The notes below the pieces were generated by a model. The model had not been told where the DNA came from. It saw nothing but the letters and a program-made list of their open reading frames with translations, and did no database searches. Of a stretch of 64,000 nt of DNA, positions 1 to 64,000 are shown piece by piece. A program made the position numbers and the translations under genes. Every line of letters starts with the position of its first letter. Within the stretch, counting starts at the first letter, position 1. Origin of the DNA: a bacterium HR17 (GTDB lineage: Bacteria > Armatimonadota > Fervidibacteria > Fervidibacterales > Fervidibacteraceae); contig BEHT01000015.1 of NCBI GenBank assembly GCA_002898575.1, positions 1 to 64,000 of the forward strand. The letters are read 5' to 3'.

Positions 1-1
1 G

Positions 2-601
2 ATATTGGCGAGGGTCTATTTTGTTTATGACGGATTAGGTTCATGCAGGGCGTTGGTGGCAAGCGATGGGACGGTTGTGGCAAAATATGATTACGATGCA
101 TATGGAGCGGTGAGGGAGCAGAGTGGGCAGCGTTCCAACAGTTTCAAGTATGTGGCACAGATCGGTCATCCGACGGATGAAGAGACAGGGTTAATTTACA
201 TGAGGGCAAGGTATTATGAGCCAGCGACAGGGCGATTTATCAGCGAAGACCCTGCCTGTGATGGGGTGAATTGGTATCTGTATGCCGATGGGAATCCGGT
301 GGCGGCGGTGGATGTGGAGGGACATAATTCAGAGTGGGAATGGAATGAAATAACTCCCCTTGAATTCGTGTATTTCGTTCTTGGTTGGTATTTAAGAAAG
401 CTTGGTAGTGAGTTGATAAGCCAGGGAAAATCTAAGATAAAGGAAGGCTTAAAAGATATGGCTGAAGGGCGTTCGTGGCAAGTATTGACTCGTAGCTCTA
501 TAGGGAAGCCGATGGAGTTCTTTGGTGCTTTGAAGGTGCAGGGAGGTGTAAAAGAGTTTCGGCAGGGTCGCTTTTGCTCATCGCAGGAGCCTATTTCATA
601 G
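2..601 (+). CDS. RHS-repeat protein, C-terminal end (5' end outside window)
   Basis: This is the end of an RHS/YD-repeat protein, a large secreted or surface shell whose variable C-terminal tip is often a toxin. The visible part has the RHS core signature: a YDAYG repeat, then GLIYMRARYYEPATGRF, SEDP, and an N-x-Y-x-Y-like NWYLYADGNP with VDVEG. The reading frame is open to the window edge, so the gene starts upstream. After the core, about 95 unrelated residues follow, the usual place for a toxin tip. The annotated stop is at 599-601. However, the neighbouring frame from about 559 encodes a hydrophobic stretch (AGSLLLIAGAYFIALGADAA) ending at 664-666, so one missing T in the TTT at 557-559 would extend the protein. 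RHS identity is certain; the tip activity is not recognised. Confidence 0.85.
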   Translation: MLARVYFVYDGLGSCRALVASDGTVVAKYDYDAYGAVREQSGQRSNSFKYVAQIGHPTDEETGLIYMRARYYEPATGRFISEDPACDGVNWYLYADGNPVAAVDVEGHNSEWEWNEITPLEFVYFVLGWYLRKLGSELISQGKSKIKEGLKDMAEGRSWQVLTRSSIGKPMEFFGALKVQGGVKEFRQGRFCSSQEPIS

Positions 602-683
602 CATTAGGTGCAGATGCAGCAGATCTACTTGAGGATATTTTTGACACGACGTTCCAGTTCTTTTAAAAGGTGGTGATGAAACA

Positions 684-848
684 ATGTTCATCAAGATGTT
701 GTGTAAGTTTGCTTCTATATTAACTCCTTTTGAATGTTTAGATAGTGAGGAAAGGCAGCGTTTATTGACAGGTTTACAACTCTTGAAGATGCATCCCTCT
801 GAGTGCACCTGCGATGAATGCCTACTCATTGACGCCACTATTCAATAA
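684..848 (+). CDS. Small Cys-rich protein downstream of RHS tail, possible immunity gene
   Basis: A 54-residue ORF begins with ATG at 684 behind a good ribosome site (AGGTGGTG at 668-675, 8 bases before the start). It starts 18 bases after the stop of the frameshift-extended RHS frame (664-666). The product begins MFIKMLCKFASILTPFE and ends with a Cys cluster, HPSECTCDECLLIDATIQ. I do not recognise a family. Position directly behind an RHS tip is where the cognate immunity protein usually lies, so that is the leading guess. Its small size and the nearby frameshift mean it could also be a truncated relic. Confidence 0.45.
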   Translation: MFIKMLCKFASILTPFECLDSEERQRLLTGLQLLKMHPSECTCDECLLIDATIQ

Positions 849-994
849 CTCGAACATGTTCGGAGTAGAAACATTTTTGGTTGGAGGAATGTTGCATTCA
901 TTCGGCGTCAGGGACATTTAAATTACCCTTAACCGACCGCTTGACGATCTCGTGGACTTCAAGTTGCTCGAGAGCCATAGGTCACACCCCCATA

Positions 995-1195
995 TCACGT
1001 TAGGTCTGAATAACTCCCACATCGTAGCCAAATATCACGCCAAGGTTCGCTTGAAGTATGACACGAGTATCCGAACATTGCCCACACAGTGACGGCAACC
1101 CAACTCCAACAATCCACACTAATCACCAAACCGGCTATCATCGCTAACCCAAATGACCATCTCCACTGGCATCGCAATCGCCTTTTATCAATCAA
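995..1195 (-). CDS. Small hydrophobic protein, last gene of the defence operon (tentative)
   Basis: A 66-residue ORF starts with TTG at 1195 and overlaps the stop of the DUF932 gene (TTGA overlap), the arrangement of translationally coupled genes. The product has a long hydrophobic middle, WSFGLAMIAGLVISVDCWSW then VAVTVWAMFGY, consistent with one or two membrane spans, and Arg-rich ends. There is no recognised family and no separate ribosome site, so this could be a chance ORF. The coupling and same-strand position are the only support. Confidence 0.3.
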   Translation of the reverse strand: MIDKRRLRCQWRWSFGLAMIAGLVISVDCWSWVAVTVWAMFGYSCHTSSEPWRDIWLRCGSYSDLT

Positions 1196-2226
1196 GCATG
1201 AGTTTGCAACCTTTGCGTCTCTTTGGACAAAAGTTCGTAGGCTCTTCGTTTGATGGCATTTCCTTTGCCGAAGAAAATGTGAGCAAAGCGGTCCCCTCTC
1301 TTGAAGTTTTGAAGGTGATCTACAAACCCTGTAACAGCATTAAGGGCACCCCACACGGTCTCTTCGGGTTTCATTTGAACCCCGTTACCGTTAATCCCTG
1401 AAACAAATACTTGAGCGATTTGGTTGCGTAATTCTTTTACCTCAGCCACCCGATTCTCATACAACTTGCGCGCCCTCTCAGTCTGCTTAACAGGTGGGCG
1501 AGGTAAAGGGAGAAGTTCAGACAGGAAACGGAGAAATTGAGTTTCGCTGAAAGGGGTTCGTGCCATCGCCATAAATTGCCGGCGAATGGCTTCTGTCTCT
1601 CTTTGAAGGAATTGTTCAACTTCAATCGGTATGGTCTCATAGTGACCTTTATGCCATCGCTTGAAAATCAAAGGCGCTTGCTTTTCCCTCAGCGCCATCT
1701 TAAGGGTGTTCCAACAAACAACACGAATGGTCGTCAGGCGAATGTCCACTGCTATTGTGCCATCGTGACTGTTAGTGAAAAGCATGAAAGGTTCTACGAG
1801 GTCATCATCCCTCACAAAAATGTGAAACTTTTCAGGTAGTTCTGCCAGCAGCCAAATAACTTCCCCGTTGCCCAGATAGCCTCCCGTGTGGTAGACAGGT
1901 TTGCCTTGCCCAACAAGTTGATCAAACAACTTCACAGCATCACGGTTTTGCAAAGGGATGAAGCCAGGGTAGACAACTCCCAAGATACGCGAAGGGTCAC
2001 CGCGAGGCAAGTCCTTGCGCACAACTGCTACACGGCGTTTGATGGGTGTGCCATCAGTTGTTACGATAGGCACCAATTCCACTTCCCATTCCAAACCACC
2101 AAATTTGAGAGCTTCCTCGGCAGTAGCAGGACGCTCCAAGCAAATACCTTTCCCATGCCATGGTCTCCCACCAAAGTAAAACATTTGCCCAACTTGGTCA
2201 GGCATATAGGACACCCCTTCATACAT
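1192..2226 (-). CDS. DUF932 phage/plasmid-like protein
   Basis: A 344-residue protein of the DUF932 family, typically carried by phages, plasmids and genomic islands; its biochemical role is unknown. Family features are visible: the N-terminal PWHGKG motif, a KRRVAVVRKD strand, GVVYPGF and PLQNRDAVKLFD, the central TNSHDGTIAVDIRLT and RVVCWNTL, and a helical C-terminal half. Residue 8 is an alternative ATG at 2205 preceded by GAAGGGG, a better ribosome site than the one before 2226, so the true protein may be 337 residues. It lies 32 bases after the large helicase on the same strand and is the penultimate gene of the defence operon, which suggests it travels with that system. Confidence 0.8.
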   Translation of the reverse strand: MYEGVSYMPDQVGQMFYFGGRPWHGKGICLERPATAEEALKFGGLEWEVELVPIVTTDGTPIKRRVAVVRKDLPRGDPSRILGVVYPGFIPLQNRDAVKLFDQLVGQGKPVYHTGGYLGNGEVIWLLAELPEKFHIFVRDDDLVEPFMLFTNSHDGTIAVDIRLTTIRVVCWNTLKMALREKQAPLIFKRWHKGHYETIPIEVEQFLQRETEAIRRQFMAMARTPFSETQFLRFLSELLPLPRPPVKQTERARKLYENRVAEVKELRNQIAQVFVSGINGNGVQMKPEETVWGALNAVTGFVDHLQNFKRGDRFAHIFFGKGNAIKRRAYELLSKETQRLQTHA

Positions 2227-2258
2227 GGTATCACTTTGCTTGCGGTCATAGCCATGCT

Positions 2259-5200
2259 TTAATCCGATCTAAAGAACTTTTGTATCTCCTCAACGCAATG
2301 CTTCGCATAGCGATAAACTTCTGTCCCCAAAAAGCGAAGAACACGATAATTTTGCCTCTGTAGCCAGCGATTGATACGAGCGTCATGAAGCCTTTGTGGG
2401 AGTGAGGAATGGAAGGCTAAACCGTCCACATAAATAAGCAGGCGATGTTCTGGGTAAGCGAAGTCTGCAGCAGTAATGAGTTGCCCTTGTTCGTCTACAA
2501 CCTGATATTGCTTTTCAGGTTCAGGCAATCCAGCTGAGCGGATGGCTTTGAGGAGTCTTAACTCGGCAGGTGATTGGCAACCTTCCCGACGAGCCTCTTC
2601 CCATTCTGGTCCCTGCATTGGTGGCACTTGTCTACCTACCTGGACAACTTCTGCTTGGGCAGCAACCTTTAACCAATCCACTATTAACTGCCAATCCAAT
2701 AAATGGTGAACTTTTTGGTTGCGGTAAGTTCGCAAGCATCGGTAGCAAGAGCCAGCACAATCATGACCCTCCAAATGCTTTAAGGCAAACTTCGCCACTT
2801 TGGGGAAATTCTCGGCTAAATCCTGCAAAACGCCTGAACCCCCAACAACTGTGTCGACCCAGAAAATTTCCAGCACCTGCTCGCCCTGTTCATCCCGTTT
2901 CACTAACACAAACCCGTCGATGTCTTCCTCGTCCAACTGGAACGCTAAGGCTGCACCTTGCACGATGGCGTAAACCAGACTCCAAGCCCACCGAACTCCT
3001 TCAGCACCAAGCAACTCAACGCCGGGGACGATAAGTCGAAGGGTATCTGCCTTCGTTTGATGCCCTAACGCAATTTCGATAGGTTCACCGTCACAAGTTT
3101 GGCTATGGCGTCGTTGTGCTTTTTGCTTTCGCCCCTTTTTCGCCTTTTGCGAACCCTCTGCAGGTGGTTCAACCGATTCACCGCACTTCTCGCAGATCCA
3201 GAACGAACGCACTTCCTTGACTGTCCCGTCAGGGTTTGTCTCAATCCTTCCCAAGTTCAACCAAAAGATGCTTTCCTGCCGGCGCATTTCTAAGTAACAT
3301 CCGTCACCTAAATGGTAAGTGACTACTTCACCGTCCCGCTGTGGGTGAGCGGCGAAATCAAAAGCGCGCATTGACCTATCTTCCTCTTCTTCGGGTTGCG
3401 CCGTTGTCAGTTCCGCCCGAAAAGCACCTACATCCCAAGCGATTTTCGACCTTTCCGTTAACTCAGCACCACAGCGCAAACAGTTGTTATTGCTTTTTGG
3501 ATTTGCTAACCCACAACTTGGGCATAAGGTGAATTCAAACTTCAAGATACCTCGCTCAGTGATTCCACCCGGCTGGTTCAAAGCGATGCCTTTAACTTCC
3601 CACTTTCCACCTCGTGCGTAAACAACTTGCCCAGGTGCATATTCCCACTGAGCCTGCAATCGGCTGGTAAAAATCGGCTCTGGCTGCAAGCCCAAGTGCA
3701 GTGAACCAGGTTGTGGCGGGAAAGCGTAACCCGGCAACAGCCCCGCCTCTGCAAGCACTCGGGGCAGATAAGCATAATCACGGTCGGTGCGCAAACGGTT
3801 CGCCAGTTCACGGTAACCTTGCTCAAGTTGCCGTTCTTGCTGAGTTTGTTGCACCTTGTTTGCGTAAAAGCGCATGTTCTTAACCGCCTCTTCAATTGCT
3901 TTCGCCCGCAATTCAATCACTTGTCGCACCTTTTCGGGGAAATCGCGGATAACTTCATCAACCCACTGCTCGTTGACCCATTCAAAATCACCGAAAACTT
4001 CCAACGCCCTTCGCTTGCCTGTTTCCAATGCCTTTTGGATGCCATTAACCAACTTCTCAACTTCTGTCGCATTGATATGCCCTTCATCGCTGATGTATGG
4101 TTCGAGGTTGGGAGGGATGGGAAGTTGAGCCTCTTCAAAAACGATTGACCTTACATGGCATGCTAAGGCGATGCGGTTGTCAGCGTAGAAGCGAGGTGGA
4201 TAGATGGCGCCAAAGATAATTTCGTCGGGATGGTCAAAGAAGTAGCCATCGTGAGGGCGGGCACGAGAAAAGCCAGCAACAACGCCCATCCTCGTTTGCC
4301 TCCCTGTCCGCCCAGCCCGCTGAGCGTAATGGGCAGGATTGGGAGGAATATTGCGGAGCGCAACGGCTTCCAAATCTCCAATGTCAATGCCCAACTCCAA
4401 AGTCGGTGTGCAAGCGATGGCGTTTACTTCAGGTGGTTGTTTCTGAAAGGCTTGCTCAATCCGCTGCCGCTCCTCATCGGTGACGGCGGCAGTGTGTTCT
4501 CCAGCATTTATAGGTGGCAAATTGGGATGAGCGATTTGCAATGCCCAAACATTACTTTCAGCAAATGGTCCATCCCATTCCCTCAGTTTCCCTTGACATG
4601 CTTTTTGGTAACTCACTCGGGGACAAGGTGTTCCAGCAGGTTCATTTGCAACAACTCGCCCGCAAGTGTCGCAGCGAACCCAACTTCGGGCAACTTCAAA
4701 CTCCAACAAATCAAGCGCCACTTGATAGCCTTGCCCATTGTTCCCAATATTTGCCCATATGAGGTGACCTGTCTGCTCCAGGAATTCCAATAGAGCCTGT
4801 AGCGATTGTAATGTCGGTCTTGAACCGAGAAAGCGTTGACAGAGTGCCAATAACATTTCAGCACGAAGCAGTTGGTAATGACCTTGGTTTTGCTGCTCCC
4901 GTGAAGGCATCGATTGCCCTGGTCGGGTAAAGGCTTTAGGAAACCACCGTCCACCGCTTGACAGCAAGTCATATTCAACGGCAACTTGCGAACCTGCATT
5001 GAAAGCCCGTTGGATGGCTGGATGAGCCAACGCCCCTTTCGTCCGCATCAAGTCCAGAAGATGGGGGATGGCTTGACGGACTTTTTCCGTTGGCAAGTTG
5101 TGCTCTCGACAAAGTTGTTCAAAATTGTCCCGCCGCAACACCTCTTCCAAGCCTGCATAGCGAACCCTCACTAAACCGAGCCTCTCCAGACTCTGGCGGA

Positions 5201-7304
5201 CATTGGGCTGGATGGCAAATTCTGTCAACAGAGCGCCTTCAACTCTCTTGAGTGCCCTTTCGCGAGCGTCCCTTGTTCTCAGTTCTTCTGTTACTATTCC
5301 GTTACGCACCAACCACTCCAACACTTTGCCTTTAAGCCACTCCCAATCGTGCGGCTCCTCTTCGTCCTTGAGGCAATGGTAAATGGCTCGGCGAACCGAA
5401 AGGCGCTTCTCGGTGTTTTTGATGAACCACGCTTGATGGGCAGCATCTTGTCGGCTATCGCAGAAAATCAGCACCTTTTGCTGCTCTTCGGGCAAATACT
5501 GAATAAGCGCCCTCGCCACCTCCTTCACCGCCCGTGAAACCCCCATGTTCACCTTTGTCAAGACATCTCGGTTACCATATCGGCTTCGGCAAATAGGGCA
5601 AATCGTTCCGCGCCTCTCGTAGGCAGCGAACTCACGAAGCGGTGCACTGCACCCTGACGGGCAAACTCCATCCTTGACAATTGCTAAACACTTGGGGCAA
5701 AGGCGCAGTGTAGAGTAATGTTGTTGCGTCGTCGTTTCCTCAGATCCCTCATCTGTGGTTTCCTCTTCCGCATCCACTTCCAAACTTTCCTTTGGCGGCT
5801 CGTAAAGGAAAATCGTTTGATCTGTTGAAGTTGGCTGAACCCATGGATGCAATCGCTTCTTGTCTTCATCAGGTTTGTAGCAAGCGTAAAAGTCCCAACC
5901 GCAAGTGCGACACAGCACCAAGGGCAACGCTTTTGAACCACAGTTGGGACAATCCCTTTCGCCGTGTCTGAGCAACTTGCCGCAGTTCAAGCAGCGCCAG
6001 AAAGGCAACAAGCCTCGCAAAAGCCGATGGGTTCGCAGGCGCAATTTGAGAGGATGTTCGTCAGGCAAAGCGCTTCCAACCAATAATGCCGCTTCCACTT
6101 CCCTCTGAACCTGTTCGTTAGGTTCAATCCCTCGCTCTTTCGCCCATCTGTTCACCAATTCACCGAACGCTATAGGCTTTTGCAACCATTCCAAAAGCCT
6201 ATAGGCAAGGGGTGTGCGGGCATACAGGCTACCTGCATCAGCACCATCAGCAACGACATCGCTGACCAGTTTAGCAGCCAATCGCTTGACACTTTCCTCA
6301 CTCTTTGGGTCAAAGGCGTCTAACTCTTGCTCGCTGATTTCCGGCAAGGCGGGCATTGTCAAATCAGGTGGCATCGGGGGCGGGACAACAGGAGTGTCCA
6401 AAATCACAGCGTCCTTCTCTGTTTTTTGCCCTGTCAGTTTCGTGAAAAATTCAGCGATGGCTTGTCTTGGGTCTTCACCCATGCCGCTTTGCAGCGTCGC
6501 TGAAGTCCCAATGAAAATTGGCTCTGGTGCATTGGGGTTCATCTTCTTCAAAAAAGCCCTCAACCTTCGCATCAAAAAGGCGATATCCGTTCCCAACTTG
6601 CCGTGATAGTTGTGCACCTCGTCCAAAACGATGAAACGAACTTGGTGGTTTTTGAAGATACGGCGCCCATCGTCGCGGATGAGCATGTAGTCCAACATTT
6701 GGTAGTTGGTCAGCAGAAGGTCAGGCGGGTTTTGCCAGAACTCGCTGCGAACGCATCGCTCCTCATCGGGAGCATCGCTGGGGCGCTCACCGCTAAGTTC
6801 TGTTTCGCCCGTGTAGCGCCCAAAAGAAATGCCTGTGCCCGCCAGCAATCGGCGCAAGCGGTCGCGTTGGTTGTTGACCAAAGCGTTCATCGGGTAAATC
6901 AAAATTGCTTTCACTCCTGTTTTGCCGCGATGGCGAAAGCACCAGTCCACGATGGGCATTAAGAAGGCTTCTGTTTTCCCAGAACCTGTCCCTGTCGCCA
7001 AGATGACGGGTTGACCTTGAAGTATTCTGCTCGCTGCCTCAGCCTGATGCCGGTAGGGGCGTTCAGCGATCTGCCCAAACCATTGGCGAACTTCTTGCGA
7101 CAACCCTTCGATGGGTTCCGTCCGTTCGTAAGCAGGCAGAACCTGAAGGTAAATGTCTCGCACCAAAAAACCTTCCTCGTTCAACGCTGCATCGAAAGCG
7201 TCCCTCAGTTCTTGCCTTGCGGGGCGGAAGACGGTCCGCAGCAGGTGGCGATACTCATCCGCCAACTTCTTCGCAACCTGAAAAGGCGAGTAAGGTGCAG
7301 GCAT
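2259..7304 (-). CDS. DEAD/DEAH helicase with DUF1998 and C-terminal Vsr-like domain (COG1205 type)
   Basis: A 1681-residue superfamily 2 helicase. Motif I is ATGTGSGKT (about residues 103-111), motif II is DEVH (about 228-231), and the motif V-VI region has LGIDIGDLEAVALRNIPP then YAQRAGRTGR. Several zinc-ribbon-like CxxC clusters sit in the middle. Near residue 1530 is the DUF1998 metal-binding cluster, GHDCAGSCYRCLRTYRNQ. The last hundred residues (SPAELRLLKAIRSAG to RVLRFLGTEVY) look like a Vsr/DUF559-type restriction fold, with D-F-A-Y-P and YVDG in the usual acidic positions. The family includes DISARM DrmB, Druantia DruE and BREX-3 BrxHII. I chose ATG 7304 because GGGAGG precedes it; GTG 7316 is possible. 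It lies 32 bases after the PIN-like gene and drives the defence operon's translocase role by inference. Confidence 0.87.
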   Translation of the reverse strand: MPAPYSPFQVAKKLADEYRHLLRTVFRPARQELRDAFDAALNEEGFLVRDIYLQVLPAYERTEPIEGLSQEVRQWFGQIAERPYRHQAEAASRILQGQPVILATGTGSGKTEAFLMPIVDWCFRHRGKTGVKAILIYPMNALVNNQRDRLRRLLAGTGISFGRYTGETELSGERPSDAPDEERCVRSEFWQNPPDLLLTNYQMLDYMLIRDDGRRIFKNHQVRFIVLDEVHNYHGKLGTDIAFLMRRLRAFLKKMNPNAPEPIFIGTSATLQSGMGEDPRQAIAEFFTKLTGQKTEKDAVILDTPVVPPPMPPDLTMPALPEISEQELDAFDPKSEESVKRLAAKLVSDVVADGADAGSLYARTPLAYRLLEWLQKPIAFGELVNRWAKERGIEPNEQVQREVEAALLVGSALPDEHPLKLRLRTHRLLRGLLPFWRCLNCGKLLRHGERDCPNCGSKALPLVLCRTCGWDFYACYKPDEDKKRLHPWVQPTSTDQTIFLYEPPKESLEVDAEEETTDEGSEETTTQQHYSTLRLCPKCLAIVKDGVCPSGCSAPLREFAAYERRGTICPICRSRYGNRDVLTKVNMGVSRAVKEVARALIQYLPEEQQKVLIFCDSRQDAAHQAWFIKNTEKRLSVRRAIYHCLKDEEEPHDWEWLKGKVLEWLVRNGIVTEELRTRDARERALKRVEGALLTEFAIQPNVRQSLERLGLVRVRYAGLEEVLRRDNFEQLCREHNLPTEKVRQAIPHLLDLMRTKGALAHPAIQRAFNAGSQVAVEYDLLSSGGRWFPKAFTRPGQSMPSREQQNQGHYQLLRAEMLLALCQRFLGSRPTLQSLQALLEFLEQTGHLIWANIGNNGQGYQVALDLLEFEVARSWVRCDTCGRVVANEPAGTPCPRVSYQKACQGKLREWDGPFAESNVWALQIAHPNLPPINAGEHTAAVTDEERQRIEQAFQKQPPEVNAIACTPTLELGIDIGDLEAVALRNIPPNPAHYAQRAGRTGRQTRMGVVAGFSRARPHDGYFFDHPDEIIFGAIYPPRFYADNRIALACHVRSIVFEEAQLPIPPNLEPYISDEGHINATEVEKLVNGIQKALETGKRRALEVFGDFEWVNEQWVDEVIRDFPEKVRQVIELRAKAIEEAVKNMRFYANKVQQTQQERQLEQGYRELANRLRTDRDYAYLPRVLAEAGLLPGYAFPPQPGSLHLGLQPEPIFTSRLQAQWEYAPGQVVYARGGKWEVKGIALNQPGGITERGILKFEFTLCPSCGLANPKSNNNCLRCGAELTERSKIAWDVGAFRAELTTAQPEEEEDRSMRAFDFAAHPQRDGEVVTYHLGDGCYLEMRRQESIFWLNLGRIETNPDGTVKEVRSFWICEKCGESVEPPAEGSQKAKKGRKQKAQRRHSQTCDGEPIEIALGHQTKADTLRLIVPGVELLGAEGVRWAWSLVYAIVQGAALAFQLDEEDIDGFVLVKRDEQGEQVLEIFWVDTVVGGSGVLQDLAENFPKVAKFALKHLEGHDCAGSCYRCLRTYRNQKVHHLLDWQLIVDWLKVAAQAEVVQVGRQVPPMQGPEWEEARREGCQSPAELRLLKAIRSAGLPEPEKQYQVVDEQGQLITAADFAYPEHRLLIYVDGLAFHSSLPQRLHDARINRWLQRQNYRVLRFLGTEVYRYAKHCVEEIQKFFRSD

Positions 7305-7336
7305 CGCTCTTGGCACCTCCCTTATGGGTCTTGTTC

Positions 7337-7843
7337 CTATAGGATGCGGGAATAACGGGCTTTCTCCGCTATATCCCGCCTAACTTGTTGCGCCTCTTCG
7401 TGAGAAATCAAACCCCTTTGAACCGCCGACTTCAACAATTCTTGACTGCGGAAGACCTCAATGCCTTCTTGCCTCGCTATGCTGACCATGCCCTTCTCCT
7501 CTCGGTCATCATCTGTCAACACTTTCCAGTTGCGAACTTTTGCGACCGCCAAAACTGCAGCATCAGCGCCTTTGCGGATGCCAGTATACTGTTTCTGCAA
7601 CCGCTGTCTCTCTTGCTCTTCGCCCGGTTCAAGTTCCTTCACCACCTTCAGCCACAAGTCCTCTGTTTCCAACAACTCTTGCAATTCAGGGTATTTTGCG
7701 ACCCCTCTCGCTATTTCTTCCCTCACTCCTTCCGTCACCCAAACGCCGTTGGGGAACAACTGTTTCAACAACTCCAAGTGTCCGCTTCGGGCAAAGTTGG
7801 AAAGTAAAGAGGTGTGGGCAATGGTCTCTTCATGCTCCTTCAA
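7337..7843 (-). CDS. PIN-like putative ribonuclease, toxin candidate
   Basis: A 168-residue protein with a PIN-domain layout: a short first strand with HTSLLSNFARSG, a conserved acidic VREEIARG helix, GADAAVLAVA carrying the mid-domain Asp, and LTDDDREEKGMV with the last Asp pair. The first catalytic position, normally DTS, reads HTS, so activity is uncertain. A TTG start at 7843 is preceded by GGAGG at 9 bases and overlaps the end of the HTH-metallopeptidase gene by 14 bases. The alternative ATG at 7833 is in another frame. PIN proteins paired with Xre/ImmA-type peptidases are known toxin-antitoxin pairs, so this is probably the toxin half of such a pair inside the operon. Confidence 0.65.
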   Translation of the reverse strand: MKEHEETIAHTSLLSNFARSGHLELLKQLFPNGVWVTEGVREEIARGVAKYPELQELLETEDLWLKVVKELEPGEEQERQRLQKQYTGIRKGADAAVLAVAKVRNWKVLTDDDREEKGMVSIARQEGIEVFRSQELLKSAVQRGLISHEEAQQVRRDIAEKARYSRIL

Positions 7844-8969
7844 CAGTTGCTCCCTCCAACTCGTAAAGGATGTCCTGAACCTCCATTGGGGTGATACCGA
7901 GCACTTCGGCAGCGTAACTGAGGGTGATTTCGCCTTTCATCGCTGCTTCCACAGTCAACTCCCAAAGGACTTTGGAGGTGCGAAACTCCTCGCGAGTTGA
8001 AGTTTTAGGTTCTCCGAAAATGAATTGCTCCAAAGTCATCAGTTTTTCCTGCCTCCACTTTTCAAACTCCCGCTCCGTCAAGTAATCCAGTTCCTTCAAG
8101 CGGTAAAGGAGTGCAGCGTAACTTACGCCAAAGGTTCGGCGAAGTTCTATCAAGCGCCAAGCGGTGAGGGGTTTGCTACCGACGCTTTCCACGAGACGGC
8201 GAACAGTTTCCTCTGGCATGAGAAAGTGGGTTGCAAATCGGTTAGCGAAAACTTCTATCCATACTCGCTTTGCGTCTCCTTCTCCGTCAGTTTCTCTCAC
8301 CATCTCTGGCAAGTTGAAGCCTTGTTGTCGGTCTTTGAGCAAGTGCCCATATTCGTGGGCGACAGTCCACAGTTGGTGGGTTGGAGGTTTTTGGGCGTTG
8401 ACAAGAATAAACCCTCCCATCTCTGCATCGTATGCCATTGCCCCTGAAACTTCGTAGGTCATGGGCAGCCGAATGACAGGGATGCCGTGAGTTTCCAAAA
8501 TGTCAGCGAGGTTGGGTGCAGGGTCATCGTCCAACCCCAACCTTTCCCTTTCCGCCCTTGCCGCTTGGCGGGCTTGTTCTTCCAATCGCTCTTTCGTGAC
8601 GGGATAAGTTGGAAGTTCAGGGACAGGATGATTGAGGAGTTTCCGAAGGTTAGCAATTTCCTCGCAAAGGTGGGCGAACTTCACTAACTGGCGCTTCGTT
8701 TCCTCGGAGAGAGATGCCTCTTCAGTTTTTCTCAAAAGCATCTGCAGTGAGCCAACGGGGTCGCCAATTCCGTAGAACCAACTTTCCGGGCGACCGTAAA
8801 GTTCTGCTGCTTTTGCCAACAAACGCATAGGCAGTCTCCGCTTGCCTGCTTCCAAAAGCGAAAGATACTCCCTCGTGATGCCCAAACGCTTTGCTGCTTC
8901 TTCTTGCGTTAAGCCGAAAAGTTCCCTCGCTTCCCGTAAGCGTCGCCCGATGAATTTGAGGATGTCCAT
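7830..8969 (-). CDS. Xre-type HTH protein with ImmA/IrrE metallopeptidase domain
   Basis: A 379-residue protein. Residues 1-70 are a Xre/Cro helix-turn-helix (RRLREARELFGLTQEEAAKR then REYLSLLEAGKRRLP). Residues 140-270 form a COG2856/M78 zinc peptidase with the HEXXH site VAHEYGHLL and the downstream ligand region EVFANRFATHFLMPEE. The C-terminal 80 residues look like another small DNA-binding helical region (LSYAAEVLGITPMEVQDIL). Such proteins act as cleavable or cleaving repressors and as antitoxins. It precedes and overlaps the PIN-like gene, which fits an antitoxin or regulator of that toxin. The start ATG 8969 has AGGGGG 9 bases upstream. Confidence 0.85.
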   Translation of the reverse strand: MDILKFIGRRLREARELFGLTQEEAAKRLGITREYLSLLEAGKRRLPMRLLAKAAELYGRPESWFYGIGDPVGSLQMLLRKTEEASLSEETKRQLVKFAHLCEEIANLRKLLNHPVPELPTYPVTKERLEEQARQAARAERERLGLDDDPAPNLADILETHGIPVIRLPMTYEVSGAMAYDAEMGGFILVNAQKPPTHQLWTVAHEYGHLLKDRQQGFNLPEMVRETDGEGDAKRVWIEVFANRFATHFLMPEETVRRLVESVGSKPLTAWRLIELRRTFGVSYAALLYRLKELDYLTEREFEKWRQEKLMTLEQFIFGEPKTSTREEFRTSKVLWELTVEAAMKGEITLSYAAEVLGITPMEVQDILYELEGATVEGA

Positions 8970-9013
8970 CTACTGCGCCCCCTTTATTGCTCAGGACCTA
9001 AAAGGCAAAACTC

Positions 9014-9373
9014 TCATTGCCCGCAGACAGGACAACGCCAGTTGCTATTCGGAGGCTTGGCAGGATGGATATCGTTGCATAGCGGGTTGTATCGGTGGTA
9101 AAGCCAGCATTCTTCTTCGTAGGCTTCCTGCTCAGAGGGCGTATAGCGATAGAAAAAGTGGCTCGGAGGATTACGGAGGAGACAATTGTTCTGCTGTGGA
9201 GGTAAGTGTTGCTGTAGCCTCGCTCGTAGGTTGGTGGAGCGCCCGACATAGACGGCATAATACTTCCCATCAGAACGGTTGAAAACTGTTAAGACATATA
9301 CACCGCAAGCATCTTCAAGCAGTTGAACTTCTTGGCTGTTCAAAGGATAAGGTCCCAAGAACTGTTGCTGCAT
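9014..9373 (-). CDS. Small GIY-YIG nuclease-like protein with C-terminal Cys pair
   Basis: A 119-residue single-domain GIY-YIG protein. The signature is GVYVLT followed by YYAVYVGRSTNLRARLQQHL, with a downstream acidic EQEAYEEECWLYHRY carrying the expected metal-binding Glu. A short tail ends in RCPVCGQ, half of a zinc-binding site, and CWLYHRYNPLC may complete it. Free-standing GIY-YIG domains are DNA nucleases or repair enzymes. ATG 9373 was chosen over GTG 9382 because GAAGGAG lies 8 bases upstream of it. It sits between the methylase (102 bases upstream) and the HTH-peptidase (44 bases downstream), so it is probably co-transcribed with the defence genes. Confidence 0.8.
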   Translation of the reverse strand: MQQQFLGPYPLNSQEVQLLEDACGVYVLTVFNRSDGKYYAVYVGRSTNLRARLQQHLPPQQNNCLLRNPPSHFFYRYTPSEQEAYEEECWLYHRYNPLCNDIHPAKPPNSNWRCPVCGQ

Positions 9374-9484
9374 CTTTCTCACTCCTTCGTTTAAGGCTCG
9401 GCAGGGGGCTGCCGGCAGGTAGAATTATGCCATGATGTAACGCATTTGTAAACACAAAGCCAAATTCAGACCGCAAGTGTTAAC

Positions 9485-12400
9485 TTATTCGTCACGAAAG
9501 TTGGCTTCGTCTGTTTCGTTTTCCTCGCTTGCTCCAGTGTCCTCTTCTTCAGCGGTCTCCTCTTCCTGTTCGCCCCGTGTTGGGATGTAGGCGACAGCGT
9601 TGAGGGTTTTGATGGCGACATAAAGTCGTTTCTCAAGGTCGCGTATTTCGCCCATTTTCGGCACTTGCGCTTCAGGCACATTCTCTGTGAACCACGCAGC
9701 GAGATCGTGAGGGATGGTTTCAGTTGAAGTTGCTTTCAAAGATGAGTTGGTGATGCCCAACTTCTCACACAACCATTGATGAAATTCGGGATGGGCTTTG
9801 CCAAAAGGTGAGGGTTGCCAACCTTTGTGCAGCATGTAAGCGCAAAGGGCAAGGTCGCGGGTGACGGTGCTTTGTTCCTCGCCTTCTAAAGGTGGTTGGT
9901 CACGATCAAGGAGTGGGAAGGTGGTCAGGATGTAAGCGAACTCAGGGACGGTCAATCCGTAGGCGTCGGCAGCGAGGGCATCAAGTCTTGCACGCAAAAA
10001 TTGGCGCTCTGTCGGGTCAATGCAAGGCAAGCGGTCAAAGTCAGGGTCGTTGCGGTCTTGAGGTAAGCGCCATTGAGCCGAAAGGTCATCAGGATATCGT
10101 TGCGCTACTTGCTCCCATAACTCCGCAAATTCTGGCAAAACACAGTTCAGCCGAGCCGAAAGCACTACCATCTCTCGCCCTACCTGACCGTCAGGCGAAA
10201 GGCGAGGCATGGGAAGTTGGGCAATAAATACAAAATTCAGGTTCTCCTTTACACGCACACGAATAAGCCAGTCGCTGATAAATGAGTTAGCAAGTGCCGC
10301 CCATAGTAAGGCTACGCGAGGGTCATCAGGCGCTGTACTTACAGTGGGCACAGCATTGCCACAAACAGCAATAGATGGCACAACGGCAGACTGCAAGGTG
10401 CGTTCGTTAGTGGCGGAGTTGACACCCAAAAACCCTGCCCGAAACCGCTGCTGCCCTGGAAACATTGCAGCGAACAATTTGGCGCTGACGAAGTAGTGTG
10501 GGTGCAGGTGCTTTTCGTGCCAGTCTAAGTGCTCCCAAACTTGCTTTTTCCCTTCGCCACTTACATACGCTTTCGCAGCAGGATCAAACTGGTGCACCAT
10601 GCGCCCTTCATAAAGCGGCACATAATTGTCGTCGCAAACGAAGCCACGAGTTAAGATTTCGCGCAGGGTCGGTAGGGAACGGGGATTAGGGACTTGAAAT
10701 CGGGATTGACGGCGACGAGTTTGAGACAACTCCTCTCGCAATTTGGCTTCAATTTCCGCTTCCGTTTGACCTTTCAACGCATCCTCGGGCAGGGCAACTT
10801 CCACATCAAATTCCGGAACACGCACGACGCGATAGCCTTTCTGCCGATAGGTTTCAGCATCAGGTGTGCGGTAAAGAATGCCGCCGCGTCGGCTCGCTGC
10901 GTCAGGCTCTTGCCGAACTGCTAAGTTCTGCTCCAACTGCTCCGCTGTGCGAAAGAGATAGGAGTCATTCGTCATGTCCACTTCACGCGTGAAACTCACT
11001 TGCCATGCACCTGCTACCGTTTGACCAAGGCGTGGGAATTTCTGATGGAGTCGTTCGGCGAGGCGATATTCCAGCGCATTTTTGACTTCCAAAAACAGCC
11101 GATAGCCGGGGCTGGTTCGCTCCAAAAAAGGACGAGTCAATCGCACTTCCCGACGCAAACGCTCAGGGTGCGTATCGGGTAGACTCAAGAACTCAGGATC
11201 GTGCAACATGAAGGCAGCAGGGAACTCTTCGGTCTGTCCACCCTTGCGGAAAACGACGGTGGCGAATTTGTAGCGAATGTCAATCGGGAATAGACGCCAA
11301 CGGTTTTCAAAACTGAAGCACGCTTGCAGTTGACTTTTGTCCAGCAAGAGTCGCCTGAGGGCAGTTGCACCCTCAGTGGCGTAGAAAGCAGCAGGCAATA
11401 GGAAACCAACCAAACCGCCTTCGCGGACGATTTGGTAAGCACGCTCAGTGAAGAAGCGGTAGAGGTCAGGGTCACCACTTGTTTTGTGGATGGCTTTTGC
11501 TTCTCTCAAGCCGGCGTTGCAATTAGGACATTGGATGGGTTGACGCTGCGGGAACAGGCTTTTGCCACAAAAGGCACATTTTTTGTCAAGTGGTGTGAGC
11601 ATCCCGCACTTTTGACATATCTTTTCGGGAAGCAAGGCACTACAGGCAGAACAAAGGGTGGCGAATTGGTAGCGATAGACGCCGCTTTTGGTCAGAAATT
11701 CGGCATATTTTTTGATGCCTTTCGCGTGGTCATTCCATTCCTGTTCAAGTTTAGGGAAGAGGCGATGAAGTTCACGGATGCGGTCTTTTCGGACTTGTCC
11801 TTGATACTCGCCGATGAGAGGGTCATAGTCGGAGTAAAACTCCAATTCCTGCGGCTTCACCTTATCCCATGGCGGGTTGCCCAAGACAACATCAAAACCG
11901 GGGTTTTCTTTCGGTGTTCCATCGGGATTGAAGAAGACATCTGGGAAGGCAAGTTCCCAAGAGAAGGCATGATTTTGTTCGCCAACTTGACGCAAAGGCT
12001 CACCAACCTGTAAGGCTTGGTCAAGTTCGCCTGAGCGCAAAAAATTATGCCAACTTTGTCCCGACAGTTTTGAGCCTAAAATGCTTTTTGCCTTTCGCTT
12101 TTTGCTGGCGATTGATAGTTCGGCAAGATCCTCATCCTCCCGATTTGGATCGTTAGGCGCCTCGCCTTCCGATAAAACAGAACCGATGGCAATTTGGTGC
12201 AACTGCCAAAACGGCTCAAGTTCGCTCTCCATCGCTTCGTGGGCTTTTCTCAGAGCATCCAAGTTAGCAGGGTCATCGCTCACCAACTCCGTGATGGTTT
12301 GCAAGTGCTGGAAGGCTTGTTGAAGCCGTTGGCGCAAGAGGTTAGTGAAAAGCCCTTCGGGCAAAAGGCGTTTGAGCGGCACTCCAAGCAAACTGTCGCC

Positions 12401-14320
12401 AACCTTGAAACGGTGATCAAGGAAAGTCAAGGGTTGGTCAGCGGCAGCAGTTTCAATCCACAATGTCACTTTCGCCAAGTCAACAGCGAGCGGGTTTTTG
12501 TCCACGCCGTAAAGGCAATGGCTGGCGATAAGGAGTTTGCAAGCGGTAAGAGCCCGCCATTCATCTTGCCAAACGGCAGCGACGGGTCGGGGGATGGCTG
12601 CTACCGTAAGGGCTTCGCTTTCAGGCAAGTCAGGATTTTCATTCATTACTTGGGCAAATTGTTGGCGGTAAGCATCCAGCAATTTTTGGGCGAGGAAACG
12701 GCAAGCAGCGACAAGGAAGTGCCCACTTCCCATCGCAGGGTCAACAATTTTGAGACTTAAAATCTCCTCAGGCGCTGGCACCCTCCCAACGAGAGGTTGA
12801 AGGCTTTGGCGAACGAGAAAGTCCACAAGGGCAGGGTGGGTGAAGTAAGTCCCTGTTTGCTTTCGGCGAAAGCCTGCCCGGAAGTAGATGGTGCCTTTGG
12901 GTAAGCGGTTGAGGATGCGAACGGACTTTTGCAAGCGGTCAGCACGACGGGCAAGGGAAGCAAGGTAGGGGTCATCGCTCAGAGCATCGGGGTTGACACA
13001 AAGTCGACGTTGGAGCACTTCCTCTAACTGGGCTTTGGTGAGCACTTCTCTTTGCCCATTCACTTCCACCTCCCACATGGGTTCGGTGGCGATTACAGGC
13101 GAGTATTCCATCAGCGTTTCATAGACAGAACCGATGTGTTCAACGGCAAGATTGCGATAGGAAACCCTCCGCCATCCCTGTGGGGTCTGACGGTAAGCGA
13201 GGCGAATGAGGACTTCAGCAAGGGTCTTGTCACCAATGCGAAGGTTTTCAAGGAAGGGCATGCAAGTAGGGTCAAAGAGGTTGCCTTTGTAAGCGGGGAT
13301 TTTGCCGTGCGGACCTAAATCGGCACCTTCCCAAAGGAGTTGAAAGAGAGCGCGAAGGGTTTGTTCCAAGAAAGTATCGTGGTCAGTTAAGAGGTTGCGA
13401 CGGTCAAATGCCCATTTCACCCAACGCGTCAAGGAATAGCCATCGTGATAAACGGGCAAATCCAGCGGAAGCAAACTTTTTGCTTCGGCGTAAAGGACGA
13501 AAAGCAAGCGGTAAAGAAACCTCAAGCCTTCTTGATAAAGTTGTGAGATACTCTGCTCTAAATCGGGGCGATAGGCTTGGTTTTCGGGATGGTCAAGGAG
13601 GGCTTGAAGGAGCAACCGTAAGGCTTCTTGAATTTGTTTACCCAAATCCTCCCCGACTTTAAGGGCATGCATGCGGGCTTCTTCGATGGCTTTCCAAAGG
13701 AGTCGTCCCTTCAAGGCTTCATTGCGCAGAAATGCCCAAAGAAACTGCCATGCCTTTTCCCCATCAGGAAAACCTTCGGCAATTGCCGTTAGGTTCACCT
13801 CCACCCATGATCGCTGCCCACTTTCACAACGAAGAAGGCGAAGGGCAGTGCCGTTAAGTAGTATTCCGACGGTCATGCCTTCTGCCAGCAAAACCCTTTC
13901 CATGACTAGGGTTGGGGAAAAGCGGCGGTGATGCCCTTCAGGTGGGGCATCAAAGAGGGCATCAGGTGCAAGGCAACGGACGAACAAAACGGGTTCGTCA
14001 CCATCCACACTGATGGGATAGCCGGCTTCTTCCTCGCCTTCATCAGTCTCCATACGCTTCCTCTCGCCCACTTTCCAACCAAAAAGTTCGGAAAGGGATG
14101 AAAGCAAATGACGGGCAGTGGCACGGGGTTGCTGGCGGTCAGCAAGGTTACGGAGGGCGAATTGAAGGCTTCGGCGAACATAGCCAAACTTCTTACGAGC
14201 CGTTTCGGCATCCAAATTCTGCCGCCAATTTCTGTCCTGCCAAAGCAACCCGTCGTCGGGCAAGAAGAAGTCATCAGGGAAGGCGGTGCCATGCGTCGTT
14301 ATGGCTTGAGTTCGGGTCAT
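9485..14320 (-). CDS. Large N6-adenine DNA methyltransferase (Eco57I/DrmMI/PglX-like, COG1002)
   Basis: A 1611-residue class I methylase. The SAM-binding motif I is VDPAMGSGHFLVAA (residues 526-539), the catalytic motif IV is LGNPPWDK (813-820), and an intervening VDKNPLAVDLAKVTLW is motif II. This is the N6-adenine type. Residues 50-200 resemble the N-terminal region of type IIG enzymes (GMTVGILLNGTALRLL), but the nuclease E-x-K appears replaced by VRC, so nuclease activity may be lost. Residues 890-934 hold four CxxC pairs (CSAC, CQKC, CAFC, CPNC), an inserted zinc-ribbon pair. Its C-terminal third is a target-recognition-like region. It is 6 bases from the coiled-coil nuclease gene upstream. 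In DISARM/BREX-like systems this enzyme marks self DNA. Confidence 0.88.
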   Translation of the reverse strand: MTRTQAITTHGTAFPDDFFLPDDGLLWQDRNWRQNLDAETARKKFGYVRRSLQFALRNLADRQQPRATARHLLSSLSELFGWKVGERKRMETDEGEEEAGYPISVDGDEPVLFVRCLAPDALFDAPPEGHHRRFSPTLVMERVLLAEGMTVGILLNGTALRLLRCESGQRSWVEVNLTAIAEGFPDGEKAWQFLWAFLRNEALKGRLLWKAIEEARMHALKVGEDLGKQIQEALRLLLQALLDHPENQAYRPDLEQSISQLYQEGLRFLYRLLFVLYAEAKSLLPLDLPVYHDGYSLTRWVKWAFDRRNLLTDHDTFLEQTLRALFQLLWEGADLGPHGKIPAYKGNLFDPTCMPFLENLRIGDKTLAEVLIRLAYRQTPQGWRRVSYRNLAVEHIGSVYETLMEYSPVIATEPMWEVEVNGQREVLTKAQLEEVLQRRLCVNPDALSDDPYLASLARRADRLQKSVRILNRLPKGTIYFRAGFRRKQTGTYFTHPALVDFLVRQSLQPLVGRVPAPEEILSLKIVDPAMGSGHFLVAACRFLAQKLLDAYRQQFAQVMNENPDLPESEALTVAAIPRPVAAVWQDEWRALTACKLLIASHCLYGVDKNPLAVDLAKVTLWIETAAADQPLTFLDHRFKVGDSLLGVPLKRLLPEGLFTNLLRQRLQQAFQHLQTITELVSDDPANLDALRKAHEAMESELEPFWQLHQIAIGSVLSEGEAPNDPNREDEDLAELSIASKKRKAKSILGSKLSGQSWHNFLRSGELDQALQVGEPLRQVGEQNHAFSWELAFPDVFFNPDGTPKENPGFDVVLGNPPWDKVKPQELEFYSDYDPLIGEYQGQVRKDRIRELHRLFPKLEQEWNDHAKGIKKYAEFLTKSGVYRYQFATLCSACSALLPEKICQKCGMLTPLDKKCAFCGKSLFPQRQPIQCPNCNAGLREAKAIHKTSGDPDLYRFFTERAYQIVREGGLVGFLLPAAFYATEGATALRRLLLDKSQLQACFSFENRWRLFPIDIRYKFATVVFRKGGQTEEFPAAFMLHDPEFLSLPDTHPERLRREVRLTRPFLERTSPGYRLFLEVKNALEYRLAERLHQKFPRLGQTVAGAWQVSFTREVDMTNDSYLFRTAEQLEQNLAVRQEPDAASRRGGILYRTPDAETYRQKGYRVVRVPEFDVEVALPEDALKGQTEAEIEAKLREELSQTRRRQSRFQVPNPRSLPTLREILTRGFVCDDNYVPLYEGRMVHQFDPAAKAYVSGEGKKQVWEHLDWHEKHLHPHYFVSAKLFAAMFPGQQRFRAGFLGVNSATNERTLQSAVVPSIAVCGNAVPTVSTAPDDPRVALLWAALANSFISDWLIRVRVKENLNFVFIAQLPMPRLSPDGQVGREMVVLSARLNCVLPEFAELWEQVAQRYPDDLSAQWRLPQDRNDPDFDRLPCIDPTERQFLRARLDALAADAYGLTVPEFAYILTTFPLLDRDQPPLEGEEQSTVTRDLALCAYMLHKGWQPSPFGKAHPEFHQWLCEKLGITNSSLKATSTETIPHDLAAWFTENVPEAQVPKMGEIRDLEKRLYVAIKTLNAVAYIPTRGEQEEETAEEEDTGASEENETDEANFRDE

Positions 14321-14326
14321 GGCAGT

Positions 14327-15583
14327 TCACCCCACACCCACTCTTGACAATTGCTGATGAATCCGCTGCAAGCGGTTACGAAGACTGTTGTAAATTTCCC
14401 GAGCCAATTCAAAAGTCTCCCTTGCCCGGTCGTAAGCAAGGCCTGCTTTATTTTGTAGGTCCCTCATGCGTTCAACATCCTGCAAGGCACTTTGGATTTC
14501 TTCCAGCAATTCCTGTCGGTCTAAGGCAGCCGTTTGCCTAAGGTGGCGGTCAATGAGGCGAAGGCGAGCGACTTGATAAGCGAAGTTGAGGTTGCTTCCC
14601 ATTTCATCCCAGACACAAACCATCTTGTTAGAATCATCCAAGATGGTGAAGGGGACATCGTAGGGGTTTTGGTCAAGGTTGGCGAACAGAAGGATGCCAA
14701 TTTGTGCGTTGCGATTTTGCATAGCCCTGTCCAGATCTTGCTCCACCTGATTTCGATTGCGCTTTTCGTCTTTCACCTCCACAACGATAGCGCCGATTTC
14801 TGAGCCGTTAAAACGAACGCCGATTAACCAGTCACCAGGGCGTTGGTCCCGTCCGACATGGTCTAAACTGTCACCCGTAACCGCAGTGGCTCTCCGCAAT
14901 AAATCACGGACAACTTCCCGTTCAAAGGCGAGCCCCCGTGTTATTGGGGCAAGGCGGTTAGCAATAATGTCAACGGAAGACCGGATTTGGTCAAGGGTTC
15001 TCTGCAAGCCTTCAACGGCTCTGGTAACCGCTTCGTTGATGCATTGAGTTGCTTCACCGTCTCGCCTGAAGTAATCACTGAGGGTATTGCGAACCTGCCA
15101 AAGGTAAGAGCGCTCGCGATTTGGGTCAAATTCGTTCCGCATGGTGTCTATCATTTCATGAATTGCCCTTAACCAACTGTTTGGATGGGTTGGATCTATA
15201 CGGCATTCCATCTGTGCAAGTCGTTCTTGGATGCGCAAGGAGGCTTCATTGGCGGCTCGTTCAATCAATTGGATGGCGGGATCTATTTGCCGGCCGAATT
15301 GTTGTTGGAGGGTTTCCACGATGGCTTTTTGGCTTTGATCAAGTGCCTTTTGCACGGTTGCATCCACATCAGTGCGCCACTTGTCCAGCGCCTGTCGAAA
15401 AAGCATGGCTGTGCTGCCGACAAGGGCACTGTTTAACGCGGTGATGCCAACTTTTAAGGCTCTTTTCACCATCTCCAACCGCTGATTGTCCGCAATCCCC
15501 TTCAGCCATCTTATCGCTTCGGGGTCATCCAAGAAGAGATGCACCTCAACAAATGCGTCGTTCAAAATAATGCTTTCTCCCAC
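14327..15583 (-). CDS. Coiled-coil protein with PD-(D/E)XK nuclease core (RmuC/DUF2130-like)
   Basis: A 418-residue protein. Residues 70-215 are charged helical, coiled-coil-like sequence. Residues 216-302 contain a PD-(D/E)XK-type core: GLAFEREVVRDLLRRA (helix with Glu221), HVGRDQRPGDW (Asp251), IVVEVKDE (Glu269, Lys271) and IGILLFAN. Residues 345-415 are again coiled coil. This order (helical arm, FE helix, GD, ExK) recalls DUF2130 and RmuC families. It starts with GTG 15583 behind AGGGGGG, only 13 bases from the SNF2 gene and 6 from the methylase, so the three are tightly coupled. I infer it is the effector nuclease of the system. No family name is certain, since motif reading replaces a profile search here. 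Confidence 0.75.
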   Translation of the reverse strand: MGESIILNDAFVEVHLFLDDPEAIRWLKGIADNQRLEMVKRALKVGITALNSALVGSTAMLFRQALDKWRTDVDATVQKALDQSQKAIVETLQQQFGRQIDPAIQLIERAANEASLRIQERLAQMECRIDPTHPNSWLRAIHEMIDTMRNEFDPNRERSYLWQVRNTLSDYFRRDGEATQCINEAVTRAVEGLQRTLDQIRSSVDIIANRLAPITRGLAFEREVVRDLLRRATAVTGDSLDHVGRDQRPGDWLIGVRFNGSEIGAIVVEVKDEKRNRNQVEQDLDRAMQNRNAQIGILLFANLDQNPYDVPFTILDDSNKMVCVWDEMGSNLNFAYQVARLRLIDRHLRQTAALDRQELLEEIQSALQDVERMRDLQNKAGLAYDRARETFELAREIYNSLRNRLQRIHQQLSRVGVG

Positions 15584-15596
15584 AGCAAGCCCCCCT

Positions 15597-18536
15597 TTAG
15601 AGCATTGATCTTGGCACCCTCAACAAGATGCCGACTTCTTCCAAAGTTGGTGGCAACAAGGTTGCCCAACGCTGCCATTGTTCTCGCAGCGCCTCCGCTT
15701 GTTGACGGTGCTGGCGCAAACGACGCTGGATGGCGGGGGGTAATTTCGCCTCCATATCGCTAAAAAGGGGTCGTTGAGCGTATTGTTGCCAATACTCACC
15801 CAAAATTTCCCGCTCCATCGCTTCCCTCCACGCTTGCCATTCACCCAGCATCCGCTTAAGATGCTGTTCCCGCTCGTAAAGCAATTGGCGGCGGTAACCT
15901 TCGGCTCGCTGCCTTGCCTGTTCATATGCCCGCTGCCGACCATCCTTCCACCAGTCAGCAAATAACCGCTCCAGCGTGGCTATGTCCACATTCCCACCAG
16001 GTTTTGATAAAGCATCTGCCAAGCGTTGCCGGTCAGATTTCTCATCAGTGGATACTTTGTTTCTTGTGACCTGAACGGGTTCAAGGAGTGTGAGGATTGA
16101 ACCTGCCTTATCGGGCAAAGTTACCAAGAAAGTCACAATCATTTCAGGTTCGTTAAGGTTAGGGACAACTTGGTAAGCAAGGCGGATTTCCTCCTGTTGT
16201 GGTTCAAAGCGAAGGCGATGGAACCATTGCAAAGCGGCTTTAACCAAAGGGTGATTGGGATGTAGGATGGCATCAGGAGAGATGGAAGGGTCATCTGGCG
16301 GATGTAAATAAAGATGCTCATATTGAGGTTGAATTTCTGGGTCCAATGCTAACCATTGGGTAGGGGTTTGCACAGAGACATGTCCGTCTTGTTCATACCA
16401 CTGACCATTCACTAAAAGGACAGCACTTCGGAGAAACTCGTCCAAGTTGGGCACGAAAGGAGTTTCAGGTAAGGTGCGACGCAGCGCCATCAACAACCCT
16501 TCTTCTCCTTCGGCTAATGACTCTCTGGGGGCTTTCGCCTTCAAAAGTTCGTCCAAGGCACTATCGGCTTCGTCTATCGTTTTTTGGCTCATGAGCAACC
16601 TTTCTAAGTGTTCCTGTTGGAAACTGCCTAAAAGGTCAGTGACGGTGCCTTCAGCACGAAGTTTTCGGTCCAACTTTTCCAGCAACCTTGCTAAAACTTC
16701 ATCTTCATAAGTGTTGGCAAGGTATAGGAAGGCAATAATTGGAGGCTTGGTTTGACCGTATCGGTCAATGCGCCCGTTACGCTGCTCCAATCGGTTGGGG
16801 TTCCAGGGCAATTCAAAATGGACGAGGTGATGACAAGTGTAGTGAAGGTTTAACCCTTCGCCGGCAATGTCTGTCGCCACCAAAATGAGCCCTTCTCCGA
16901 ACAGGAAGCGATGAATGGCTTCCTTTTGGTCTCTTTCAGGGTCTTCACCTGTCGCCGTCACAACTTTGCCTTCGTAACCGTTGGCGGACAGGAACTTGGC
17001 GATGGCGTTCACCGTGTCCACATACTCGCTGAATACTAACACCTTCGTTTCAGGCTGCTTTTGGTGCAATTCCTGAAGCCATTGCAGCAACCTTAAAAGT
17101 TTCGGGTCAGGACTTTGCTGTTCCAGACGGATCAATTCATCCAGCAAATCTTTCACTTGTAACTGTTCTTCTTGTAATTGCACCAATTCCTTACGCAAGC
17201 GACGCATCGCCGAGAGGTAATTGAGATAGGCATCGTTCTCCAACTTGCGTTGCTCATCGGGTGTTAAAGGTTCTCCCCTCCTCCAGCGACGAAGCAATTC
17301 CCGATCGGCTTCCACCTCTTCCAATTGCTCGGTAATAACTTGCAAGCGCCTTTGAAGGGAATTCTTGAGGGCAGCTTGGGAAGAGGCAGCCCGCTTGCAA
17401 AGGATGGTGGCGACAAATTGAAAAGCGGAGCGATCTCTTTCGTCCCTGGCTTGCTCAGCAGCAGCCCAAATGGCCTGAGCATATGAGCGAACTTTGCCAT
17501 AGAAAGCACTTGCAGCATCGGAAAGATGCACTGCCAAAGGCTGAACCGGTGCCCTCAAAATGAATTTTTGTGTTCCGTCAGGGTTTTTAATGTGGCTTTT
17601 CAGTCTACGGATATAGTGTCGACGGTATCTTTGAGGGTTTAAAGGTTGCCCGGAAGGAGCAAGGGTGGGATCAAGGAAACGGAGTAAAGTCGCCATGCTC
17701 TCGTCATAACCGTTATGAGGTGTAGCGGTCAAAAGCAACAAAGCGTCGCAGGCTTCTGACAAAAACCGTCCCAATCGCAGCAATTGCTTGTCGCTTTCGC
17801 CTGCCCCGGCAGGGGCAACATGGTGGGCTTCATCTACGATGATGACATCCCAATGCAACCCCTGCAGTTCCCGAAAGGCACCATCAGGACGTTTGAGGAA
17901 ATCCATACTGGCAATGATACGAGGCTCATGCGCCCAAGGGTTAATTCCCGCTTCTAACTCCCGCCTTTTTTGGGCGAGGGTGTTACGGTCAAAGATGACG
18001 AAACGAAATCCAAACTTAACTTGCATCTCCCTCTGCCACTGATGCCTTAGGCTGGCGGGGCAAACGATGAGGACGCGGTTAGCACGACGACGGGCGTGAA
18101 GTTCCATCAAGATAAGCCCAGCCTCAATTGTCTTTCCTAAGCCCACATCGTCAGCGATAAGCAAGCGGGGTCGGGGCAAAGAAAGCGCCATATGCACAGG
18201 CACCAGTTGGTAGTCCTCCCGACGGATGGGTGCCAATTGTGAGGCAAGGAGGCTTTGACCTATACCCGAACTCTCTAAAAGCAAGGAATGATGGAAAAGA
18301 CGAAAGAGGGCTAATCGCCCAGGGCGCTGCAGGGAAGGTTCAGGCACTTCTGCTGGTTCCACTTTTTCCAACGGAACGATGAGGGAGATGGAGAAGTTAG
18401 GTTCATCAAGGTCTTGCAATTTAATGAGATGGATGAAGTCATCTTCTACCCTGCCACCTTGTTGGCAATCCACAATTCGGAAGCGTCGCCCTCTTGCTTG
18501 CACTGTCATCCCAGCCATTAAACGCATTCCCGACAC
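15597..18536 (-). CDS. SNF2-family ATPase/translocase, DrmD-like
   Basis: A 979-residue SNF2/RapA-like helicase. Motif I is DDVGLGKT (129-136), motif II is DEAH (235-238), motif III is TATPHNGY, motif V is ATDIAGEGLNLH and motif VI is EQRNGRIDRYGQ. Between the lobes lies a long helical insertion (roughly 395-490). The C-terminal third is helical and rich in Arg and Gln. DISARM class 1 DrmD and related phage-defence SNF2 proteins share this layout. The start is GTG 18536 in the longest reading, with ATG codons at residues 4, 7 and 10 as alternatives. No clear ribosome site decides. Downstream genes begin 13 bases after its stop. Its role by inference is DNA translocation or remodelling during restriction. 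Confidence 0.88.
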   Translation of the reverse strand: MSGMRLMAGMTVQARGRRFRIVDCQQGGRVEDDFIHLIKLQDLDEPNFSISLIVPLEKVEPAEVPEPSLQRPGRLALFRLFHHSLLLESSGIGQSLLASQLAPIRREDYQLVPVHMALSLPRPRLLIADDVGLGKTIEAGLILMELHARRRANRVLIVCPASLRHQWQREMQVKFGFRFVIFDRNTLAQKRRELEAGINPWAHEPRIIASMDFLKRPDGAFRELQGLHWDVIIVDEAHHVAPAGAGESDKQLLRLGRFLSEACDALLLLTATPHNGYDESMATLLRFLDPTLAPSGQPLNPQRYRRHYIRRLKSHIKNPDGTQKFILRAPVQPLAVHLSDAASAFYGKVRSYAQAIWAAAEQARDERDRSAFQFVATILCKRAASSQAALKNSLQRRLQVITEQLEEVEADRELLRRWRRGEPLTPDEQRKLENDAYLNYLSAMRRLRKELVQLQEEQLQVKDLLDELIRLEQQSPDPKLLRLLQWLQELHQKQPETKVLVFSEYVDTVNAIAKFLSANGYEGKVVTATGEDPERDQKEAIHRFLFGEGLILVATDIAGEGLNLHYTCHHLVHFELPWNPNRLEQRNGRIDRYGQTKPPIIAFLYLANTYEDEVLARLLEKLDRKLRAEGTVTDLLGSFQQEHLERLLMSQKTIDEADSALDELLKAKAPRESLAEGEEGLLMALRRTLPETPFVPNLDEFLRSAVLLVNGQWYEQDGHVSVQTPTQWLALDPEIQPQYEHLYLHPPDDPSISPDAILHPNHPLVKAALQWFHRLRFEPQQEEIRLAYQVVPNLNEPEMIVTFLVTLPDKAGSILTLLEPVQVTRNKVSTDEKSDRQRLADALSKPGGNVDIATLERLFADWWKDGRQRAYEQARQRAEGYRRQLLYEREQHLKRMLGEWQAWREAMEREILGEYWQQYAQRPLFSDMEAKLPPAIQRRLRQHRQQAEALREQWQRWATLLPPTLEEVGILLRVPRSML

Positions 18537-18623
18537 CCGCCCGTCATTATTGGCAATGTAACTCTGGGCACTGAATCCATCACGGCAACCCCAACACCAA
18601 TCTTAGTCTTGCCTTCACTTCCC

Positions 18624-18932
18624 TTAGTCACAGTCACTCAAGCGTCCTAAACAGTGCCGAACTAACTTTGGATCAAGAGTGGCTAAAACGCTTTTAACAA
18701 CTGAGGGAACATGCAGCCTTGCTTCCCGCCAATCTTGAAGGGTGTAGTATGTCGGTCCCTGATGGGCAGCCACATTGCTGGTCATCGCTGCCACGATAAT
18801 GTCAGGTTCCGTAGAATGGTAGGTTTCCCCGCAGACAACCAAAGAGGGACGCACCTTCCTAGATGTCATGTCCGCAAAGGGAAAAGGCACCAACACCCCA
18901 TCACCGCGTCTTAGCCCTTTTGCCTTTGCCAT
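18624..18932 (-). CDS. MazF/PemK-type toxin (endoribonuclease)
   Basis: A 102-residue PemK/MazF-like protein. The fold signature is RRGDGVLVPFPFADMTSRKV followed by RPSLVV and IIVAAMTSN, and LHVPSVVKSVLATLDP is the region with the conserved Ser/Thr strand. These toxins cleave RNA in the cytoplasm. ATG 18932 has GGAGG 7 bases upstream and starts inside the antitoxin gene, overlapping it by 32 bases, the standard toxin-antitoxin layout. A longer reading from 18965 lacks a ribosome site. It is the second gene of the defence operon and lies 87 bases before the SNF2 gene. Confidence 0.85.
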   Translation of the reverse strand: MAKAKGLRRGDGVLVPFPFADMTSRKVRPSLVVCGETYHSTEPDIIVAAMTSNVAAHQGPTYYTLQDWREARLHVPSVVKSVLATLDPKLVRHCLGRLSDCD

Positions 18933-19194
18933 GTCTCTCCTCCCAATTGCCCCAAGCTTCGGCATCTACTGGGTTGTCCCAGATACGGTTAAAGGAAGCA
19001 GCAGATAACCCAGCAAATGCCCTTCGTTCTGAGGCTGTCCAATAAGGGACGATGCCAGCCCTTTTTGCCTCAATGTATCTTCGGGCTGCTTCCCTCAAAA
19101 ACTCACTGCGGGTCCTGTTCTCCCTTTTAGCCTCCTTGTCTATCTCTTTGAGCAATTTTTCAGGCAGAGAGATGTTGATGACCTTTGTCGCCAT
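18901..19194 (-). CDS. Ribbon-helix-helix antitoxin
   Basis: A 97-residue CopG/MetJ-type protein. The first strand and helices are clear: TKVINISLPEKLLKEIDKEA then RTRSEFLREAARRYIEAKR, which binds DNA as a dimer. The acidic, Trp-rich C-terminal half (DNPVDAEAWGNWEERHG) would wrap the MazF partner encoded by the overlapping downstream gene. ATG 19194 has AAGGAGG 9 bases upstream. It is the first gene after the promoter at 19230-19258, so, as is usual for antitoxins, it may repress that promoter and thereby the whole defence operon. That is an inference from position. Confidence 0.85.
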   Translation of the reverse strand: MATKVINISLPEKLLKEIDKEAKRENRTRSEFLREAARRYIEAKRAGIVPYWTASERRAFAGLSAASFNRIWDNPVDAEAWGNWEERHGKGKRAKTR

Positions 19195-19229
19195 TTCAAA
19201 AAGCCTCCTTACCTAAAATTTCAACAAAA

Positions 19230-19258
19230 ATCATGGCTTTAGTTCCCTCCCCTGTCAA
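19230..19258 (-). promoter_or_regulatory. Sigma70-type promoter of the antitoxin/defence operon
   Basis: Read on the minus strand, TTGACA (19253-19258) is separated by 17 bases from CATGAT (19230-19235). It lies 36 bases upstream of the antitoxin start, and AAGGAGG follows in the leader. It is the only strong promoter I see for the 18 kb same-strand gene run. Confidence 0.65.
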
Positions 19259-19312
19259 CACTTTCTATTGACCCATCGGTTTGTTAGCCTTTTCTGTAAA
19301 TAGCCCTTAGGT

Positions 19313-19341
19313 TTGGAACTTAGCAGAACCTTTGGTATACT
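19313..19341 (+). promoter_or_regulatory. Sigma70-type promoter of the 19.38 kb gene
   Basis: TTGGAA (19313-19318), a 17-base spacer and TATACT (19336-19341) lie 41 bases before a GTG start that has GGAGGTGA at 19367-19374. It is back to back with the defence operon promoter, about 55 bases apart, so the two may share control. Confidence 0.65.
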
Positions 19342-19381
19342 AAAAGTAGCGAAACCGCAGCCTAAAGGAGGTGATAAGAGA

Positions 19382-20123
19382 GTGGGCTTGACGGTTCATT
19401 TTCGGCTTTCCCATCCTGACTCTTATGCCTCCCCCGATGACATTTTGGCTTTGATGGAGCGCCTTCGTTCTCAAATTGCCGATTGGGGAGTTGATGTTTC
19501 CCCCATCGTTCACCTTGTCTATCCCAACACAAACTACCAAACCTGCCCTGATGAAGGGCTTAGATGGTTCCTCATTCAAGCCCAATACTATCCCCAAAAG
19601 AAAGGCAGCTACCGTTCTTTCCCAAGGCAACTGATCGGCTTTACCGTTTTTCCTGACCCACCTTTTCACGGAAGCGAGCCCCTCAACTTCGCCTTTAGCT
19701 ACTTATCCAAGATTGAGAGGCTGGAGATGGTGTGCTTTCTGCAAGACCCAATACGCTTCCAACTTCGGGATAGAAAACTTCCTCCGTGCCCACCTGACCG
19801 TCATTGCTGTCTTGGACTTAGCCAGACAGGAAGGCTTGAAGGTGAAGGTCTATGATGAAGGGAAGTTCTGGGAAAGCAGGGATGTGGAGAGGCTCTTGAA
19901 GGTTCTGGGCGAATACAACGCCATAACAGCTGCCTTTGTGGAGTTTCTACACTCTGCTATCCCTGAAGAAGTCAGCATAGAAGCGCCTATCCTTCTTCAT
20001 CCCCAATTTCGCCTCTATGCCATTTTGGGGAGGGAGAAGGTGAAAAACCTTCAAGGGCTGGTGGATGTCCTGAAAACCCTCTCTTCCCTTCCCTACCCTA
20101 CCAAGCCTAATCCTCCTTTTTGA
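19382..20123 (+). pseudogene. Protein of unknown family, interrupted by a frameshift
   Basis: A promoter and a GGAGGTGA ribosome site 7 bases before GTG 19382 mark a real gene start. The first frame encodes VGLTVHFRLSHPDSYAS through NFAFSYLSKI and then runs out of sense to a stop at 19855. From about 19713 the adjacent frame continues naturally with RGWRWCAFCKTQYASNFGIE, FLRAHLTVIAVLDLARQEG and VKVYDEGKFW, ending at 20123. A single-base change near 19708-19716 joins both halves into about 247 residues. I do not know its function. It could be a sequencing error, but neighbouring genes to the right are also broken. Confidence 0.6.
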
Positions 20124-20217
20124 CCTTCCTTTTTGGTAAGGTTGCAACTATAACAGGAATTGAAAGGGGCAGGCAACTTTTCGTCACCTGCCCCTTTAAA
20201 GTTCGGGAGTGAGGAGT

Positions 20218-20625
20218 TTACCAGCGGGGACGAGACTTGCGGCGGAAAGCACTCCAGTTCGCTTGGTTGCCTCTCCGTCCGCAGCCTTTGCGTCGCTTTT
20301 GCCAGTCCCACTTGACCGTCCGGATGACACCGTCTCGTCTCACGACAACGGTCAGCCCGCGCAACCGATCTACCAAGCGAGGGTAACCTCGCTGTAGGAG
20401 AAATCGGTCCGTCAGGCAATAAACCAAATCGCCGTGATGGAAACGAGGCTCGGACTCAAGAGCCAAGCAGACAGCAGCAAGCGACACGCCGCGCTGCTGG
20501 CACCGAACCCAAGCATGCTGGGTGAACCGCAAGATGTTCCCGTTGATGGAAGCCTTGAAGATGAGTTCTCGGTCATCTTCCTCCACGAATGCTTCAGGAC
20601 GGCGGAAGACTACCCCTTCGAACAA
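20218..20625 (-). CDS. DUF4258 domain protein
   Basis: A protein of up to 135 residues with the DUF4258 pattern: an ILRFTQHAWVRCQQRGVS helix (H-x3-R-x3-RGV), AVCLALESEP, YCLTDRFLL and RLRGLTVVVRRDGVIRTVKW. The family is small, related in fold to RelE-type toxins, and is often found in mobile regions; its activity is not established. An Arg-rich tail follows. The start is awkward. TTG 20625 has no ribosome site, while a strong AAGGGAGGT lies about 30 bases further upstream. In-frame codons just after that site are TTA CCC ATA, so an ATA start or a lost start codon is possible. Confidence 0.65.
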   Translation of the reverse strand: MFEGVVFRRPEAFVEEDDRELIFKASINGNILRFTQHAWVRCQQRGVSLAAVCLALESEPRFHHGDLVYCLTDRFLLQRGYPRLVDRLRGLTVVVRRDGVIRTVKWDWQKRRKGCGRRGNQANWSAFRRKSRPRW

Positions 20626-20794
20626 GAGGTTTTCTTCTATGGGTAATGCACCTCCCTTAGCATTGTGGAGCGGCTCCCAACCCCTCCACTCCCTTCTTTT
20701 CCTTTTTCAAAGTGCTACTTAAATAATGACACATTGACCTAAAATTTACAACCGTGACCCCTCTTTTCACCATCACAATGGTTTATAATTATTT
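20626..20794. other. Intergenic stretch without recognised gene
   Basis: The stretch holds the AAGGGAGGT ribosome-like site of the DUF4258 gene (about 20650-20660) and AT-rich DNA. I see no promoter with both boxes and no RNA gene. Confidence 0.4.
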
Positions 20795-21170
20795 GAAGCC
20801 TCTTTCCCCAACGCTGCCAAGACCAAAGGCGTCATCTCCACTTCGGCACACGGTGGTCCGATGGCTAAATGCGTCGGTAAAAAAGAGGCTTTTAAAAACA
20901 AAATGAACGAGCAAGTCCTTCTCCCTTTTGCCAGAACTGACGATAAAGTGGTTTCTTTTCTCCCAACAGAACTCAGGCGCCACCTTTACATCTGCGGAAC
21001 TTCTGGGACAGAAAACATGCATCGTCCAACGCTAGATCCAATGGATCCAACGGTTGGACGAAGGTCACCGCACTATCCGTTGTGCGACTTTGAGGGAATG
21101 GCTCAAAGACCTTTTGCCCGGCATCACTTGTCCCTGTGTGCCTAAGGTTATGAAGATTCGGAAGTTTTGC
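20795..21170 (+). pseudogene. Degenerate ORF upstream of cas1 relic, identity unknown
   Basis: One frame reads sensible protein broken by stop codons: RHTVVRWLNASVKKRLLKTK, stop, then LLPELTIKWFLFSQQNSGAT, FTSAELLGQKTCIVQR, stop, IQWIQRLDEGHRTIRCATLR and EWLKDLLPGITCP. The continuity across the stops suggests an old gene that has decayed. I cannot assign it. A transposase or a lost gene of the CRISPR locus are both possible. It runs into the cas1 relic on the same strand. Confidence 0.35.
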
Positions 21171-21177
21171 TGAGTAA

Positions 21178-21908
21178 GTGGAAAGATATCAAGACGAAGC
21201 CTTTAGGTTGAGCGTTGCGAAAGCAATTGTTGCTGCAAAAATTACCCATCAACAGCGACTCCTTCGTCGGCGTGCCCGCAACCATCCCAATCCATTGCTG
21301 GTTCAAGTTGCCAACTAACTGAGCCAATTGATGGAAACTTTGCCGCCCCGCTCTTCTGTAGCAGAGGTGATGGGTGTTGAAGGACAAGCATCCGTCCTTT
21401 ACTTTTCCGTTTTTGCTCAGTGCCTTCGGCAAGAAGGGTTAACTTTCACTGAGCGCAACCGCCGACCACCCAAAGACCCCGTCAATGCTGTTTTGAGTCT
21501 GGGCTACATACTGGTATTGGGGAGGTGCTGAGTGTTGTGATGATGCAAGGACTTCACCCTGGTTTGGGGTTCTTGCATGAGGTTAGCCGACGCCGGCCCC
21601 ATCTGGCGTTGGATTTGTTGGAACTCGTCCGTCAACCCATCGTAGACCGATTAACTTTGAGCCTTTTCAACAGAGGTGTTCTAACGTCAGACGATTTTCT
21701 CATCCAACCCAGCGGTGAAGTGAGATTGAAGGAACAGAGCTTAAAGCGTTACCTCCATTTCTACGAGCGAGCGATGACTACACCTTTCCGCTACGGCAAC
21801 GACGGGAGGATAGGGACATTCCGCGATTATCTGAAGGAACAAGTAACGGGACTGAAAGAATCCGTGCAGGAGAACCATCCATGGACGCCGATTGTTCTGG
21901 AACTTTGA
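21178..21908 (+). pseudogene. cas1: cas1 relic (CRISPR adaptation integrase), N-terminus lost and frameshifted
   Basis: The helical catalytic lobe of Cas1 is recognisable. The first frame gives RLSVAKAIVAAKITHQQRLL, then a stop (TAA after LLVQVAN), then EVMGVEGQASVLYFSVF with the conserved Glu, and FTERNRRPPKDPVNAVLSLG. At about 21521 the frame shifts, because a GGGG run seems one G short, and continues as GEVLSVVMMQGLHPGLGFLH with the catalytic His, then LDLLELVRQPIVDRL. The N-terminal beta domain is absent. Cas1 with Cas2 inserts spacers; this copy cannot be functional as read. The cas2 relic follows 10 bases later. Confidence 0.85.
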
Positions 21909-21918
21909 GGTGATTCAA

Positions 21919-22194
21919 ATGCGTTACGCCATTGCCTACGACATCTCCGATGCCTATCGTCGCAACCGCGTCTTCAAGTTTTTGAAAGGTTGGTGAAGGC
22001 GAGTTCAAAAGAGCGTTTTTGAATGTGATTTGTCTCAGAAAGAACTTGATGAAGTCGTTGAAGGATTGAAAGAGTTGCTGGTTCTTCACGAAGACCGCTG
22101 CCATGTCTATCGGCTTTGTTAGGAATGTCTTCCAAAGAAACTGGTGCTCGGTGAAGAGATAGAACCCGAATGGTCAAGCCCCATCACAGTGTAA
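21919..22194 (+). pseudogene. cas2: cas2 relic with two nonsense codons
   Basis: ATG 21919, with GAGGTGA upstream, opens a Cas2-like protein: MRYAIAYDISDAYRRNRVFK, then GGT TGG TGA where FGxRVQ is expected, then RRVQKSVFECDLSQKELDEV, VVEGLKELLVLHEDRCHVYR, LC, TAG, and a final segment to TAA at 22192-22194. Read through, it is 91 residues, the normal Cas2 length, with the N-terminal strand Asp (YDIS) intact. Two in-frame stops make it a pseudogene. No CRISPR repeats are found downstream. Confidence 0.8.
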
Positions 22195-22257
22195 TCAAGG
22201 TGTAGGATATGAAGGAAACACTCAAAGACCACACTTCATTACCACCAATTGCACCTC

Positions 22258-22671
22258 TTACTGAAGTAGAGGATGATAGAGATCTTTACATTGTTCCCCA
22301 ATTTTACGAATGAATGGCATAGAAAGTCTATATTCAAGAATTCGCATATAATGATTATAGATGTCTTGTAGCATTGATTAATATTTATATCTTTACATGA
22401 CAATACTTTCAAACCAATCAAATCGCATAAAAACAAGCCACTCAGCCTTAATTTGATCTATGGAATGATTGACGCTAAAAAGGAGATAAGCTAATTAATG
22501 ATTTTATAACATTATCAAAGAAAATTTGTCAAACATTTGTACAATAGTTTGATATGTAACACTTTGAATTTGTTTTCTCATTTCTTTGGTTTGCAAGTAA
22601 AGCAAGGGAAGCGAAATTGTCACGCTTAGATCCGATATGATAGACAAAGCAGATAAAAGACTGTCCTTCAT
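22258..22671 (-). pseudogene. Decayed small membrane-anchored protein gene
   Basis: ATG 22671 has a perfect ribosome site (GGAGGTG, 22679-22685). The frame encodes one hydrophobic helix and an amphipathic tail (MKDSLLSALSIISDLSVTIS, LPLLYLQTKEMRKQIQSVTY, QTIVQMFDKFSLIML) before a stop. Another frame then continues with NHSIDQIKAEWLVFMRFDWF and ESIVM, two stop codons, and MLQDIYNHYMRILEYRLSMP, FIRKIGEQCKDLYHPLLQ. Together these look like one protein of about 135 residues with an N-terminal anchor and a helical cytoplasmic domain. The family is not recognised. Confidence 0.5.
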
Positions 22672-22689
22672 TTGTAAACACCTCCTATA

Positions 22690-22860
22690 TTAGTTCTGGA
22701 GCCAAGATCTCCAACGCCATCGGGGCTGCCACTTAAGAAAGTTCTGCAAGGCGCGACAGGCAATGATTGATTCATACTCGCCAAAGCCTTCCTTGATCGG
22801 ACCCTCAAAGTCGTAGAAGCGTTTCAGTATGTCGAGATGGAATAGGCACGCCGACATCAT
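22690..22860 (-). pseudogene. C-terminal gene fragment, unknown
   Basis: A 56-residue open stretch, MMSACLFHLDILKRFYDFEG then FGEYESIIACRALQNFLKWQ and PRWRWRSWLQN, ends 5 bases before the ribosome site of the next relic. Its composition is protein-like and the upstream frame is blocked by a TAG, so it looks like the tail of a truncated gene. I cannot name it. Confidence 0.3.
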
Positions 22861-23043
22861 TAGGTAATGATGAAAAACACATGGTAACCTGAGCCGCTAT
22901 CGTAACGCAAGAGTTGTTCAACTAAGTGTCGTGAATGAATTGAATGTTTTTTCATCAATAGGAACATAATAGGACTTTAAAGGTCTTTTGGAAAAAGTGA
23001 AACCAAGGACTGATTCGCTAGACATGAAGATAACTTTTGAAAT
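22861..23043. other. Gene-poor AT-rich stretch
   Basis: No ORF, repeat array, promoter pair or RNA gene is apparent. Short sense-like pieces in shifting frames suggest decayed coding DNA. Confidence 0.35.
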
Positions 23044-23373
23044 TTAATGGTGTACTGCCAAGTGCAGGACTTTATAAGTGCCTATCACATTAACTTCAAA
23101 AATTTGCTGTTCCGGGACCTCTCTCGGCGCTCTAATAGCTGCTAGGTGAACCATGGCATCCCAACGGTGGTTCAGCTGAAATGGGAACCTTTCAGGAAGT
23201 TCCAAGATGTCTACCTGATAGAAATCGTCACAACACTCTGGGGACGGTTCGACATGACCAACGACTATGTATCCTTGTGCCCGAAGGAAGCATCCCAAAT
23301 AGTGTCCAATACTGCCTGCAATGTCAGTAATCAGAACCGCTTGTGAGCGTCCTTGTAAGTTCATTACGGTCAT
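23044..23373 (-). pseudogene. Truncated NAD-dependent sugar epimerase fragment
   Basis: A 109-residue N-terminal piece of an extended SDR epimerase/dehydratase. The Rossmann start is VLITDIAGSIGHYLGCFL; the normal TGxxGxxG has its first Gly changed to Asp. It continues with DILELPERFPF, WDAMVHLAAIRAPREVPEQQ and FEVNVIGTYKVLHLA, then stops before the catalytic YxxxK region. A GGAGGTGA site precedes ATG 23373. Intact relatives have about 300 residues, so this is a remnant. Confidence 0.65.
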
Positions 23374-23572
23374 TTCACCTCCTTATTTAATTTAAACAGG
23401 CTGTGGTCTGGGGCGATGAAGTCAATGATTACTAGCGCCTGCTCAAAAACAGCTAAATTAACACGCCCGCTACGCAACTTAGTGCACCGATAAGCAGCGC
23501 TACCCACCGAGACAATCCTTATTCTGCTGCAGTGACGCCATAAAGGTTAAAGCTCAAGAAACTGCTGCGTTC

Positions 23573-24030
23573 TCACTCTGACACCACACTGTCCGCACAC
23601 AAACTGAAGTAGTGCAAAAAGTCCAGCCAGTCAGCGAGTTCATTGCTTATGGGTTTGGCAGACACAGTGACGAACCCTACGCCGACAGTAAACAGGCTTA
23701 ACTGCAGACCGCTCCGTTCAAACGGGTTGCCTTTTGGGGAAGTGTTATCATCCATTCAGCGCTGCTGCCCAATCCAGAGGGTGATTGCCTCATATTGGCG
23801 TCCATCCGCCGGAGCAAAGCCGTCAGCGGCGTCCCTTTAGGTGGGTTCAGACAGATGCTAAACGCTCTCTCCCGACCCTTCCACTGAGTGGACTCTACCA
23901 CCCTTGCACGCTGCTCCGAGGTTTCCGCGCCAAACAGAAAAGGATACAAAGTGAATGAAAGAAGCCTTTGGGTCCGCTTCCGCCCTAGCACCTCCTCAAG
24001 CCATGAAGATTTAGCGCTCGTTATTCGCAA
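23573..24030 (-). pseudogene. Frameshifted remnant of an unknown protein gene
   Basis: Two overlapping frames form one sense-like sequence. The first covers WLEEVLGRKRTQRLLSF, LYPFLFGAETSEQRARVVES and TPLTALLRRMDANMRQSPSG. The second covers WMDDNTSPKGNPFERSGLQL, SLFTVGVGFVTVSAKPISNE and LADWLDFLHYFS. The switch falls near 23750. I do not recognise the family. Neighbours on both sides are also broken. Confidence 0.4.
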
Positions 24031-24245
24031 CTATACTTTTGCAGGTTTGATTTCGCTGCGAAATGCTGATTTTGTGAAGCACTGACTGCTTGACTCCAAA
24101 TCCTCCAAAACCGGCAAAATAATTCATAATCAGCTACCTTAGTGTTTCGGAACAGAATCTACCCACGTTAACAGCATAACTTAAACTGCTTGTGCCCTCT
24201 GTGTGCTGAGTGTTACTTGTCGTATAATAAGGTCAAGGTTAATCC

Positions 24246-24434
24246 TCAAGTCTTGCAATACGCCAACCTGTAATCGCATCCAGTCTCTGAGATGGAAGAA
24301 GTGGTATGTACAATATGCTTTACTCCGGCATTCATTTTTGCTCTCTGAACCTCTTTGGAGGCTTCATCGTGGTGTGTCAAATTCCATTGCAACCGGCGTT
24401 TATCGAAAGTTCGCAAAATCGGGACATTGTTCAA
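24246..24434 (-). pseudogene. Possible second epimerase-like fragment
   Basis: A 62-residue stretch includes VQRAKMNAGVKHIVHTTSSI, which resembles the strand before the catalytic Ser in extended SDR epimerases (AGVKxxVxxSS). Upstream residues HHDEASKEV may be the preceding helix. Both ends are cut. It may belong to the same kind of gene as the fragment at 23044-23373. Confidence 0.3.
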
Positions 24435-24650
24435 TCGCCTCCCCTAATTGCCGTTCTTCTACAAATATTCTCCACGCTGCAAGTATAAAGGATTTCCGTT
24501 CGCCTTCAGATTTAATGAGGCGAGGTAATACCTCCTATGTTCAGGTTTTATAGATTTGTGTCGTAGTGGTACTTAATACGCGTTTTTTCTGCCGAAATTC
24601 AAATGCCAAATTGCTCACATGAGAGGAAGGATCGTTGGACGGGGTTGCAA
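24435..24650. other. Stretch without recognised gene
   Basis: I see no gene, repeat or promoter. It separates an epimerase-like fragment from the remnant at 24651. Confidence 0.35.
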
Positions 24651-24910
24651 TTACTTCATTGCTGAGACCTGCTTGCGGTGTAGCGAGCTAAGCCGAGCGC
24701 GTAAATCAGTGTCATTAAACTGGTCAACATGCGCTTGACGGATAATCCCGCACTCTGTCCACCCCCATAGTTCTCTATGTTCCCATTGTTGAAGGTCAAT
24801 AAGTATCGACAGAATTCGTTCATCCATTCCGTCCAATCACTCTCTTTTGCAAAACTTCTCAAAATTAATGTAACTTCACCTCCCTCTAAAGTTGTGTGGT
24901 TATCCATCAA
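24651..24910 (-). pseudogene. Frameshifted remnant of unknown small protein gene
   Basis: A GGAGGTGA site near 24880 leads into LRSFAKESDWTEWMNEF; the next frame then reads MDERILSILIDLQQWEHREL, WGWTECGIIRQAHVDQFNDT and DLRARLSSLHRKQVSAMK to a stop at 24651. The shift lies near 24830. The product is soluble and charged; the family is unknown. It abuts the 3' end of the transposase remnant. Confidence 0.35.
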
Positions 24911-24914
24911 TATT

Positions 24915-25870
24915 CACACAAATCGTTTGACCCTCTCCCTGTCTCCCCAATACTCCCTCAACGCCTTTACCAATACCCCTCCAACTCCCCCATGTCCTCC
25001 AAAACCCTGTTTGCCACCTTCTTCCTCACCTCTCCCTCAACTCCTCAAATAAGCCTTTCAACTAGGTTCAACTTTGGCCTGTAAGGCGGTAACCATATCA
25101 CTTTACCCCTCAGACACCTCCTTTATTGCTCCTTTGTCAACAGGTGCCTTATCCCAGACCAAAGCCACTTTCTCTCCCAACCCTTTTCTATGCCCCTACT
25201 ATCATCCTAACTACTTCCCCATCCATCTCAGAAGCTCCAAAAGACTTGCACCTCTCCCGAAAGGACTTCTACCTCCGTCCACAAATATCCCCATTCAAAC
25301 TCCATCTTCAAAGGCAAATCCTTTCTCTCCACACAGGACTCCAATTGCGATGAGGGTTTGAAATCAGCCATACCTCATCCAATCACTGAAAATCACCTTC
25401 CTATCTCCTTCCTGACGCCTCAGATAGCCCCTTCTGAAGGCTTCTTGCTTTCCCTCATCCCTCTTGGGGCTGTGTCGTAAGGTCTCGCCGTCTTCCAACT
25501 CCACCTACCTTCCTTAAGACGATACCAAATCGCTTGAAGTGTCACTTCTATCCCTTCTTCTTCAACCTCAAAGCCATTTTCTTTGAGATCCAAACCTCTC
25601 CTTCTTTGCTCACCCATTCTTTGACTTTCTCCATCCTCCCTTCATCAAGAACTCTTCTCCTACCTTGCCCCTTTTTCCTTTTCAGTCCCTTCCTCCCCGT
25701 TATCCCAAATAACCCATTGCCAAAGGGACTTTAAGGTTATCCCAAGCCTTTTGGCAACTTCTTTCCTGCTTGCTCCTTGATAAAGCCAAAGAATAGCCGA
25801 TATTCGTCCCTTAAAGAAGCCTCTTTGGTTGAGCAGATGCGTTTTGAAGTCGCGCCTTGCTGAGATGGTT
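24915..25870 (-). mobile_element. Degenerate IS630-type transposase gene
   Basis: Pieces of an IS630/Tc1-type transposase can be read across several stops and frameshifts. The N-terminal helix-turn-helix reads ISAILWLYQGASRKEVAKRL. The second DNA-binding part, 25420-25617, reads FEVEEEGIEVTLQAIWYRLK and EGRWSWKTARPYD. Fragments of the DDE core follow, including KVALVWDKAPVDKGAIKEV, where D-x-A-P corresponds to the second catalytic Asp. I could not define terminal inverted repeats. The element is inactive. Confidence 0.6.
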
Positions 25871-25889
25871 TGCTAAAGGAATTGGCTTC

Positions 25890-26267
25890 ATCGTTTTCCC
25901 CTCCCCTCGCTATTATCCTACTACCGATCTTTTACGCCAAAATTTCAACCCTCATCTGGCTTTGCCTGACGGAGAAAAGAGGTGTCGTGTCGCCCTTGAC
26001 GATCTTTTGGACTTCTTTGAAGGAATTTCCTTTCTTGCAAGGAAGCGCAAAAACACCAGACCCAAAAGATGTCTGGGGCTTTCTCTTCGGTTATATTGAC
26101 TACTATTGCTTGGCTACAAAGGAACACATTGAACAGGCACGCAAGGAAGGACGGATTGCAATGGAAAGAGTTAACAAATTTTCACAAGCAACTCATTGAT
26201 ATTGAAGCCGCCCGACAACGAACAACTCCGTCGCTTTCTTGAAGACAAAGCAGAATTATCTGTGTGA
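25890..26267 (+). pseudogene. Decayed DUF4760-like protein gene
   Basis: Three frames must be joined: LALPDGEKRCRVALDDLLDF and FEGISFLARKRKNTRP, then KDVWGFLFGYIDYYCLATKE and HIEQARKEG, then LQWKELTNFHKQLIDIEAAR and NEQLRRFLEDKAELSV with a stop at 26265-26267. The pattern LLDFFEGISFL...WGFLFGYIDYY is that of DUF4760-like helical proteins, often the cytoplasmic part of small anchored proteins. At least two frameshifts are needed, so it is a pseudogene. Confidence 0.5.
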
Positions 26268-26275
26268 GAGGCGTT

Positions 26276-26443
26276 ATGAATCAATGCCTTGATGCTGGCA
26301 ATCACGATTGGTTTGCGATTTTTGGGTCACTACTTTTGGCTCTATCTCAGGATTTCAAGTTCATCCGACAGTGGGACTTGACACTTACTGGATTTGCTCT
26401 TTGTCTGCTGGCACAAGTCGTCACATCCCCATGATGCGGTAAC
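26276..26443 (+). CDS. Small hydrophobic ORF, possibly truncated
   Basis: ATG 26276, 9 bases after the previous relic, opens 55 residues: MNQCLDAGNHDWFAIFGSLL, LALSQDFKFIRQWDLTLTGF, then a tail that runs into the end of fabI on the other strand. The first 45 residues look like a membrane protein start. The last 10 are antisense to fabI and probably not native, so the gene may have been cut at the island edge. Confidence 0.3.
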
Positions 26444-27185
26444 CGCAATCAAGGTAGATGATTTCGCCCGTGATGGCAGAGGCGTAATCGCTGAGCAAAA
26501 AGACAGCGGCTTTGCCGACTTCCTCTTGGGTCGTGCTGCGGCGCAAGGGTGCTCGCTCTTTCATGATGTCCAGCATTTTGGTGAAGCCGGGGATGCCCCG
26601 CGCCGCCAAGGTTTTGATGGGACCGGGCGAAAGGGCGTTGACACGAATATTGTGTTCACCCAACTCCGCCGCCAGATACCGCACGCAGGCTTCCAACGCT
26701 GCTTTGCACACGCCCATCACATTGTAACCAGGCACCGCCCGTTCGCTGCCCAAATAAGTTAAGGTCAGCACACTGCCCCCGTTGGACATCAACGCCACCG
26801 CGGGGCGTGTGACAGCGATGAAGGAGTAAACGCTAATGTCGTGAGCGATCAAAAAATCGGTGCGGGTCGTCTCAAGGAACTTGCCCCGCAGCGCCGTGCC
26901 GGGCGCAAAAGCGATGCTGTGTACGACGAAATCCAAGCTGCCCCAACGGTTAGCGATCTCGTCATAGACCCGCAGGACTTGCTTATCCTCCGCGACATCG
27001 CATTGCAGCACCAAGGGGTCATTGAGGGTGGCGGCGAGTTTGCGGACAGTCTCTTCAAACCGCTCGTTTTGGTAAGTGATGGCAAGTTGCGCCCCGTGCT
27101 CATGGGCGGCTTTGGCGATTGCCCACGCGTTGCTGTATTCGTTCGCCACACCAAACACGATCCCGCGCTTGCCCTGCAACACCAT
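26421..27185 (-). CDS. fabI: Enoyl-[acyl-carrier-protein] reductase [NADH]
   Basis: A 254-residue SDR enzyme that performs the last reduction of fatty-acid elongation in the cytoplasm. FabI marks are present: the divergent cofactor motif GVANEYSNAWAIAKAAHEHG, VVHSIAFAP, and the catalytic Tyr-x6-Lys in PGYNVMGVCKAALEA, followed by IRVNALSPGPIKTLAARGI. Length matches the family. ATG 27185 has GGAGG 9 bases upstream, so the longer reading from 27233 is rejected. It is the first intact housekeeping gene after the decayed region and lies downstream of the SufT-type gene on the same strand. Confidence 0.93.
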   Translation of the reverse strand: MVLQGKRGIVFGVANEYSNAWAIAKAAHEHGAQLAITYQNERFEETVRKLAATLNDPLVLQCDVAEDKQVLRVYDEIANRWGSLDFVVHSIAFAPGTALRGKFLETTRTDFLIAHDISVYSFIAVTRPAVALMSNGGSVLTLTYLGSERAVPGYNVMGVCKAALEACVRYLAAELGEHNIRVNALSPGPIKTLAARGIPGFTKMLDIMKERAPLRRSTTQEEVGKAAVFLLSDYASAITGEIIYLDCGYRIMGM

Positions 27186-27287
27186 CGTTGACCGCCTCCT
27201 GCATCGGTGGCTGTTAAACAGCAAAGCAAGCACTAGCGCCGTCGTTGCCTTGCGAATCCCGCTTTTTCATTACCCTTACTGAAGGCG

Positions 27288-27605
27288 TCAAATCGGGACG
27301 CCCATCAACCGCAGAAGCGTTTTGCCCTCCTCCGTCGCCATTTGGGGCGACCAAGGTGGGTCAAAGGTCAACTCGGTCTCTACTTCCTTGACGCCCTCAA
27401 ACGCACCCACGCGCATCCGTATGCAGTCCACCAACTCAGGACCGAGGGGGCAAAAAGGCGATGTCAAGGTGAAGGTGATTTTGACCTTGCTTGTCGCCTC
27501 GTCAATGTCCACGCCGTAAATTAAGCCCAAGTCCACGATGTTGATGCCAATCTCCGGGTCGTAGCAGTCTTTGAGCGCTTCCAGAATTTGCTCCTTCGTC
27601 GGCAT
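27288..27605 (-). CDS. MIP18/DUF59 Fe-S cluster assembly protein (SufT-like)
   Basis: A 105-residue DUF59 protein. The family shows as ALKDCYDPEIGINIVDLGLI, VKITFTLTSPFCPLGPELVD with the conserved Cys, and FDPPWSPQMATEEG. Members help deliver Fe-S clusters to target proteins. ATG 27605 has AAGGAGG 9 bases upstream. It stands upstream of fabI on the same strand with a 102-base gap, and divergently from the ECF sigma gene. Confidence 0.88.
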   Translation of the reverse strand: MPTKEQILEALKDCYDPEIGINIVDLGLIYGVDIDEATSKVKITFTLTSPFCPLGPELVDCIRMRVGAFEGVKEVETELTFDPPWSPQMATEEGKTLLRLMGVPI

Positions 27606-27708
27606 TGGCTTTCGCCTCCTTCACGCGCCCACAATGTTGGCACGCCCTCATGCCGCAGTGCAACCGATAGGCGTCAGGGCTGTAAAACACGATAGGGGGG
27701 CGACGGCA

Positions 27709-28269
27709 ATGGACGACGCCGAGTTAGTGCGGCGCTGCTTGAACGGTGACAATGCGGCGTTTGATGAGTTGGTGCGGCGCTACCGTGACCGCGTTTACGG
27801 GTTGGCGTTGCACCTTTTGGGTGACCCCGATTGGGCGGAAGATGTGGCGCAGGACGCCTTTTTGCGGGCGTTTACGCGCCTCGCCCTTTTTGACCCACAG
27901 CGCGGGGCATTTGCGACCTGGCTGATGACCATCACGACCCGTCTTTGCTTGAACGCATTGGAGCGCCGCAGCGCTGTGACCTTTGTGCCGTTAGAGGAAG
28001 AAGCGGACGAGGACACCGCTGAACCGGTGCCGACGCTGCCTGACCCTGAAAGCGAGTGGTGGGCAAGGGAGCGCCGCCGCTGGGTGCAACAGGCGTTGTC
28101 CCAACTGCCGCCCAATCAACGCGCGGCACTATTGCTGCGTTATGCCGAAGGGTTGAGCGTGGCGGAAATCGCCGAAGCGCTCAACGCGTCGGTCGGGACG
28201 GTCAAAGCGTGGCTCTTTCGCGGGCGCGAGACTTTGCGCCGACAACTAAAAAGGGCGGGATGGCTATGA
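27709..28269 (+). CDS. ECF-type RNA polymerase sigma factor
   Basis: A 186-residue sigma factor with region 2 (FDELVRRYRDRVYGLALHLL, DWAEDVAQDAFLRAF) and region 4 (LPPNQRAALLLRYAEGLSVA, EIAEALNASVGTVKAWLFRG). There is no extra domain. ATG 27709 follows a GGGGGG stretch. Its TGA overlaps the ATG of the next gene (ATGA), a putative zinc-binding anti-sigma factor, so the pair is translated together. The stimulus is unknown. Confidence 0.92.
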   Translation: MDDAELVRRCLNGDNAAFDELVRRYRDRVYGLALHLLGDPDWAEDVAQDAFLRAFTRLALFDPQRGAFATWLMTITTRLCLNALERRSAVTFVPLEEEADEDTAEPVPTLPDPESEWWARERRRWVQQALSQLPPNQRAALLLRYAEGLSVAEIAEALNASVGTVKAWLFRGRETLRRQLKRAGWL

Positions 28270-28697
28270 GCGACGAATGCTTTCGTTGGCGCACGGCGTT
28301 GCACGAATGGCTGGACGGCACTGCCGATGCGGAGTTGGCAGCCCTTGTGCGCGCTCACTGGCGCACCTGCCCCGATTGCCAACGCCTCGCCGCCGAATGG
28401 CAAACGGTTGCGGAGTTGTTAGCGGAAATGTTGCCTGCCCCTGCCCCGTCGGCGTTTGAGCGGCGTTGGCGGCAGCGTCGTCAGGCAATTGCCGCCTCGT
28501 CGGTCTCATGGCATGGGATCGCAGCCGCGTGGGCGATGACGCTAATAGGCTTGATCAGTTTGACGGTGTGGTTTGGATGGTCGCTGACCGGGGTCATGCG
28601 TAACCTGTCCCATTGGTGGCGTCTGGCGGAGGGTGTCCCGACGCTTCCTGCGGAACTGTTTCGCAACTTATGGAATTGGCTGACGCGATGGGTATGA
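28266..28697 (+). CDS. Putative anti-sigma factor with ZAS-type motif and one membrane span
   Basis: A 143-residue protein. The N-terminal domain carries the zinc motif H-x3-C-x2-C in AHWRTCPDCQRLAAEW. A span follows at WAMTLIGLISLTVWFGWSL, then a short external tail. This is the layout of membrane anti-sigma factors that hold an ECF sigma at the membrane. The start at 28266 shares ATGA with the sigma stop; ATG 28260 is an alternative. The gene downstream begins within 18 bases. Confidence 0.8.
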   Translation: MSDECFRWRTALHEWLDGTADAELAALVRAHWRTCPDCQRLAAEWQTVAELLAEMLPAPAPSAFERRWRQRRQAIAASSVSWHGIAAAWAMTLIGLISLTVWFGWSLTGVMRNLSHWWRLAEGVPTLPAELFRNLWNWLTRWV

Positions 28698-28714
28698 AAG
28701 GCGGGGGAACAGAC

Positions 28715-29266
28715 ATGCGTTGCACCGTGGGCGTGATAGCGGTAGGGTTCGTTTCGCCCGTCGCCGCTCAACAAACGAAAGCCGTTGAGCAAATGGCTCA
28801 ATCGGTCGGCGTCATCGGGCTGTTCTTTTTCACCGCACTCAGTTACTTCATCGTGGCAGGATGGGTCGCTTTGATGACGGCGCTGCTGCCTGATTGGGTG
28901 CGCCAAAAAGCCGACACCGTTCAGCGACGGCAACTAACGGCGTTCGGCGTAGGGTTAGCGGTCGTGTTAGCGGTGACAGTGTCGGCGGCGCTATTAGGGC
29001 AAGCGGGCAAAGCCTTTCCGCCCTTGGGCATTCTCGCCGTTGTGTCGGTGCTGGTGCTGTTGACCCTTTGGGCAACCGGATGGGTGGCAGTCGTGTGGTT
29101 GGTCGGACAACGCGTGGCGGCGGTGAGCGGATGGGAACTCCCCCCATTCACAGCAGCGTTGCTGGGCGCTTTGGTTTTGCACTTAGCGGTGGGGATGCCC
29201 GTCGCAGGTTGGGCGATAGGGCTTTATTGGGCCTTCGTCGCCGTCGGGGCATGGTTCATCCGCTAA
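28715..29266 (+). CDS. Multi-span membrane protein of the sigma operon
   Basis: A 183-residue protein with an N-terminal signal-like segment (TVGVIAVGFVSPVAAQQ) and four or five further spans, for example VGVIGLFFFTALSYFIVAGW, LAVVLAVTVSAALLGQ and ILAVVSVLVLLTLWATGW. The family is not recognised. ATG 28715 has GGGGGA 6 bases upstream; ATG 28694 overlaps the anti-sigma stop and would add seven residues. It is probably co-transcribed with the sigma/anti-sigma pair and may be part of its signalling or its target. Confidence 0.7.
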   Translation: MRCTVGVIAVGFVSPVAAQQTKAVEQMAQSVGVIGLFFFTALSYFIVAGWVALMTALLPDWVRQKADTVQRRQLTAFGVGLAVVLAVTVSAALLGQAGKAFPPLGILAVVSVLVLLTLWATGWVAVVWLVGQRVAAVSGWELPPFTAALLGALVLHLAVGMPVAGWAIGLYWAFVAVGAWFIR

Positions 29267-29356
29267 GGGCTAAATGCCGCCGGGGCGAACGGTTTCTCGC
29301 CCGCCAATTTTCGTCGCATCGCACGAAAAAAATTGAGCGGAAAGGGGTGATGGCTC

Positions 29357-29953
29357 ATGCAGCGTTTGAGCCTGTTGGCAGCGTTGATGCTTGGGGGCGT
29401 CATCGGTTTCGTCGCAGCGCGGCAAGCGCCGACGCCTGAACCCCCATCGCCGATGGACGAGTTCATCGCCAAAATTCACGCCGATTTGGATGCCAGCGGG
29501 CAGCAAGTCGTCATGGAAGTTTGGACGGGGTTGCAACTGCTCAAGGAAGCCGTCAAGCGAGCTCCTGTCCAGCCTGCGCCGATGCCCGACATGGAAGCGC
29601 GAATGCGCGCCGTCGCTGAACGCATCGGCACGGCGACCGCCGTGACTCTGGGACAAGCGTTCCTCGCCGCGTTTGAAAAGAGCGTCGTCGCCGCACCTGA
29701 ACTGGAAAACTTTGTCCTTGACCGCGTGGCGCAATTTTTCAAGGTGGACACCCCAACGCTCATCGCCCAACGCAAAAAAGGCTGGACATGGACGGGATTG
29801 ATCGTCGGCTACGGTATCGCTAAAGCCGCTAACAAACCCGCCGAGGCAGTGTTTGCCCTGCACGAGAAAACCAAGTCGTGGGCGAAGGTCGCAGTGGAAT
29901 TGGGCTTGAAACCTGAAGCGCTGGGCGCTGCTGTGCAAGGGTTGTTCCCGTGA
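29357..29953 (+). CDS. Exported or anchored helical protein, unknown
   Basis: A 198-residue protein. It starts with a membrane helix (RLSLLAALMLGGVIGFVAAR), then a Pro-rich linker and a mainly helical domain (DEFIAKIHADLDASGQQVVM, ERIGTATAVTLGQAFLAAFE, FVLDRVAQFFKVDTPTL). I know no family. ATG 29357 has AAAGGGG upstream. It lies 90 bases after the membrane gene of the sigma operon on the same strand and may belong to that operon. Confidence 0.6.
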   Translation: MQRLSLLAALMLGGVIGFVAARQAPTPEPPSPMDEFIAKIHADLDASGQQVVMEVWTGLQLLKEAVKRAPVQPAPMPDMEARMRAVAERIGTATAVTLGQAFLAAFEKSVVAAPELENFVLDRVAQFFKVDTPTLIAQRKKGWTWTGLIVGYGIAKAANKPAEAVFALHEKTKSWAKVAVELGLKPEALGAAVQGLFP

Positions 29954-29981
29954 AAGTCGCTCATCGGAGGCGCCACCCATG

Positions 29982-31172
29982 TCACCGCCCTGCGGGTGAA
30001 AGGCGTTGTCGCGCGGCAACGATGGCGGCTACCATGACCTCTTTGAGGGGGACGCCGTGTTGCGCAGCACGACGACGGCAATCGTCGTATTCGGGGGCAA
30101 GGTTGACGATCGCATCGCCCCATCGGGCGACTTTCACCCGCACCGTCCCGTAAGGTGTCGCCACTTCCCACATTTCACGGGGTAAGCACCACCGTTCCAT
30201 TTCCTGCACCCGTACGCCCAGCGTCGTCGTTTCCGTGAGCAAAAGGCGCAGAACTGTCGGCAGCGCCGGCGCATCGCATAGCACCGAGAGGATGACAGCG
30301 GGACGGTTCTTTTTCATTTGCGCGGGCGTCAGCCATACATCCCTTGCCCCTGCTTCCAGCAATCGCTCCATCACGAACCCTGCCAATTCGCCCGTCATAT
30401 CGTCCAAGTTCGTCTCCACGACCATCAACCGCTCCCGCTCCAATGGGAGGGCTTCAGGGGCGTCACCGAGGATGACCCGCAAAACATTGGGGAAAGGTAA
30501 GTCCCGTTTGCCTGCGCCGTAGCCGACGCGCTGTGGCGTCAATGGCGGTGGCGTCCCAAAACTTTTCGCCAACCCTTTAAGCAACGCCGCGCCTGTCGGT
30601 GTGACTAATTCGGCGTCCACATTCAGCGGATAAGTCGGCACACCGCGCAGCAGTTCCAGTGTCGCAGGAGCCGGCACGGGCAATTCGCCATGCGCCGTTT
30701 GAACGCGCCCGTGCGAAAAGGGCAGCGCCGAGGCGTAAACGCTTTGAACGCCAAGCAAGTAGAGGGCATAGACCGCACCCACGATGTCCACAATGCTGTC
30801 CACCGCACCGACCTCGTGGAAATGCACTTCATCAACGCTGATGCCATGCACCTTCGCTTCCGCCTCCGCCAGCAAGCGAAAGACGGCGAGGCTCTGCCCC
30901 TTCACCGGGTCAGGCAATTGCGATGCGGCGATAAGGCGTTCAATGTCGGCGAGGTGGCGATGGTGGTGATGGTGATGGTCAACGATGACGGTGACCGAAG
31001 TGGCGGCGAGGGCGCCTTTGCGGACGCGAGCGATTTGCAAGTCCCAACCGTGCAGGGGCAAAGTGCGCAAGCCCGTCAGCAAGGCTTCCGCGGGCGCGCC
31101 CGCATCAATGAGCGCCGCCAAAAACATGTCCCCGCTGATCCCTGCAAAGCAATCAACGAACACACAAGCCAT
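29982..31172 (-). CDS. larC: LarC-type nickel insertion protein
   Basis: A 396-residue LarC homologue (DUF111), which inserts nickel into the pincer cofactor of lactate racemase and related enzymes. Features: VFVDCFAGISGDMFLAALID at the start, the His run DHHHHHHRHLADIE around residue 65, VDEVHFHEVGAVDSIVDIVG, ELPVPAPATLELL, and the C-terminal VETNLDDMTGELAGFVMERL. LarC is a split reading frame in some bacteria; here it is one frame. No larA, larB or larE is in the window. ATG 31172 was chosen because it begins the conserved domain; a longer reading has no ribosome site. Confidence 0.92.
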   Translation of the reverse strand: MACVFVDCFAGISGDMFLAALIDAGAPAEALLTGLRTLPLHGWDLQIARVRKGALAATSVTVIVDHHHHHHRHLADIERLIAASQLPDPVKGQSLAVFRLLAEAEAKVHGISVDEVHFHEVGAVDSIVDIVGAVYALYLLGVQSVYASALPFSHGRVQTAHGELPVPAPATLELLRGVPTYPLNVDAELVTPTGAALLKGLAKSFGTPPPLTPQRVGYGAGKRDLPFPNVLRVILGDAPEALPLERERLMVVETNLDDMTGELAGFVMERLLEAGARDVWLTPAQMKKNRPAVILSVLCDAPALPTVLRLLLTETTTLGVRVQEMERWCLPREMWEVATPYGTVRVKVARWGDAIVNLAPEYDDCRRRAAQHGVPLKEVMVAAIVAARQRLSPAGR

Positions 31173-31256
31173 GTTTTTGCACCCTGTTTGCGTTCTGCCC
31201 ATTTTCGTCGCCGATCGGGCGATGTTTTGTCGGGCAAAGCCCATCAATTTTGCCCA

Positions 31257-31284
31257 CCATCACTTTGCGGCAGCAAAGTGATGG
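31257..31284. repeat. Perfect inverted repeat upstream of larC
   Basis: CCATCACTTTGC and GCAAAGTGATGG form a 12-base perfect stem with a 4-base loop. No T-run follows on either strand, so it is not an obvious intrinsic terminator. It lies 85 bases upstream of larC and could be an operator or an RNA hairpin in the leader. Confidence 0.5.
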
Positions 31285-31328
31285 CGTCAACTTACTGCGT
31301 GGATGCGAAGGTGCGTGACGGTGGCATT

Positions 31329-31508
31329 TCAGCGTCCACCCAACAAACCCGCCACCATGTCCGTCAGCCACCGCTGGATTTTCGGGTCGGTGAAAAACCA
31401 GACGAGAACGCCGACCATCCAAAGGGCAGCGACAAGTTGTGCCCACAACGGCACGCACGGCTGTCGTCCCTGCGATGCCGGTGATTCGGTCTTAGGACGC
31501 TGCGGCAT
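31329..31508 (-). CDS. Small single-span membrane protein
   Basis: A 59-residue ORF starting at ATG 31508: a polar N-terminus, one membrane helix (LWAQLVAALWMVGVLVWFF) and an amphipathic tail, DPKIQRWLTDMVAGLLGGR. A GAGG lies just upstream. It is on the larC strand and divergent from the aldo/keto reductase. No family is known. The protein-like pattern of span plus charged ends is the evidence. Confidence 0.45.
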   Translation of the reverse strand: MPQRPKTESPASQGRQPCVPLWAQLVAALWMVGVLVWFFTDPKIQRWLTDMVAGLLGGR

Positions 31509-31584
31509 TGCCGCCCGCCTCACTTGCTTTGTTATCGCGTGCGCCGTAAACTTTGGCACGGCTAACAGGCAGCGAGGGGACGCG

Positions 31585-32511
31585 ATGATGCGGCGACGAC
31601 AGTTTCTCCAAACCGCTGTGATGGCATTGGGAGGTGTGGTGACGATGGGCACGGGCAACAGCGCTGTGCCTCGGCGCATGTTGGGCAAAACAGGCGTGGA
31701 AGTTTCCGCCATCGCAATGGGCGGCATCGTCGTCATGAACCTGCCACAAAAAGAGGCTGATGCGATGGTGCGGTGGGCGCATGACAACGGTGTGACCTAC
31801 TTTGATGTCGCTCCGACTTACGGCGATGCGGAAGAGCGGCTCGGCCTCGCGCTAAAAGGGCTGCGGGACAAGGTGTTTCTTGCTTGCAAGACGGAAAAGC
31901 GTGACAAGGCTGGTGCGGCAGACGCTTTGCGCCAATCCCTCAAACGCTTGCACACAGACCACTTTGATCTTTACCAACTCCACGCGTTGCGCACGCCCGA
32001 CGATGTGGAACAAGTTTTTGCCCCCGACGGGGCGATGGACGCCTTGCTTCGGGCGCGGGAGCAGGGGCTTATCCGCTTCCTCGGGTTCTCCGCTCACTCG
32101 GAAGAGGCGGCGTTGATGGCGTTAGACCGCTTTCCCTTTGACACCGCGATGGTTCCCATCAACTTCGTTTGCCTGCTCAAAAACGGGTTTGGGCGACGGG
32201 TGCTGGAAAAAGCCCAAGCGATGGGAACGGCGGTCATCGCCATTAAAGCGATGGCAAAAACCTATTGGTCCAACGGGCGGCAGGTGCCCAAGTGCTGGTA
32301 TGAGCCGCTGACCGACCGACATCAAGCGGCGTTAGCGTTGCGGTTTTCGCTGTCGCAACCCATTGCCGTCGCCATCCCGCCCGGCGACGAACGGTTGTTC
32401 CAAATGGCGGTGGACATCGCCAAAAGTTACCGCCCATTGGAGGCTGAGGAACGGCAGCAATTGGAGCAACTGGCGCAACCGTTGACACCGCTGTTCCCGC
32501 TACGGGACTGA
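31585..32511 (+). CDS. Aldo/keto reductase with Tat-like signal
   Basis: A 308-residue aldo/keto reductase. It begins MMRRRQFLQTAVMALGGVVT, a twin-arginine-type signal, so export is likely. The catalytic tetrad can be assigned: Asp and Tyr in YFDVAPTYGDAEE, Lys in FLACKTEKR and His in LYQLHALR. It ends in a helical region without Cys motifs. ATG 31585 or 31588 follow GAGGGGA. The substrate is unknown. Confidence 0.85.
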   Translation: MMRRRQFLQTAVMALGGVVTMGTGNSAVPRRMLGKTGVEVSAIAMGGIVVMNLPQKEADAMVRWAHDNGVTYFDVAPTYGDAEERLGLALKGLRDKVFLACKTEKRDKAGAADALRQSLKRLHTDHFDLYQLHALRTPDDVEQVFAPDGAMDALLRAREQGLIRFLGFSAHSEEAALMALDRFPFDTAMVPINFVCLLKNGFGRRVLEKAQAMGTAVIAIKAMAKTYWSNGRQVPKCWYEPLTDRHQAALALRFSLSQPIAVAIPPGDERLFQMAVDIAKSYRPLEAEERQQLEQLAQPLTPLFPLRD

Positions 32512-32514
32512 CGG

Positions 32515-33396
32515 CTACTCGTCGCCGATGGTGAAAAACTTGGGGATGTTGTAGCGGGCACAAACGCGCGCTAATTCGCTATCGGCAGTTTGTAAGGCGC
32601 TGTTGATTTGCCTCTGTGCCGTCAACCCTATCATTGCCGTTCCCGCCAAGTCTTTCAAGGCGATGCGTTCCCGCAACTTGCCGATGACCGCGACATGGGC
32701 TTGAAGGGCTTGGTCATAAGCGGTGTGCAAGGACAAACATTCAGGCGGCGGTTGCAATCGCTGGAGCCATTGGTGCAAACGAGCAAAAGCCGTTTGGTAA
32801 GTGACAAAGGTTTGCAGGGTTTTTTGCGGGTCGTAACTGGAGGGGGGTTCTAAGGGGTCGCCGGTGGTGGCAAGCCCTTGCACCGCTTGCACCATCTCAC
32901 CTAACGCCACAATCGCTGGCCACAAGTTTTTAGCGTCCGTTTTGCGCCGCAGCTCAATCTGCCGCAGTTGCTCCAAATAGTCCAGCACCACCTTGGGGGG
33001 CGGCGGGGGGTGCTGAGGTCGCTCTGGCGATGGAGACGGCTGAGGTTGTGGGGACGATAAAGGTGGGTTCACGGTCGTCGTCGGAGGCGGGGCAAGGGGA
33101 GCAGGTGTGGTGACCATCGGATTGCCGGCAGGTTCTGGCGCGGATGGGACGCGGGCGATGTCGCCCGTCGTCGGCAGCAACGGCGGCGCTTGCACGGCAG
33201 AGGTGCGCCACTCCCGCAAAAACAGCAACGCAACCGCACCGCCGACTACCAGCACCGCCACCAACACCCCTCCGAGGATGAGGGCAAATTTTTGGCGGGC
33301 GCGCCAGACCTCTAGTTCTAATGGCTCCTCCGTAGGCGGCGCAGGTCGGCGTTCCACAAAGCGCTGCGGCTCTTGCGGCATCTGGGGCGTTGCCAT
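32515..33396 (-). CDS. Single-span protein with Pro-rich linker, unknown
   Basis: A 293-residue protein. A short cytoplasmic N-terminus is followed by one span (FALILGGVLVAVLVVGGAVA), a long Pro/Thr/Ser linker (about residues 85-155) and a helical C-terminal domain of about 130 residues (TFVTYQTAFARLHQWLQRLQ, PPECLSLHTAYDQALQAHVA). This suggests a membrane-anchored extracytoplasmic domain. The family is unknown. ATG 33396 has GAGG 9 bases upstream. It is convergent with the aldo/keto reductase, the stops being 4 bases apart. Confidence 0.65.
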   Translation of the reverse strand: MATPQMPQEPQRFVERRPAPPTEEPLELEVWRARQKFALILGGVLVAVLVVGGAVALLFLREWRTSAVQAPPLLPTTGDIARVPSAPEPAGNPMVTTPAPLAPPPTTTVNPPLSSPQPQPSPSPERPQHPPPPPKVVLDYLEQLRQIELRRKTDAKNLWPAIVALGEMVQAVQGLATTGDPLEPPSSYDPQKTLQTFVTYQTAFARLHQWLQRLQPPPECLSLHTAYDQALQAHVAVIGKLRERIALKDLAGTAMIGLTAQRQINSALQTADSELARVCARYNIPKFFTIGDE

Positions 33397-33451
33397 TGGA
33401 CATCGCCTCGCTTGTCCCTCGGCTGCCTTCAACTTTGGCACAGACGACAAG

Positions 33452-34708
33452 TCACGGCAAGTTGATCATCGCCCTATCGCGGAATAACACCAGCGCACAA
33501 ACACCAAAGCAGCAAGCGCCGATCACCAAGGCGGTCGTCACCCCAAAAGCCGCAGCGACCGTGCCGTAAAAGAGGCTACCGGCAGGGATGAGCCCGATGA
33601 ACATTAACGAGTAAATGCCCATGATGCGTCCCCGCAGCGCATCGGGCACCAGCGATTGCACCAGCGTGTTGCAAGTCGCATTTTGCGTGACCATGCCTAA
33701 CCCGACTAACATCAACAAAGGCAACGCAAGGGCAAATTGGTGCGCGGCACCGAGACAGATTAACCCCAAGACGGCACAAAGTGTTCCGAGCATGACCAAG
33801 CGCCCGCGTTTGAGGCGCTGCTCCATGCTGGCAGCCACCATTGCGCCGACGAGCGCCCCGATGCCCCATGCCCCGAACAAAAACCCATAACCTTTTGCCC
33901 CGACGCCGTAAACTTTGTCGGCTAAGACAGGCAACAGCACTTCAAATTGCCCACCAAACAAACTCCACGCTCCGACCAAGAGCAGCAACCGCAAGACGAT
34001 GCGATTGCCTTTGAGGTGCGCTAATCCCTCCCGCAAACTGTGCCAAAGGTCACGCTGCTGCGATGGCGTTGCGTTAAATGCGGGCATTGCCCACAACACG
34101 ACCATCGGCGGCAGAAAACTGAGGGCGTTGAACAGGAAGCAGTTGGCGACACCGACGACTTCGATGATGACGCCGCCCAGCGACGGACCGAGGATGCGGG
34201 ACAGGTTGACGACGGCAGAGTTGAGGGTGATGGCACTCATCAAATCGTCCCTGCCGACCAACTCTACCCAAAACGATTGGCGGGTCGGGACATCAAAAGC
34301 CCGCACACAGCCCATCAGCAGCGCCAGCAGCAGGATGTGCCATAACTGAACGAAGCCCGTCAGCGTTAATAGCCAAAGGGTGAGGGCGATAAGGGTGGCG
34401 ACGATTTGCACGCCGAGCAGAATCCGCCGCCGCTCAAAGCGGTCGGCTAACGCTCCCGCCACCGGCGCAAGGAACAAAACGGGCACCGCTGTTAAGGCAT
34501 TGACGATGCCCAGCATCGCCTCGGAGTGCGGGCGGGTGAGTTCGTGGACCAACCAACGCTGGGCGACGCCTTGCATCCAACTACCCGTTAGCGAAACGGC
34601 TTGTGCCAACCAAAACCGGCGGAAAAAGCGGTGGCGCAACGCCCGAAACGGACCACTGAGCCGCTGGGGTGCGACAGCAGCCCCAGCGGAACCCTCATCG
34701 CCTAGCAT
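33452..34708 (-). CDS. MFS transporter (EntS/MFS_3-like)
   Basis: A 418-residue transporter with about twelve spans. The family pattern is RFFRRFWLAQAVSLTGSWMQ, VAQRWLVHELT, AGALADRFERRRILLGVQI (MFS motif A), GCVRAFDVPTRQSFWVELVG and SRILGPSLGGVIIEVVG. It probably exports small molecules; the substrate cannot be told. ATG 34708 has AAAGGGG upstream. GTG 34783, overlapping the stop of the upstream flavoprotein gene, would add 25 residues. Confidence 0.85.
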   Translation of the reverse strand: MLGDEGSAGAAVAPQRLSGPFRALRHRFFRRFWLAQAVSLTGSWMQGVAQRWLVHELTRPHSEAMLGIVNALTAVPVLFLAPVAGALADRFERRRILLGVQIVATLIALTLWLLTLTGFVQLWHILLLALLMGCVRAFDVPTRQSFWVELVGRDDLMSAITLNSAVVNLSRILGPSLGGVIIEVVGVANCFLFNALSFLPPMVVLWAMPAFNATPSQQRDLWHSLREGLAHLKGNRIVLRLLLLVGAWSLFGGQFEVLLPVLADKVYGVGAKGYGFLFGAWGIGALVGAMVAASMEQRLKRGRLVMLGTLCAVLGLICLGAAHQFALALPLLMLVGLGMVTQNATCNTLVQSLVPDALRGRIMGIYSLMFIGLIPAGSLFYGTVAAAFGVTTALVIGACCFGVCALVLFRDRAMINLP

Positions 34709-34779
34709 CTTCCACGCCCCTTTCCCTCTTTTCCCTTCGCCGCTTGGCACCGCTCCGCGACCGGTCTGCGGTGCAGCGG

Positions 34780-35799
34780 TCACGCCTTTGGCGCTTGCGT
34801 GGGGACACCGACGGTCGTGCTGAACGCCGGCTGCAAGCGGGCGGTCGGGTCAATAAAGACTTTGGCTTGGTTGATGGCGATGGCGGCTTCGGCGACCCCC
34901 GTCGCAATGAGTTTGATTTTGCCGGGATAAGTGGCGACATCGCCCGCCGCGAAGACGCCAGGGATGTTGGTCATCATCCGTCGGTCTACTTTGATGTCGT
35001 TGCCTTCCATCTCCAAGCCCCACTCTTTGATGGGACCGAGGTTGGTCGTAAAGCCCAACGCCAAGATAACCGCATCCACAGGAAGGGTCGTTTTTTCGCC
35101 CGTCTTGTTGTGGAAGATGACAGCGGCTTCGGGATGTTCGTTGCCCACCACCGTTTCCAATTCGTGGAAGACCCGCACATCCACCGTTGAGTGCATCAAT
35201 TGCTCTACACTGTGTTCATGGGCACGGAATTGGTCGCGGCGGTGAATGAGGGTGACTTTGCTGGCGATGGGCTCCAGTGTCAGTGCCCAATCCACCGCGC
35301 TGTCACCGCCACCGACAATTAACACCCTTTTGCCGGCGAAGGTGTCCACATTGGTGACCGTGTAATAAACGCCCTTGCCTTCAAACCGCTCCACTTCAGG
35401 TTTGCCCAACCGACGGGGCGAAAACGCCCCGATGCCCGCGCAAATCAACACGGTGCGGGAGTAATGGACGGCTTTGTCCGTCGTCAGGCGGAACAGTTTC
35501 TCTTCCAACCGCTCTAACTTTAACGCCGTTTCGTTGAGGCAAACGGTCGGGTTGAACTGCATCGCTTGCTCAATGAGCCGTTGGGCTAATTCACTGGCGC
35601 GGACTTTGGGGAAGCCGGGCATGTCGTAGATGAACTTTTCGGGATATAACGCCGTCAACTGCCCACCCAATTGGGGCAAAGCGTCCACGATCTTGGCAGT
35701 CATTTGGCGCATCCCGGCGTAGAAGGCACCGAACAACCCCGTCGGTCCTCCACCGATGATGGTGACATCGTAAACTTGGGCATCCTCACGATGCGTCAT
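34780..35799 (-). CDS. Ferredoxin/flavodoxin-NADP+ reductase, thioredoxin-reductase-like (YumC type)
   Basis: A 339-residue FAD/NADPH flavoprotein. The FAD site is IIGGGPTGLFGAFYAGMR, the NADPH site is VLIVGGGDSAVDWALTLE, and the second FAD motif is GVFAAGDVATYPGKIKLI. PQLGGQLTALYPEKFIYDMP is typical of this group. The CxxC of true thioredoxin reductases is missing, which points to ferredoxin-NADP reductase. ATG 35799 has GAGGTGA upstream. The next gene on the strand is an MFS transporter; the TPR gene lies 20 bases upstream. Confidence 0.88.
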   Translation of the reverse strand: MTHREDAQVYDVTIIGGGPTGLFGAFYAGMRQMTAKIVDALPQLGGQLTALYPEKFIYDMPGFPKVRASELAQRLIEQAMQFNPTVCLNETALKLERLEEKLFRLTTDKAVHYSRTVLICAGIGAFSPRRLGKPEVERFEGKGVYYTVTNVDTFAGKRVLIVGGGDSAVDWALTLEPIASKVTLIHRRDQFRAHEHSVEQLMHSTVDVRVFHELETVVGNEHPEAAVIFHNKTGEKTTLPVDAVILALGFTTNLGPIKEWGLEMEGNDIKVDRRMMTNIPGVFAAGDVATYPGKIKLIATGVAEAAIAINQAKVFIDPTARLQPAFSTTVGVPTQAPKA

Positions 35800-35819
35800 C
35801 GTCGTCACCTCGCTGCCGG

Positions 35820-37034
35820 TCAACTTACATGTCCCTGCGGCGATCCCCATCGTTTTGGCAAGCGGGAGATGTCCATGTTGACCACGATTTCCATAGAGGC
35901 TTCAGACAAGGCGAACCCCCGCGCCTCCAAAGTGCCTTTCGGGTCGCGCATCAGGCTGATACGGAAAACGGGGTCTTCCATACACAAAGTGATGACCTGC
36001 TCCAACTGTTGCGAGTCCATGAGGTCCAACAACTCTTGGGCGTCTTCCGCCAAATCGGTGCCCGGCGCCAACGCAATGACTTTGCGGAACGCTTGAGCGG
36101 CATCGGCAAACTTGCCCAATTGCTGATACACTGCCGCCAGTTTGAACTGCAAAAGCGGATCCATCGGGGCGATACGCAAGGCGCGCAGGATAAGGGGCAA
36201 GGCGTCCTGAAAGCGCTCTTGTTGAATGTAGATGAACGCCAACGAATCCAGAAGCCCCAAATGGTTCGGGGCCTTTTCCAAACCTTTGCGCAGGTGCTCC
36301 TCCGCTTGCTCCATCAATCCCAGTTCAACGCAGATCTGTGCCATCAGTTCGCGCAGTTCCGCCGAATCGTTGCCTAACTCCAGCCCACGCTGCAGGTATT
36401 GCAACGCTTCGCGGAATTGCCCCTGCCCCCGTAACAAGTAGCCGAGCATGATCCACAGCGATGGGTCGTTGGGGGCTTGGGAGACGCCGCGACGCAGCAC
36501 AGCGATCGCCCGACGCGGCATCCCTTCCTCGTTGAGGATTTGAGCCAACAAACGGTAAGGTCCTGGGTGATTGGGGGCAATGTCCAGCGCCACCAGCAAG
36601 TGAGCGAAGGCTTCGCCCGACTCCTTCAAACGGGCGTGAAGGCGTGCGACCGTCAGGCGCAACTGCAGGTCACGCGGCTTCGCGCGCAGCCATTGGTTGG
36701 CAAGTTTGAGCGCTCGGCGCCATCGCCCCAACGCTTCAAGGACATTGAGGTAAAGTTCCTGCACTTGCGTCTTATCTGGCGCCAAGCGCAAGGCACGGCG
36801 CGCAAATGACAGGGCACGGGGCGCTTGTCCCATCGCCATTAAGCATCGGCAGTAACCGGTCAACGCGTTAAGCAAAAATTGGTCGCGCACCGTTGCCGGC
36901 GCCCTTCTTAAACGCCCAAGCAAGCGCTGAAAATATGCGGCAGCCGTTGCCCAGTCCCGCTGCTTTATTGCTTGTTTGGCTTCTTGTAACAGCCTGTCTG
37001 GGGGAATTTCACGGCTCTGTTTGTTGCGTCCCAT
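35820..37034 (-). CDS. TPR-repeat protein with NHLP/Os1348-like C-terminal tail
   Basis: A 404-residue protein with about nine tetratricopeptide-type helix pairs (for example QAPRALSFARRALRLAPDKT, LLRGQGQFREALQYLQRGLE, LGLMEQAEEHLRKGLEKAPN, YQQLGKFADAAQAFRKVIAL). The last 55 residues differ: EQVITLCMEDPVFRISLMRD then PKGTLEARGFALSEASMEIV, which resembles the DPxFRxxLLxDPxxALxxxG motif of nitrile-hydratase-like leader peptides. ATG 37034 has GAGGGAG 8 bases upstream and overlaps the end of ftsH by 26 bases, so the two are co-expressed. A role as an adaptor or quality-control partner of FtsH is a guess. Confidence 0.82.
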   Translation of the reverse strand: MGRNKQSREIPPDRLLQEAKQAIKQRDWATAAAYFQRLLGRLRRAPATVRDQFLLNALTGYCRCLMAMGQAPRALSFARRALRLAPDKTQVQELYLNVLEALGRWRRALKLANQWLRAKPRDLQLRLTVARLHARLKESGEAFAHLLVALDIAPNHPGPYRLLAQILNEEGMPRRAIAVLRRGVSQAPNDPSLWIMLGYLLRGQGQFREALQYLQRGLELGNDSAELRELMAQICVELGLMEQAEEHLRKGLEKAPNHLGLLDSLAFIYIQQERFQDALPLILRALRIAPMDPLLQFKLAAVYQQLGKFADAAQAFRKVIALAPGTDLAEDAQELLDLMDSQQLEQVITLCMEDPVFRISLMRDPKGTLEARGFALSEASMEIVVNMDISRLPKRWGSPQGHVS

Positions 37035-38880
37035 CGCCGTCACTCCCTCGCAGCGAGCCGCCTGCCGTCGGTCGCTCGCCGTTTTGCGGCGTCAGCACGC
37101 CCAACGATTGCAACAGTTGAGTTAACTCGTCACCGTCTAAGGTTTCTTTCTCCAGCAGCCGTTGGGCTACCGTTTCCAAGGCAGCGCGGTGCTGTGTCAG
37201 CAACTGCTTGGCGCGGTTGTAGCATTCTTCCACGATGCGCCGCACTTCACGGTCAATTTCGCTGGCGATCTCCTCGCTGTAGTTGCGGTCTTCCACGATA
37301 TCGCGCCCCAGAAAGACCGGTCCCGCTTTGCGCCCTAAGGTGACAGGACCAAGCCGCTCGCTCATCCCGAACTCACACACCATCCGGCGGGCTAGTTCGG
37401 TGACGCGTTCCAGGTCGTTTGCGGCACCCGTCGTGATCTCGCCAAAGACCAACTCTTCTGCAGCCCGTCCCGCCAACATCACCGTCATTTCATCCAACAA
37501 TTCCTGTTTCGTCATCAGGTAGCGGTCTTCTTGAGGCAGGTTCAAGGTGTAACCCAACGCCATCCCGCGCGGGATAATGGTCACCTTAGTGACTTCGCGC
37601 ACGCCCAGCAGTTTGCTGACCAACGCGTGCCCGCTTTCGTGGTAGGCAGCGACGCGCTTTTCTTTTTCGCTCAACAAGCGGCTTTTGCGTTCTGGACCGG
37701 CGATGACCTTCTCCAATGCTTCCAGCAAGTCGTTCATGTCGATGCGGCTTTTGCCGCGCCGCGCCGCCAAGATAGCGGCTTCGTTGACCATATTGGCGAG
37801 GTCGGCACCCGAAAACCCTGCGGTCTGTTTCGCCAACTTGGTGATGTCCACATCGTCTGCCAGCGGCTTGCCTTTCAAGTGGACACGCAAAATCGCTTCC
37901 CGCCCCTTCAAATCGGGGTTATCCACGATGATGCGCCGGTCAAAGCGCCCTGGGCGTGTCAGCGCCGGATCCAGCACATCGGGGCGGTTCGTCGCCGCGA
38001 TGACGATTAACCCGCTGTTTTGCTCCATCCCATCCATTTCCACCAGCAGTTGGTTGAGGGTTTGCTCGCGCTCGTCGTGTCCGCCGCCGATGCCGGCGAA
38101 GCGCAACCGACCGACGGCGTCCAACTCGTCCAAGAAGACGATGCACGGGCGGCTGGCTTTCGCCTGCTCAAAGAGGTCGCGCACCCGCGCCGCACCGACG
38201 CCGACAAACATCTCCACAAATTCACTCCCACTCACATGGAAGAAAGGGACACCTGCTTCGCCGGCGACGGCGCGTGCCAGCAGCGTTTTCCCGCAGCCGG
38301 GCGGTCCCATCAACAAGACGCCTTTGGGCACTTTTGCCCCTAACGCCTGAAAACGCTGGGGGTTTTTGAGGAACTCTATGATTTCGCGCAGTTCCTCTTT
38401 GGCTTCTTCCAAGTCGGCGACATCGTCAAAAGTGATGCGCGGTTGATTCTGGTCGTAGCGACGGGCACGGCTGCGGGCGAAGTTGAACGCCTGCTGGCTG
38501 CCCGCCTGCATCTGGCGGAACAGAAAAAAGAAGATGCCCAAAAACCCCAACATCACCAACAAGGAAACGATGAGGTTCTGCCATTGCGCCGGGTTCATCG
38601 GTGCCGAGCGGAACCGAAACGGCACTTTGTGTTGCAACATCAAGCGCGTGAGCGATTCGGTTTGCTCAGGCAACTGGACGGTGAACGGCATGCCATCTTG
38701 CGTGACGCCCCACGCGCGGTTGCCGCCGATTTCCACTTGTCGCACCCGCCCGCTGGTGATCATTTCCACGAATTGGTCGTAGCGGATTTCCTGAACGCGC
38801 CCCATTTGATCGCGTGCCAGCAAATAGAACAGCAGGGCGGTGGCGATGCCCAAGATGAAAAGCCATCGGAACACTCGCAT
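37009..38880 (-). CDS. ftsH: ATP-dependent zinc metalloprotease FtsH
   Basis: A 623-residue membrane AAA+ protease for quality control of membrane and regulatory proteins. N-terminal spans lie at [18 protein letters not shown] and [20 protein letters not shown], flanking a small external domain. The AAA module has Walker A GPPGCGKT, Walker [12 protein letters not shown], and the second region of homology [17 protein letters not shown]. The zinc site is [17 protein letters not shown] 38880 starts the first span; the longer reading from 38955 has no support. It overlaps the TPR gene and lies downstream of tilS on the same strand, a common neighbour of ftsH. Confidence 0.96.
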
Positions 38881-38988
38881 TGTCGCCTCATTCACTCCTT
38901 TGCGAAAAGACCGTGTGACGAACTTGCCCCCGCAGCGACCAACCCCCCGACACACCGAAAACCTTGCGGTGAAAGCCCCGCCTTAAGT

Positions 38989-40122
38989 TTAGGACGCGGT
39001 TGGCGGGGTGGTCGGTTGGCGCTCCACGCACACCGTCCCACGCTCCACCCGCACCGTGAGGCGGTGGGGCAGGGACACCATCGCCTTTCCAGCGTGGCGG
39101 GCGATCAGTGACAAAGCCTGCTCAATATGCTCAAAACTCACCTCGTTCAACTCACCGACCAGCCGGTTGACCATCAGCCGCAACACCTGCCGTTGCACGG
39201 CGCGGGGCAACGCTAACAAGGCGTTACGCTCTACTGTGATGCTGTCGGGCGTCGCCGAGAGCGTCATTGCCGCCAATTGTTGGGCAGCGGTCGCGTGCAC
39301 CCATTCGCTGTGCTCGCGGGCGACTTCACTCAACCGCCACAGTGCCCTCTCCACCTGCGGGAACCGTTGCCGCAATGACGGTAGCAACGCCTCCCGCACC
39401 CAATTGCGCGGGCGCGTCGTGTCCAAGTTGCTCACATCTTGACGAAACTGCAGGCGATACACGCGGGCGTAAGCCATCGTCTCTGTGCGCCAGCACAAAA
39501 GCAACGGGCGGACAATGACCACGCCGGTTTCCCGCCACTGGTGAGTCGGTTCTGGCAGCGTCAGCGGGCTTTTGGGCGGGATGCCTTGTAGCCCTTCAAT
39601 CCCCGTTCCCCGAAACAGGTTGAGCAAAACGGTCTCCACGACATCGCTGGCGGTATGCCCCAACGCGACAACCTGCGCTCCGTGTTGTCGCGCCACCTCA
39701 GCGAAAAACTGGTAACGGGCTCGCCGTCCCGCTTGAGCGATGGACAATTTTTCCGCCTTCGCCATCGCCCGCACATCTACCCGCCGAGTCACGCACGGAA
39801 TTTCCCAACGCTGGCAGAGGGCAATGACAAACGCTTCATCGTCGTCGGCGTCGGCACCCCGCAAGCAATGGTTGAGGTGAGCGACAACGAGGTGCCATTT
39901 CTGCTCTTTTTGCAACCGCCACAGCACATGAAGCAGCGCCACTGAATCGGGACCGCCAGAGACCCCCACGACACACCGGTCACCCGAACGCAGCAGGTCA
40001 AACCGATGGATCGCTAGCCGCACCTTGTGCACAAGGGCTTCCGGCGCGGCGATGTAATCCCAATCGGGTAAGCCGTTCACGACGACACCGACCATCGGCT
40101 CGCCGGTCGTCGGCAACAACAC
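38989..40122 (-). CDS. tilS: tRNA(Ile)-lysidine synthase
   Basis: A 377-residue enzyme that converts C34 of the tRNA-Ile CAU anticodon to lysidine. The PP-loop is VVGVSGGPDSVALLHVLW, followed by VVAHLNHCLRGADADDDEAF, AGRRARYQFFAEVARQHGA, LGHTASDVVETVLLNLFRGT and RPLLLCWRTETMAYARVYRL. The C-terminal part is shorter and less conserved. GTG 40122 is preferred because GGGAG lies 8 bases upstream; GTG 40131 also fits. It is 18 bases after the phosphoglycerate-mutase-like gene and upstream of ftsH. Confidence 0.92.
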   Translation of the reverse strand: MLLPTTGEPMVGVVVNGLPDWDYIAAPEALVHKVRLAIHRFDLLRSGDRCVVGVSGGPDSVALLHVLWRLQKEQKWHLVVAHLNHCLRGADADDDEAFVIALCQRWEIPCVTRRVDVRAMAKAEKLSIAQAGRRARYQFFAEVARQHGAQVVALGHTASDVVETVLLNLFRGTGIEGLQGIPPKSPLTLPEPTHQWRETGVVIVRPLLLCWRTETMAYARVYRLQFRQDVSNLDTTRPRNWVREALLPSLRQRFPQVERALWRLSEVAREHSEWVHATAAQQLAAMTLSATPDSITVERNALLALPRAVQRQVLRLMVNRLVGELNEVSFEHIEQALSLIARHAGKAMVSLPHRLTVRVERGTVCVERQPTTPPTAS

Positions 40123-40140
40123 TGCGGTCACTCCCAGCGT

Positions 40141-41346
40141 TCAGCCCGTCCGAACGGGCGCGGCAATGTCCAGCAACCAACGCGCCAACTCGGCTGCCCG
40201 TTGCACCCCAACGCCCTCCCGCGCCGCCGCTTCGTGGAATTCGTCGATGCGCGTGGTCGCCCGACGCGGGTAGAACAAAAAAGGCACTTCGCCGCGCGTA
40301 TGCTTGCCGGTAACTGAAGAGGTGCGATGCGTGCACAAAATCAAGAGACGCGGCGCTGCATCGCGCCGCAGTGCATCTAACATGGTCGGCAAAAAGACCT
40401 CGGCAAACTGGCGCAGTGCGAAGACCTTTAACTCTGGATCGCGCCGATGGGCGGCTTTGTCGGGCTCGCGCAAATGCACCATTAGCACATCGGTGTCGGC
40501 AAGTAGGTCAACGGCAAACTGTGCGAGGCGGGCGTAATCGGCGCTGAGAGTGTCCAACGCAACGCCGGGAGGACGGTGCGGTCGCACGCTCGCCGCAACG
40601 CACACGCCCCGCATCGGGATGTGGTCGGTAACAGCGTCCACACGGACCATCCCCGCCAACAAACGCAAAGACGGAATACGAGGCGGCAACCCCGGTTCGT
40701 AAAGCCAGAGAAGGTTCGCTGGCGGCAGCCCTTCATCCACGCGGCGGCGGTTGATGTCATGGCGTTCCAATAACTCCAAGGCGTCGTAAACGAGTCGGCG
40801 CACCTGCTGTTCCCCTTCGCCGCGCGGCAGGCAGTCTTCCAACAGCGCGCCTTCTGTCAGTTCGTCCAGCGGCACACAATACAACAGCGCGGCACCTTCA
40901 GCCCATATCGCCAAATGACGCCGTGCGCGCAACGGCACGAAATGCCACCGTCGCTCCCGCAACCGCTCCTGCAAAAAGGTCAACAAAACGCGGGCGTCAT
41001 CGGCGTCAATTTCCACATCGGTGGCGGTAATGCGTTCACCGTCAGTCGCCGCAAACGCCAGCGTGAACGCGACATTGCGGCTGCCCAACGGGATGTCAGC
41101 GCCCAGGGCGCGAAACGCCCCACGCCCCGTGTAGAACGCAGCGCTGTCGTAGCCGAACGCCTCCAGCGCCGCCACTTCCGGGTAAACGGGTAAACTGTCG
41201 GGTATCGTTTGCGTCCATCCGACGGTGCTCTCTTTCGCCAGCCGGTGTAACACTGCGAGGTCTGCGACTTCCAACGGCGTTCGGTTACCCAGCGCCTCCA
41301 CTGGCTCTTCAGCGGCGCCGTCCAACAACAAAATCAACCCTTTCAT
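40141..41346 (-). CDS. Archaeal-type phosphoglycerate mutase-like protein (ApgM family), active-site residues altered
   Basis: A 401-residue alkaline-phosphatase-superfamily protein close to ApgM, the cofactor-independent phosphoglycerate mutase. The start KGLILLLDGAAEEP and FGYDSAAFYTGRGAFRALGA are family hallmarks. Important residues differ, however. The usual GSD nucleophile region reads VYPEVAALEAFGYD, with no Ser, and the late ADHS-type metal site reads LCTHRTSSVTGKHTRGEV. The mutase reaction is therefore doubtful; it may have another role or be a degenerate paralogue. ATG 41346 has GGAGG 6 bases upstream. It sits between purC and tilS. Confidence 0.8.
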   Translation of the reverse strand: MKGLILLLDGAAEEPVEALGNRTPLEVADLAVLHRLAKESTVGWTQTIPDSLPVYPEVAALEAFGYDSAAFYTGRGAFRALGADIPLGSRNVAFTLAFAATDGERITATDVEIDADDARVLLTFLQERLRERRWHFVPLRARRHLAIWAEGAALLYCVPLDELTEGALLEDCLPRGEGEQQVRRLVYDALELLERHDINRRRVDEGLPPANLLWLYEPGLPPRIPSLRLLAGMVRVDAVTDHIPMRGVCVAASVRPHRPPGVALDTLSADYARLAQFAVDLLADTDVLMVHLREPDKAAHRRDPELKVFALRQFAEVFLPTMLDALRRDAAPRLLILCTHRTSSVTGKHTRGEVPFLFYPRRATTRIDEFHEAAAREGVGVQRAAELARWLLDIAAPVRTG

Positions 41347-41397
41347 CGTCGCCCTCCTCGCTGGCGGTGTCAAGTCACCGAATGCCGCCGTCGGGCG

Positions 41398-42312
41398 CTA
41401 CGCGTCGGATAATGTGCGCCCCGTCAGGCGTCGGTAGGCTTCCAAGTAGCGCTCGCGCGTTTTCGCCACGATGTCGGGCGGCAGTTCAGGCGCCGGCGGC
41501 TCTTTGTTCCACCCGATCCGCTCCAAATAGTCGCGGACGAACTGTTTGTCAAAGTTCTCCTGCGGTTTGCCCGGCGCGTAAGTCGCGGTATCCCAAAAGC
41601 GCGAACTGTCGGGGGTCAGCAACTCGTCCACCAAGATCAGATCACCGTCGTCGGTCAACCCGAACTCAAATTTCGTGTCCGCCAAGATCAAACCGCAGCC
41701 TTCGGCATGGTCTGCGGCGAAGCGGTAGAGCCGCACGCTTAAGTCCCGCAGCCGCTCCGCCAACGCCGGCCCGACCATGGCAGCGACCCGCTCAAACGGG
41801 ATATTTTCGTCGTGCCCCGTTTCCGCTTTGGTGGCAGGTGTGAAAAGCGGTTCGGGCAGTTTGTCCGCCAGCCGCAGCCCTGCGGGCAGTTGAACTCCGC
41901 ACACTTGCCCCGTGGCTTGATACTCCCGCCACGCCGAGCCATACAAGTAACCCCGCACGACGCACTCAACGGGGACGACACGGGCTCTGCGCACCAGCAT
42001 GAAACGCTCCCGCAACAATGCAGCGTGTTGACGCAGTGACGGAGGGAGCGCCGTCACATCAGCCGTCAAGAGGTGATTGGGCACAATGTGTTGGGTGCGC
42101 GCAAACCAGAACACCGATAACTGCGTCAGCACCCGACCCTTGTCAGGGATAGGCGTCGGCAAAACGACATCAAATGCGCTAATGCGGTCCGTAGCGACGA
42201 TAAGCAAGCAGTCTTCGTGCGTCGCCGCTGCGACTGCGTAGATGTCCCGCACCTTGCCCCGTTTGACAAGCCGCACACCTTCGCTGTGAAGGTCTGTTTG
42301 CCAAACGACCAT
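41398..42312 (-). CDS. purC: Phosphoribosylaminoimidazole-succinocarboxamide synthase
   Basis: A 304-residue PurC, which joins aspartate to CAIR in purine synthesis. Signatures: RLVKRGKVRDIYAV, LIVATDRISAFDVVLPTPIP, ARVVPVECVVRGYLYGSAWR, LILADTKFEFGLTDDGDLIL and VDELLTPDSSRFW. ATG 42312 starts the conserved domain after GGGGGCGGG. The long family form (about 300 residues, with the C-terminal extension) is matched. An NYN gene separates it from purL, another purine gene, upstream. Confidence 0.95.
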   Translation of the reverse strand: MVVWQTDLHSEGVRLVKRGKVRDIYAVAAATHEDCLLIVATDRISAFDVVLPTPIPDKGRVLTQLSVFWFARTQHIVPNHLLTADVTALPPSLRQHAALLRERFMLVRRARVVPVECVVRGYLYGSAWREYQATGQVCGVQLPAGLRLADKLPEPLFTPATKAETGHDENIPFERVAAMVGPALAERLRDLSVRLYRFAADHAEGCGLILADTKFEFGLTDDGDLILVDELLTPDSSRFWDTATYAPGKPQENFDKQFVRDYLERIGWNKEPPAPELPPDIVAKTRERYLEAYRRLTGRTLSDA

Positions 42313-42344
42313 GTTTTTTTCCCGCCCCCTGCCGCACGGGACTG

Positions 42345-42956
42345 TCAATCCATCGCAAAGATGCCGTCTATTTGGGTCAGGTTGACGAAGTAGTCGCAGG
42401 CACGAATGAGGTCGGGTGAGGTCAAGCGGTCAGGGCCGATGACCTTGATGATCTTGCCCAACCGCGCCAAATAGTCCACCAACGGGGCAAAATCGCCGTC
42501 GCCGGTGACCAAAATCAACTCGTCCAAGTGGGGTGCCGAGGTCAGAATTTCCAACGCCATCTCCATGTCCATGCTGGCTTTGATGTTGCCGTCCGGCATG
42601 CGCTTCAACGGCTTAGCGACGATGCGGTAGCCCATCAACGCCAACGCATGCATGAAATCCACTTGGGAACGGTTTTCAGGGTCGTAACAGGTAAACGCCA
42701 CCATTTTGACCAACGCTCCGTCGCGGGTGAGGAAATCGCGCAACGCCCTGTAGTTGATTTTGGCGTGTCCGAACACCGTTTTGACACACATGTAGATGTT
42801 TTGCACATCCACAAACACGCCGACCCGCCATATGCGTTGGGGTGGCTTGGGGATGAACTCGCTCATCGGCAAGTTCCACTGACGCACTCGGTCCATCTTT
42901 TCGTCTTCCCACATCTGTTGCTCGCTGTCACTTTCTCGCCATTGCGAAAGGCGCAT
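42345..42956 (-). CDS. NYN domain (LabA/DUF88) putative ribonuclease
   Basis: A 203-residue protein. The PIN-like NYN domain starts at VGVFVDVQNIYMCVKTVFG (first Asp), continues with VDFMHALALMGYRIVAKPLK, KASMDMEMALEILTSAPHLD and LILVTGDGDFAPLVDYLARL (TGDGDF motif), and ends with PDLIRACDYFVNLTQI. All key acidic residues appear present. Such proteins are thought to be RNases of RNA turnover. ATG 42956 has AAGGAGGTG 9 bases upstream. It lies between purL and purC on the same strand. Confidence 0.88.
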   Translation of the reverse strand: MRLSQWRESDSEQQMWEDEKMDRVRQWNLPMSEFIPKPPQRIWRVGVFVDVQNIYMCVKTVFGHAKINYRALRDFLTRDGALVKMVAFTCYDPENRSQVDFMHALALMGYRIVAKPLKRMPDGNIKASMDMEMALEILTSAPHLDELILVTGDGDFAPLVDYLARLGKIIKVIGPDRLTSPDLIRACDYFVNLTQIDGIFAMD

Positions 42957-43062
42957 CGCTCAAAACACCTCCTTCAAAAACTTGCATGTCAAACGCAGTT
43001 GCGCATATAGCACGCCTCATCACAATTGTAGCGTCGCCACTGCCGCCCGCTGGCGGCAAGGG

Positions 43063-45294
43063 TCATTCAAGGTATGAAGGCAGCGACGCCCAAACGCGCC
43101 GCAAATCGCCGACAGGCACCGAAAAATACACCCGCTCAACGGTGACGCTCAACTCATCACCTCCCACCTCGCCCAACACAAAGGCAGGGCATTGGTGCCT
43201 TTGCGCCACTGCCATCAGTTCGTCAAGGCGGTCAGGTGCGACCGTGACGACGATGCGTGACGCCGTCTCGCCAAACAAAACCGCTGACGGGCGCGCTGCC
43301 GCTGCGACCGTTTCCGCTGGCACGACGACTTTCGCGCCGATGTCACCTGCGATGCAGCATTCCGCCAAGCACACCGCCAACCCACCTTCGCTGCAGTCGT
43401 GCGCCGATTTGATGAACCCGTCGCGAATGCCTTCACGGCACACCATTTGCACCGCTTTCTCCAAACGCCAATCCAACTGAGGCGGTTCACCCACTTCCAA
43501 CCCGAAGCGCCACCGCACATACTCACTGCCGCCCAACTCATCACGGCAAACGCCCAGTAGCACGATGAGGTCACCGGCGTCTTTGAACGCCATCGTCGCG
43601 TGACGGCGCACATCGTCCAAAACGCCGACCATGCCGATCAGCGGCGACGGGTGAATGACGCTCGTCTCGCTCTCGTTGTAGAAACTGACATTGCCGCTGA
43701 CGACGGGCACATTCAACGCGTGACAGGCATCGGCGATGCCCTTCACGCACTCCACGAATTGCCAATAGCGGTCGGGCTTATCAGGGTTGCCAAAGCACAG
43801 ACAATCGGTCACGCCCGCCGGTTCGGCGCCGACACAACTGAGGTTGCGTGCCGCTTCCGCCACCGCCAATTGCGCCCCGCGATAGGGGTCAAGGTAGCAG
43901 TAAAGCGGGTTGCAATCCGCCGTCACCGCGATGCCCAACCGTTCGTCCCAATCTTTTAGCCGCAGCACCGCTGCGTCGGCAGCGCCGGGCAAAACGACCG
44001 TGTTGATTTGCACCATGTGGTCATATTGCTCGTAAACCCACGCCTTACTGGCGATGTTGGGCGACGCGAGCAAATGCAACAGCGCTTCGGCGTAGTCGTC
44101 GGGTTCAGGCAACTGAGAGACATCAAACGCCCGCACGCGGTCAAGGTAGTCGGGTTTTTGCATCGGCAAGTTTTTGACGGGCGCTTCCGCGATATCTTTG
44201 GCAGGAATTTCGGCGACCAATGCTTCCCGTCCCATTCCGTCGTAGATACGGACGATACCGTCATCGGTGATGCGTCCAATAACGACGCAATGCAGCCCCC
44301 ACTTGTCAAAAATCTGCTTGACCTCCCACTCGCGCCCGCGCTCTACGACCAGCAGCATCCGCTCTTGGCTTTCACTCATCATCACTTCCCACGGCTGCAT
44401 GTCAGGTTCACGCTTGGGCACAAGGGCGATGTCCACGACCATGCCGACGCCGCCTGCCGCTGCCATCTCAACCGTTGTGCAAGTCAGTCCCGCTGCGCCC
44501 ATGTCCTTGACAGCGACAACCGCACCCGTTTTGTAAGCCTCCAAGCAGGCTTCAATCAAGCACTTTTCAGCGAACGGGTCGCCCAATTGCACCGTCGGGC
44601 GCATCGCCAACTCCTCCCTCATCTCTTGACTGGCGAGGATGGAGCAGCCGCCGATGCCGTCCCGTCCCGTTGCGTTGCCGACATAGACGACGGCGTTGCC
44701 GATGCCTTTCGCTGCGCTGGTCATCAACTCGTGCTCCCACGCCACGCCGACGCACATAACGCCGACAAGACAGTTCGTGCGATAACAATCGTTGAAGCCG
44801 ACTTCACCCGCCACCGTCGGCACCCCGATACAGTTGCCGTAGAAACTGATGCCGTCCACGACGCCCGTGAAGATGTATCGGGCTTTGGGGTCGGATGGGT
44901 CGGCGAACCGCAGGGTGTCCACGAGGGCAATAGGTCTTGCGCCCATCGCCAAGATGTCGCGGACGATCCCGCCGATGCCTGTCGCCGCGCCGCTTTTGGG
45001 CTCAATTTGCGACGGGTGATTGTGACTCTCCATCTTGAACAGCACCCACAAGCCCGGCTTGACTTCAATCCCGCCGGCGTCGCCGCCTGCGGCGGCGCGG
45101 TACTTGCCGATGTCGCGGGGCAGCAACTTGAGCCACCGCTTTGACCGCCCGTAGCCGCAGTGCTCGCTCCACTCTACGCTGAACATCGCCAATTCCGTGT
45201 CCGTCGGTGTGCGCCCCAAGATCCCGCAGACTTGGCGAAATTCCTCTTCGGTCATGCCCAGCGCCAGCGCCTTTTGCAGCGTCGTTTCCGCCAT
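43063..45294 (-). CDS. purL: Phosphoribosylformylglycinamidine synthase subunit PurL
   Basis: A 743-residue small-type PurL, the amidotransferase-dependent synthase subunit that works with PurQ and PurS. Signatures: ELAMFSVEWSEHCGYGRSKR, LFKMESHNHPSQIEPKSGAA, TGIGGIVRDILAMGARPIAL, VKDMGAAGLTCTTVEMAAAG, MMSESQERMLLVVE and, in the second half, SAHDCSEGGLAVCLAECCIA. Length fits the small form. purQ and purS are not in the window. ATG 45294 has AAGGGTGA upstream. Confidence 0.96.
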   Translation of the reverse strand: MAETTLQKALALGMTEEEFRQVCGILGRTPTDTELAMFSVEWSEHCGYGRSKRWLKLLPRDIGKYRAAAGGDAGGIEVKPGLWVLFKMESHNHPSQIEPKSGAATGIGGIVRDILAMGARPIALVDTLRFADPSDPKARYIFTGVVDGISFYGNCIGVPTVAGEVGFNDCYRTNCLVGVMCVGVAWEHELMTSAAKGIGNAVVYVGNATGRDGIGGCSILASQEMREELAMRPTVQLGDPFAEKCLIEACLEAYKTGAVVAVKDMGAAGLTCTTVEMAAAGGVGMVVDIALVPKREPDMQPWEVMMSESQERMLLVVERGREWEVKQIFDKWGLHCVVIGRITDDGIVRIYDGMGREALVAEIPAKDIAEAPVKNLPMQKPDYLDRVRAFDVSQLPEPDDYAEALLHLLASPNIASKAWVYEQYDHMVQINTVVLPGAADAAVLRLKDWDERLGIAVTADCNPLYCYLDPYRGAQLAVAEAARNLSCVGAEPAGVTDCLCFGNPDKPDRYWQFVECVKGIADACHALNVPVVSGNVSFYNESETSVIHPSPLIGMVGVLDDVRRHATMAFKDAGDLIVLLGVCRDELGGSEYVRWRFGLEVGEPPQLDWRLEKAVQMVCREGIRDGFIKSAHDCSEGGLAVCLAECCIAGDIGAKVVVPAETVAAAARPSAVLFGETASRIVVTVAPDRLDELMAVAQRHQCPAFVLGEVGGDELSVTVERVYFSVPVGDLRRVWASLPSYLE

Positions 45295-45337
45295 ACCGCT
45301 ATCACCCTTGGTGTCGTGAGGTTTGCAGGGGTGCGCT

Positions 45338-46303
45338 TTAATGCTCTGCCATCCCTTCGCTCAGGAACCAGTCCACGAAGCGGGCGATACCTTCCTCAAT
45401 GCGCACTTTGGGTTCGTAATTGAGCAGGCGGCGGGCTTTGCTGATGTCGGCGTGGGTCAGAGGGGGGTCGGTCGGCGGCATGGGCAAAAACTGCCGATGC
45501 GCCCTTTTGCCGAGGGTGCGCTCCAGCAATTCCACGACCCGCAGCAGCACGACGGGTTCGCCACAGCCCAAGTTGATGACCTCGTAGCCCATCGGGTTGT
45601 CCAACGCCGCCACGATGCCGTCCACGATGTCATCAATGTAGGTGTAGTCGCGCTGGCTGGTGCCGTCGCCGTAAATCGGGACGGGCTCGCCTTTGACGAT
45701 GCACCGGGCGAACTTATGGATGGCAAGGTCAGGGCGTTGGCGCGGTCCGTAAACGGTGAAAAAGCGCAAGCAGGTGACGGGCAAGCCAAACAAGTGGTGG
45801 AAGGTGAAAGCGATGATTTCACCCATGCGCTTCGTCGCCCCGTAGGGCGAAATGGGTTTAACCGCTGGAGCGTCTTCGCGGAAAGGCGCTTGTGTGTCGG
45901 CGCCGTAAACCGACGATGACGAGCCGAACACGAACATTTCCACATCGTAGCGCCGCGCCAAGTCCAACAAGACGGTCGTGCCCAGCACATTCACGCGGTC
46001 GTAGTCCACCGGGCGCTCTAACGACGGCACGACGCCCGCCAACGCCGCCAGGTGCACGATTTTTTGGGGGCGATGGCGCTCAAACACCGCCCTCATTGCG
46101 TCGGCATCACAGATATCAGCGGTCACAAAGGTGAAATGGGGCTGCGCCAGCGCCCATCGCAGGTTGCGTTCCTTGATGGGACGGGCGTAAAACAGTGGGT
46201 CAAAGTTGTCCACGCCGACGACGCTATCGCCCCGGCGCAAAAGGCGCTCAACGGTGTGCGAACCGATAAATCCCGCAGCACCCGTCACCAACACTGTCGC
46301 CAT
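45338..46303 (-). CDS. NAD-dependent UDP-sugar epimerase (GalE/UDP-glucuronate 4-epimerase-like)
   Basis: A 321-residue extended SDR. NAD motif: VLVTGAAGFIGSHTVERLL. Then VGVDNFDPLFYARPIKERNL (typical of UDP-glucuronate epimerases), IVHLAALAGVVPSLERPVDY, the catalytic Ser region FGSSSSVYGADTQAPF, the YxxxK motif SPYGATKRMGE and CLRFFTVYGPRQRPDLAIHK. It probably epimerises a UDP-hexuronic acid or hexose for surface polysaccharide. ATG 46303 has GGAGG 7 bases upstream. It is downstream of the hybrid sensor kinase. Confidence 0.88.
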   Translation of the reverse strand: MATVLVTGAAGFIGSHTVERLLRRGDSVVGVDNFDPLFYARPIKERNLRWALAQPHFTFVTADICDADAMRAVFERHRPQKIVHLAALAGVVPSLERPVDYDRVNVLGTTVLLDLARRYDVEMFVFGSSSSVYGADTQAPFREDAPAVKPISPYGATKRMGEIIAFTFHHLFGLPVTCLRFFTVYGPRQRPDLAIHKFARCIVKGEPVPIYGDGTSQRDYTYIDDIVDGIVAALDNPMGYEVINLGCGEPVVLLRVVELLERTLGKRAHRQFLPMPPTDPPLTHADISKARRLLNYEPKVRIEEGIARFVDWFLSEGMAEH

Positions 46304-46361
46304 CCTTATGCCTCCTTCAGTCAACGCAAAAGGTTTTTCCCCTCACTATTTTGGCGACAGG

Positions 46362-49300
46362 TTAGTTGACGGGTATGGGGTCAACAACAGCGCCGTTATC
46401 GCAATTGCCCCGCTGGCACACCTTCACGAGCGCACGCCGCAACTGTTGGTGCGTCGCCGGTTTTGTGAGCACAGCGTCAACGGCGCAGTCTGTTTCCTCA
46501 GCGCGCAAGCGGAACCCCCAACCCGAAAGTAAAATCACTGGCGTATGCGCTGAGAGCGTTTTAACGGCGCGGGCAACGGAAAGCCCATCCATGCGGGGCA
46601 TCCCCAAGTCGGTGATCACCGCATTGAACGGTGTCCCTTGCTCCAAAGCGGCTCTGAAAGCCATCAGACCTTGTTCACCATCCGGTGCGGTGATGACCCA
46701 GTGTCCGTCGCGGCGTAGGAGGCTGGCGAGCATTTCGCGCACCGACGGTTCATCGTCAATCACTAACAACCGCAGCGGTGGCAACTCGCCTGGGGCACCG
46801 GTCTCCACGGTCGCCGTTTTACTGGGGAACCAGAGTCGCACGGTTGTGCCCCTGCCCAGCGCGCTGTCAATTTCCAGCAACCCGTCGTGGCGCTGCATCG
46901 TCCCGTAAACGACGGACAAGCCCAATCCCGACCCACCTTCGCCCTTCGTCGTGAAAAACGGCTCCACAGCGCGGCGGCGAGTTTCCTCGTCCATGCCGAC
47001 ACCCGTGTCGCAGACTTCTACGACCGCCCAAGTGCGTCCGCCCCGTTCAACACGGTAGGTGCGCAGGGTCAAGACGCCGCCGTTGGGCATGGCGTCGGCA
47101 GCGTTCAGGATCAAGTTAATGAGCGCCTGTCGCACTTCGTTGGAGATGCCCATCACCGGCGGCAAATCGTTGGCTAACTCCAACCGCGTTTCAATGACGA
47201 CACCGCGTTCCTGCGGGATGTTATGCCAGCGGGGGCGCGTCATCGTGAGGGCGTCTTGGCAAAGGGCGTTTAAGTCCAACGGTTCCTGCAACTCGTCGCC
47301 CGTGCGGGGACGATAGAACTCCCGCATCCGTTGCACGATAGCCGTGATGTCGCGGGCGGCTTTGAAAATCACTTGCGCGGCGCTTTGGACGGTCGGGTCA
47401 TCGTGGTCCAGTAACAATTCGGCAAACCCTTGAATGGGCACAAGGGCATTGTTGATGTCGTGGGCGATGCCGCTTGCCATTTGCCCCAACGCCCGCAGCC
47501 GCTCCTGCTCCATCGCCCGTTCCTGCATCGCTCGCAATTCGTCGTAAGCCTGCTGGACTTGTTGGAAGAGCACCGCGTTGCGGACAGCGATGGATAAATA
47601 ATCGCAGAACGAATTGAGAAAGGTCAGGTCGTGGGAGGCAAAGGTGTCCCCTACACGCACGACTGCCAACGCGCCCCAAAACTCGCTGAGCGTTCCCAAC
47701 CCTCGCAGGAACGCCGCGCGGAATTGCTGACCGTCCAAGGCAGATGGAGTGGACAGAAAGTCGGACACGACATCGCCTATCACCGCTTCGCCCCGCCGCA
47801 ACCGCTGTTCCAAGGGGTGCAGCGGACGCTCCGGCATAATTGCCCCGATATCGCGCCCGATTGCCTGCAGCCACTGCCGTCCTGCAGCGTTGGCGGCGGA
47901 AATGAGATAACCGCGCTCTTCGGGTAGGTGTCGCAGCACTAACACCATCGCGTCAGGATACAGCCGCGTCAACTCTTGCACCGACACCTGTAGGAGGCTG
48001 TCCAAATCCAAACGCGTCACGAGGAGATGGGCGATGTCTTGTAAGCCCTGCAGGCGCTGGGCGAGTAACATTTGTTCAGTAATGTCTAGCACAAAGCCCT
48101 CGTAGTAAAGGACTTCGCCGTTCTTATCCCGCACCGCTCGCGCCCATTTGGCGACCCAGCCGATACTGCCGTCCTTGCGCTTGATGGGGTAGCGGAAATC
48201 GGCGACGAACCCTTGCTCTTCCATCAGCCGTTTGAACCGCTCGCGGTCTTCGGGGTTGGCGTAAATTTGCGTCGGTATATCCAGCGCCATCAGCTCTGCG
48301 ACGCTTTGATAGCCGTTAATATGCGCCAGCGTCTGGTTCGCCATCAGGAAGTAACCGTCGGGGGTGCTGCGGTAAATACCGATGACCGCGTTCTCAAAAA
48401 GGTCACGAAACTGGCGCTCCTGCTCCAGTTGCCGTTCCGTCGCCGCTTGCCGTTCTACGGCACTCCCGATTAAACTGGCGGCGACGCGCAAGACGGCGAT
48501 GTCGGCGTCGCTCCAGAAGCGTTCGTAACGGGATTGGACGAACGCCAAAATACCCCACAGATGGCTTTCCACAAAGACGGGCAGTAACAGCAGCGATTGC
48601 GCCTGCAAACGCTGCAGGGTTTCCCGCTGCGGTTGAGGAAATAGGCTTACCGTGACAGACACCGCTCGCCCGCTTTGCAGGTCACTCTTGACGCTTGGCG
48701 CTAATGCCTCCCAAACGGTTTGGACTTGGTCGGCGAGATGCGAACAAATCGCTTCTGGTGTCCACTCGCAGAGAAGTCGCACAGCCCCTGCGTTGTGTTC
48801 GTCTTCCGAGATGCTCATCAAGGCGGCGATGTCCACTTTCAAGACGGTTCCCAACTCCGAGAGAACCGCAGGCATCGCCCCCGTCCAATCTGTCACGACC
48901 AGAAGTTGCAAAGCGATGTGGGCAAGAGTTTCCAAGCAGCGTTCCCGCTTCTGCCAACGGTCCTCCAACCACAAACGCGCCAGCAAGTCCGCCAGATCAG
49001 ATAGAAAGGCGACCTCCTCAGGTCGCCAGGAACGAAGGGCTTCGTTACATTCACATTCCAGCACCGCAACGATGCGGTCATCTAAGCGCACAGGGACAGC
49101 GGCGAAAGCGGTAACAGGGTCACGCCACTCCGCCCATAGTTCCTGCACACGGTCGTCGCCGCGCACGTCGGTAACGACAAGGCACCGCGCGTCTTCCAAT
49201 GCGGCGAGGTAACGCGCAAACTGCTCGGGGTCACGCACTTTCGGCATCCCGTCCTCTTTCTCCGTCGCACCAAGCACCAACACGCACCGCCATCGCCCCG

Positions 49301-50228
49301 TTGCAGTGTCCAGTCGCCAGAACCGCACCCGCGTGAGCCCGAGCGCCTCCCATGCCTCTTTCAGCACCGCCCACACCTTAGCCTCTAAACCCTCCAAATC
49401 TCCCAGTTGCTTGGCGAGTTGAACGAGGCGCCACTGCAGTTGGGTTTGCAATGCGTGGTCTCGCTGATGGGTCTCCTGCGGGGACGCTAACGCCATCAAA
49501 GCCGTCACCTGATGGCGCAGGAACTCCAACGCTTCTAAGTCGTCCTTGTTCAAGGTCGGGCGCGACACACCGACAAACAAACCACCGAGCAAATGCCCCC
49601 GCCAACGCAGCGACGCCCAACATCCTGCCCGGCACCCCGACCGCTGAGCGAGGTTGCCCAGTGAGGGCCAGTCAGCGAGGCGCTTCCACAACGCTTCGTC
49701 GCTCCACATTTGCCAATCACGGACATCTTCAAAGGGGCAAGGGTCGGGCAGGTCGTGTTGGACATCGCCCTCCGTCTCGTTCGGCGTGAGGGATGGGACA
49801 CAACCGACCAAGCGCCAACTCTCCTTCAACCGCCGCACGATCGCCGCCATCGCGACCCCCAACTCGTTGACCAAGGTGCTTGCCATCGCTTGCGCAACTT
49901 CCTCAAAAGTGCACTGCCCCTCGTTAAACCGCTGCAGATAAGTCCCCAACGCCTGCACCGCTCCCGCCAGAGACAGTTCGTCCCTGCGCGCCCTCAGGCG
50001 CGACGGCACGAGACCGAGCCACAGAAAAAGGGCTGTAAGCCCCCAAAAGTTTATGTGCCCGCTGGGGTGCGATCGCGCTGCCCTTTCACGCGTAACAGGC
50101 AACAACGACGGGCGAGATTTAACCGCTGATGCGCTGGCAGTTCCAACCCCGATGACCGTGACGGTGGCAGCAACCTGCCAACACAAACACACCTGCCTCA
50201 TCCGCTGGGACACGGAAGACCATGCCAT
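46362..50228 (-). CDS. Hybrid sensor histidine kinase with several GAF domains, PAS and receiver
   Basis: A 1288-residue sensor. Two hydrophobic segments lie near the start (CLCWQVAATVTVIGVGTASA and INFWGLTALFLWLGLV). Four GAF-like blocks follow (about 95-270, 300-440, 460-610 and 755-910), with a PAS domain between the third and fourth (RDLFENAVIGIYRSTPDGYF). The kinase core is QMASGIAHDINNALVPIQGF (H box), INLILNAADAMPNGG (N box), VCDTGVGMDEETRRRAVEPF and GSGLGLSVVYG (G boxes). The C-terminal receiver has LRLLVIDDEPSVREML and AVITDLGMPRMDGLSVARAV. ATG 50228 follows AAGGGGG; TTG 50279 lacks a site. No partner regulator is adjacent. Confidence 0.92.
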   Translation of the reverse strand: MAWSSVSQRMRQVCLCWQVAATVTVIGVGTASASAVKSRPSLLPVTRERAARSHPSGHINFWGLTALFLWLGLVPSRLRARRDELSLAGAVQALGTYLQRFNEGQCTFEEVAQAMASTLVNELGVAMAAIVRRLKESWRLVGCVPSLTPNETEGDVQHDLPDPCPFEDVRDWQMWSDEALWKRLADWPSLGNLAQRSGCRAGCWASLRWRGHLLGGLFVGVSRPTLNKDDLEALEFLRHQVTALMALASPQETHQRDHALQTQLQWRLVQLAKQLGDLEGLEAKVWAVLKEAWEALGLTRVRFWRLDTATGRWRCVLVLGATEKEDGMPKVRDPEQFARYLAALEDARCLVVTDVRGDDRVQELWAEWRDPVTAFAAVPVRLDDRIVAVLECECNEALRSWRPEEVAFLSDLADLLARLWLEDRWQKRERCLETLAHIALQLLVVTDWTGAMPAVLSELGTVLKVDIAALMSISEDEHNAGAVRLLCEWTPEAICSHLADQVQTVWEALAPSVKSDLQSGRAVSVTVSLFPQPQRETLQRLQAQSLLLLPVFVESHLWGILAFVQSRYERFWSDADIAVLRVAASLIGSAVERQAATERQLEQERQFRDLFENAVIGIYRSTPDGYFLMANQTLAHINGYQSVAELMALDIPTQIYANPEDRERFKRLMEEQGFVADFRYPIKRKDGSIGWVAKWARAVRDKNGEVLYYEGFVLDITEQMLLAQRLQGLQDIAHLLVTRLDLDSLLQVSVQELTRLYPDAMVLVLRHLPEERGYLISAANAAGRQWLQAIGRDIGAIMPERPLHPLEQRLRRGEAVIGDVVSDFLSTPSALDGQQFRAAFLRGLGTLSEFWGALAVVRVGDTFASHDLTFLNSFCDYLSIAVRNAVLFQQVQQAYDELRAMQERAMEQERLRALGQMASGIAHDINNALVPIQGFAELLLDHDDPTVQSAAQVIFKAARDITAIVQRMREFYRPRTGDELQEPLDLNALCQDALTMTRPRWHNIPQERGVVIETRLELANDLPPVMGISNEVRQALINLILNAADAMPNGGVLTLRTYRVERGGRTWAVVEVCDTGVGMDEETRRRAVEPFFTTKGEGGSGLGLSVVYGTMQRHDGLLEIDSALGRGTTVRLWFPSKTATVETGAPGELPPLRLLVIDDEPSVREMLASLLRRDGHWVITAPDGEQGLMAFRAALEQGTPFNAVITDLGMPRMDGLSVARAVKTLSAHTPVILLSGWGFRLRAEETDCAVDAVLTKPATHQQLRRALVKVCQRGNCDNGAVVDPIPVN

Positions 50229-50586
50229 GCCTGTTTTAGCCCCCTTCGTCCCGAACAGTCCCCCGTGCCGTCCCGTCAAGACTTAAGTTTAGCAAATTCA
50301 TATCAACGACGCAAGGACAAGGTGCGCGATGTGGTTTATGAGATACGCGTCCGATATGCGTGAAGCCGGTCAGCCAATGTCGCCTTCACGGCATCGGCTG
50401 TAGGGGCACAAGCCCCCTATCGTTGATTTCATCGGCACTATCACATGTGGAAATTTAGGTCGCGACGGTGCGATGAGACGAAGATGTTGGCACGCACCGG
50501 CAGGGATTTATCCTGCGCTGGCGCGCTACATTTTCGGTGGCTTTGCACGGTGTTTTTCACCAACTGCTTGGGGCGTGACTGGGCAG
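50229..50586. other. Intergenic region between kinase and membrane protein
   Basis: This divergent region should hold the promoters of the sensor kinase and of the presenilin-like gene. The stretch around 50287-50345 is more AT-rich. I do not see a convincing two-box promoter or an RNA gene. Confidence 0.35.
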
Positions 50587-51417
50587 ATGTCGCCGCAAAC
50601 CCGTTGGTGGCTGACATTAATTGCATGGACAATTGTGCGTTGGCTGCTGCCGATGGTGCCTATCCCGCCTGCGTTGTTCGCTGTGGCGGCGGGCGTGGCG
50701 ATCGGGATCGGAACGGCTTGGCTGTTGTGGCTGACATCTGAAGGGGCACGCCTTTGGCACCCGCGCACCGCAGCGGGGATGGGCATCGGGGCGTTAGCCC
50801 TTTGGTGGGCACTGGCGCAAGGGCTGACGGCACTCAAACCCGGACTCATGTCGGGTTTGCTGGCGGCGGTGCGGGACGGGTGTCTGCTGGTGGCAGCGTT
50901 AGGCTTTGGCGCTGCGGGGGCTGCTTTCATTCGTCACGCCAACTTGCTCCCACCCATCGCCGTTGTCGTCACAGTCATGGACATCTGGACGGTGTTGCTG
51001 GGCGGTTTCGTCCACAAGGTGCAGCAAAAGGCGCCCAAGGTCGTGGAAGCCGCCAGCGTTGCTTTGCCCGTTCCGACGGCGTCAAAAGCGGTGTCCATCA
51101 CCCTGCCCCTCGTCGGCGTCGGCGACTGGTTTTTCGCGGCGTTCTTTTTCGCACTGTTGTGGCGCTTCGGCTTAAAAGTGCGGGCAACCTACTGGCTGGC
51201 GACGGTGTTGATGGCGGCGGTTTTAACGGGATTGGCGTTAGGGCTGGCGTGGTTGCCGTTGGCACTGCCGGGGTTACCGTTCCTCGCCCTCGCCGTCTTG
51301 ATCCCTCACTGGCGGTCGTTTCACTACACGCCACAGGAAAAACGGGCGCTTGCAGTCGGTGGGCTCTTTTTGGCGGGGCTGCTGGTTCTCTTCAGCCTCA
51401 TCGCCAGGCAAATGTGA
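50587..51417 (+). CDS. Multi-span membrane protein, possible presenilin-type intramembrane aspartyl protease
   Basis: A 276-residue protein with about nine hydrophobic segments. Two Asp residues lie inside spans at protease-like positions. One is Asp132 in VVVTVMDIWTVLLG, where the family has YD. The other is Asp180 in LPLVGVGDWFFAAFFFALL, the GxGD motif. Between them is a loop with HKVQQKAPKVVEAASVALPV, and near the end LALPGLPFLAL may stand for the PAL motif. These are marks of presenilin/archaeal PSH proteases, which cut peptides within the membrane. The first Tyr is replaced and PAL is imperfect, so function is tentative. ATG 50587 was chosen; an upstream ATG at 50473 would add 38 residues. 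Confidence 0.55.
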   Translation: MSPQTRWWLTLIAWTIVRWLLPMVPIPPALFAVAAGVAIGIGTAWLLWLTSEGARLWHPRTAAGMGIGALALWWALAQGLTALKPGLMSGLLAAVRDGCLLVAALGFGAAGAAFIRHANLLPPIAVVVTVMDIWTVLLGGFVHKVQQKAPKVVEAASVALPVPTASKAVSITLPLVGVGDWFFAAFFFALLWRFGLKVRATYWLATVLMAAVLTGLALGLAWLPLALPGLPFLALAVLIPHWRSFHYTPQEKRALAVGGLFLAGLLVLFSLIARQM

Positions 51418-51419
51418 CC

Positions 51420-52970
51420 TCACAACGACACACCTTCCACCGCCCACACTTGAAACTCGCGGTGCCCGTTCAACTCGGCTTTGCACGGTTTGCCCGAGGC
51501 GACAGCCAGCAACTCAGCGAAGATGCGTTCGCCGACCTGCTCTATCGTTTCCACACCGTCCAAAATCGTCCCGGCGTTGAGGTCAATGTCGCCTTTCATG
51601 CGCTCAAAAGTCGGCGTGTTGGACGCAATTTTGACGACAGGCGCGATGGCGTTGCCGATGGTCGTGCCGCGCCCCGTCGTGAAGCCGACGATTTGTGCGC
51701 CCGCTGCAACCAAGCCCGGCGTGGACTCTTGGTCGTAACCTGGACCTTGCATCAAGTAAAGCCCTTTGCCCGGTGGCGGGTCGGCGTAACCGATGACGCC
51801 TTCTATGCGGCTCGTGCCCGCTTTGACGATGGCGCCCAGCGACTTGATGGCGATGTTGATGAGCCCGCCCTCAATGTTGCCCAGCGATGGGTTTTCGTCT
51901 AAGTCGTGCCCGAAGGTGCCGACATAGCGGCGAAACCACTTGACAGCGTCCACAATTTGGCGCGCTACCTCTTCATCGCGGGCGCGCTCGGCAAGCACAT
52001 GTTCAGCGCCGTAGATTTCAGGCACTTCCGTCAAAATGACTGTCCCGCGACAGCGCACCAAAAAATCAGCGGCGTAACCGAGCGCAGGGTTCGCCGTGAT
52101 GCCCGAAAACGCGTCTGACCCGCCGCACTTGACGCCCAAAATCAACTCGCTGGCGGAAACGGGCACCCGTTGGCACTGATTAGCAAGTTCCAAAAGTTCA
52201 CCCACGATGTCCAACCCGCGCCGGATAGTCGCTTGCGTCCCGCCGCACTCTTGGATGCCGATGAACTTGACGGGCTTTTTGTCCACCAGCGGCTCCATGT
52301 ATTTGGCAAACGCCGTGAAGTTGGTCTTTTCGCAACCGAGTTGGATGACCAGCGCTGCCGCGACATTCGGGTGCTCAATGTAGCGCGCCAGCACCTTCAT
52401 CAGCATCTCCACGGGCGTGCCATCGGGACAACCGCACCCCTTGTTATGCGGCAACGCCGACACCCCGTTGACATTTGGATACTCGTCGGGCGACCACAGC
52501 AGCAACTCCGCCCGCATCGCAATCTGAAATGCCTCGGTTGAGGCGCACATGCTTGTCGGGACGACTAAGACATAGTTGCGGGTGCCGGCGTTGCCGTCTT
52601 TGCGCCGAAAGCCGTGCCATGTCGGAACCTGTGCCTCAGGCAGATAGTCGGGCGGAGCGTTTTTGGATGCGGGCATGACTGAACGGGGCGGAAGGGCGTT
52701 GCTGATGCGCTCGCGGGTAATGCGTTCACCGACCGTGATACCCAACGAAGTGCCGAACGGTTGCCCATATTGCTTAACAGGCGTGCCCGCTGGCAAATCC
52801 GTCAATGCGAACCGATGCCCTGGCGGAATGTCGTCGCGCACGAGAATCGTTTGCCCGTTCCATGTGACTGTCGTGTTCGCTGCGATGCGAGTTTTAGCGA
52901 CCGCCACATTGTCATCGGGATGGACGACCAACGCCACCTGCTCCAGCGGCACCGTTGTCGCCGTCATCAT
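51420..52970 (-). CDS. UxaA/GarD-family sugar-acid dehydratase (altronate/galactarate dehydratase-like)
   Basis: A 516-residue full-length UxaA-family protein. The N-terminal SAF domain (DNVAVAKTRIAANTTV, DIPPGHRFALTDLPAG, VKQYGQPFG) is followed by the catalytic part: WHGFRRKDGNAGTRNYVLVV, HNKGCGCPDGT with conserved Cys, ALVIQLGCEKTN, GIQECGGTQATIRRG, LGVKCGGSDAFSGITANPAL and GFTTGRGTTIGNAIAPVVKI. It probably dehydrates a hexaric or hexonic acid using iron. ATG 52970 has GGGAG upstream. The next genes upstream encode a rhamnonate-dehydratase-like enzyme and an aldo/keto reductase relative, suggesting a sugar-acid pathway. Confidence 0.88.
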   Translation of the reverse strand: MMTATTVPLEQVALVVHPDDNVAVAKTRIAANTTVTWNGQTILVRDDIPPGHRFALTDLPAGTPVKQYGQPFGTSLGITVGERITRERISNALPPRSVMPASKNAPPDYLPEAQVPTWHGFRRKDGNAGTRNYVLVVPTSMCASTEAFQIAMRAELLLWSPDEYPNVNGVSALPHNKGCGCPDGTPVEMLMKVLARYIEHPNVAAALVIQLGCEKTNFTAFAKYMEPLVDKKPVKFIGIQECGGTQATIRRGLDIVGELLELANQCQRVPVSASELILGVKCGGSDAFSGITANPALGYAADFLVRCRGTVILTEVPEIYGAEHVLAERARDEEVARQIVDAVKWFRRYVGTFGHDLDENPSLGNIEGGLINIAIKSLGAIVKAGTSRIEGVIGYADPPPGKGLYLMQGPGYDQESTPGLVAAGAQIVGFTTGRGTTIGNAIAPVVKIASNTPTFERMKGDIDLNAGTILDGVETIEQVGERIFAELLAVASGKPCKAELNGHREFQVWAVEGVSL

Positions 52971-53038
52971 CGGTCACGCTCCCGTCTATCATTTTACCGT
53001 CAGCCAGACGACGCAGGCGAGGCGTCCGCTGCGCGTCC

Positions 53039-54202
53039 CTAAAACGGTTCCAGCCATTCGGGGCGCACTTCCAGCCCAAAGCCGGGTGCATCGGTGGGAA
53101 CGAGCCAACCGTTTTGCGGAACCGCCATGCCCACGGACGCTAACGGCGTCGCTTCCGCCAACGGCACACCCGGCGCTGAGCCGATGAAAAATTCGCACCA
53201 AGGTGCGACGGGCGATGCGAAAGTGAAATGTTGTCCGAAGGGCGTGTTACCCCCGGCGTGCAAAATGACCGTCAAGCCCGCTGCTTGCGCCAGCGCCGCA
53301 ATTTTCCAGCACGCCGTCAACCCGCCGCACCAGCAAATATCGGGTTGCAAAATGTCCACGACCCGATCGCGACACGCAAACGCGAACGGCTCCAGCAGAT
53401 ACCAATGCTCCCCTGTCGCCAACGGTTGCCATGCGAGCCGTTCCCGCAACGCTCTATGCCCGTCCCAATCTTCAGGCGGCAGGCATTCTTCCAGCCATCG
53501 CAACCGATAGGGACGCAACCGTTCCGCCAGCCGCACCGTGTAGTCCACATCCAGCGCCATCCAGCAATCTAACATGACTTCCACCTCGTCACCGACCAAC
53601 TCACGCGTAGAGGCGACCAACCGCTCGTTTTCCGCCAAGCCCCGTTCGCCATCCACAGGTCCGTAAGGGCATGCCAATTTCGTCGCCCGAAACCCCAACT
53701 CCATGTGCCAATCGGTATCGTTGCCGGTCGCGTAGCAAAAGATGCGCTCCTTTTGCGGACCGCCCAGCAGTGCGTAAACAGGCTTGCCCAGCAGTTTGCC
53801 CTTCAAATCCCACAGCGCCAAATCAACGGCGCTGATGGCGTAAGCCGCTAAGCCCCATGAGCCGTAAGGTTTCGTCGCCCGCACCATCATGTCCCACAGT
53901 TTCTCCGTCGCCAGTGCGTCTTCACCGACGAGCAAGGGTGCCAAATGGTTGTTGATGACGGCAGCGACAGGGTGTCCGTGCGCGGTCATGCCCAACCCGA
54001 AAGTGCCGTCTTCCGCCGTCACTTGACACCACACCGTTTCCCATCGGGGCAGCCACAACTTCCGATGGGGCTTGAAGCGGGGATAACGCGACATCGGGTT
54101 AGCGACTTCCGCCATCTCTGCCCACGACGGGCGACGGGGCGGCGCGGAAGGTGACGGCATCGGCAACTTCACCCGCACCGCTTGCACACCCACGATTTTC
54201 AT
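53039..54202 (-). CDS. L-rhamnonate dehydratase-like enolase-superfamily enzyme
   Basis: A 387-residue mandelate-racemase-group enzyme. The pattern NPMSRYPRFKPHRKLWLPRW, AYAISAVDLALWDLKGKLLG, CYATGNDTDWHMELGFRATK and LACPYGPVDGERGL matches L-rhamnonate dehydratases. Metal ligands lie in VMLDCWMALDV, RWLEECLPP and ATGEHWYL. The catalytic base region is DILQPDICWCGGLTACWKIA and LHAGGNTPFGQHF. It would remove water from a 6-deoxy sugar acid to give a 2-keto-3-deoxy acid. ATG 54202 has GAGGTGA upstream. The UxaA gene is 68 bases downstream on the same strand. Confidence 0.85.
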   Translation of the reverse strand: MKIVGVQAVRVKLPMPSPSAPPRRPSWAEMAEVANPMSRYPRFKPHRKLWLPRWETVWCQVTAEDGTFGLGMTAHGHPVAAVINNHLAPLLVGEDALATEKLWDMMVRATKPYGSWGLAAYAISAVDLALWDLKGKLLGKPVYALLGGPQKERIFCYATGNDTDWHMELGFRATKLACPYGPVDGERGLAENERLVASTRELVGDEVEVMLDCWMALDVDYTVRLAERLRPYRLRWLEECLPPEDWDGHRALRERLAWQPLATGEHWYLLEPFAFACRDRVVDILQPDICWCGGLTACWKIAALAQAAGLTVILHAGGNTPFGQHFTFASPVAPWCEFFIGSAPGVPLAEATPLASVGMAVPQNGWLVPTDAPGFGLEVRPEWLEPF

Positions 54203-54213
54203 CGCCTCTCACC

Positions 54214-55155
54214 TCACGGAAACCAACGCCGATACCGTCGCACGCGTTCGCCATGCTGGCGCAGCAGCGCTTCTTCCTCCGGCGTCGGTGCTCGCCAATC
54301 GTCCAGCAACTGCAAATTTTCGTCCAACTCCTTGCGGTCGCTGGGCGCCATCAATGCGACGCTGACGGCGGGGTGCGCCAGCGCGAACCGATACCACTCG
54401 CGGGCAGGGGGCGGAGAAAAGTTGGGCGGGTCAAAGGGCGTCGGTCGCATCAACTGCGCCCACCGCGTGCAAGTGTAAACGATGACGGGTAAGCCCAGCC
54501 GCTGGGTGACGGGAAAAACATCCCGCTCTGCGCCCGTGTGAGCGGCGTTGTAGCGCACCATCAGCAGATCCAACGCCCCCGTCTCCGCAATCTGCGCCGC
54601 CAACTTCCGCTGATGCGAAGTCAAGCCGATCAACCTCACCACTTTTTGCTCTTTCGCTTGGCGTAGCGCCGTCAACGCGCCGCGTTTGCCTGCAATCGTT
54701 TGCCATTCACTTTCGTGCTCCACATAGTAAAAGGTCGCCACTTCCACGCGGTCAGTGCCCAGCGTTCGCAACACTCGTTCCAATTCCCGCCATGCCGCCT
54801 CTGCCGTGCGCGCTTCCAATTGGAAGGCGATGACCACTTTTTCGCGCCCTTTGCCCAACTGCCGCACCGCCGCGCCCATCCCGTCGTCGGCACCACACCA
54901 GTTCCAGTAACTGATCCCGCGCTCAAGGGCGTGCCAACAATCGTCGGCTGTCAAGCGGCAATCGCCGCCGCGCGTCGCCAAACCCAACCGACATACCGCT
55001 GGCAAATCATTTGCCAACTGCACCCAACGCTCCATCGCCGCATCACCGGCGCAAATTTTGCGGCGCAACGCCAACACTTCATTTGGCAAACCGTCGGCTT
55101 CGGAACCCGCATCAACCACGCTACGCTCTATTTTTGCGAGCGGCTGCTCGTTCAT
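54214..55155 (-). CDS. Aldo/keto reductase relative with altered catalytic residues
   Basis: A 313-residue TIM-barrel protein of the aldo/keto reductase superfamily: CRLGLATRGGDCRLTADDCW, ALERGISYWNWCGADDGMGA, ELERVLRTLGTDRVEVATFY, VVRLIGLTSHQRKLAAQIAE and AHPAVSVALMAPSDRKELDE. The usual catalytic Asp-Tyr-Lys-His set is not conserved (WNWCGADDG in place of DTAxxYG; FYYVEH at the His strand), so reductase activity is doubtful. ATG 55155 has no clear ribosome site; ATG 55035 (residue 41), at the domain edge, is an alternative. It is first in a three-gene same-strand group with the two sugar-acid dehydratases. Confidence 0.75.
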   Translation of the reverse strand: MNEQPLAKIERSVVDAGSEADGLPNEVLALRRKICAGDAAMERWVQLANDLPAVCRLGLATRGGDCRLTADDCWHALERGISYWNWCGADDGMGAAVRQLGKGREKVVIAFQLEARTAEAAWRELERVLRTLGTDRVEVATFYYVEHESEWQTIAGKRGALTALRQAKEQKVVRLIGLTSHQRKLAAQIAETGALDLLMVRYNAAHTGAERDVFPVTQRLGLPVIVYTCTRWAQLMRPTPFDPPNFSPPPAREWYRFALAHPAVSVALMAPSDRKELDENLQLLDDWRAPTPEEEALLRQHGERVRRYRRWFP

Positions 55156-55162
55156 TGTTTCG

Positions 55163-55191
55163 TTGACTTAGAGCGCTGCCCGCGCTATAAT
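55163..55191 (+). promoter_or_regulatory. Strong sigma70-type promoter of the fluoride operon
   Basis: TTGACT (55163-55168), a 17-base spacer and TATAAT (55186-55191). Transcription would start about 55198, right before the riboswitch. It overlaps nothing but the 5' end of the divergent aldo/keto reductase leader. Confidence 0.85.
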
Positions 55192-55199
55192 GGTGGTGG

Positions 55200-55287
55200 C
55201 AGGGCAATGGAGCCTGCCCGTGAGCGGCGTAACTTTTGCGCCGCTCCAAACCGCGCCGCCATTTTGCGGCGCTGATGGCTCCTGCAT
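55200..55287 (+). promoter_or_regulatory. Fluoride riboswitch (crcB motif)
   Basis: The aptamer can be drawn base by base. Stem 1 is GGGCA (55202-55206) with TGCCC (55215-55219), enclosing ATGGAGCC. The loop GGAGCC (55209-55214) is perfectly complementary to GGCTCC (55277-55282), the pseudoknot. AAACC (55248-55252) joins to stem 2, GCGCCGC (55253-55259) with GCGGCGC (55266-55272), followed by TGATGG. This matches the known order: GGGC-ATG-GCCC, AAAC, stem, CTGATGGCCTC. An extra hairpin, GAGCGGCG/CGCCGCTC (55222-55246), is inserted after stem 1. The terminator that follows shares GGCTCC with the pseudoknot. Confidence 0.85.
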
Positions 55288-55321
55288 CCGACCTTGAAAG
55301 CGGGTGCAGGAGCCATTTTTT
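55276..55321 (+). terminator. Intrinsic terminator of the fluoride riboswitch expression platform
   Basis: TGGCTCCTGCATCC (55276-55289) pairs with GGGTGCAGGAGCCA (55302-55315), 14 pairs with one G-U, followed by six T. Its left arm contains the pseudoknot strand GGCTCC, so ligand-bound aptamer blocks the terminator: a genetic ON switch by fluoride. Confidence 0.88.
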
Positions 55322-55359
55322 GTTAGGCGCCTGCGCCGAACGAAAAAGGTGAAGGCACT

Positions 55360-55608
55360 ATGCGTCAGCATCGCTGGCTCTATTGTCCGGAGCAGGAGCG
55401 CCGAGAGGAAGCGTTGCGGCGCACAATCGCAGAACTGTGTCAGCGCCTCTCTGCCGACCGCCTGCAACAAGTGCTGCGGGCTGCCCGTTATGCCGCTGAA
55501 GGGCGGTCCTTCGTCATCGTTGACCTTGCCCTCTGGCGTGACCCCCACTGGCGTCCCGTTTTGCAACGCTTGTTGGACGAGGGTGAACCGCCATGCTGCA
55601 AGCGATAA
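55360..55608 (+). CDS. Small protein, first gene of the fluoride operon
   Basis: An 82-residue protein of unknown family. It is basic and helical (RREEALRRTIAELCQRLSAD, RLQQVLRAARYAAEGRSFVI) with a C-terminal Cys pair (EPPCCKR). ATG 55360 has AAGGTGA 7-8 bases upstream and is the first start after the riboswitch terminator, so its expression should depend on fluoride. It overlaps the next gene by 16 bases. Confidence 0.7.
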   Translation: MRQHRWLYCPEQERREEALRRTIAELCQRLSADRLQQVLRAARYAAEGRSFVIVDLALWRDPHWRPVLQRLLDEGEPPCCKR

Positions 55609-56249
55609 CAGTTACTGACACTTTGAACAGTTGGCTCTGCCCCGTCTGCACAGTCGTGGAAGCGGTGGTCAACCGTTTCATCACCCACGCCTTGCCAGAC
55701 TGGATAGCGAGCAACGGGCAACCACTTAACGCTAACGGCGGTCTCTGCCCTTTACACGCACAAACATTGCTCCGTTGGGCATCGCCGATAGGCATCGCAG
55801 CGATGTATCCTTGCCTGCTGGAACAGGCGGCAGAGATGCTGAAGTGTTGGCAGCAGTTAGGGACACCGCCGCCTTTGCGCCCTTCGCCTTTGCGCCCTCG
55901 TTGCCTTGTCTGCGCTGAACAACGCAAAGCCGAAATTGCCGCTATCACCGAATTGCTCAACCTGCTGCTAACGGACGAAGGGCGTGACGCCTACGCGAAG
56001 GGGCGCGGTGTTTGCTTGCCCCACTTTTGTCAACTGTGGCGGCGGACATCGGGTGACTTGCGCCGATGGCTTTTACAGACGCAAATCCACCAATTGCGTC
56101 AACTCAGTGCTGACTTGCGCTCCTATCGTCAAAAGCGGGAAGCGCTGCGCCGCCAAGACATTACACCTGCAGAGGAAACGGCGTGGGTGACAGCGGTGGA
56201 AATCCTTGCGGGACACTTGCCGTCAATGGCGATGCCCGAACCCCGATGA
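55593..56249 (+). CDS. DUF6062-like Cys-motif protein (first copy)
   Basis: A 218-residue protein with repeated Cys motifs: WLCPVCTVVEAVVNRF, GLCPLHAQTLLRW, RCLVCAEQRKAEI and GVCLPHFCQLW. The pairing of CPxC with a later CxxH, twice, is the pattern of DUF6062-like proteins, suggesting two metal- or thiol-based sites. Function is unknown. ATG 55593 has AGGGTGA upstream and overlaps the preceding gene. A second, related gene lies at 57447 beyond the MFS gene, which implies duplication within the operon. Confidence 0.75.
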   Translation: MLQAITVTDTLNSWLCPVCTVVEAVVNRFITHALPDWIASNGQPLNANGGLCPLHAQTLLRWASPIGIAAMYPCLLEQAAEMLKCWQQLGTPPPLRPSPLRPRCLVCAEQRKAEIAAITELLNLLLTDEGRDAYAKGRGVCLPHFCQLWRRTSGDLRRWLLQTQIHQLRQLSADLRSYRQKREALRRQDITPAEETAWVTAVEILAGHLPSMAMPEPR

Positions 56250-56265
56250 AGGCAAGGTGAGGACG

Positions 56266-57450
56266 ATGAATGCGACACACCAAACCCTGCACACAAAAGC
56301 GTGGCAGTTCGTGGTGTTGGTTGGCGTCGTCAGTTTGTTCGCAGACATGACTTACGAAGGTGCCCGCAGCATCACGGGACAATATCTGGCGCTGTTAGGT
56401 GCCAGCGCGACAGTAATCGGCATCGTCGCAGGTTTGGGCGAATTCATCGGTTACGCCTTTCGGCTTCTCGCGGGAACCATCGCCGATAAAACGAGACGCT
56501 ATTGGGCACTAACTCTGCTCGGTTACGCAGTCAATGTGACCGCTGTGCCTGCATTGGCGCTGGTGGGACGATGGGAAACGGCGGCGTCGCTGATGTTTGC
56601 TGAACGGTTTGGCAAGGCGTTGCGCACTCCTGCTCGCGACGCAATGCTTTCTTACGCTGCATCGCAAACGGGACGAGGCATAGCCTTCGGCATCCACGAA
56701 GCTCTTGACCAAACGGGCGCTATTCTCGGACCCATTTTGATGGCGATTGTGTTGCAATGGCGTAACGATTACCGTTTCGGATTTTTGACGCTGCTTGCAC
56801 CTGCGCTCTTGACATTGCTTGTCTTGCTGATAGCGTGGCGATTTTACCCGCAGCCGCAGCATTTGGAAATTGCGCCAACTGCGTCGTCAACGGCGTTACC
56901 CCGTCGTTTTTGGCGTTATTTGGTGTTCGCTTCCCTTGCAGTCGCAGGTTTCCCTCACTTCCAACTTCTGGCGTATCACTTCAAAGTCACCGCTTGTTTG
57001 CCTGAAGCGCTCATCCCCGCTGCGTTCGGGTTGGCGATGGCGACCGATGCGATTGCGGCATTAGCGATGGGGCGATGGTTTGACCGAATCGGGTTAACTT
57101 TGCTTGTCGCTGTCCCATTGATAACTTTCGCTGCAGCGTTGGCATTGTTTACGCACCTCAGTGCAAGTGCATGGTTGGGCATGATATTGTGGGGCATCGT
57201 GATGGGAGCACAAGAGTCAGTCATGAGGGCTGCGATTGCTGAAATGGCAACGAGAGAACGACGCGCCAGCGCTTATGGCATTTTCAACGCTGCTTACGGA
57301 TTGGCATGGTTGCTCGGCGGAACCACGATGGGTTGGCTCTATGACCACCACAGCGTCAACGGGCTGTTGACTTTCATTGCCCTCATGCAGATTGCTTCGC
57401 TGCCCTTTCTGTTCAGCGCCATCAAGCCTGAAGGGTGGGAAGTGCAATGA
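56266..57450 (+). CDS. MFS transporter of the fluoride operon
   Basis: A 394-residue, about twelve-span major facilitator. Features: FVVLVGVVSLFADMTYEGAR and SITGQYLALLGASATVIGIV at the start, GTIADKTRRYWALTLLGYAV (MFS motif A region), ERFGKALRTPARDAMLSYAA, GIAFGIHEALDQTGAILGPI and RRASAYGIFNAAYGLAWLLG. The FADMTYEGAR and R-x-PARDAMLS signatures are those of a widespread bacterial MFS subfamily of unknown substrate. ATG 56266 has AAGGTGA upstream; a longer reading from 56206 lacks a site. It ends in ATGA overlap with the next gene. Confidence 0.88.
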   Translation: MNATHQTLHTKAWQFVVLVGVVSLFADMTYEGARSITGQYLALLGASATVIGIVAGLGEFIGYAFRLLAGTIADKTRRYWALTLLGYAVNVTAVPALALVGRWETAASLMFAERFGKALRTPARDAMLSYAASQTGRGIAFGIHEALDQTGAILGPILMAIVLQWRNDYRFGFLTLLAPALLTLLVLLIAWRFYPQPQHLEIAPTASSTALPRRFWRYLVFASLAVAGFPHFQLLAYHFKVTACLPEALIPAAFGLAMATDAIAALAMGRWFDRIGLTLLVAVPLITFAAALALFTHLSASAWLGMILWGIVMGAQESVMRAAIAEMATRERRASAYGIFNAAYGLAWLLGGTTMGWLYDHHSVNGLLTFIALMQIASLPFLFSAIKPEGWEVQ

Positions 57451-58193
57451 TGGAAGCGTTCTTTCGGTTAGACATGAAAGCAGCAGCGCAAGTCGGTGGT
57501 TGCCCCATTTGCGCCATCATAGTGCTGCGGACAGAACGCTACTTGCGATTTTTCCTGCATGAACATGTCCTTGACCCGCACTTGCGGTTGCGGCTTCTCG
57601 CCTCTTATGGCTTTTGCAATCTACACGGATGGTGGCTGGTGCAAATTGCTGCGAAAATTGGAGAAGAATTGGGCGTAGCAACGGTTTACGAGCATTTGAC
57701 CGATGAGTTGCGCCATCAAGTGCAACGCGCCTTAGCAGCATCGTCACCCAAAGCAGCGTCTGAATCGCTGCGTCCGCAAGAGATTTGTCCTTTGTGTGAG
57801 CACGCTGAAACTTGGGAGCAAGACACATTGGCAGCGCTACTGCAAGCGTTGGCAAACCCTCAAACTCGTGAAAGTGCTCAGCAACTTTACGCCGAAACTG
57901 ACGGTCTCTGCCTCCCGCATCTAAGGTGCGCCTTGTTGATGACCAACGAGAACGATGTCGCTGCCTTTTTGCTTCAAGACGCTAACTCACGATTGCAACG
58001 ACTGCACGACGACCTTGAGGAGTTTTGTCGCAAACACGATTACCGCTTCCACGATGAACCAATGAGCGAAAGCGAACGGTGTTCATGGGTGCGGGCGATT
58101 GAAGCTTTCGTCGGCAAACACGCAATCCCACACGAACGCGCAGACCAAACCTCAACCCGAAGGAGGTTACGGCGATGGCTGAAACTTGGTTGA
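57447..58193 (+). CDS. DUF6062-like Cys-motif protein (second copy)
   Basis: A 248-residue paralogue of the protein at 55593. Motifs occur in the same order: GGCPICAIIVLRTERYLRFF, YGFCNLHGWWLVQIAAKIGE, EICPLCEHAETWEQDTLAAL and GLCLPHLRCALLM. The fourth, CLPH, is shared with the first copy. A basic tail follows. ATG 57447 overlaps the MFS stop (ATGA). The family occurs in many bacteria, but I know no tested function. Its place between two transporter genes suggests a role with transport or with protection against the same stress. Confidence 0.75.
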   Translation: MMEAFFRLDMKAAAQVGGCPICAIIVLRTERYLRFFLHEHVLDPHLRLRLLASYGFCNLHGWWLVQIAAKIGEELGVATVYEHLTDELRHQVQRALAASSPKAASESLRPQEICPLCEHAETWEQDTLAALLQALANPQTRESAQQLYAETDGLCLPHLRCALLMTNENDVAAFLLQDANSRLQRLHDDLEEFCRKHDYRFHDEPMSESERCSWVRAIEAFVGKHAIPHERADQTSTRRRLRRWLKLG

Positions 58194-59362
58194 TCGCAGC
58201 GCTGTGGATGGGCTTATCGCTGCTGGCGAGTTACTTGTCAATACGAACTGCCATTTCAGTGGCGTTGACGGAAATTTTCGTCGGCGTGTTGGCTGGCAAT
58301 CTGTTGCATTTGCAGCCCACCAATTGGGTCAACTTCCTTGCGGGATTGGGTAGTGTGCTCTTGACTTTTTTGGCAGGAGCAGAAATTGAACCTGAAGCGC
58401 TCCGCAAGCATTGGAAGCCCGCGCTGGCAATCGGTTTCGTCAGTTTCCTTGCACCGTTTTTGGGTGCGACGGCGTTTGCGAGGTTTATGCTACATTGGAC
58501 ACCCAACGCCAGCAAAATTGCAGGTATTGCACTGTCCACTACTTCCGTCGCTGTCGTTTACGCTGTCATGGTGGAAACGGGCTTGAACGCTACGGACATC
58601 GGTAAGTTGATTTTGGCTGCATGTTTCGTGACGGACTTGGGCACGGTGTTAGCGTTGGGTATTTTGTTCGCCAATTACAACGCATGGCTGGCGTTGTTTG
58701 TCGCTGCCATCACTGTCGCGATGGTGGTTGCTCCCACATTGGTGGAAACTTTCCTGAGGCGCTTTGAAGGGCATGTCAGCGAACCCGAAATCAAGCTGCT
58801 CTTGTTGATGCTCTTTGCACTTGGCGGGTTGGCATCAAAAGCCAACAGCGAAGCCGTGTTGCCTGCTTACCTGCTCGGTCTGGTTTGTGCGGGTGCGTTG
58901 GCTCGCCATCGCGAAACGATGCATCACATTCGTGTCACCACTTTCGCTTTGCTGACACCTTTTTACTTCCTGAAGGCAGGTGCATTGGTTCAGGCGACAG
59001 CGGTGCTTAAAAGTTTGGGCATCATCGTTTTGCTTCTCGCCGTCAAAATGGTGACGAAGTTGGTGGGAGTTTACCCGTTGGCGAAACTTTTCCGCATGGA
59101 CAACCGAACTGCAATTTACACGACGCTGCTCATGTCCACAGGGCTCACCTTTGGAACGATTTCTGCGCTGTTTGGCTTGACACGAGGCTACATCACGCAA
59201 GCGCAATACTCGGCGTTAGTAACAGTCGTTATTGGCAGCGCCGTTATCCCAACCTTGATTGCTCAAAGTTTCTTCCGACCAAAAGTCACTGCATTGAGTA
59301 GCGTGCAAGCGGAAGACGAAGCCCTTGCGTTCGGCGAGAGCAAAGGAGGCAAAAGGTCATGA
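58175..59362 (+). CDS. CPA2-type cation/proton antiporter (Kef/NapA-like)
   Basis: A 395-residue, about twelve-span exchanger. Family marks: LTEIFVGVLAGNLL, LLTFLAGAEIEPEALRKHWK (motif FLAGxEI), IALSTTSVAVVYAVMVETGL and LAACFVTDLGTVLALGILFA, where Asp154 is the predicted ion-binding residue. There is no C-terminal TrkA-N domain. Antiporters of this superfamily are known members of fluoride-riboswitch regulons, so this is the main candidate here for fluoride resistance in the absence of CrcB or CLC-F. ATG 58175 has AAGGAGGT upstream and overlaps the previous gene by 19 bases. Confidence 0.88.
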   Translation: MAETWLIAALWMGLSLLASYLSIRTAISVALTEIFVGVLAGNLLHLQPTNWVNFLAGLGSVLLTFLAGAEIEPEALRKHWKPALAIGFVSFLAPFLGATAFARFMLHWTPNASKIAGIALSTTSVAVVYAVMVETGLNATDIGKLILAACFVTDLGTVLALGILFANYNAWLALFVAAITVAMVVAPTLVETFLRRFEGHVSEPEIKLLLLMLFALGGLASKANSEAVLPAYLLGLVCAGALARHRETMHHIRVTTFALLTPFYFLKAGALVQATAVLKSLGIIVLLLAVKMVTKLVGVYPLAKLFRMDNRTAIYTTLLMSTGLTFGTISALFGLTRGYITQAQYSALVTVVIGSAVIPTLIAQSFFRPKVTALSSVQAEDEALAFGESKGGKRS

Positions 59363-59790
59363 GCCAACCCTTCCGAAAAATTTTGGTCGCCTACGACGGC
59401 TCAGAACACGCCCGCAAGGCTTTAGAAACCGCCATTCAGTTGGCAGCGGTGACAGGCGCGGAATTGCACAGCATTTCCGTTGAAGAAGACTTGCCCAAGT
59501 ATGTGGCGACGGTCGGCGAATTTGAAGAAGTCAAGCGTCAGCGTGACGCTTACTTTGAACAATTGACCTCTGAAGCGAAAGCGATGGCGTGGATACATGG
59601 TGTGAGATTGCACACCCATGTGAAAGCGGGACACGAGGTGGAGACCATTGTCCGCTTCTGTCAAGAAGGCGATTTTGACTTACTGGTCATTGGGTTCATG
59701 GGGCATAGCCGAATTTTTGAGCGGGTTTGGGGCAGCACATCCCAATCGCTGACACGCCTTGCCCCGTGCAGCGTTTTGGTGGTGAAGTAA
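59359..59790 (+). CDS. Universal stress protein UspA family
   Basis: A 143-residue UspA. It begins with FRKILVAYDGSEHARKALET and ends with LLVIGFMGHSRIFERVWGST then SQSLTRLAPCSVLVVK, which holds the ATP-binding G-x2-G-x9-GS motif. It overlaps the antiporter stop (ATGA), so it is translated with it. UspA proteins often partner with antiporters as nucleotide-sensing modules, and this pairing suggests the same here. Confidence 0.92.
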   Translation: MSQPFRKILVAYDGSEHARKALETAIQLAAVTGAELHSISVEEDLPKYVATVGEFEEVKRQRDAYFEQLTSEAKAMAWIHGVRLHTHVKAGHEVETIVRFCQEGDFDLLVIGFMGHSRIFERVWGSTSQSLTRLAPCSVLVVK

Positions 59791-59791
59791 C

Positions 59792-60199
59792 ATGCTGACA
59801 AAGTTTTGCCCTCGCTGTTTTGCAATGAACGCCGAGATGGCAACACACTGTGAGCGATGCGGTGCGGATTTGGATGAACCTATCGGCAGCGATTATGTTG
59901 AGCGACTCATTCACGCCCTTGACCATCCTGAGCCGAACACGAGGGCATTGGCAGCGCTGCTGTTGGGCAAAATCGGAGACGAACGAGCGTTGCCTGTCCT
60001 TTGTGCCAAAGCAAAAACGAGCAAAGACATGGCATTGCTGGAAGCAATTGCCGAAGCATTGGGGAATTTCTGTTCGCCCGATGCTGAGGATGCTCTGATG
60101 CATTTGTCTCAATCGCTGTGGCTTGCTGTCAGGGTAAAAGCATCTGAGGCTTTGCGCCGCATCGGAGCAGCAAGGAACGGTGAGCGAGGATGCCGTTGA
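59792..60199 (+). CDS. Zinc-ribbon and HEAT-repeat protein
   Basis: A 135-residue protein. The N-terminus is a zinc ribbon (FCPRCFAMNAEMATHCERCG), followed by two or three HEAT-like repeats (NTRALAALLLGKIGDERALP, LLEAIAEALGNFCSPDAEDA, LAVRVKASEALRRIG). Such proteins act as scaffolds. It starts 1 base after uspA and overlaps the next gene by 10 bases. Confidence 0.8.
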   Translation: MLTKFCPRCFAMNAEMATHCERCGADLDEPIGSDYVERLIHALDHPEPNTRALAALLLGKIGDERALPVLCAKAKTSKDMALLEAIAEALGNFCSPDAEDALMHLSQSLWLAVRVKASEALRRIGAARNGERGCR

Positions 60200-60630
60200 A
60201 CACTGACCAAAAGCGATTTTTGGCGGCGGCGTTGATGGAACTGGAAGAGCACTTGCTGCAGTTTGAGCGGTGGCTGCAAGCGGACGAAACTGTCACGATT
60301 TTTCGCCGAGTGCCCAACCCTTTTCCGTCCGAACAGCGGGCACGGTTGAAGGGGCTGATAGCAGCCGTCAAAGAGCGGCTGCGCATTATGCGCGACACTT
60401 TTTCGCTGCCGACGGAAACCGTCTCCTTGCCTTGGTCGCTTTCCGTGACCTTGCTGCACCTTGCGACGACATTGGAAGAGTGTGACCCGCAACGGCTCAA
60501 GGCATTTAGTGCGATAGACGAAGGGACAGCCGAAACCTTAACGCGCCAATTGAACGAGTTGACCCAATACCTTGCCGCTCTTCACCGCCTTACTCAGCCG
60601 GCGGCGATCAAGGACAGCGGTCAAAGTTAA
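60190..60630 (+). CDS. Helical protein of unknown function in the fluoride operon
   Basis: A 146-residue protein, wholly helical and soluble: DQKRFLAAALMELEEHLLQF, LKGLIAAVKERLRIMRDTF and LTRQLNELTQYLAALHRLTQ. The family is not recognised. ATG 60190 overlaps the zinc-ribbon/HEAT gene by 10 bases. Its stop TAA shares an A with the ATG of a short hydrophobic ORF. Confidence 0.65.
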   Translation: MPLNTDQKRFLAAALMELEEHLLQFERWLQADETVTIFRRVPNPFPSEQRARLKGLIAAVKERLRIMRDTFSLPTETVSLPWSLSVTLLHLATTLEECDPQRLKAFSAIDEGTAETLTRQLNELTQYLAALHRLTQPAAIKDSGQS

Positions 60631-60737
60631 TGCTGCGGCATTTACTGCCCGATTTGACGCTGACAGCGGGCATAGTTTTAATCGTCATGGCGAATGTCCA
60701 GAAGTTGGGTGAGTTCAAGAAACACGCCGGCGCTTGA
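60630..60737 (+). CDS. Very small single-span protein at the operon end
   Basis: A 35-residue ORF begins at ATG 60630, overlapping the previous stop (TAATG). It holds one hydrophobic helix, LTLTAGIVLIVMANVQKLG, and a basic tail. Coupling and composition support it; length argues caution. Confidence 0.35.
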   Translation: MLRHLLPDLTLTAGIVLIVMANVQKLGEFKKHAGA

Positions 60738-60746
60738 ATTGAGGTG

Positions 60747-61823
60747 TCAGCGCAGGGCTTCCACGCGCACCCCGCCGTCAAACGAAAACCGCAATTTGGT
60801 CGGACCGCCTTGCGCCACCAGTTCGTTGCGGATGCGTTTTGCCGCTTCCACGATGACCGCCATCTTGGCTTTCGCCTCGTCCCAAGTGCGGGTCTTCAAG
60901 CCGCAGTCAGGGTCGGGAAAGATTTGTTCGGGGCGTAGATACTTCAGGGCTTGACGGATGCGCTGCTCTACTTCGTCCACACTCTCAATGTGCCGGCTAT
61001 GCACATCCACGACGCCCAACCCGATGAACTTATCGGCAGGGTAGCCGAACCGCTCAATGAGCGGGTAAAGTTTGTCGGCATTGTTCGTGAACTCCCAGTC
61101 AAACTGGTGCACGGGAAATTGAATAAGCCGGGGATAAATCGGGCGCAAGTCGCCGTAGCACATGTGGCTAACGATGAACGCTTCTAACCCTTTCGTCATG
61201 ACCACCATTGCCTCGTGGGCAATTTCAATGTCCTCAGGGTGCGTCGGGACGGCGGGCTCATCAATTTGGATGAACAACGCACCCGCTTTGCGCAGGTCGT
61301 GGGCTTCCTCGTTGATGGCGTGCGCCAGCGCCAAAACCGCTTCACGCCGTCCTTTGCGGTCTTTGTCGTAGGGGTCATAGTGTTCGTCAAAACTCCAGTC
61401 GTAAATCGTGTAGGCGCCTGTCAGCATCCCCTTGACGGGTTTTTTCGTCAACGATTGAGCAAACTGCCACATCTCAACGGTCATCGGTCGGGTGCGTTTG
61501 ATGTCGCCTGTGATGACGGGTTTGAAGTAATAGCGGTTGCCATAACTGCGCACCAAACCTTTGCGTCCAAACCCGTCCAGCAAGTCGGCGAAAAATTCCA
61601 CCATGTCGCCCCGCTCCATCTCGCCGTGCACGAGCAAGTCGGCGCCCACCTCTTCTTGCAGCGCAATGACCTCGCGGGTCGCTTTCAGTTCCAACTCGTG
61701 CAATTGGGCGTAGCTGATTTCGCCCCGCCGAAATTGGATGCGGGCTTGCTGCAAATAAGCCGGCTTCGGGAAACTTCCGACACTGGTGACAGGCAAAATA
61801 GGCAACTCAACTGTTGTCGCCAC
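60747..61823 (-). CDS. Core MetE-type methionine synthase family protein
   Basis: A 358-residue, single-domain member of the cobalamin-independent methionine synthase family, about half the size of bacterial MetE and like the archaeal core enzymes. The start is LPVTSVGSFPKPAYLQQARI. The zinc site can be assigned to His and Cys in VSHMCYGDLRP and Cys in PDPDCGLKTRTWDEAK. Other marks are HGEMERGDMVEFFADLLDGF and IQIDEPAVPTHPEDIEIAHE. It probably transfers a methyl group to homocysteine from a corrinoid or folate donor that is unknown here. GTG 61823 has GGAGG 8 bases upstream. It is convergent with the fluoride operon. Confidence 0.85.
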   Translation of the reverse strand: MATTVELPILPVTSVGSFPKPAYLQQARIQFRRGEISYAQLHELELKATREVIALQEEVGADLLVHGEMERGDMVEFFADLLDGFGRKGLVRSYGNRYYFKPVITGDIKRTRPMTVEMWQFAQSLTKKPVKGMLTGAYTIYDWSFDEHYDPYDKDRKGRREAVLALAHAINEEAHDLRKAGALFIQIDEPAVPTHPEDIEIAHEAMVVMTKGLEAFIVSHMCYGDLRPIYPRLIQFPVHQFDWEFTNNADKLYPLIERFGYPADKFIGLGVVDVHSRHIESVDEVEQRIRQALKYLRPEQIFPDPDCGLKTRTWDEAKAKMAVIVEAAKRIRNELVAQGGPTKLRFSFDGGVRVEALR

Positions 61824-62177
61824 ACTTATGCCCTCCTTTCGTTGCCGTGGTTTCAACCGATTCGTCTTGCGGCTTCCGCATCTCCCCAATCAGGGCAATT
61901 CAGTCAACCGGTGGCTCAAAAATCGGCGCGCACAAGAGGTCACGCTGAGACCTACGCGCAGCCTCGGGATGTTTGTCGGTGCCCTTGTGCACGGCAGATA
62001 TCACACATCTCCAAAGGCTGCGCAATTTGATAGCGGTCTGCTCGGCGACCTTGAGCGCTTCTTTTGCCTTCCGCCACTGACTTGTTGCCATCGCCGCTGT
62101 GCTCACCCTCAGTTTGCCACAAAAAATTAGGGGCGTATGGTGCCCGCAGATTTTATGAGGGCTTTGCCTGCGTCTCG
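61824..62177. other. Region upstream of the MetE-type gene
   Basis: About 350 bases. A 62-codon minus-strand ORF (ATG 62091 to 61900, beginning MATSQWRKAKEALKVAEQ) is possible but has no close ribosome site. The GC-rich segments just before the MetE-type gene could fold, yet I recognise no SAM, SAH, THF or cobalamin riboswitch. Confidence 0.3.
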
Positions 62178-62216
62178 CAAAAAACAAAATGCGGGGCGAG
62201 GCAGTGCCTCGCCCCG
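62178..62216 (-). terminator. Intrinsic terminator of groES-groEL
   Basis: On the minus strand CGGGGCGAGGC, a 3-base loop and GCCTCGCCCCG (62192-62216) form an 11-base perfect stem, followed by CATTTTGTTTTTTGC. It begins 32 bases after the groEL stop. Confidence 0.85.
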
Positions 62217-62247
62217 TTTGCTGTTCGTCTCAAGCGCTATTGCGCCG

Positions 62248-63900
<1,653 letters not shown>

Positions 63901-63922
63901 TCACCTCCGTCTCAGTAGTTTT

Positions 63923-64000
63923 TTAGGCTTTGGCGGCGGCTGGTTCCTTCTCTTCCACCTTGACGGCGAGGATGCTGTCCTCGTCCACGATGAGGTAATC
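63923..64000 (-). CDS. groES: 10 kDa co-chaperonin GroES, C-terminal end
   Basis: The last 25 codons of GroES run off the window edge: DYLIVDEDSILAVKVEEKEP then AAAKA and stop. The YLIV...DILA strand is the family's last strand; an acidic and Ala-rich extension follows. Position directly before groEL confirms it. Confidence 0.92.
   Translation of the reverse strand, partial: DYLIVDEDSILAVKVEEKEPAAAKA

Follow-up and report, generated by a model that had tools for sequence, protein, structure and literature searches.

Our analysis of positions 1 to 64,000 (forward strand) of contig BEHT01000015.1 from bacterium HR17, a member of the Armatimonadota, revealed a ten-gene operon whose three-gene core is, judged from sequence, ARMADA, a defence class described in a bioRxiv preprint (Bell et al., 2025; PMC12458937). 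This 64,000-nucleotide stretch is referred to below as the window. As a whole, the locus is probably an anti-phage defence system of the ARMADA family in which accessory effectors form further layers. A preliminary description of the same DNA had found no described system with this gene set, a statement that holds for the accessory genes but not for the core. The novelty therefore lies in the accessory layer of the operon, and a puzzling gene cluster can be assigned to a newly described defence class.

The operon comprises ten ORFs on the minus strand (1192-19194) and lies at the start of a contig in a genome of 3.15 Mb and 75 contigs. The ORF coordinates matched those of the preliminary description, and the distances between neighbouring genes, read from the RHH gene to the DUF932 gene, are -65, 87, 13, 6, 102, 44, -14, 20 and 32 bases, in agreement with the single same-strand operon recognised there. 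GC3 is uniform across the operon genes (0.47-0.59, about 0.5) and lower than in five long ORFs sampled elsewhere in the window (0.60-0.74), which marks the operon as a compositional island of foreign composition. A sigma-70-like site (TTGACA-17-CATGAT; minus strand, 19230-19258; 10/12) lies directly upstream of the first gene and corresponds to the good promoter reported earlier, and a second promoter-like site with an extended -10 (TTTACA-17-CATAAT; minus strand, 9424-9452; 10/12) occupies the gap between ArmB and the GIY-YIG gene, ahead of the GIY-YIG, ImmA, PIN and ArmC genes. Since promoter-like sites are overall about as numerous (16) as shuffling would predict (11.8), only the positions of these two are suggestive.

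Domains were assigned by profile searches of the operon proteins against PADLOC, Pfam and NCBIfam. These agreed with the earlier calls (SNF2, N6-adenine methylase, DUF1998 helicase, GIY-YIG, ImmA/PIN, MazF/RHH and DUF932), and with the view that an unusual accessory set has been placed on a defence-type operon with an SNF2 protein, an adenine methylase and a DUF1998 helicase. ArmA (979 aa; minus strand, 15597-18536) is a RapA/BrxHII/DrmD-like SNF2 translocase with SNF2 and Helicase_C domains and with GLGKT (Walker) and DEAH motifs; its PADLOC scores were 454 bits for DrmD and 329 bits for BrxHII, and it matched the NCBIfam DrmD model at E = 6e-145 (485 bits, under the cut-off of 610). ArmB (1611 aa; minus strand, 9485-14320) is a PglX/DrmMI-like N6-adenine methyltransferase (PADLOC DrmMI, E = 1.6e-114; PF07669, Eco57I) with DPAMGSG at residue 527 and NPPW at 815, and soon after NPPW (residues ~890-940) it carries a zinc-ribbon-like insert with four CxxC motifs that is private to this protein, being missing in 12 of 12 aligned relatives. 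ArmC (1685 aa; minus strand, 2259-7316) is a one-piece YprA helicase with DEAD, Helicase_C and MZB (DUF1998; residues 1449-1528) domains and a C-terminal DUF559/Vsr nuclease (1617-1681); it matched DruE1 (E = 3.5e-140, 467 bits), PF09369 and PF04480, with a best DrmA score of 66 bits. The MZB match supports the DUF1998 domain noted earlier in this giant helicase, of which the C-terminal DUF559/Vsr-like nuclease had been overlooked. The predicted nuclease residues (ADF...YVDG...H) are kept in common with relatives and look intact. In a structure model, ArmC residues 296-700 form a helical domain followed by a strand-rich stretch, with CxxC motifs at 442-573, and a Foldseek search of this model against the PDB, made as a check for a BrxA-like insert, returned no significant match.

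The ARMADA core has been described as a RapA/BrxHII-like SNF2 protein (ArmA), a PglX-like methylase with NPPW (ArmB) and a YprA helicase (ArmC) that joins OB, CON and DUF1998 in one chain with a C-terminal, predicted-active Vsr nuclease; a BrxA-like helical insert after RecA1, followed by a zinc beta-barrel, is a further feature, and type II loci, like many type I loci of archaea and cyanobacteria, have the order ArmA-ArmB-ArmC (PMC12458937). The window operon shares the RapA/BrxHII-like ArmA, the NPPW motif of ArmB, the one-piece YprA helicase with a Vsr-type nuclease and the A-B-C order. Protection by the E. coli type II system depends on each of its four genes, on the Walker motifs in ArmA and ArmC and on the NPPW motif in ArmB; it is non-abortive and is lost when ArmD, a GajB-like UvrD helicase with a fused RelE domain, is deleted (PMC12458937). 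The motifs of ArmA, ArmB and ArmC that are essential in E. coli are intact in the window operon. However, the operon has no ArmD: an E. coli ArmD query found no homologue in the window and matched homologues in L110, L125, L005, L078, L004 and L119. It also differs in belonging to a small, deep subclade beyond the sampled type-I clade, and in carrying extra genes in two gaps: one for a coiled-coil PD-(D/E)XK protein in the ArmA/ArmB gap, and GIY-YIG, HTH-M78 and PIN genes in the ArmB/ArmC gap. In the main text of PMC12458937, a term search found none of these four named as parts of ARMADA.

Relatives were gathered by a genome-wide methylase scan, phylum-level helicase searches and plasmid searches. 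As to whether the gene order is kept in other genomes, a check proposed with the preliminary description, the core recurs in A-B-C order at 33 other loci in bacteria and archaea (several more have the order C-A-B), but GIY-YIG, MazF/RHH and DUF932 recur in none of the related ARMADA operons. The nearest locus, L008 from Candidatus Sulfopaludibacter (Acidobacteriota), is 45, 35 and 47% identical in ArmA, ArmB and ArmC, respectively, and the ArmC of G252, from the same phylum as the window genome, is 50% identical. The ArmA, ArmB and ArmC trees all group the window with L008 (joined by L100 in the ArmC tree), then with L013, L004 and L119, followed by the branches L009+L104 and the archaeal L020+L025; this group falls outside a large clade of cyanobacterial, haloarchaeal and Deinococcus loci. 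The 17 sampled sequences taken as type I form a clade with a support of 100 that excludes the window ArmC. Approximately unbiased (AU) tests did not reject joining the window group to type I (p-AU 0.37) or to type II from E. coli (p 0.24), and the E. coli ATCC 8739 ARMADA II and Druantia III (DruE III) proteins are long branches whose exact placement is untrustworthy. The profile matches, the shared order in relatives and the concordant ArmA, ArmB and ArmC trees together identify the three-gene core as ARMADA, and reveal a deep ARMADA branch that lacks the type-II ArmD and falls beyond the type-I clade as sampled.

The preliminary description had instead likened the operon to class 1 DISARM, which would make it a derived variant in which DrmA and DrmB had fused and DrmC had been swapped for other nucleases. 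The strong matches of ArmA and ArmB to the DrmD and DrmMI models are those expected of DISARM homologues, and DISARM loci such as L042 and L081, the outgroups in our relative set, have the same DrmD-DrmMI-helicase order as the window. However, ArmC scores far higher against DruE1 than against DrmA (467 versus 66 bits), the DrmA, DrmMI and DrmD proteins form branches of their own (support of 100, 100 and 96) away from the window, the DrmD score of ArmA stays below the NCBIfam cut-off, the NPPW of ArmB is that of E. coli ARMADA where L042 has NPPF, and the DrmB and DrmC genes are missing from the operon. The earlier report of a single DUF1998 helicase and no DrmC was correct, the helicase being one 1685-aa protein, unsplit and on another YprA branch than DrmA, and no protein matching a phospholipase-D nuclease. 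With helicase, methylase and SNF2 protein all grouping apart from their DISARM counterparts in profiles and trees, DISARM was rejected, and we regard this origin of the operon as very improbable. Druantia, with ArmC as DruE and its neighbours as unrecognised Druantia partners, is equally improbable. The window helicase is of the same broad YprA lineage and its top PADLOC models are DruE1 and DruE3, but DruE is simply the nearest name available for this helicase, since PADLOC 2023 listed no ARMADA match. Among the PADLOC matches listed for the operon proteins there is no DruA-D, DruF/G, DruM or DruH model, the companion genes are different, and E. coli DruE III occupies a separate branch with L113, L118 and L128. 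The nuclease domain of Druantia types I and II is described as inactivated (PMC12458937), whereas that of the window ArmC is apparently intact. Druantia was therefore rejected by profiles and trees.

BREX and Hma (BR type 1) were also considered. No PglZ or BrxC/PglY match was present among those listed for the operon proteins by PADLOC and NCBIfam, and BREX was rejected, in line with the preliminary description. Hma, a type-1 BREX-related system, resembles the window operon in combining an SNF2 helicase with an adenine methylase, and homologues of the coiled-coil protein flank it in G124, G180 and G1161. However, neither the DUF499 ATPase nor the DUF1156 methylase of Hma was matched in the operon by PADLOC or Pfam, and Hma has no YprA helicase; it too was rejected. 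In one of the compared loci (L113:3-9073), a DruE-like helicase gene comes directly after one for an HmaB-like (DUF1156) methylase; the pair looks like a hybrid of Hma and Druantia. The profile scores of the window proteins give a reason why present tools would mislabel loci of this kind as DISARM or Druantia.

Within the operon, the gap between ArmB and ArmC holds an HTH-M78 (ImmA/IrrE-like) protease of 379 aa (minus strand, 7830-8969; PF06114, E = 4.1e-20; HTH_3, E = 1.2e-14), which is RmrA-like, keeps HExxH in alignment and is predicted to be an antitoxin or regulator, and a PIN-domain protein of 168 aa (minus strand, 7337-7843; PF01850, E = 3.2e-6; PDC-S70, E = 1.3e-10), a predicted RNase toxin. 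The RNase activity of the latter is doubtful because in the alignment a histidine replaces the first catalytic aspartate (IAHTS versus IDTS); its other acidic positions are kept. This pair and MazF/RHH have the domains expected of type II toxin-antitoxin systems (spr1629/RmrA-like HTH-M78 with PIN or DUF4411, and MazF with RHH) and overlapping frames, but they sit inside an ARMADA operon and the PIN protein lacks its first catalytic aspartate.

The ArmB/ArmC gap appears to be a recurrent insertion slot. One or more extra same-strand ORFs lie there in about 23 of the 33 A-B-C loci, a count from mechanical ORF calls that may be partly spurious, and the contents vary among loci (GmrSD-like, DUF3644, AAA ATPase, DUF2887 and others). 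An HTH-M78 gene and, after it, a gene for about 165 aa occupy it in the window, in L009 (Verrucomicrobia), in L116 (the window's phylum) and in L123 (Chloroflexota), where the contig stops within the M78 gene and the upstream ArmB is presumed. As the small partner, the window has a PIN protein and both L116 and L123 have DUF4411; that of L009 had no significant match in a profile search, PIN included. M78 genes number one in G000 (the window genome), G292 and G837, where the slot copy is the only one, and two in G045, so that a rough Poisson estimate, approximate because the loci were sampled non-randomly, gives ~0.017 slot occurrences expected by chance against the four observed. Other RNase-like genes lie in the A/B or B/C gaps of L146 (UPF0175 + DUF3368), L007 (AbrB/PIN), L004 (ParE-UvrD) and L005. 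UvrD helicases are also present between ArmB and ArmC in two relatives of the window (L004:11455-13572 and L119:11200-13374), and that of L004 has an N-terminal ParE toxin domain and is thus ArmD-like; ArmD-like genes are therefore also found away from their strict type-II position. Given this ParE-UvrD protein in the same slot and the requirement for ArmD in E. coli, the PIN/M78 pair may, by analogy, fill the role of the ArmD RNase domain.

The gap between ArmA and ArmB contains a coiled-coil protein of 418 aa (minus strand, 14327-15583) with a sub-threshold match to DUF2130 (E = 0.0013) and RmuC/DUF2130-like character. Its putative active site (E221, GD250-251, E269-V-K271) follows an E...GD...(V/I)E-x-(K/R) pattern common to seven diverged family members, with homologues at 17-21% identity; because these members keep the pattern, the PD-(D/E)XK identity proposed earlier is well supported, and the protein is a predicted auxiliary DNase. 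An AlphaFold model from the single sequence had a pLDDT of 41, too low for the fold to be used, and a family profile searched against the PDB gave only chance coiled-coil-like matches. Profile searches placed family members in five genomes of the window's phylum (the window included), one Acidobacteriota and 14 Chloroflexota; others are on several Nostoc plasmids and a Methanomethylovorans plasmid, and one scan of viral contigs found no relatives. In G124 and G1161 the gene follows HmaA-HmaB-HmaC on the same strand, split into two ORFs in the latter; the G180 copy adjoins Hma in divergent orientation, and in Methanomethylovorans the gene lies downstream of a type III-like Mod-Res pair. The Chloroflexota copies are mostly solitary chromosomal genes, three of which (L165, L168 and L170) are near genes that, recognised by eye, we take to be Ku/LigD, hinting at a chromosomal role at DNA ends. 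The gene is found between ArmA and ArmB in 0 of the 33 relatives, so that its link to ARMADA rests on the window locus and on analogies. From these sequences, the coiled-coil nucleases are repeatedly located beside helicase-methylase systems, with the ARMADA pairing seen once, and they apparently represent an undescribed RmuC-like PD-(D/E)XK family, a candidate component of three different defence systems. Auxiliary nucleases of the PD-(D/E)XK type have been reported close to Hma/BR systems in PMC12839542, which also proposes a layering of auxiliary DNases and backup RNases in BREX and Hma-like systems and in the available part of which this family is not named; the concept of auxiliary and backup effectors is thus already known.

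The remaining accessory genes are less widely shared. The operon begins with an RHH (CopG-like) antitoxin of 97 aa (minus strand, 18901-19194; PF01402, RHH_1, E = 2.8e-12), overlapped by a MazF/PemK-like toxin of 113 aa (minus strand, 18624-18965; PF02452, E = 1.5e-9). A small GIY-YIG nuclease of 122 aa (minus strand, 9014-9382; PF01541, E = 4e-6) has no homologue in the compared loci, the window alone having one, and the last gene encodes a DUF932 protein of 344 aa (minus strand, 1192-2226; PF06067, E = 1.5e-42; TIGR03299) that is probably a passenger. None of the related ARMADA operons compared carries GIY-YIG, MazF/RHH or DUF932, and we treat these genes as local additions. A DUF932 protein similar to that of the window (E = 9e-33) is encoded near a DruE-like gene, on the opposite strand, in a locus of the same phylum (L118:18710-19759).

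The mechanism that we propose takes its core from the E. coli ARMADA experiments and its accessory part from position, recurrence and domain content, and every activity, trigger and backup role in it is one that we infer. ArmB would methylate adenines at a host-specific site, and this mark would most likely serve to tell self from non-self; ArmA and ArmC would engage unmarked DNA, or intermediates of phage replication, and degrade it while the cell survives. The coiled-coil PD-(D/E)XK protein could supply a second DNase. The HTH-M78/PIN pair would be an RNase module that is kept repressed and acts as a backup once the core has been overwhelmed or inhibited. RHH/MazF may be an ordinary toxin-antitoxin pair, used either for addiction or as another backup, and GIY-YIG and DUF932 would be local additions.

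Alternatively, the three core genes may be the entire defence, and the coiled-coil nuclease, GIY-YIG, ImmA/PIN, MazF/RHH and DUF932 genes may have entered a permissive operon independently of one another, as mobile modules of an addictive or selfish kind. This is a real but lesser possibility. Toxin-antitoxin pairs are often mobile, the accessory genes vary by locus, the ArmB/ArmC slot is empty in L006, L015, L021, L039, L137 and L141, and the absence of GIY-YIG, MazF and DUF932 from related ARMADA operons would be expected of passengers. However, the HTH-M78 module occupies one slot in four distant lineages, despite about one such gene per genome, the coiled-coil gene is joined to ArmA and ArmB by gaps of 13 and 6 bases, and GC3 is uniform throughout the operon, which is more consistent with the layered system that we favour. 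Under that reading, the operon provides evidence that BREX-type layering, with core restriction, an auxiliary DNase and a backup RNase, reaches ARMADA, together with a recurrent insertion slot. More tentatively, ARMADA systems might share a modular RNase-type slot between ArmB and ArmC, filled by RelE/ParE-UvrD in one lineage and by HTH-M78 + PIN in others. The coiled-coil proteins might likewise be a new family of plug-in DNases that ARMADA, Hma and type III restriction systems have in common, with its origin in a chromosomal protein for DNA-end processing that is encoded near Ku/LigD in some Chloroflexota.

Beyond the operon, a stretch of 6.5 kb (~19.9-26.4 kb of the window) is without any ORF of at least 190 aa. 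It contains a C-terminal Cas1 fragment (plus strand, 21525-21908; PF01867, E = 3.8e-21), near which a repeat search found no CRISPR array, and a fragment of an NAD-dependent epimerase (minus strand, 23044-23373; PF01370), and resembles a CRISPR-Cas or mobile region in decay. Further along the window, a fluoride riboswitch (RF01734, 36.9 bits) is located on the plus strand at 55194-55291.
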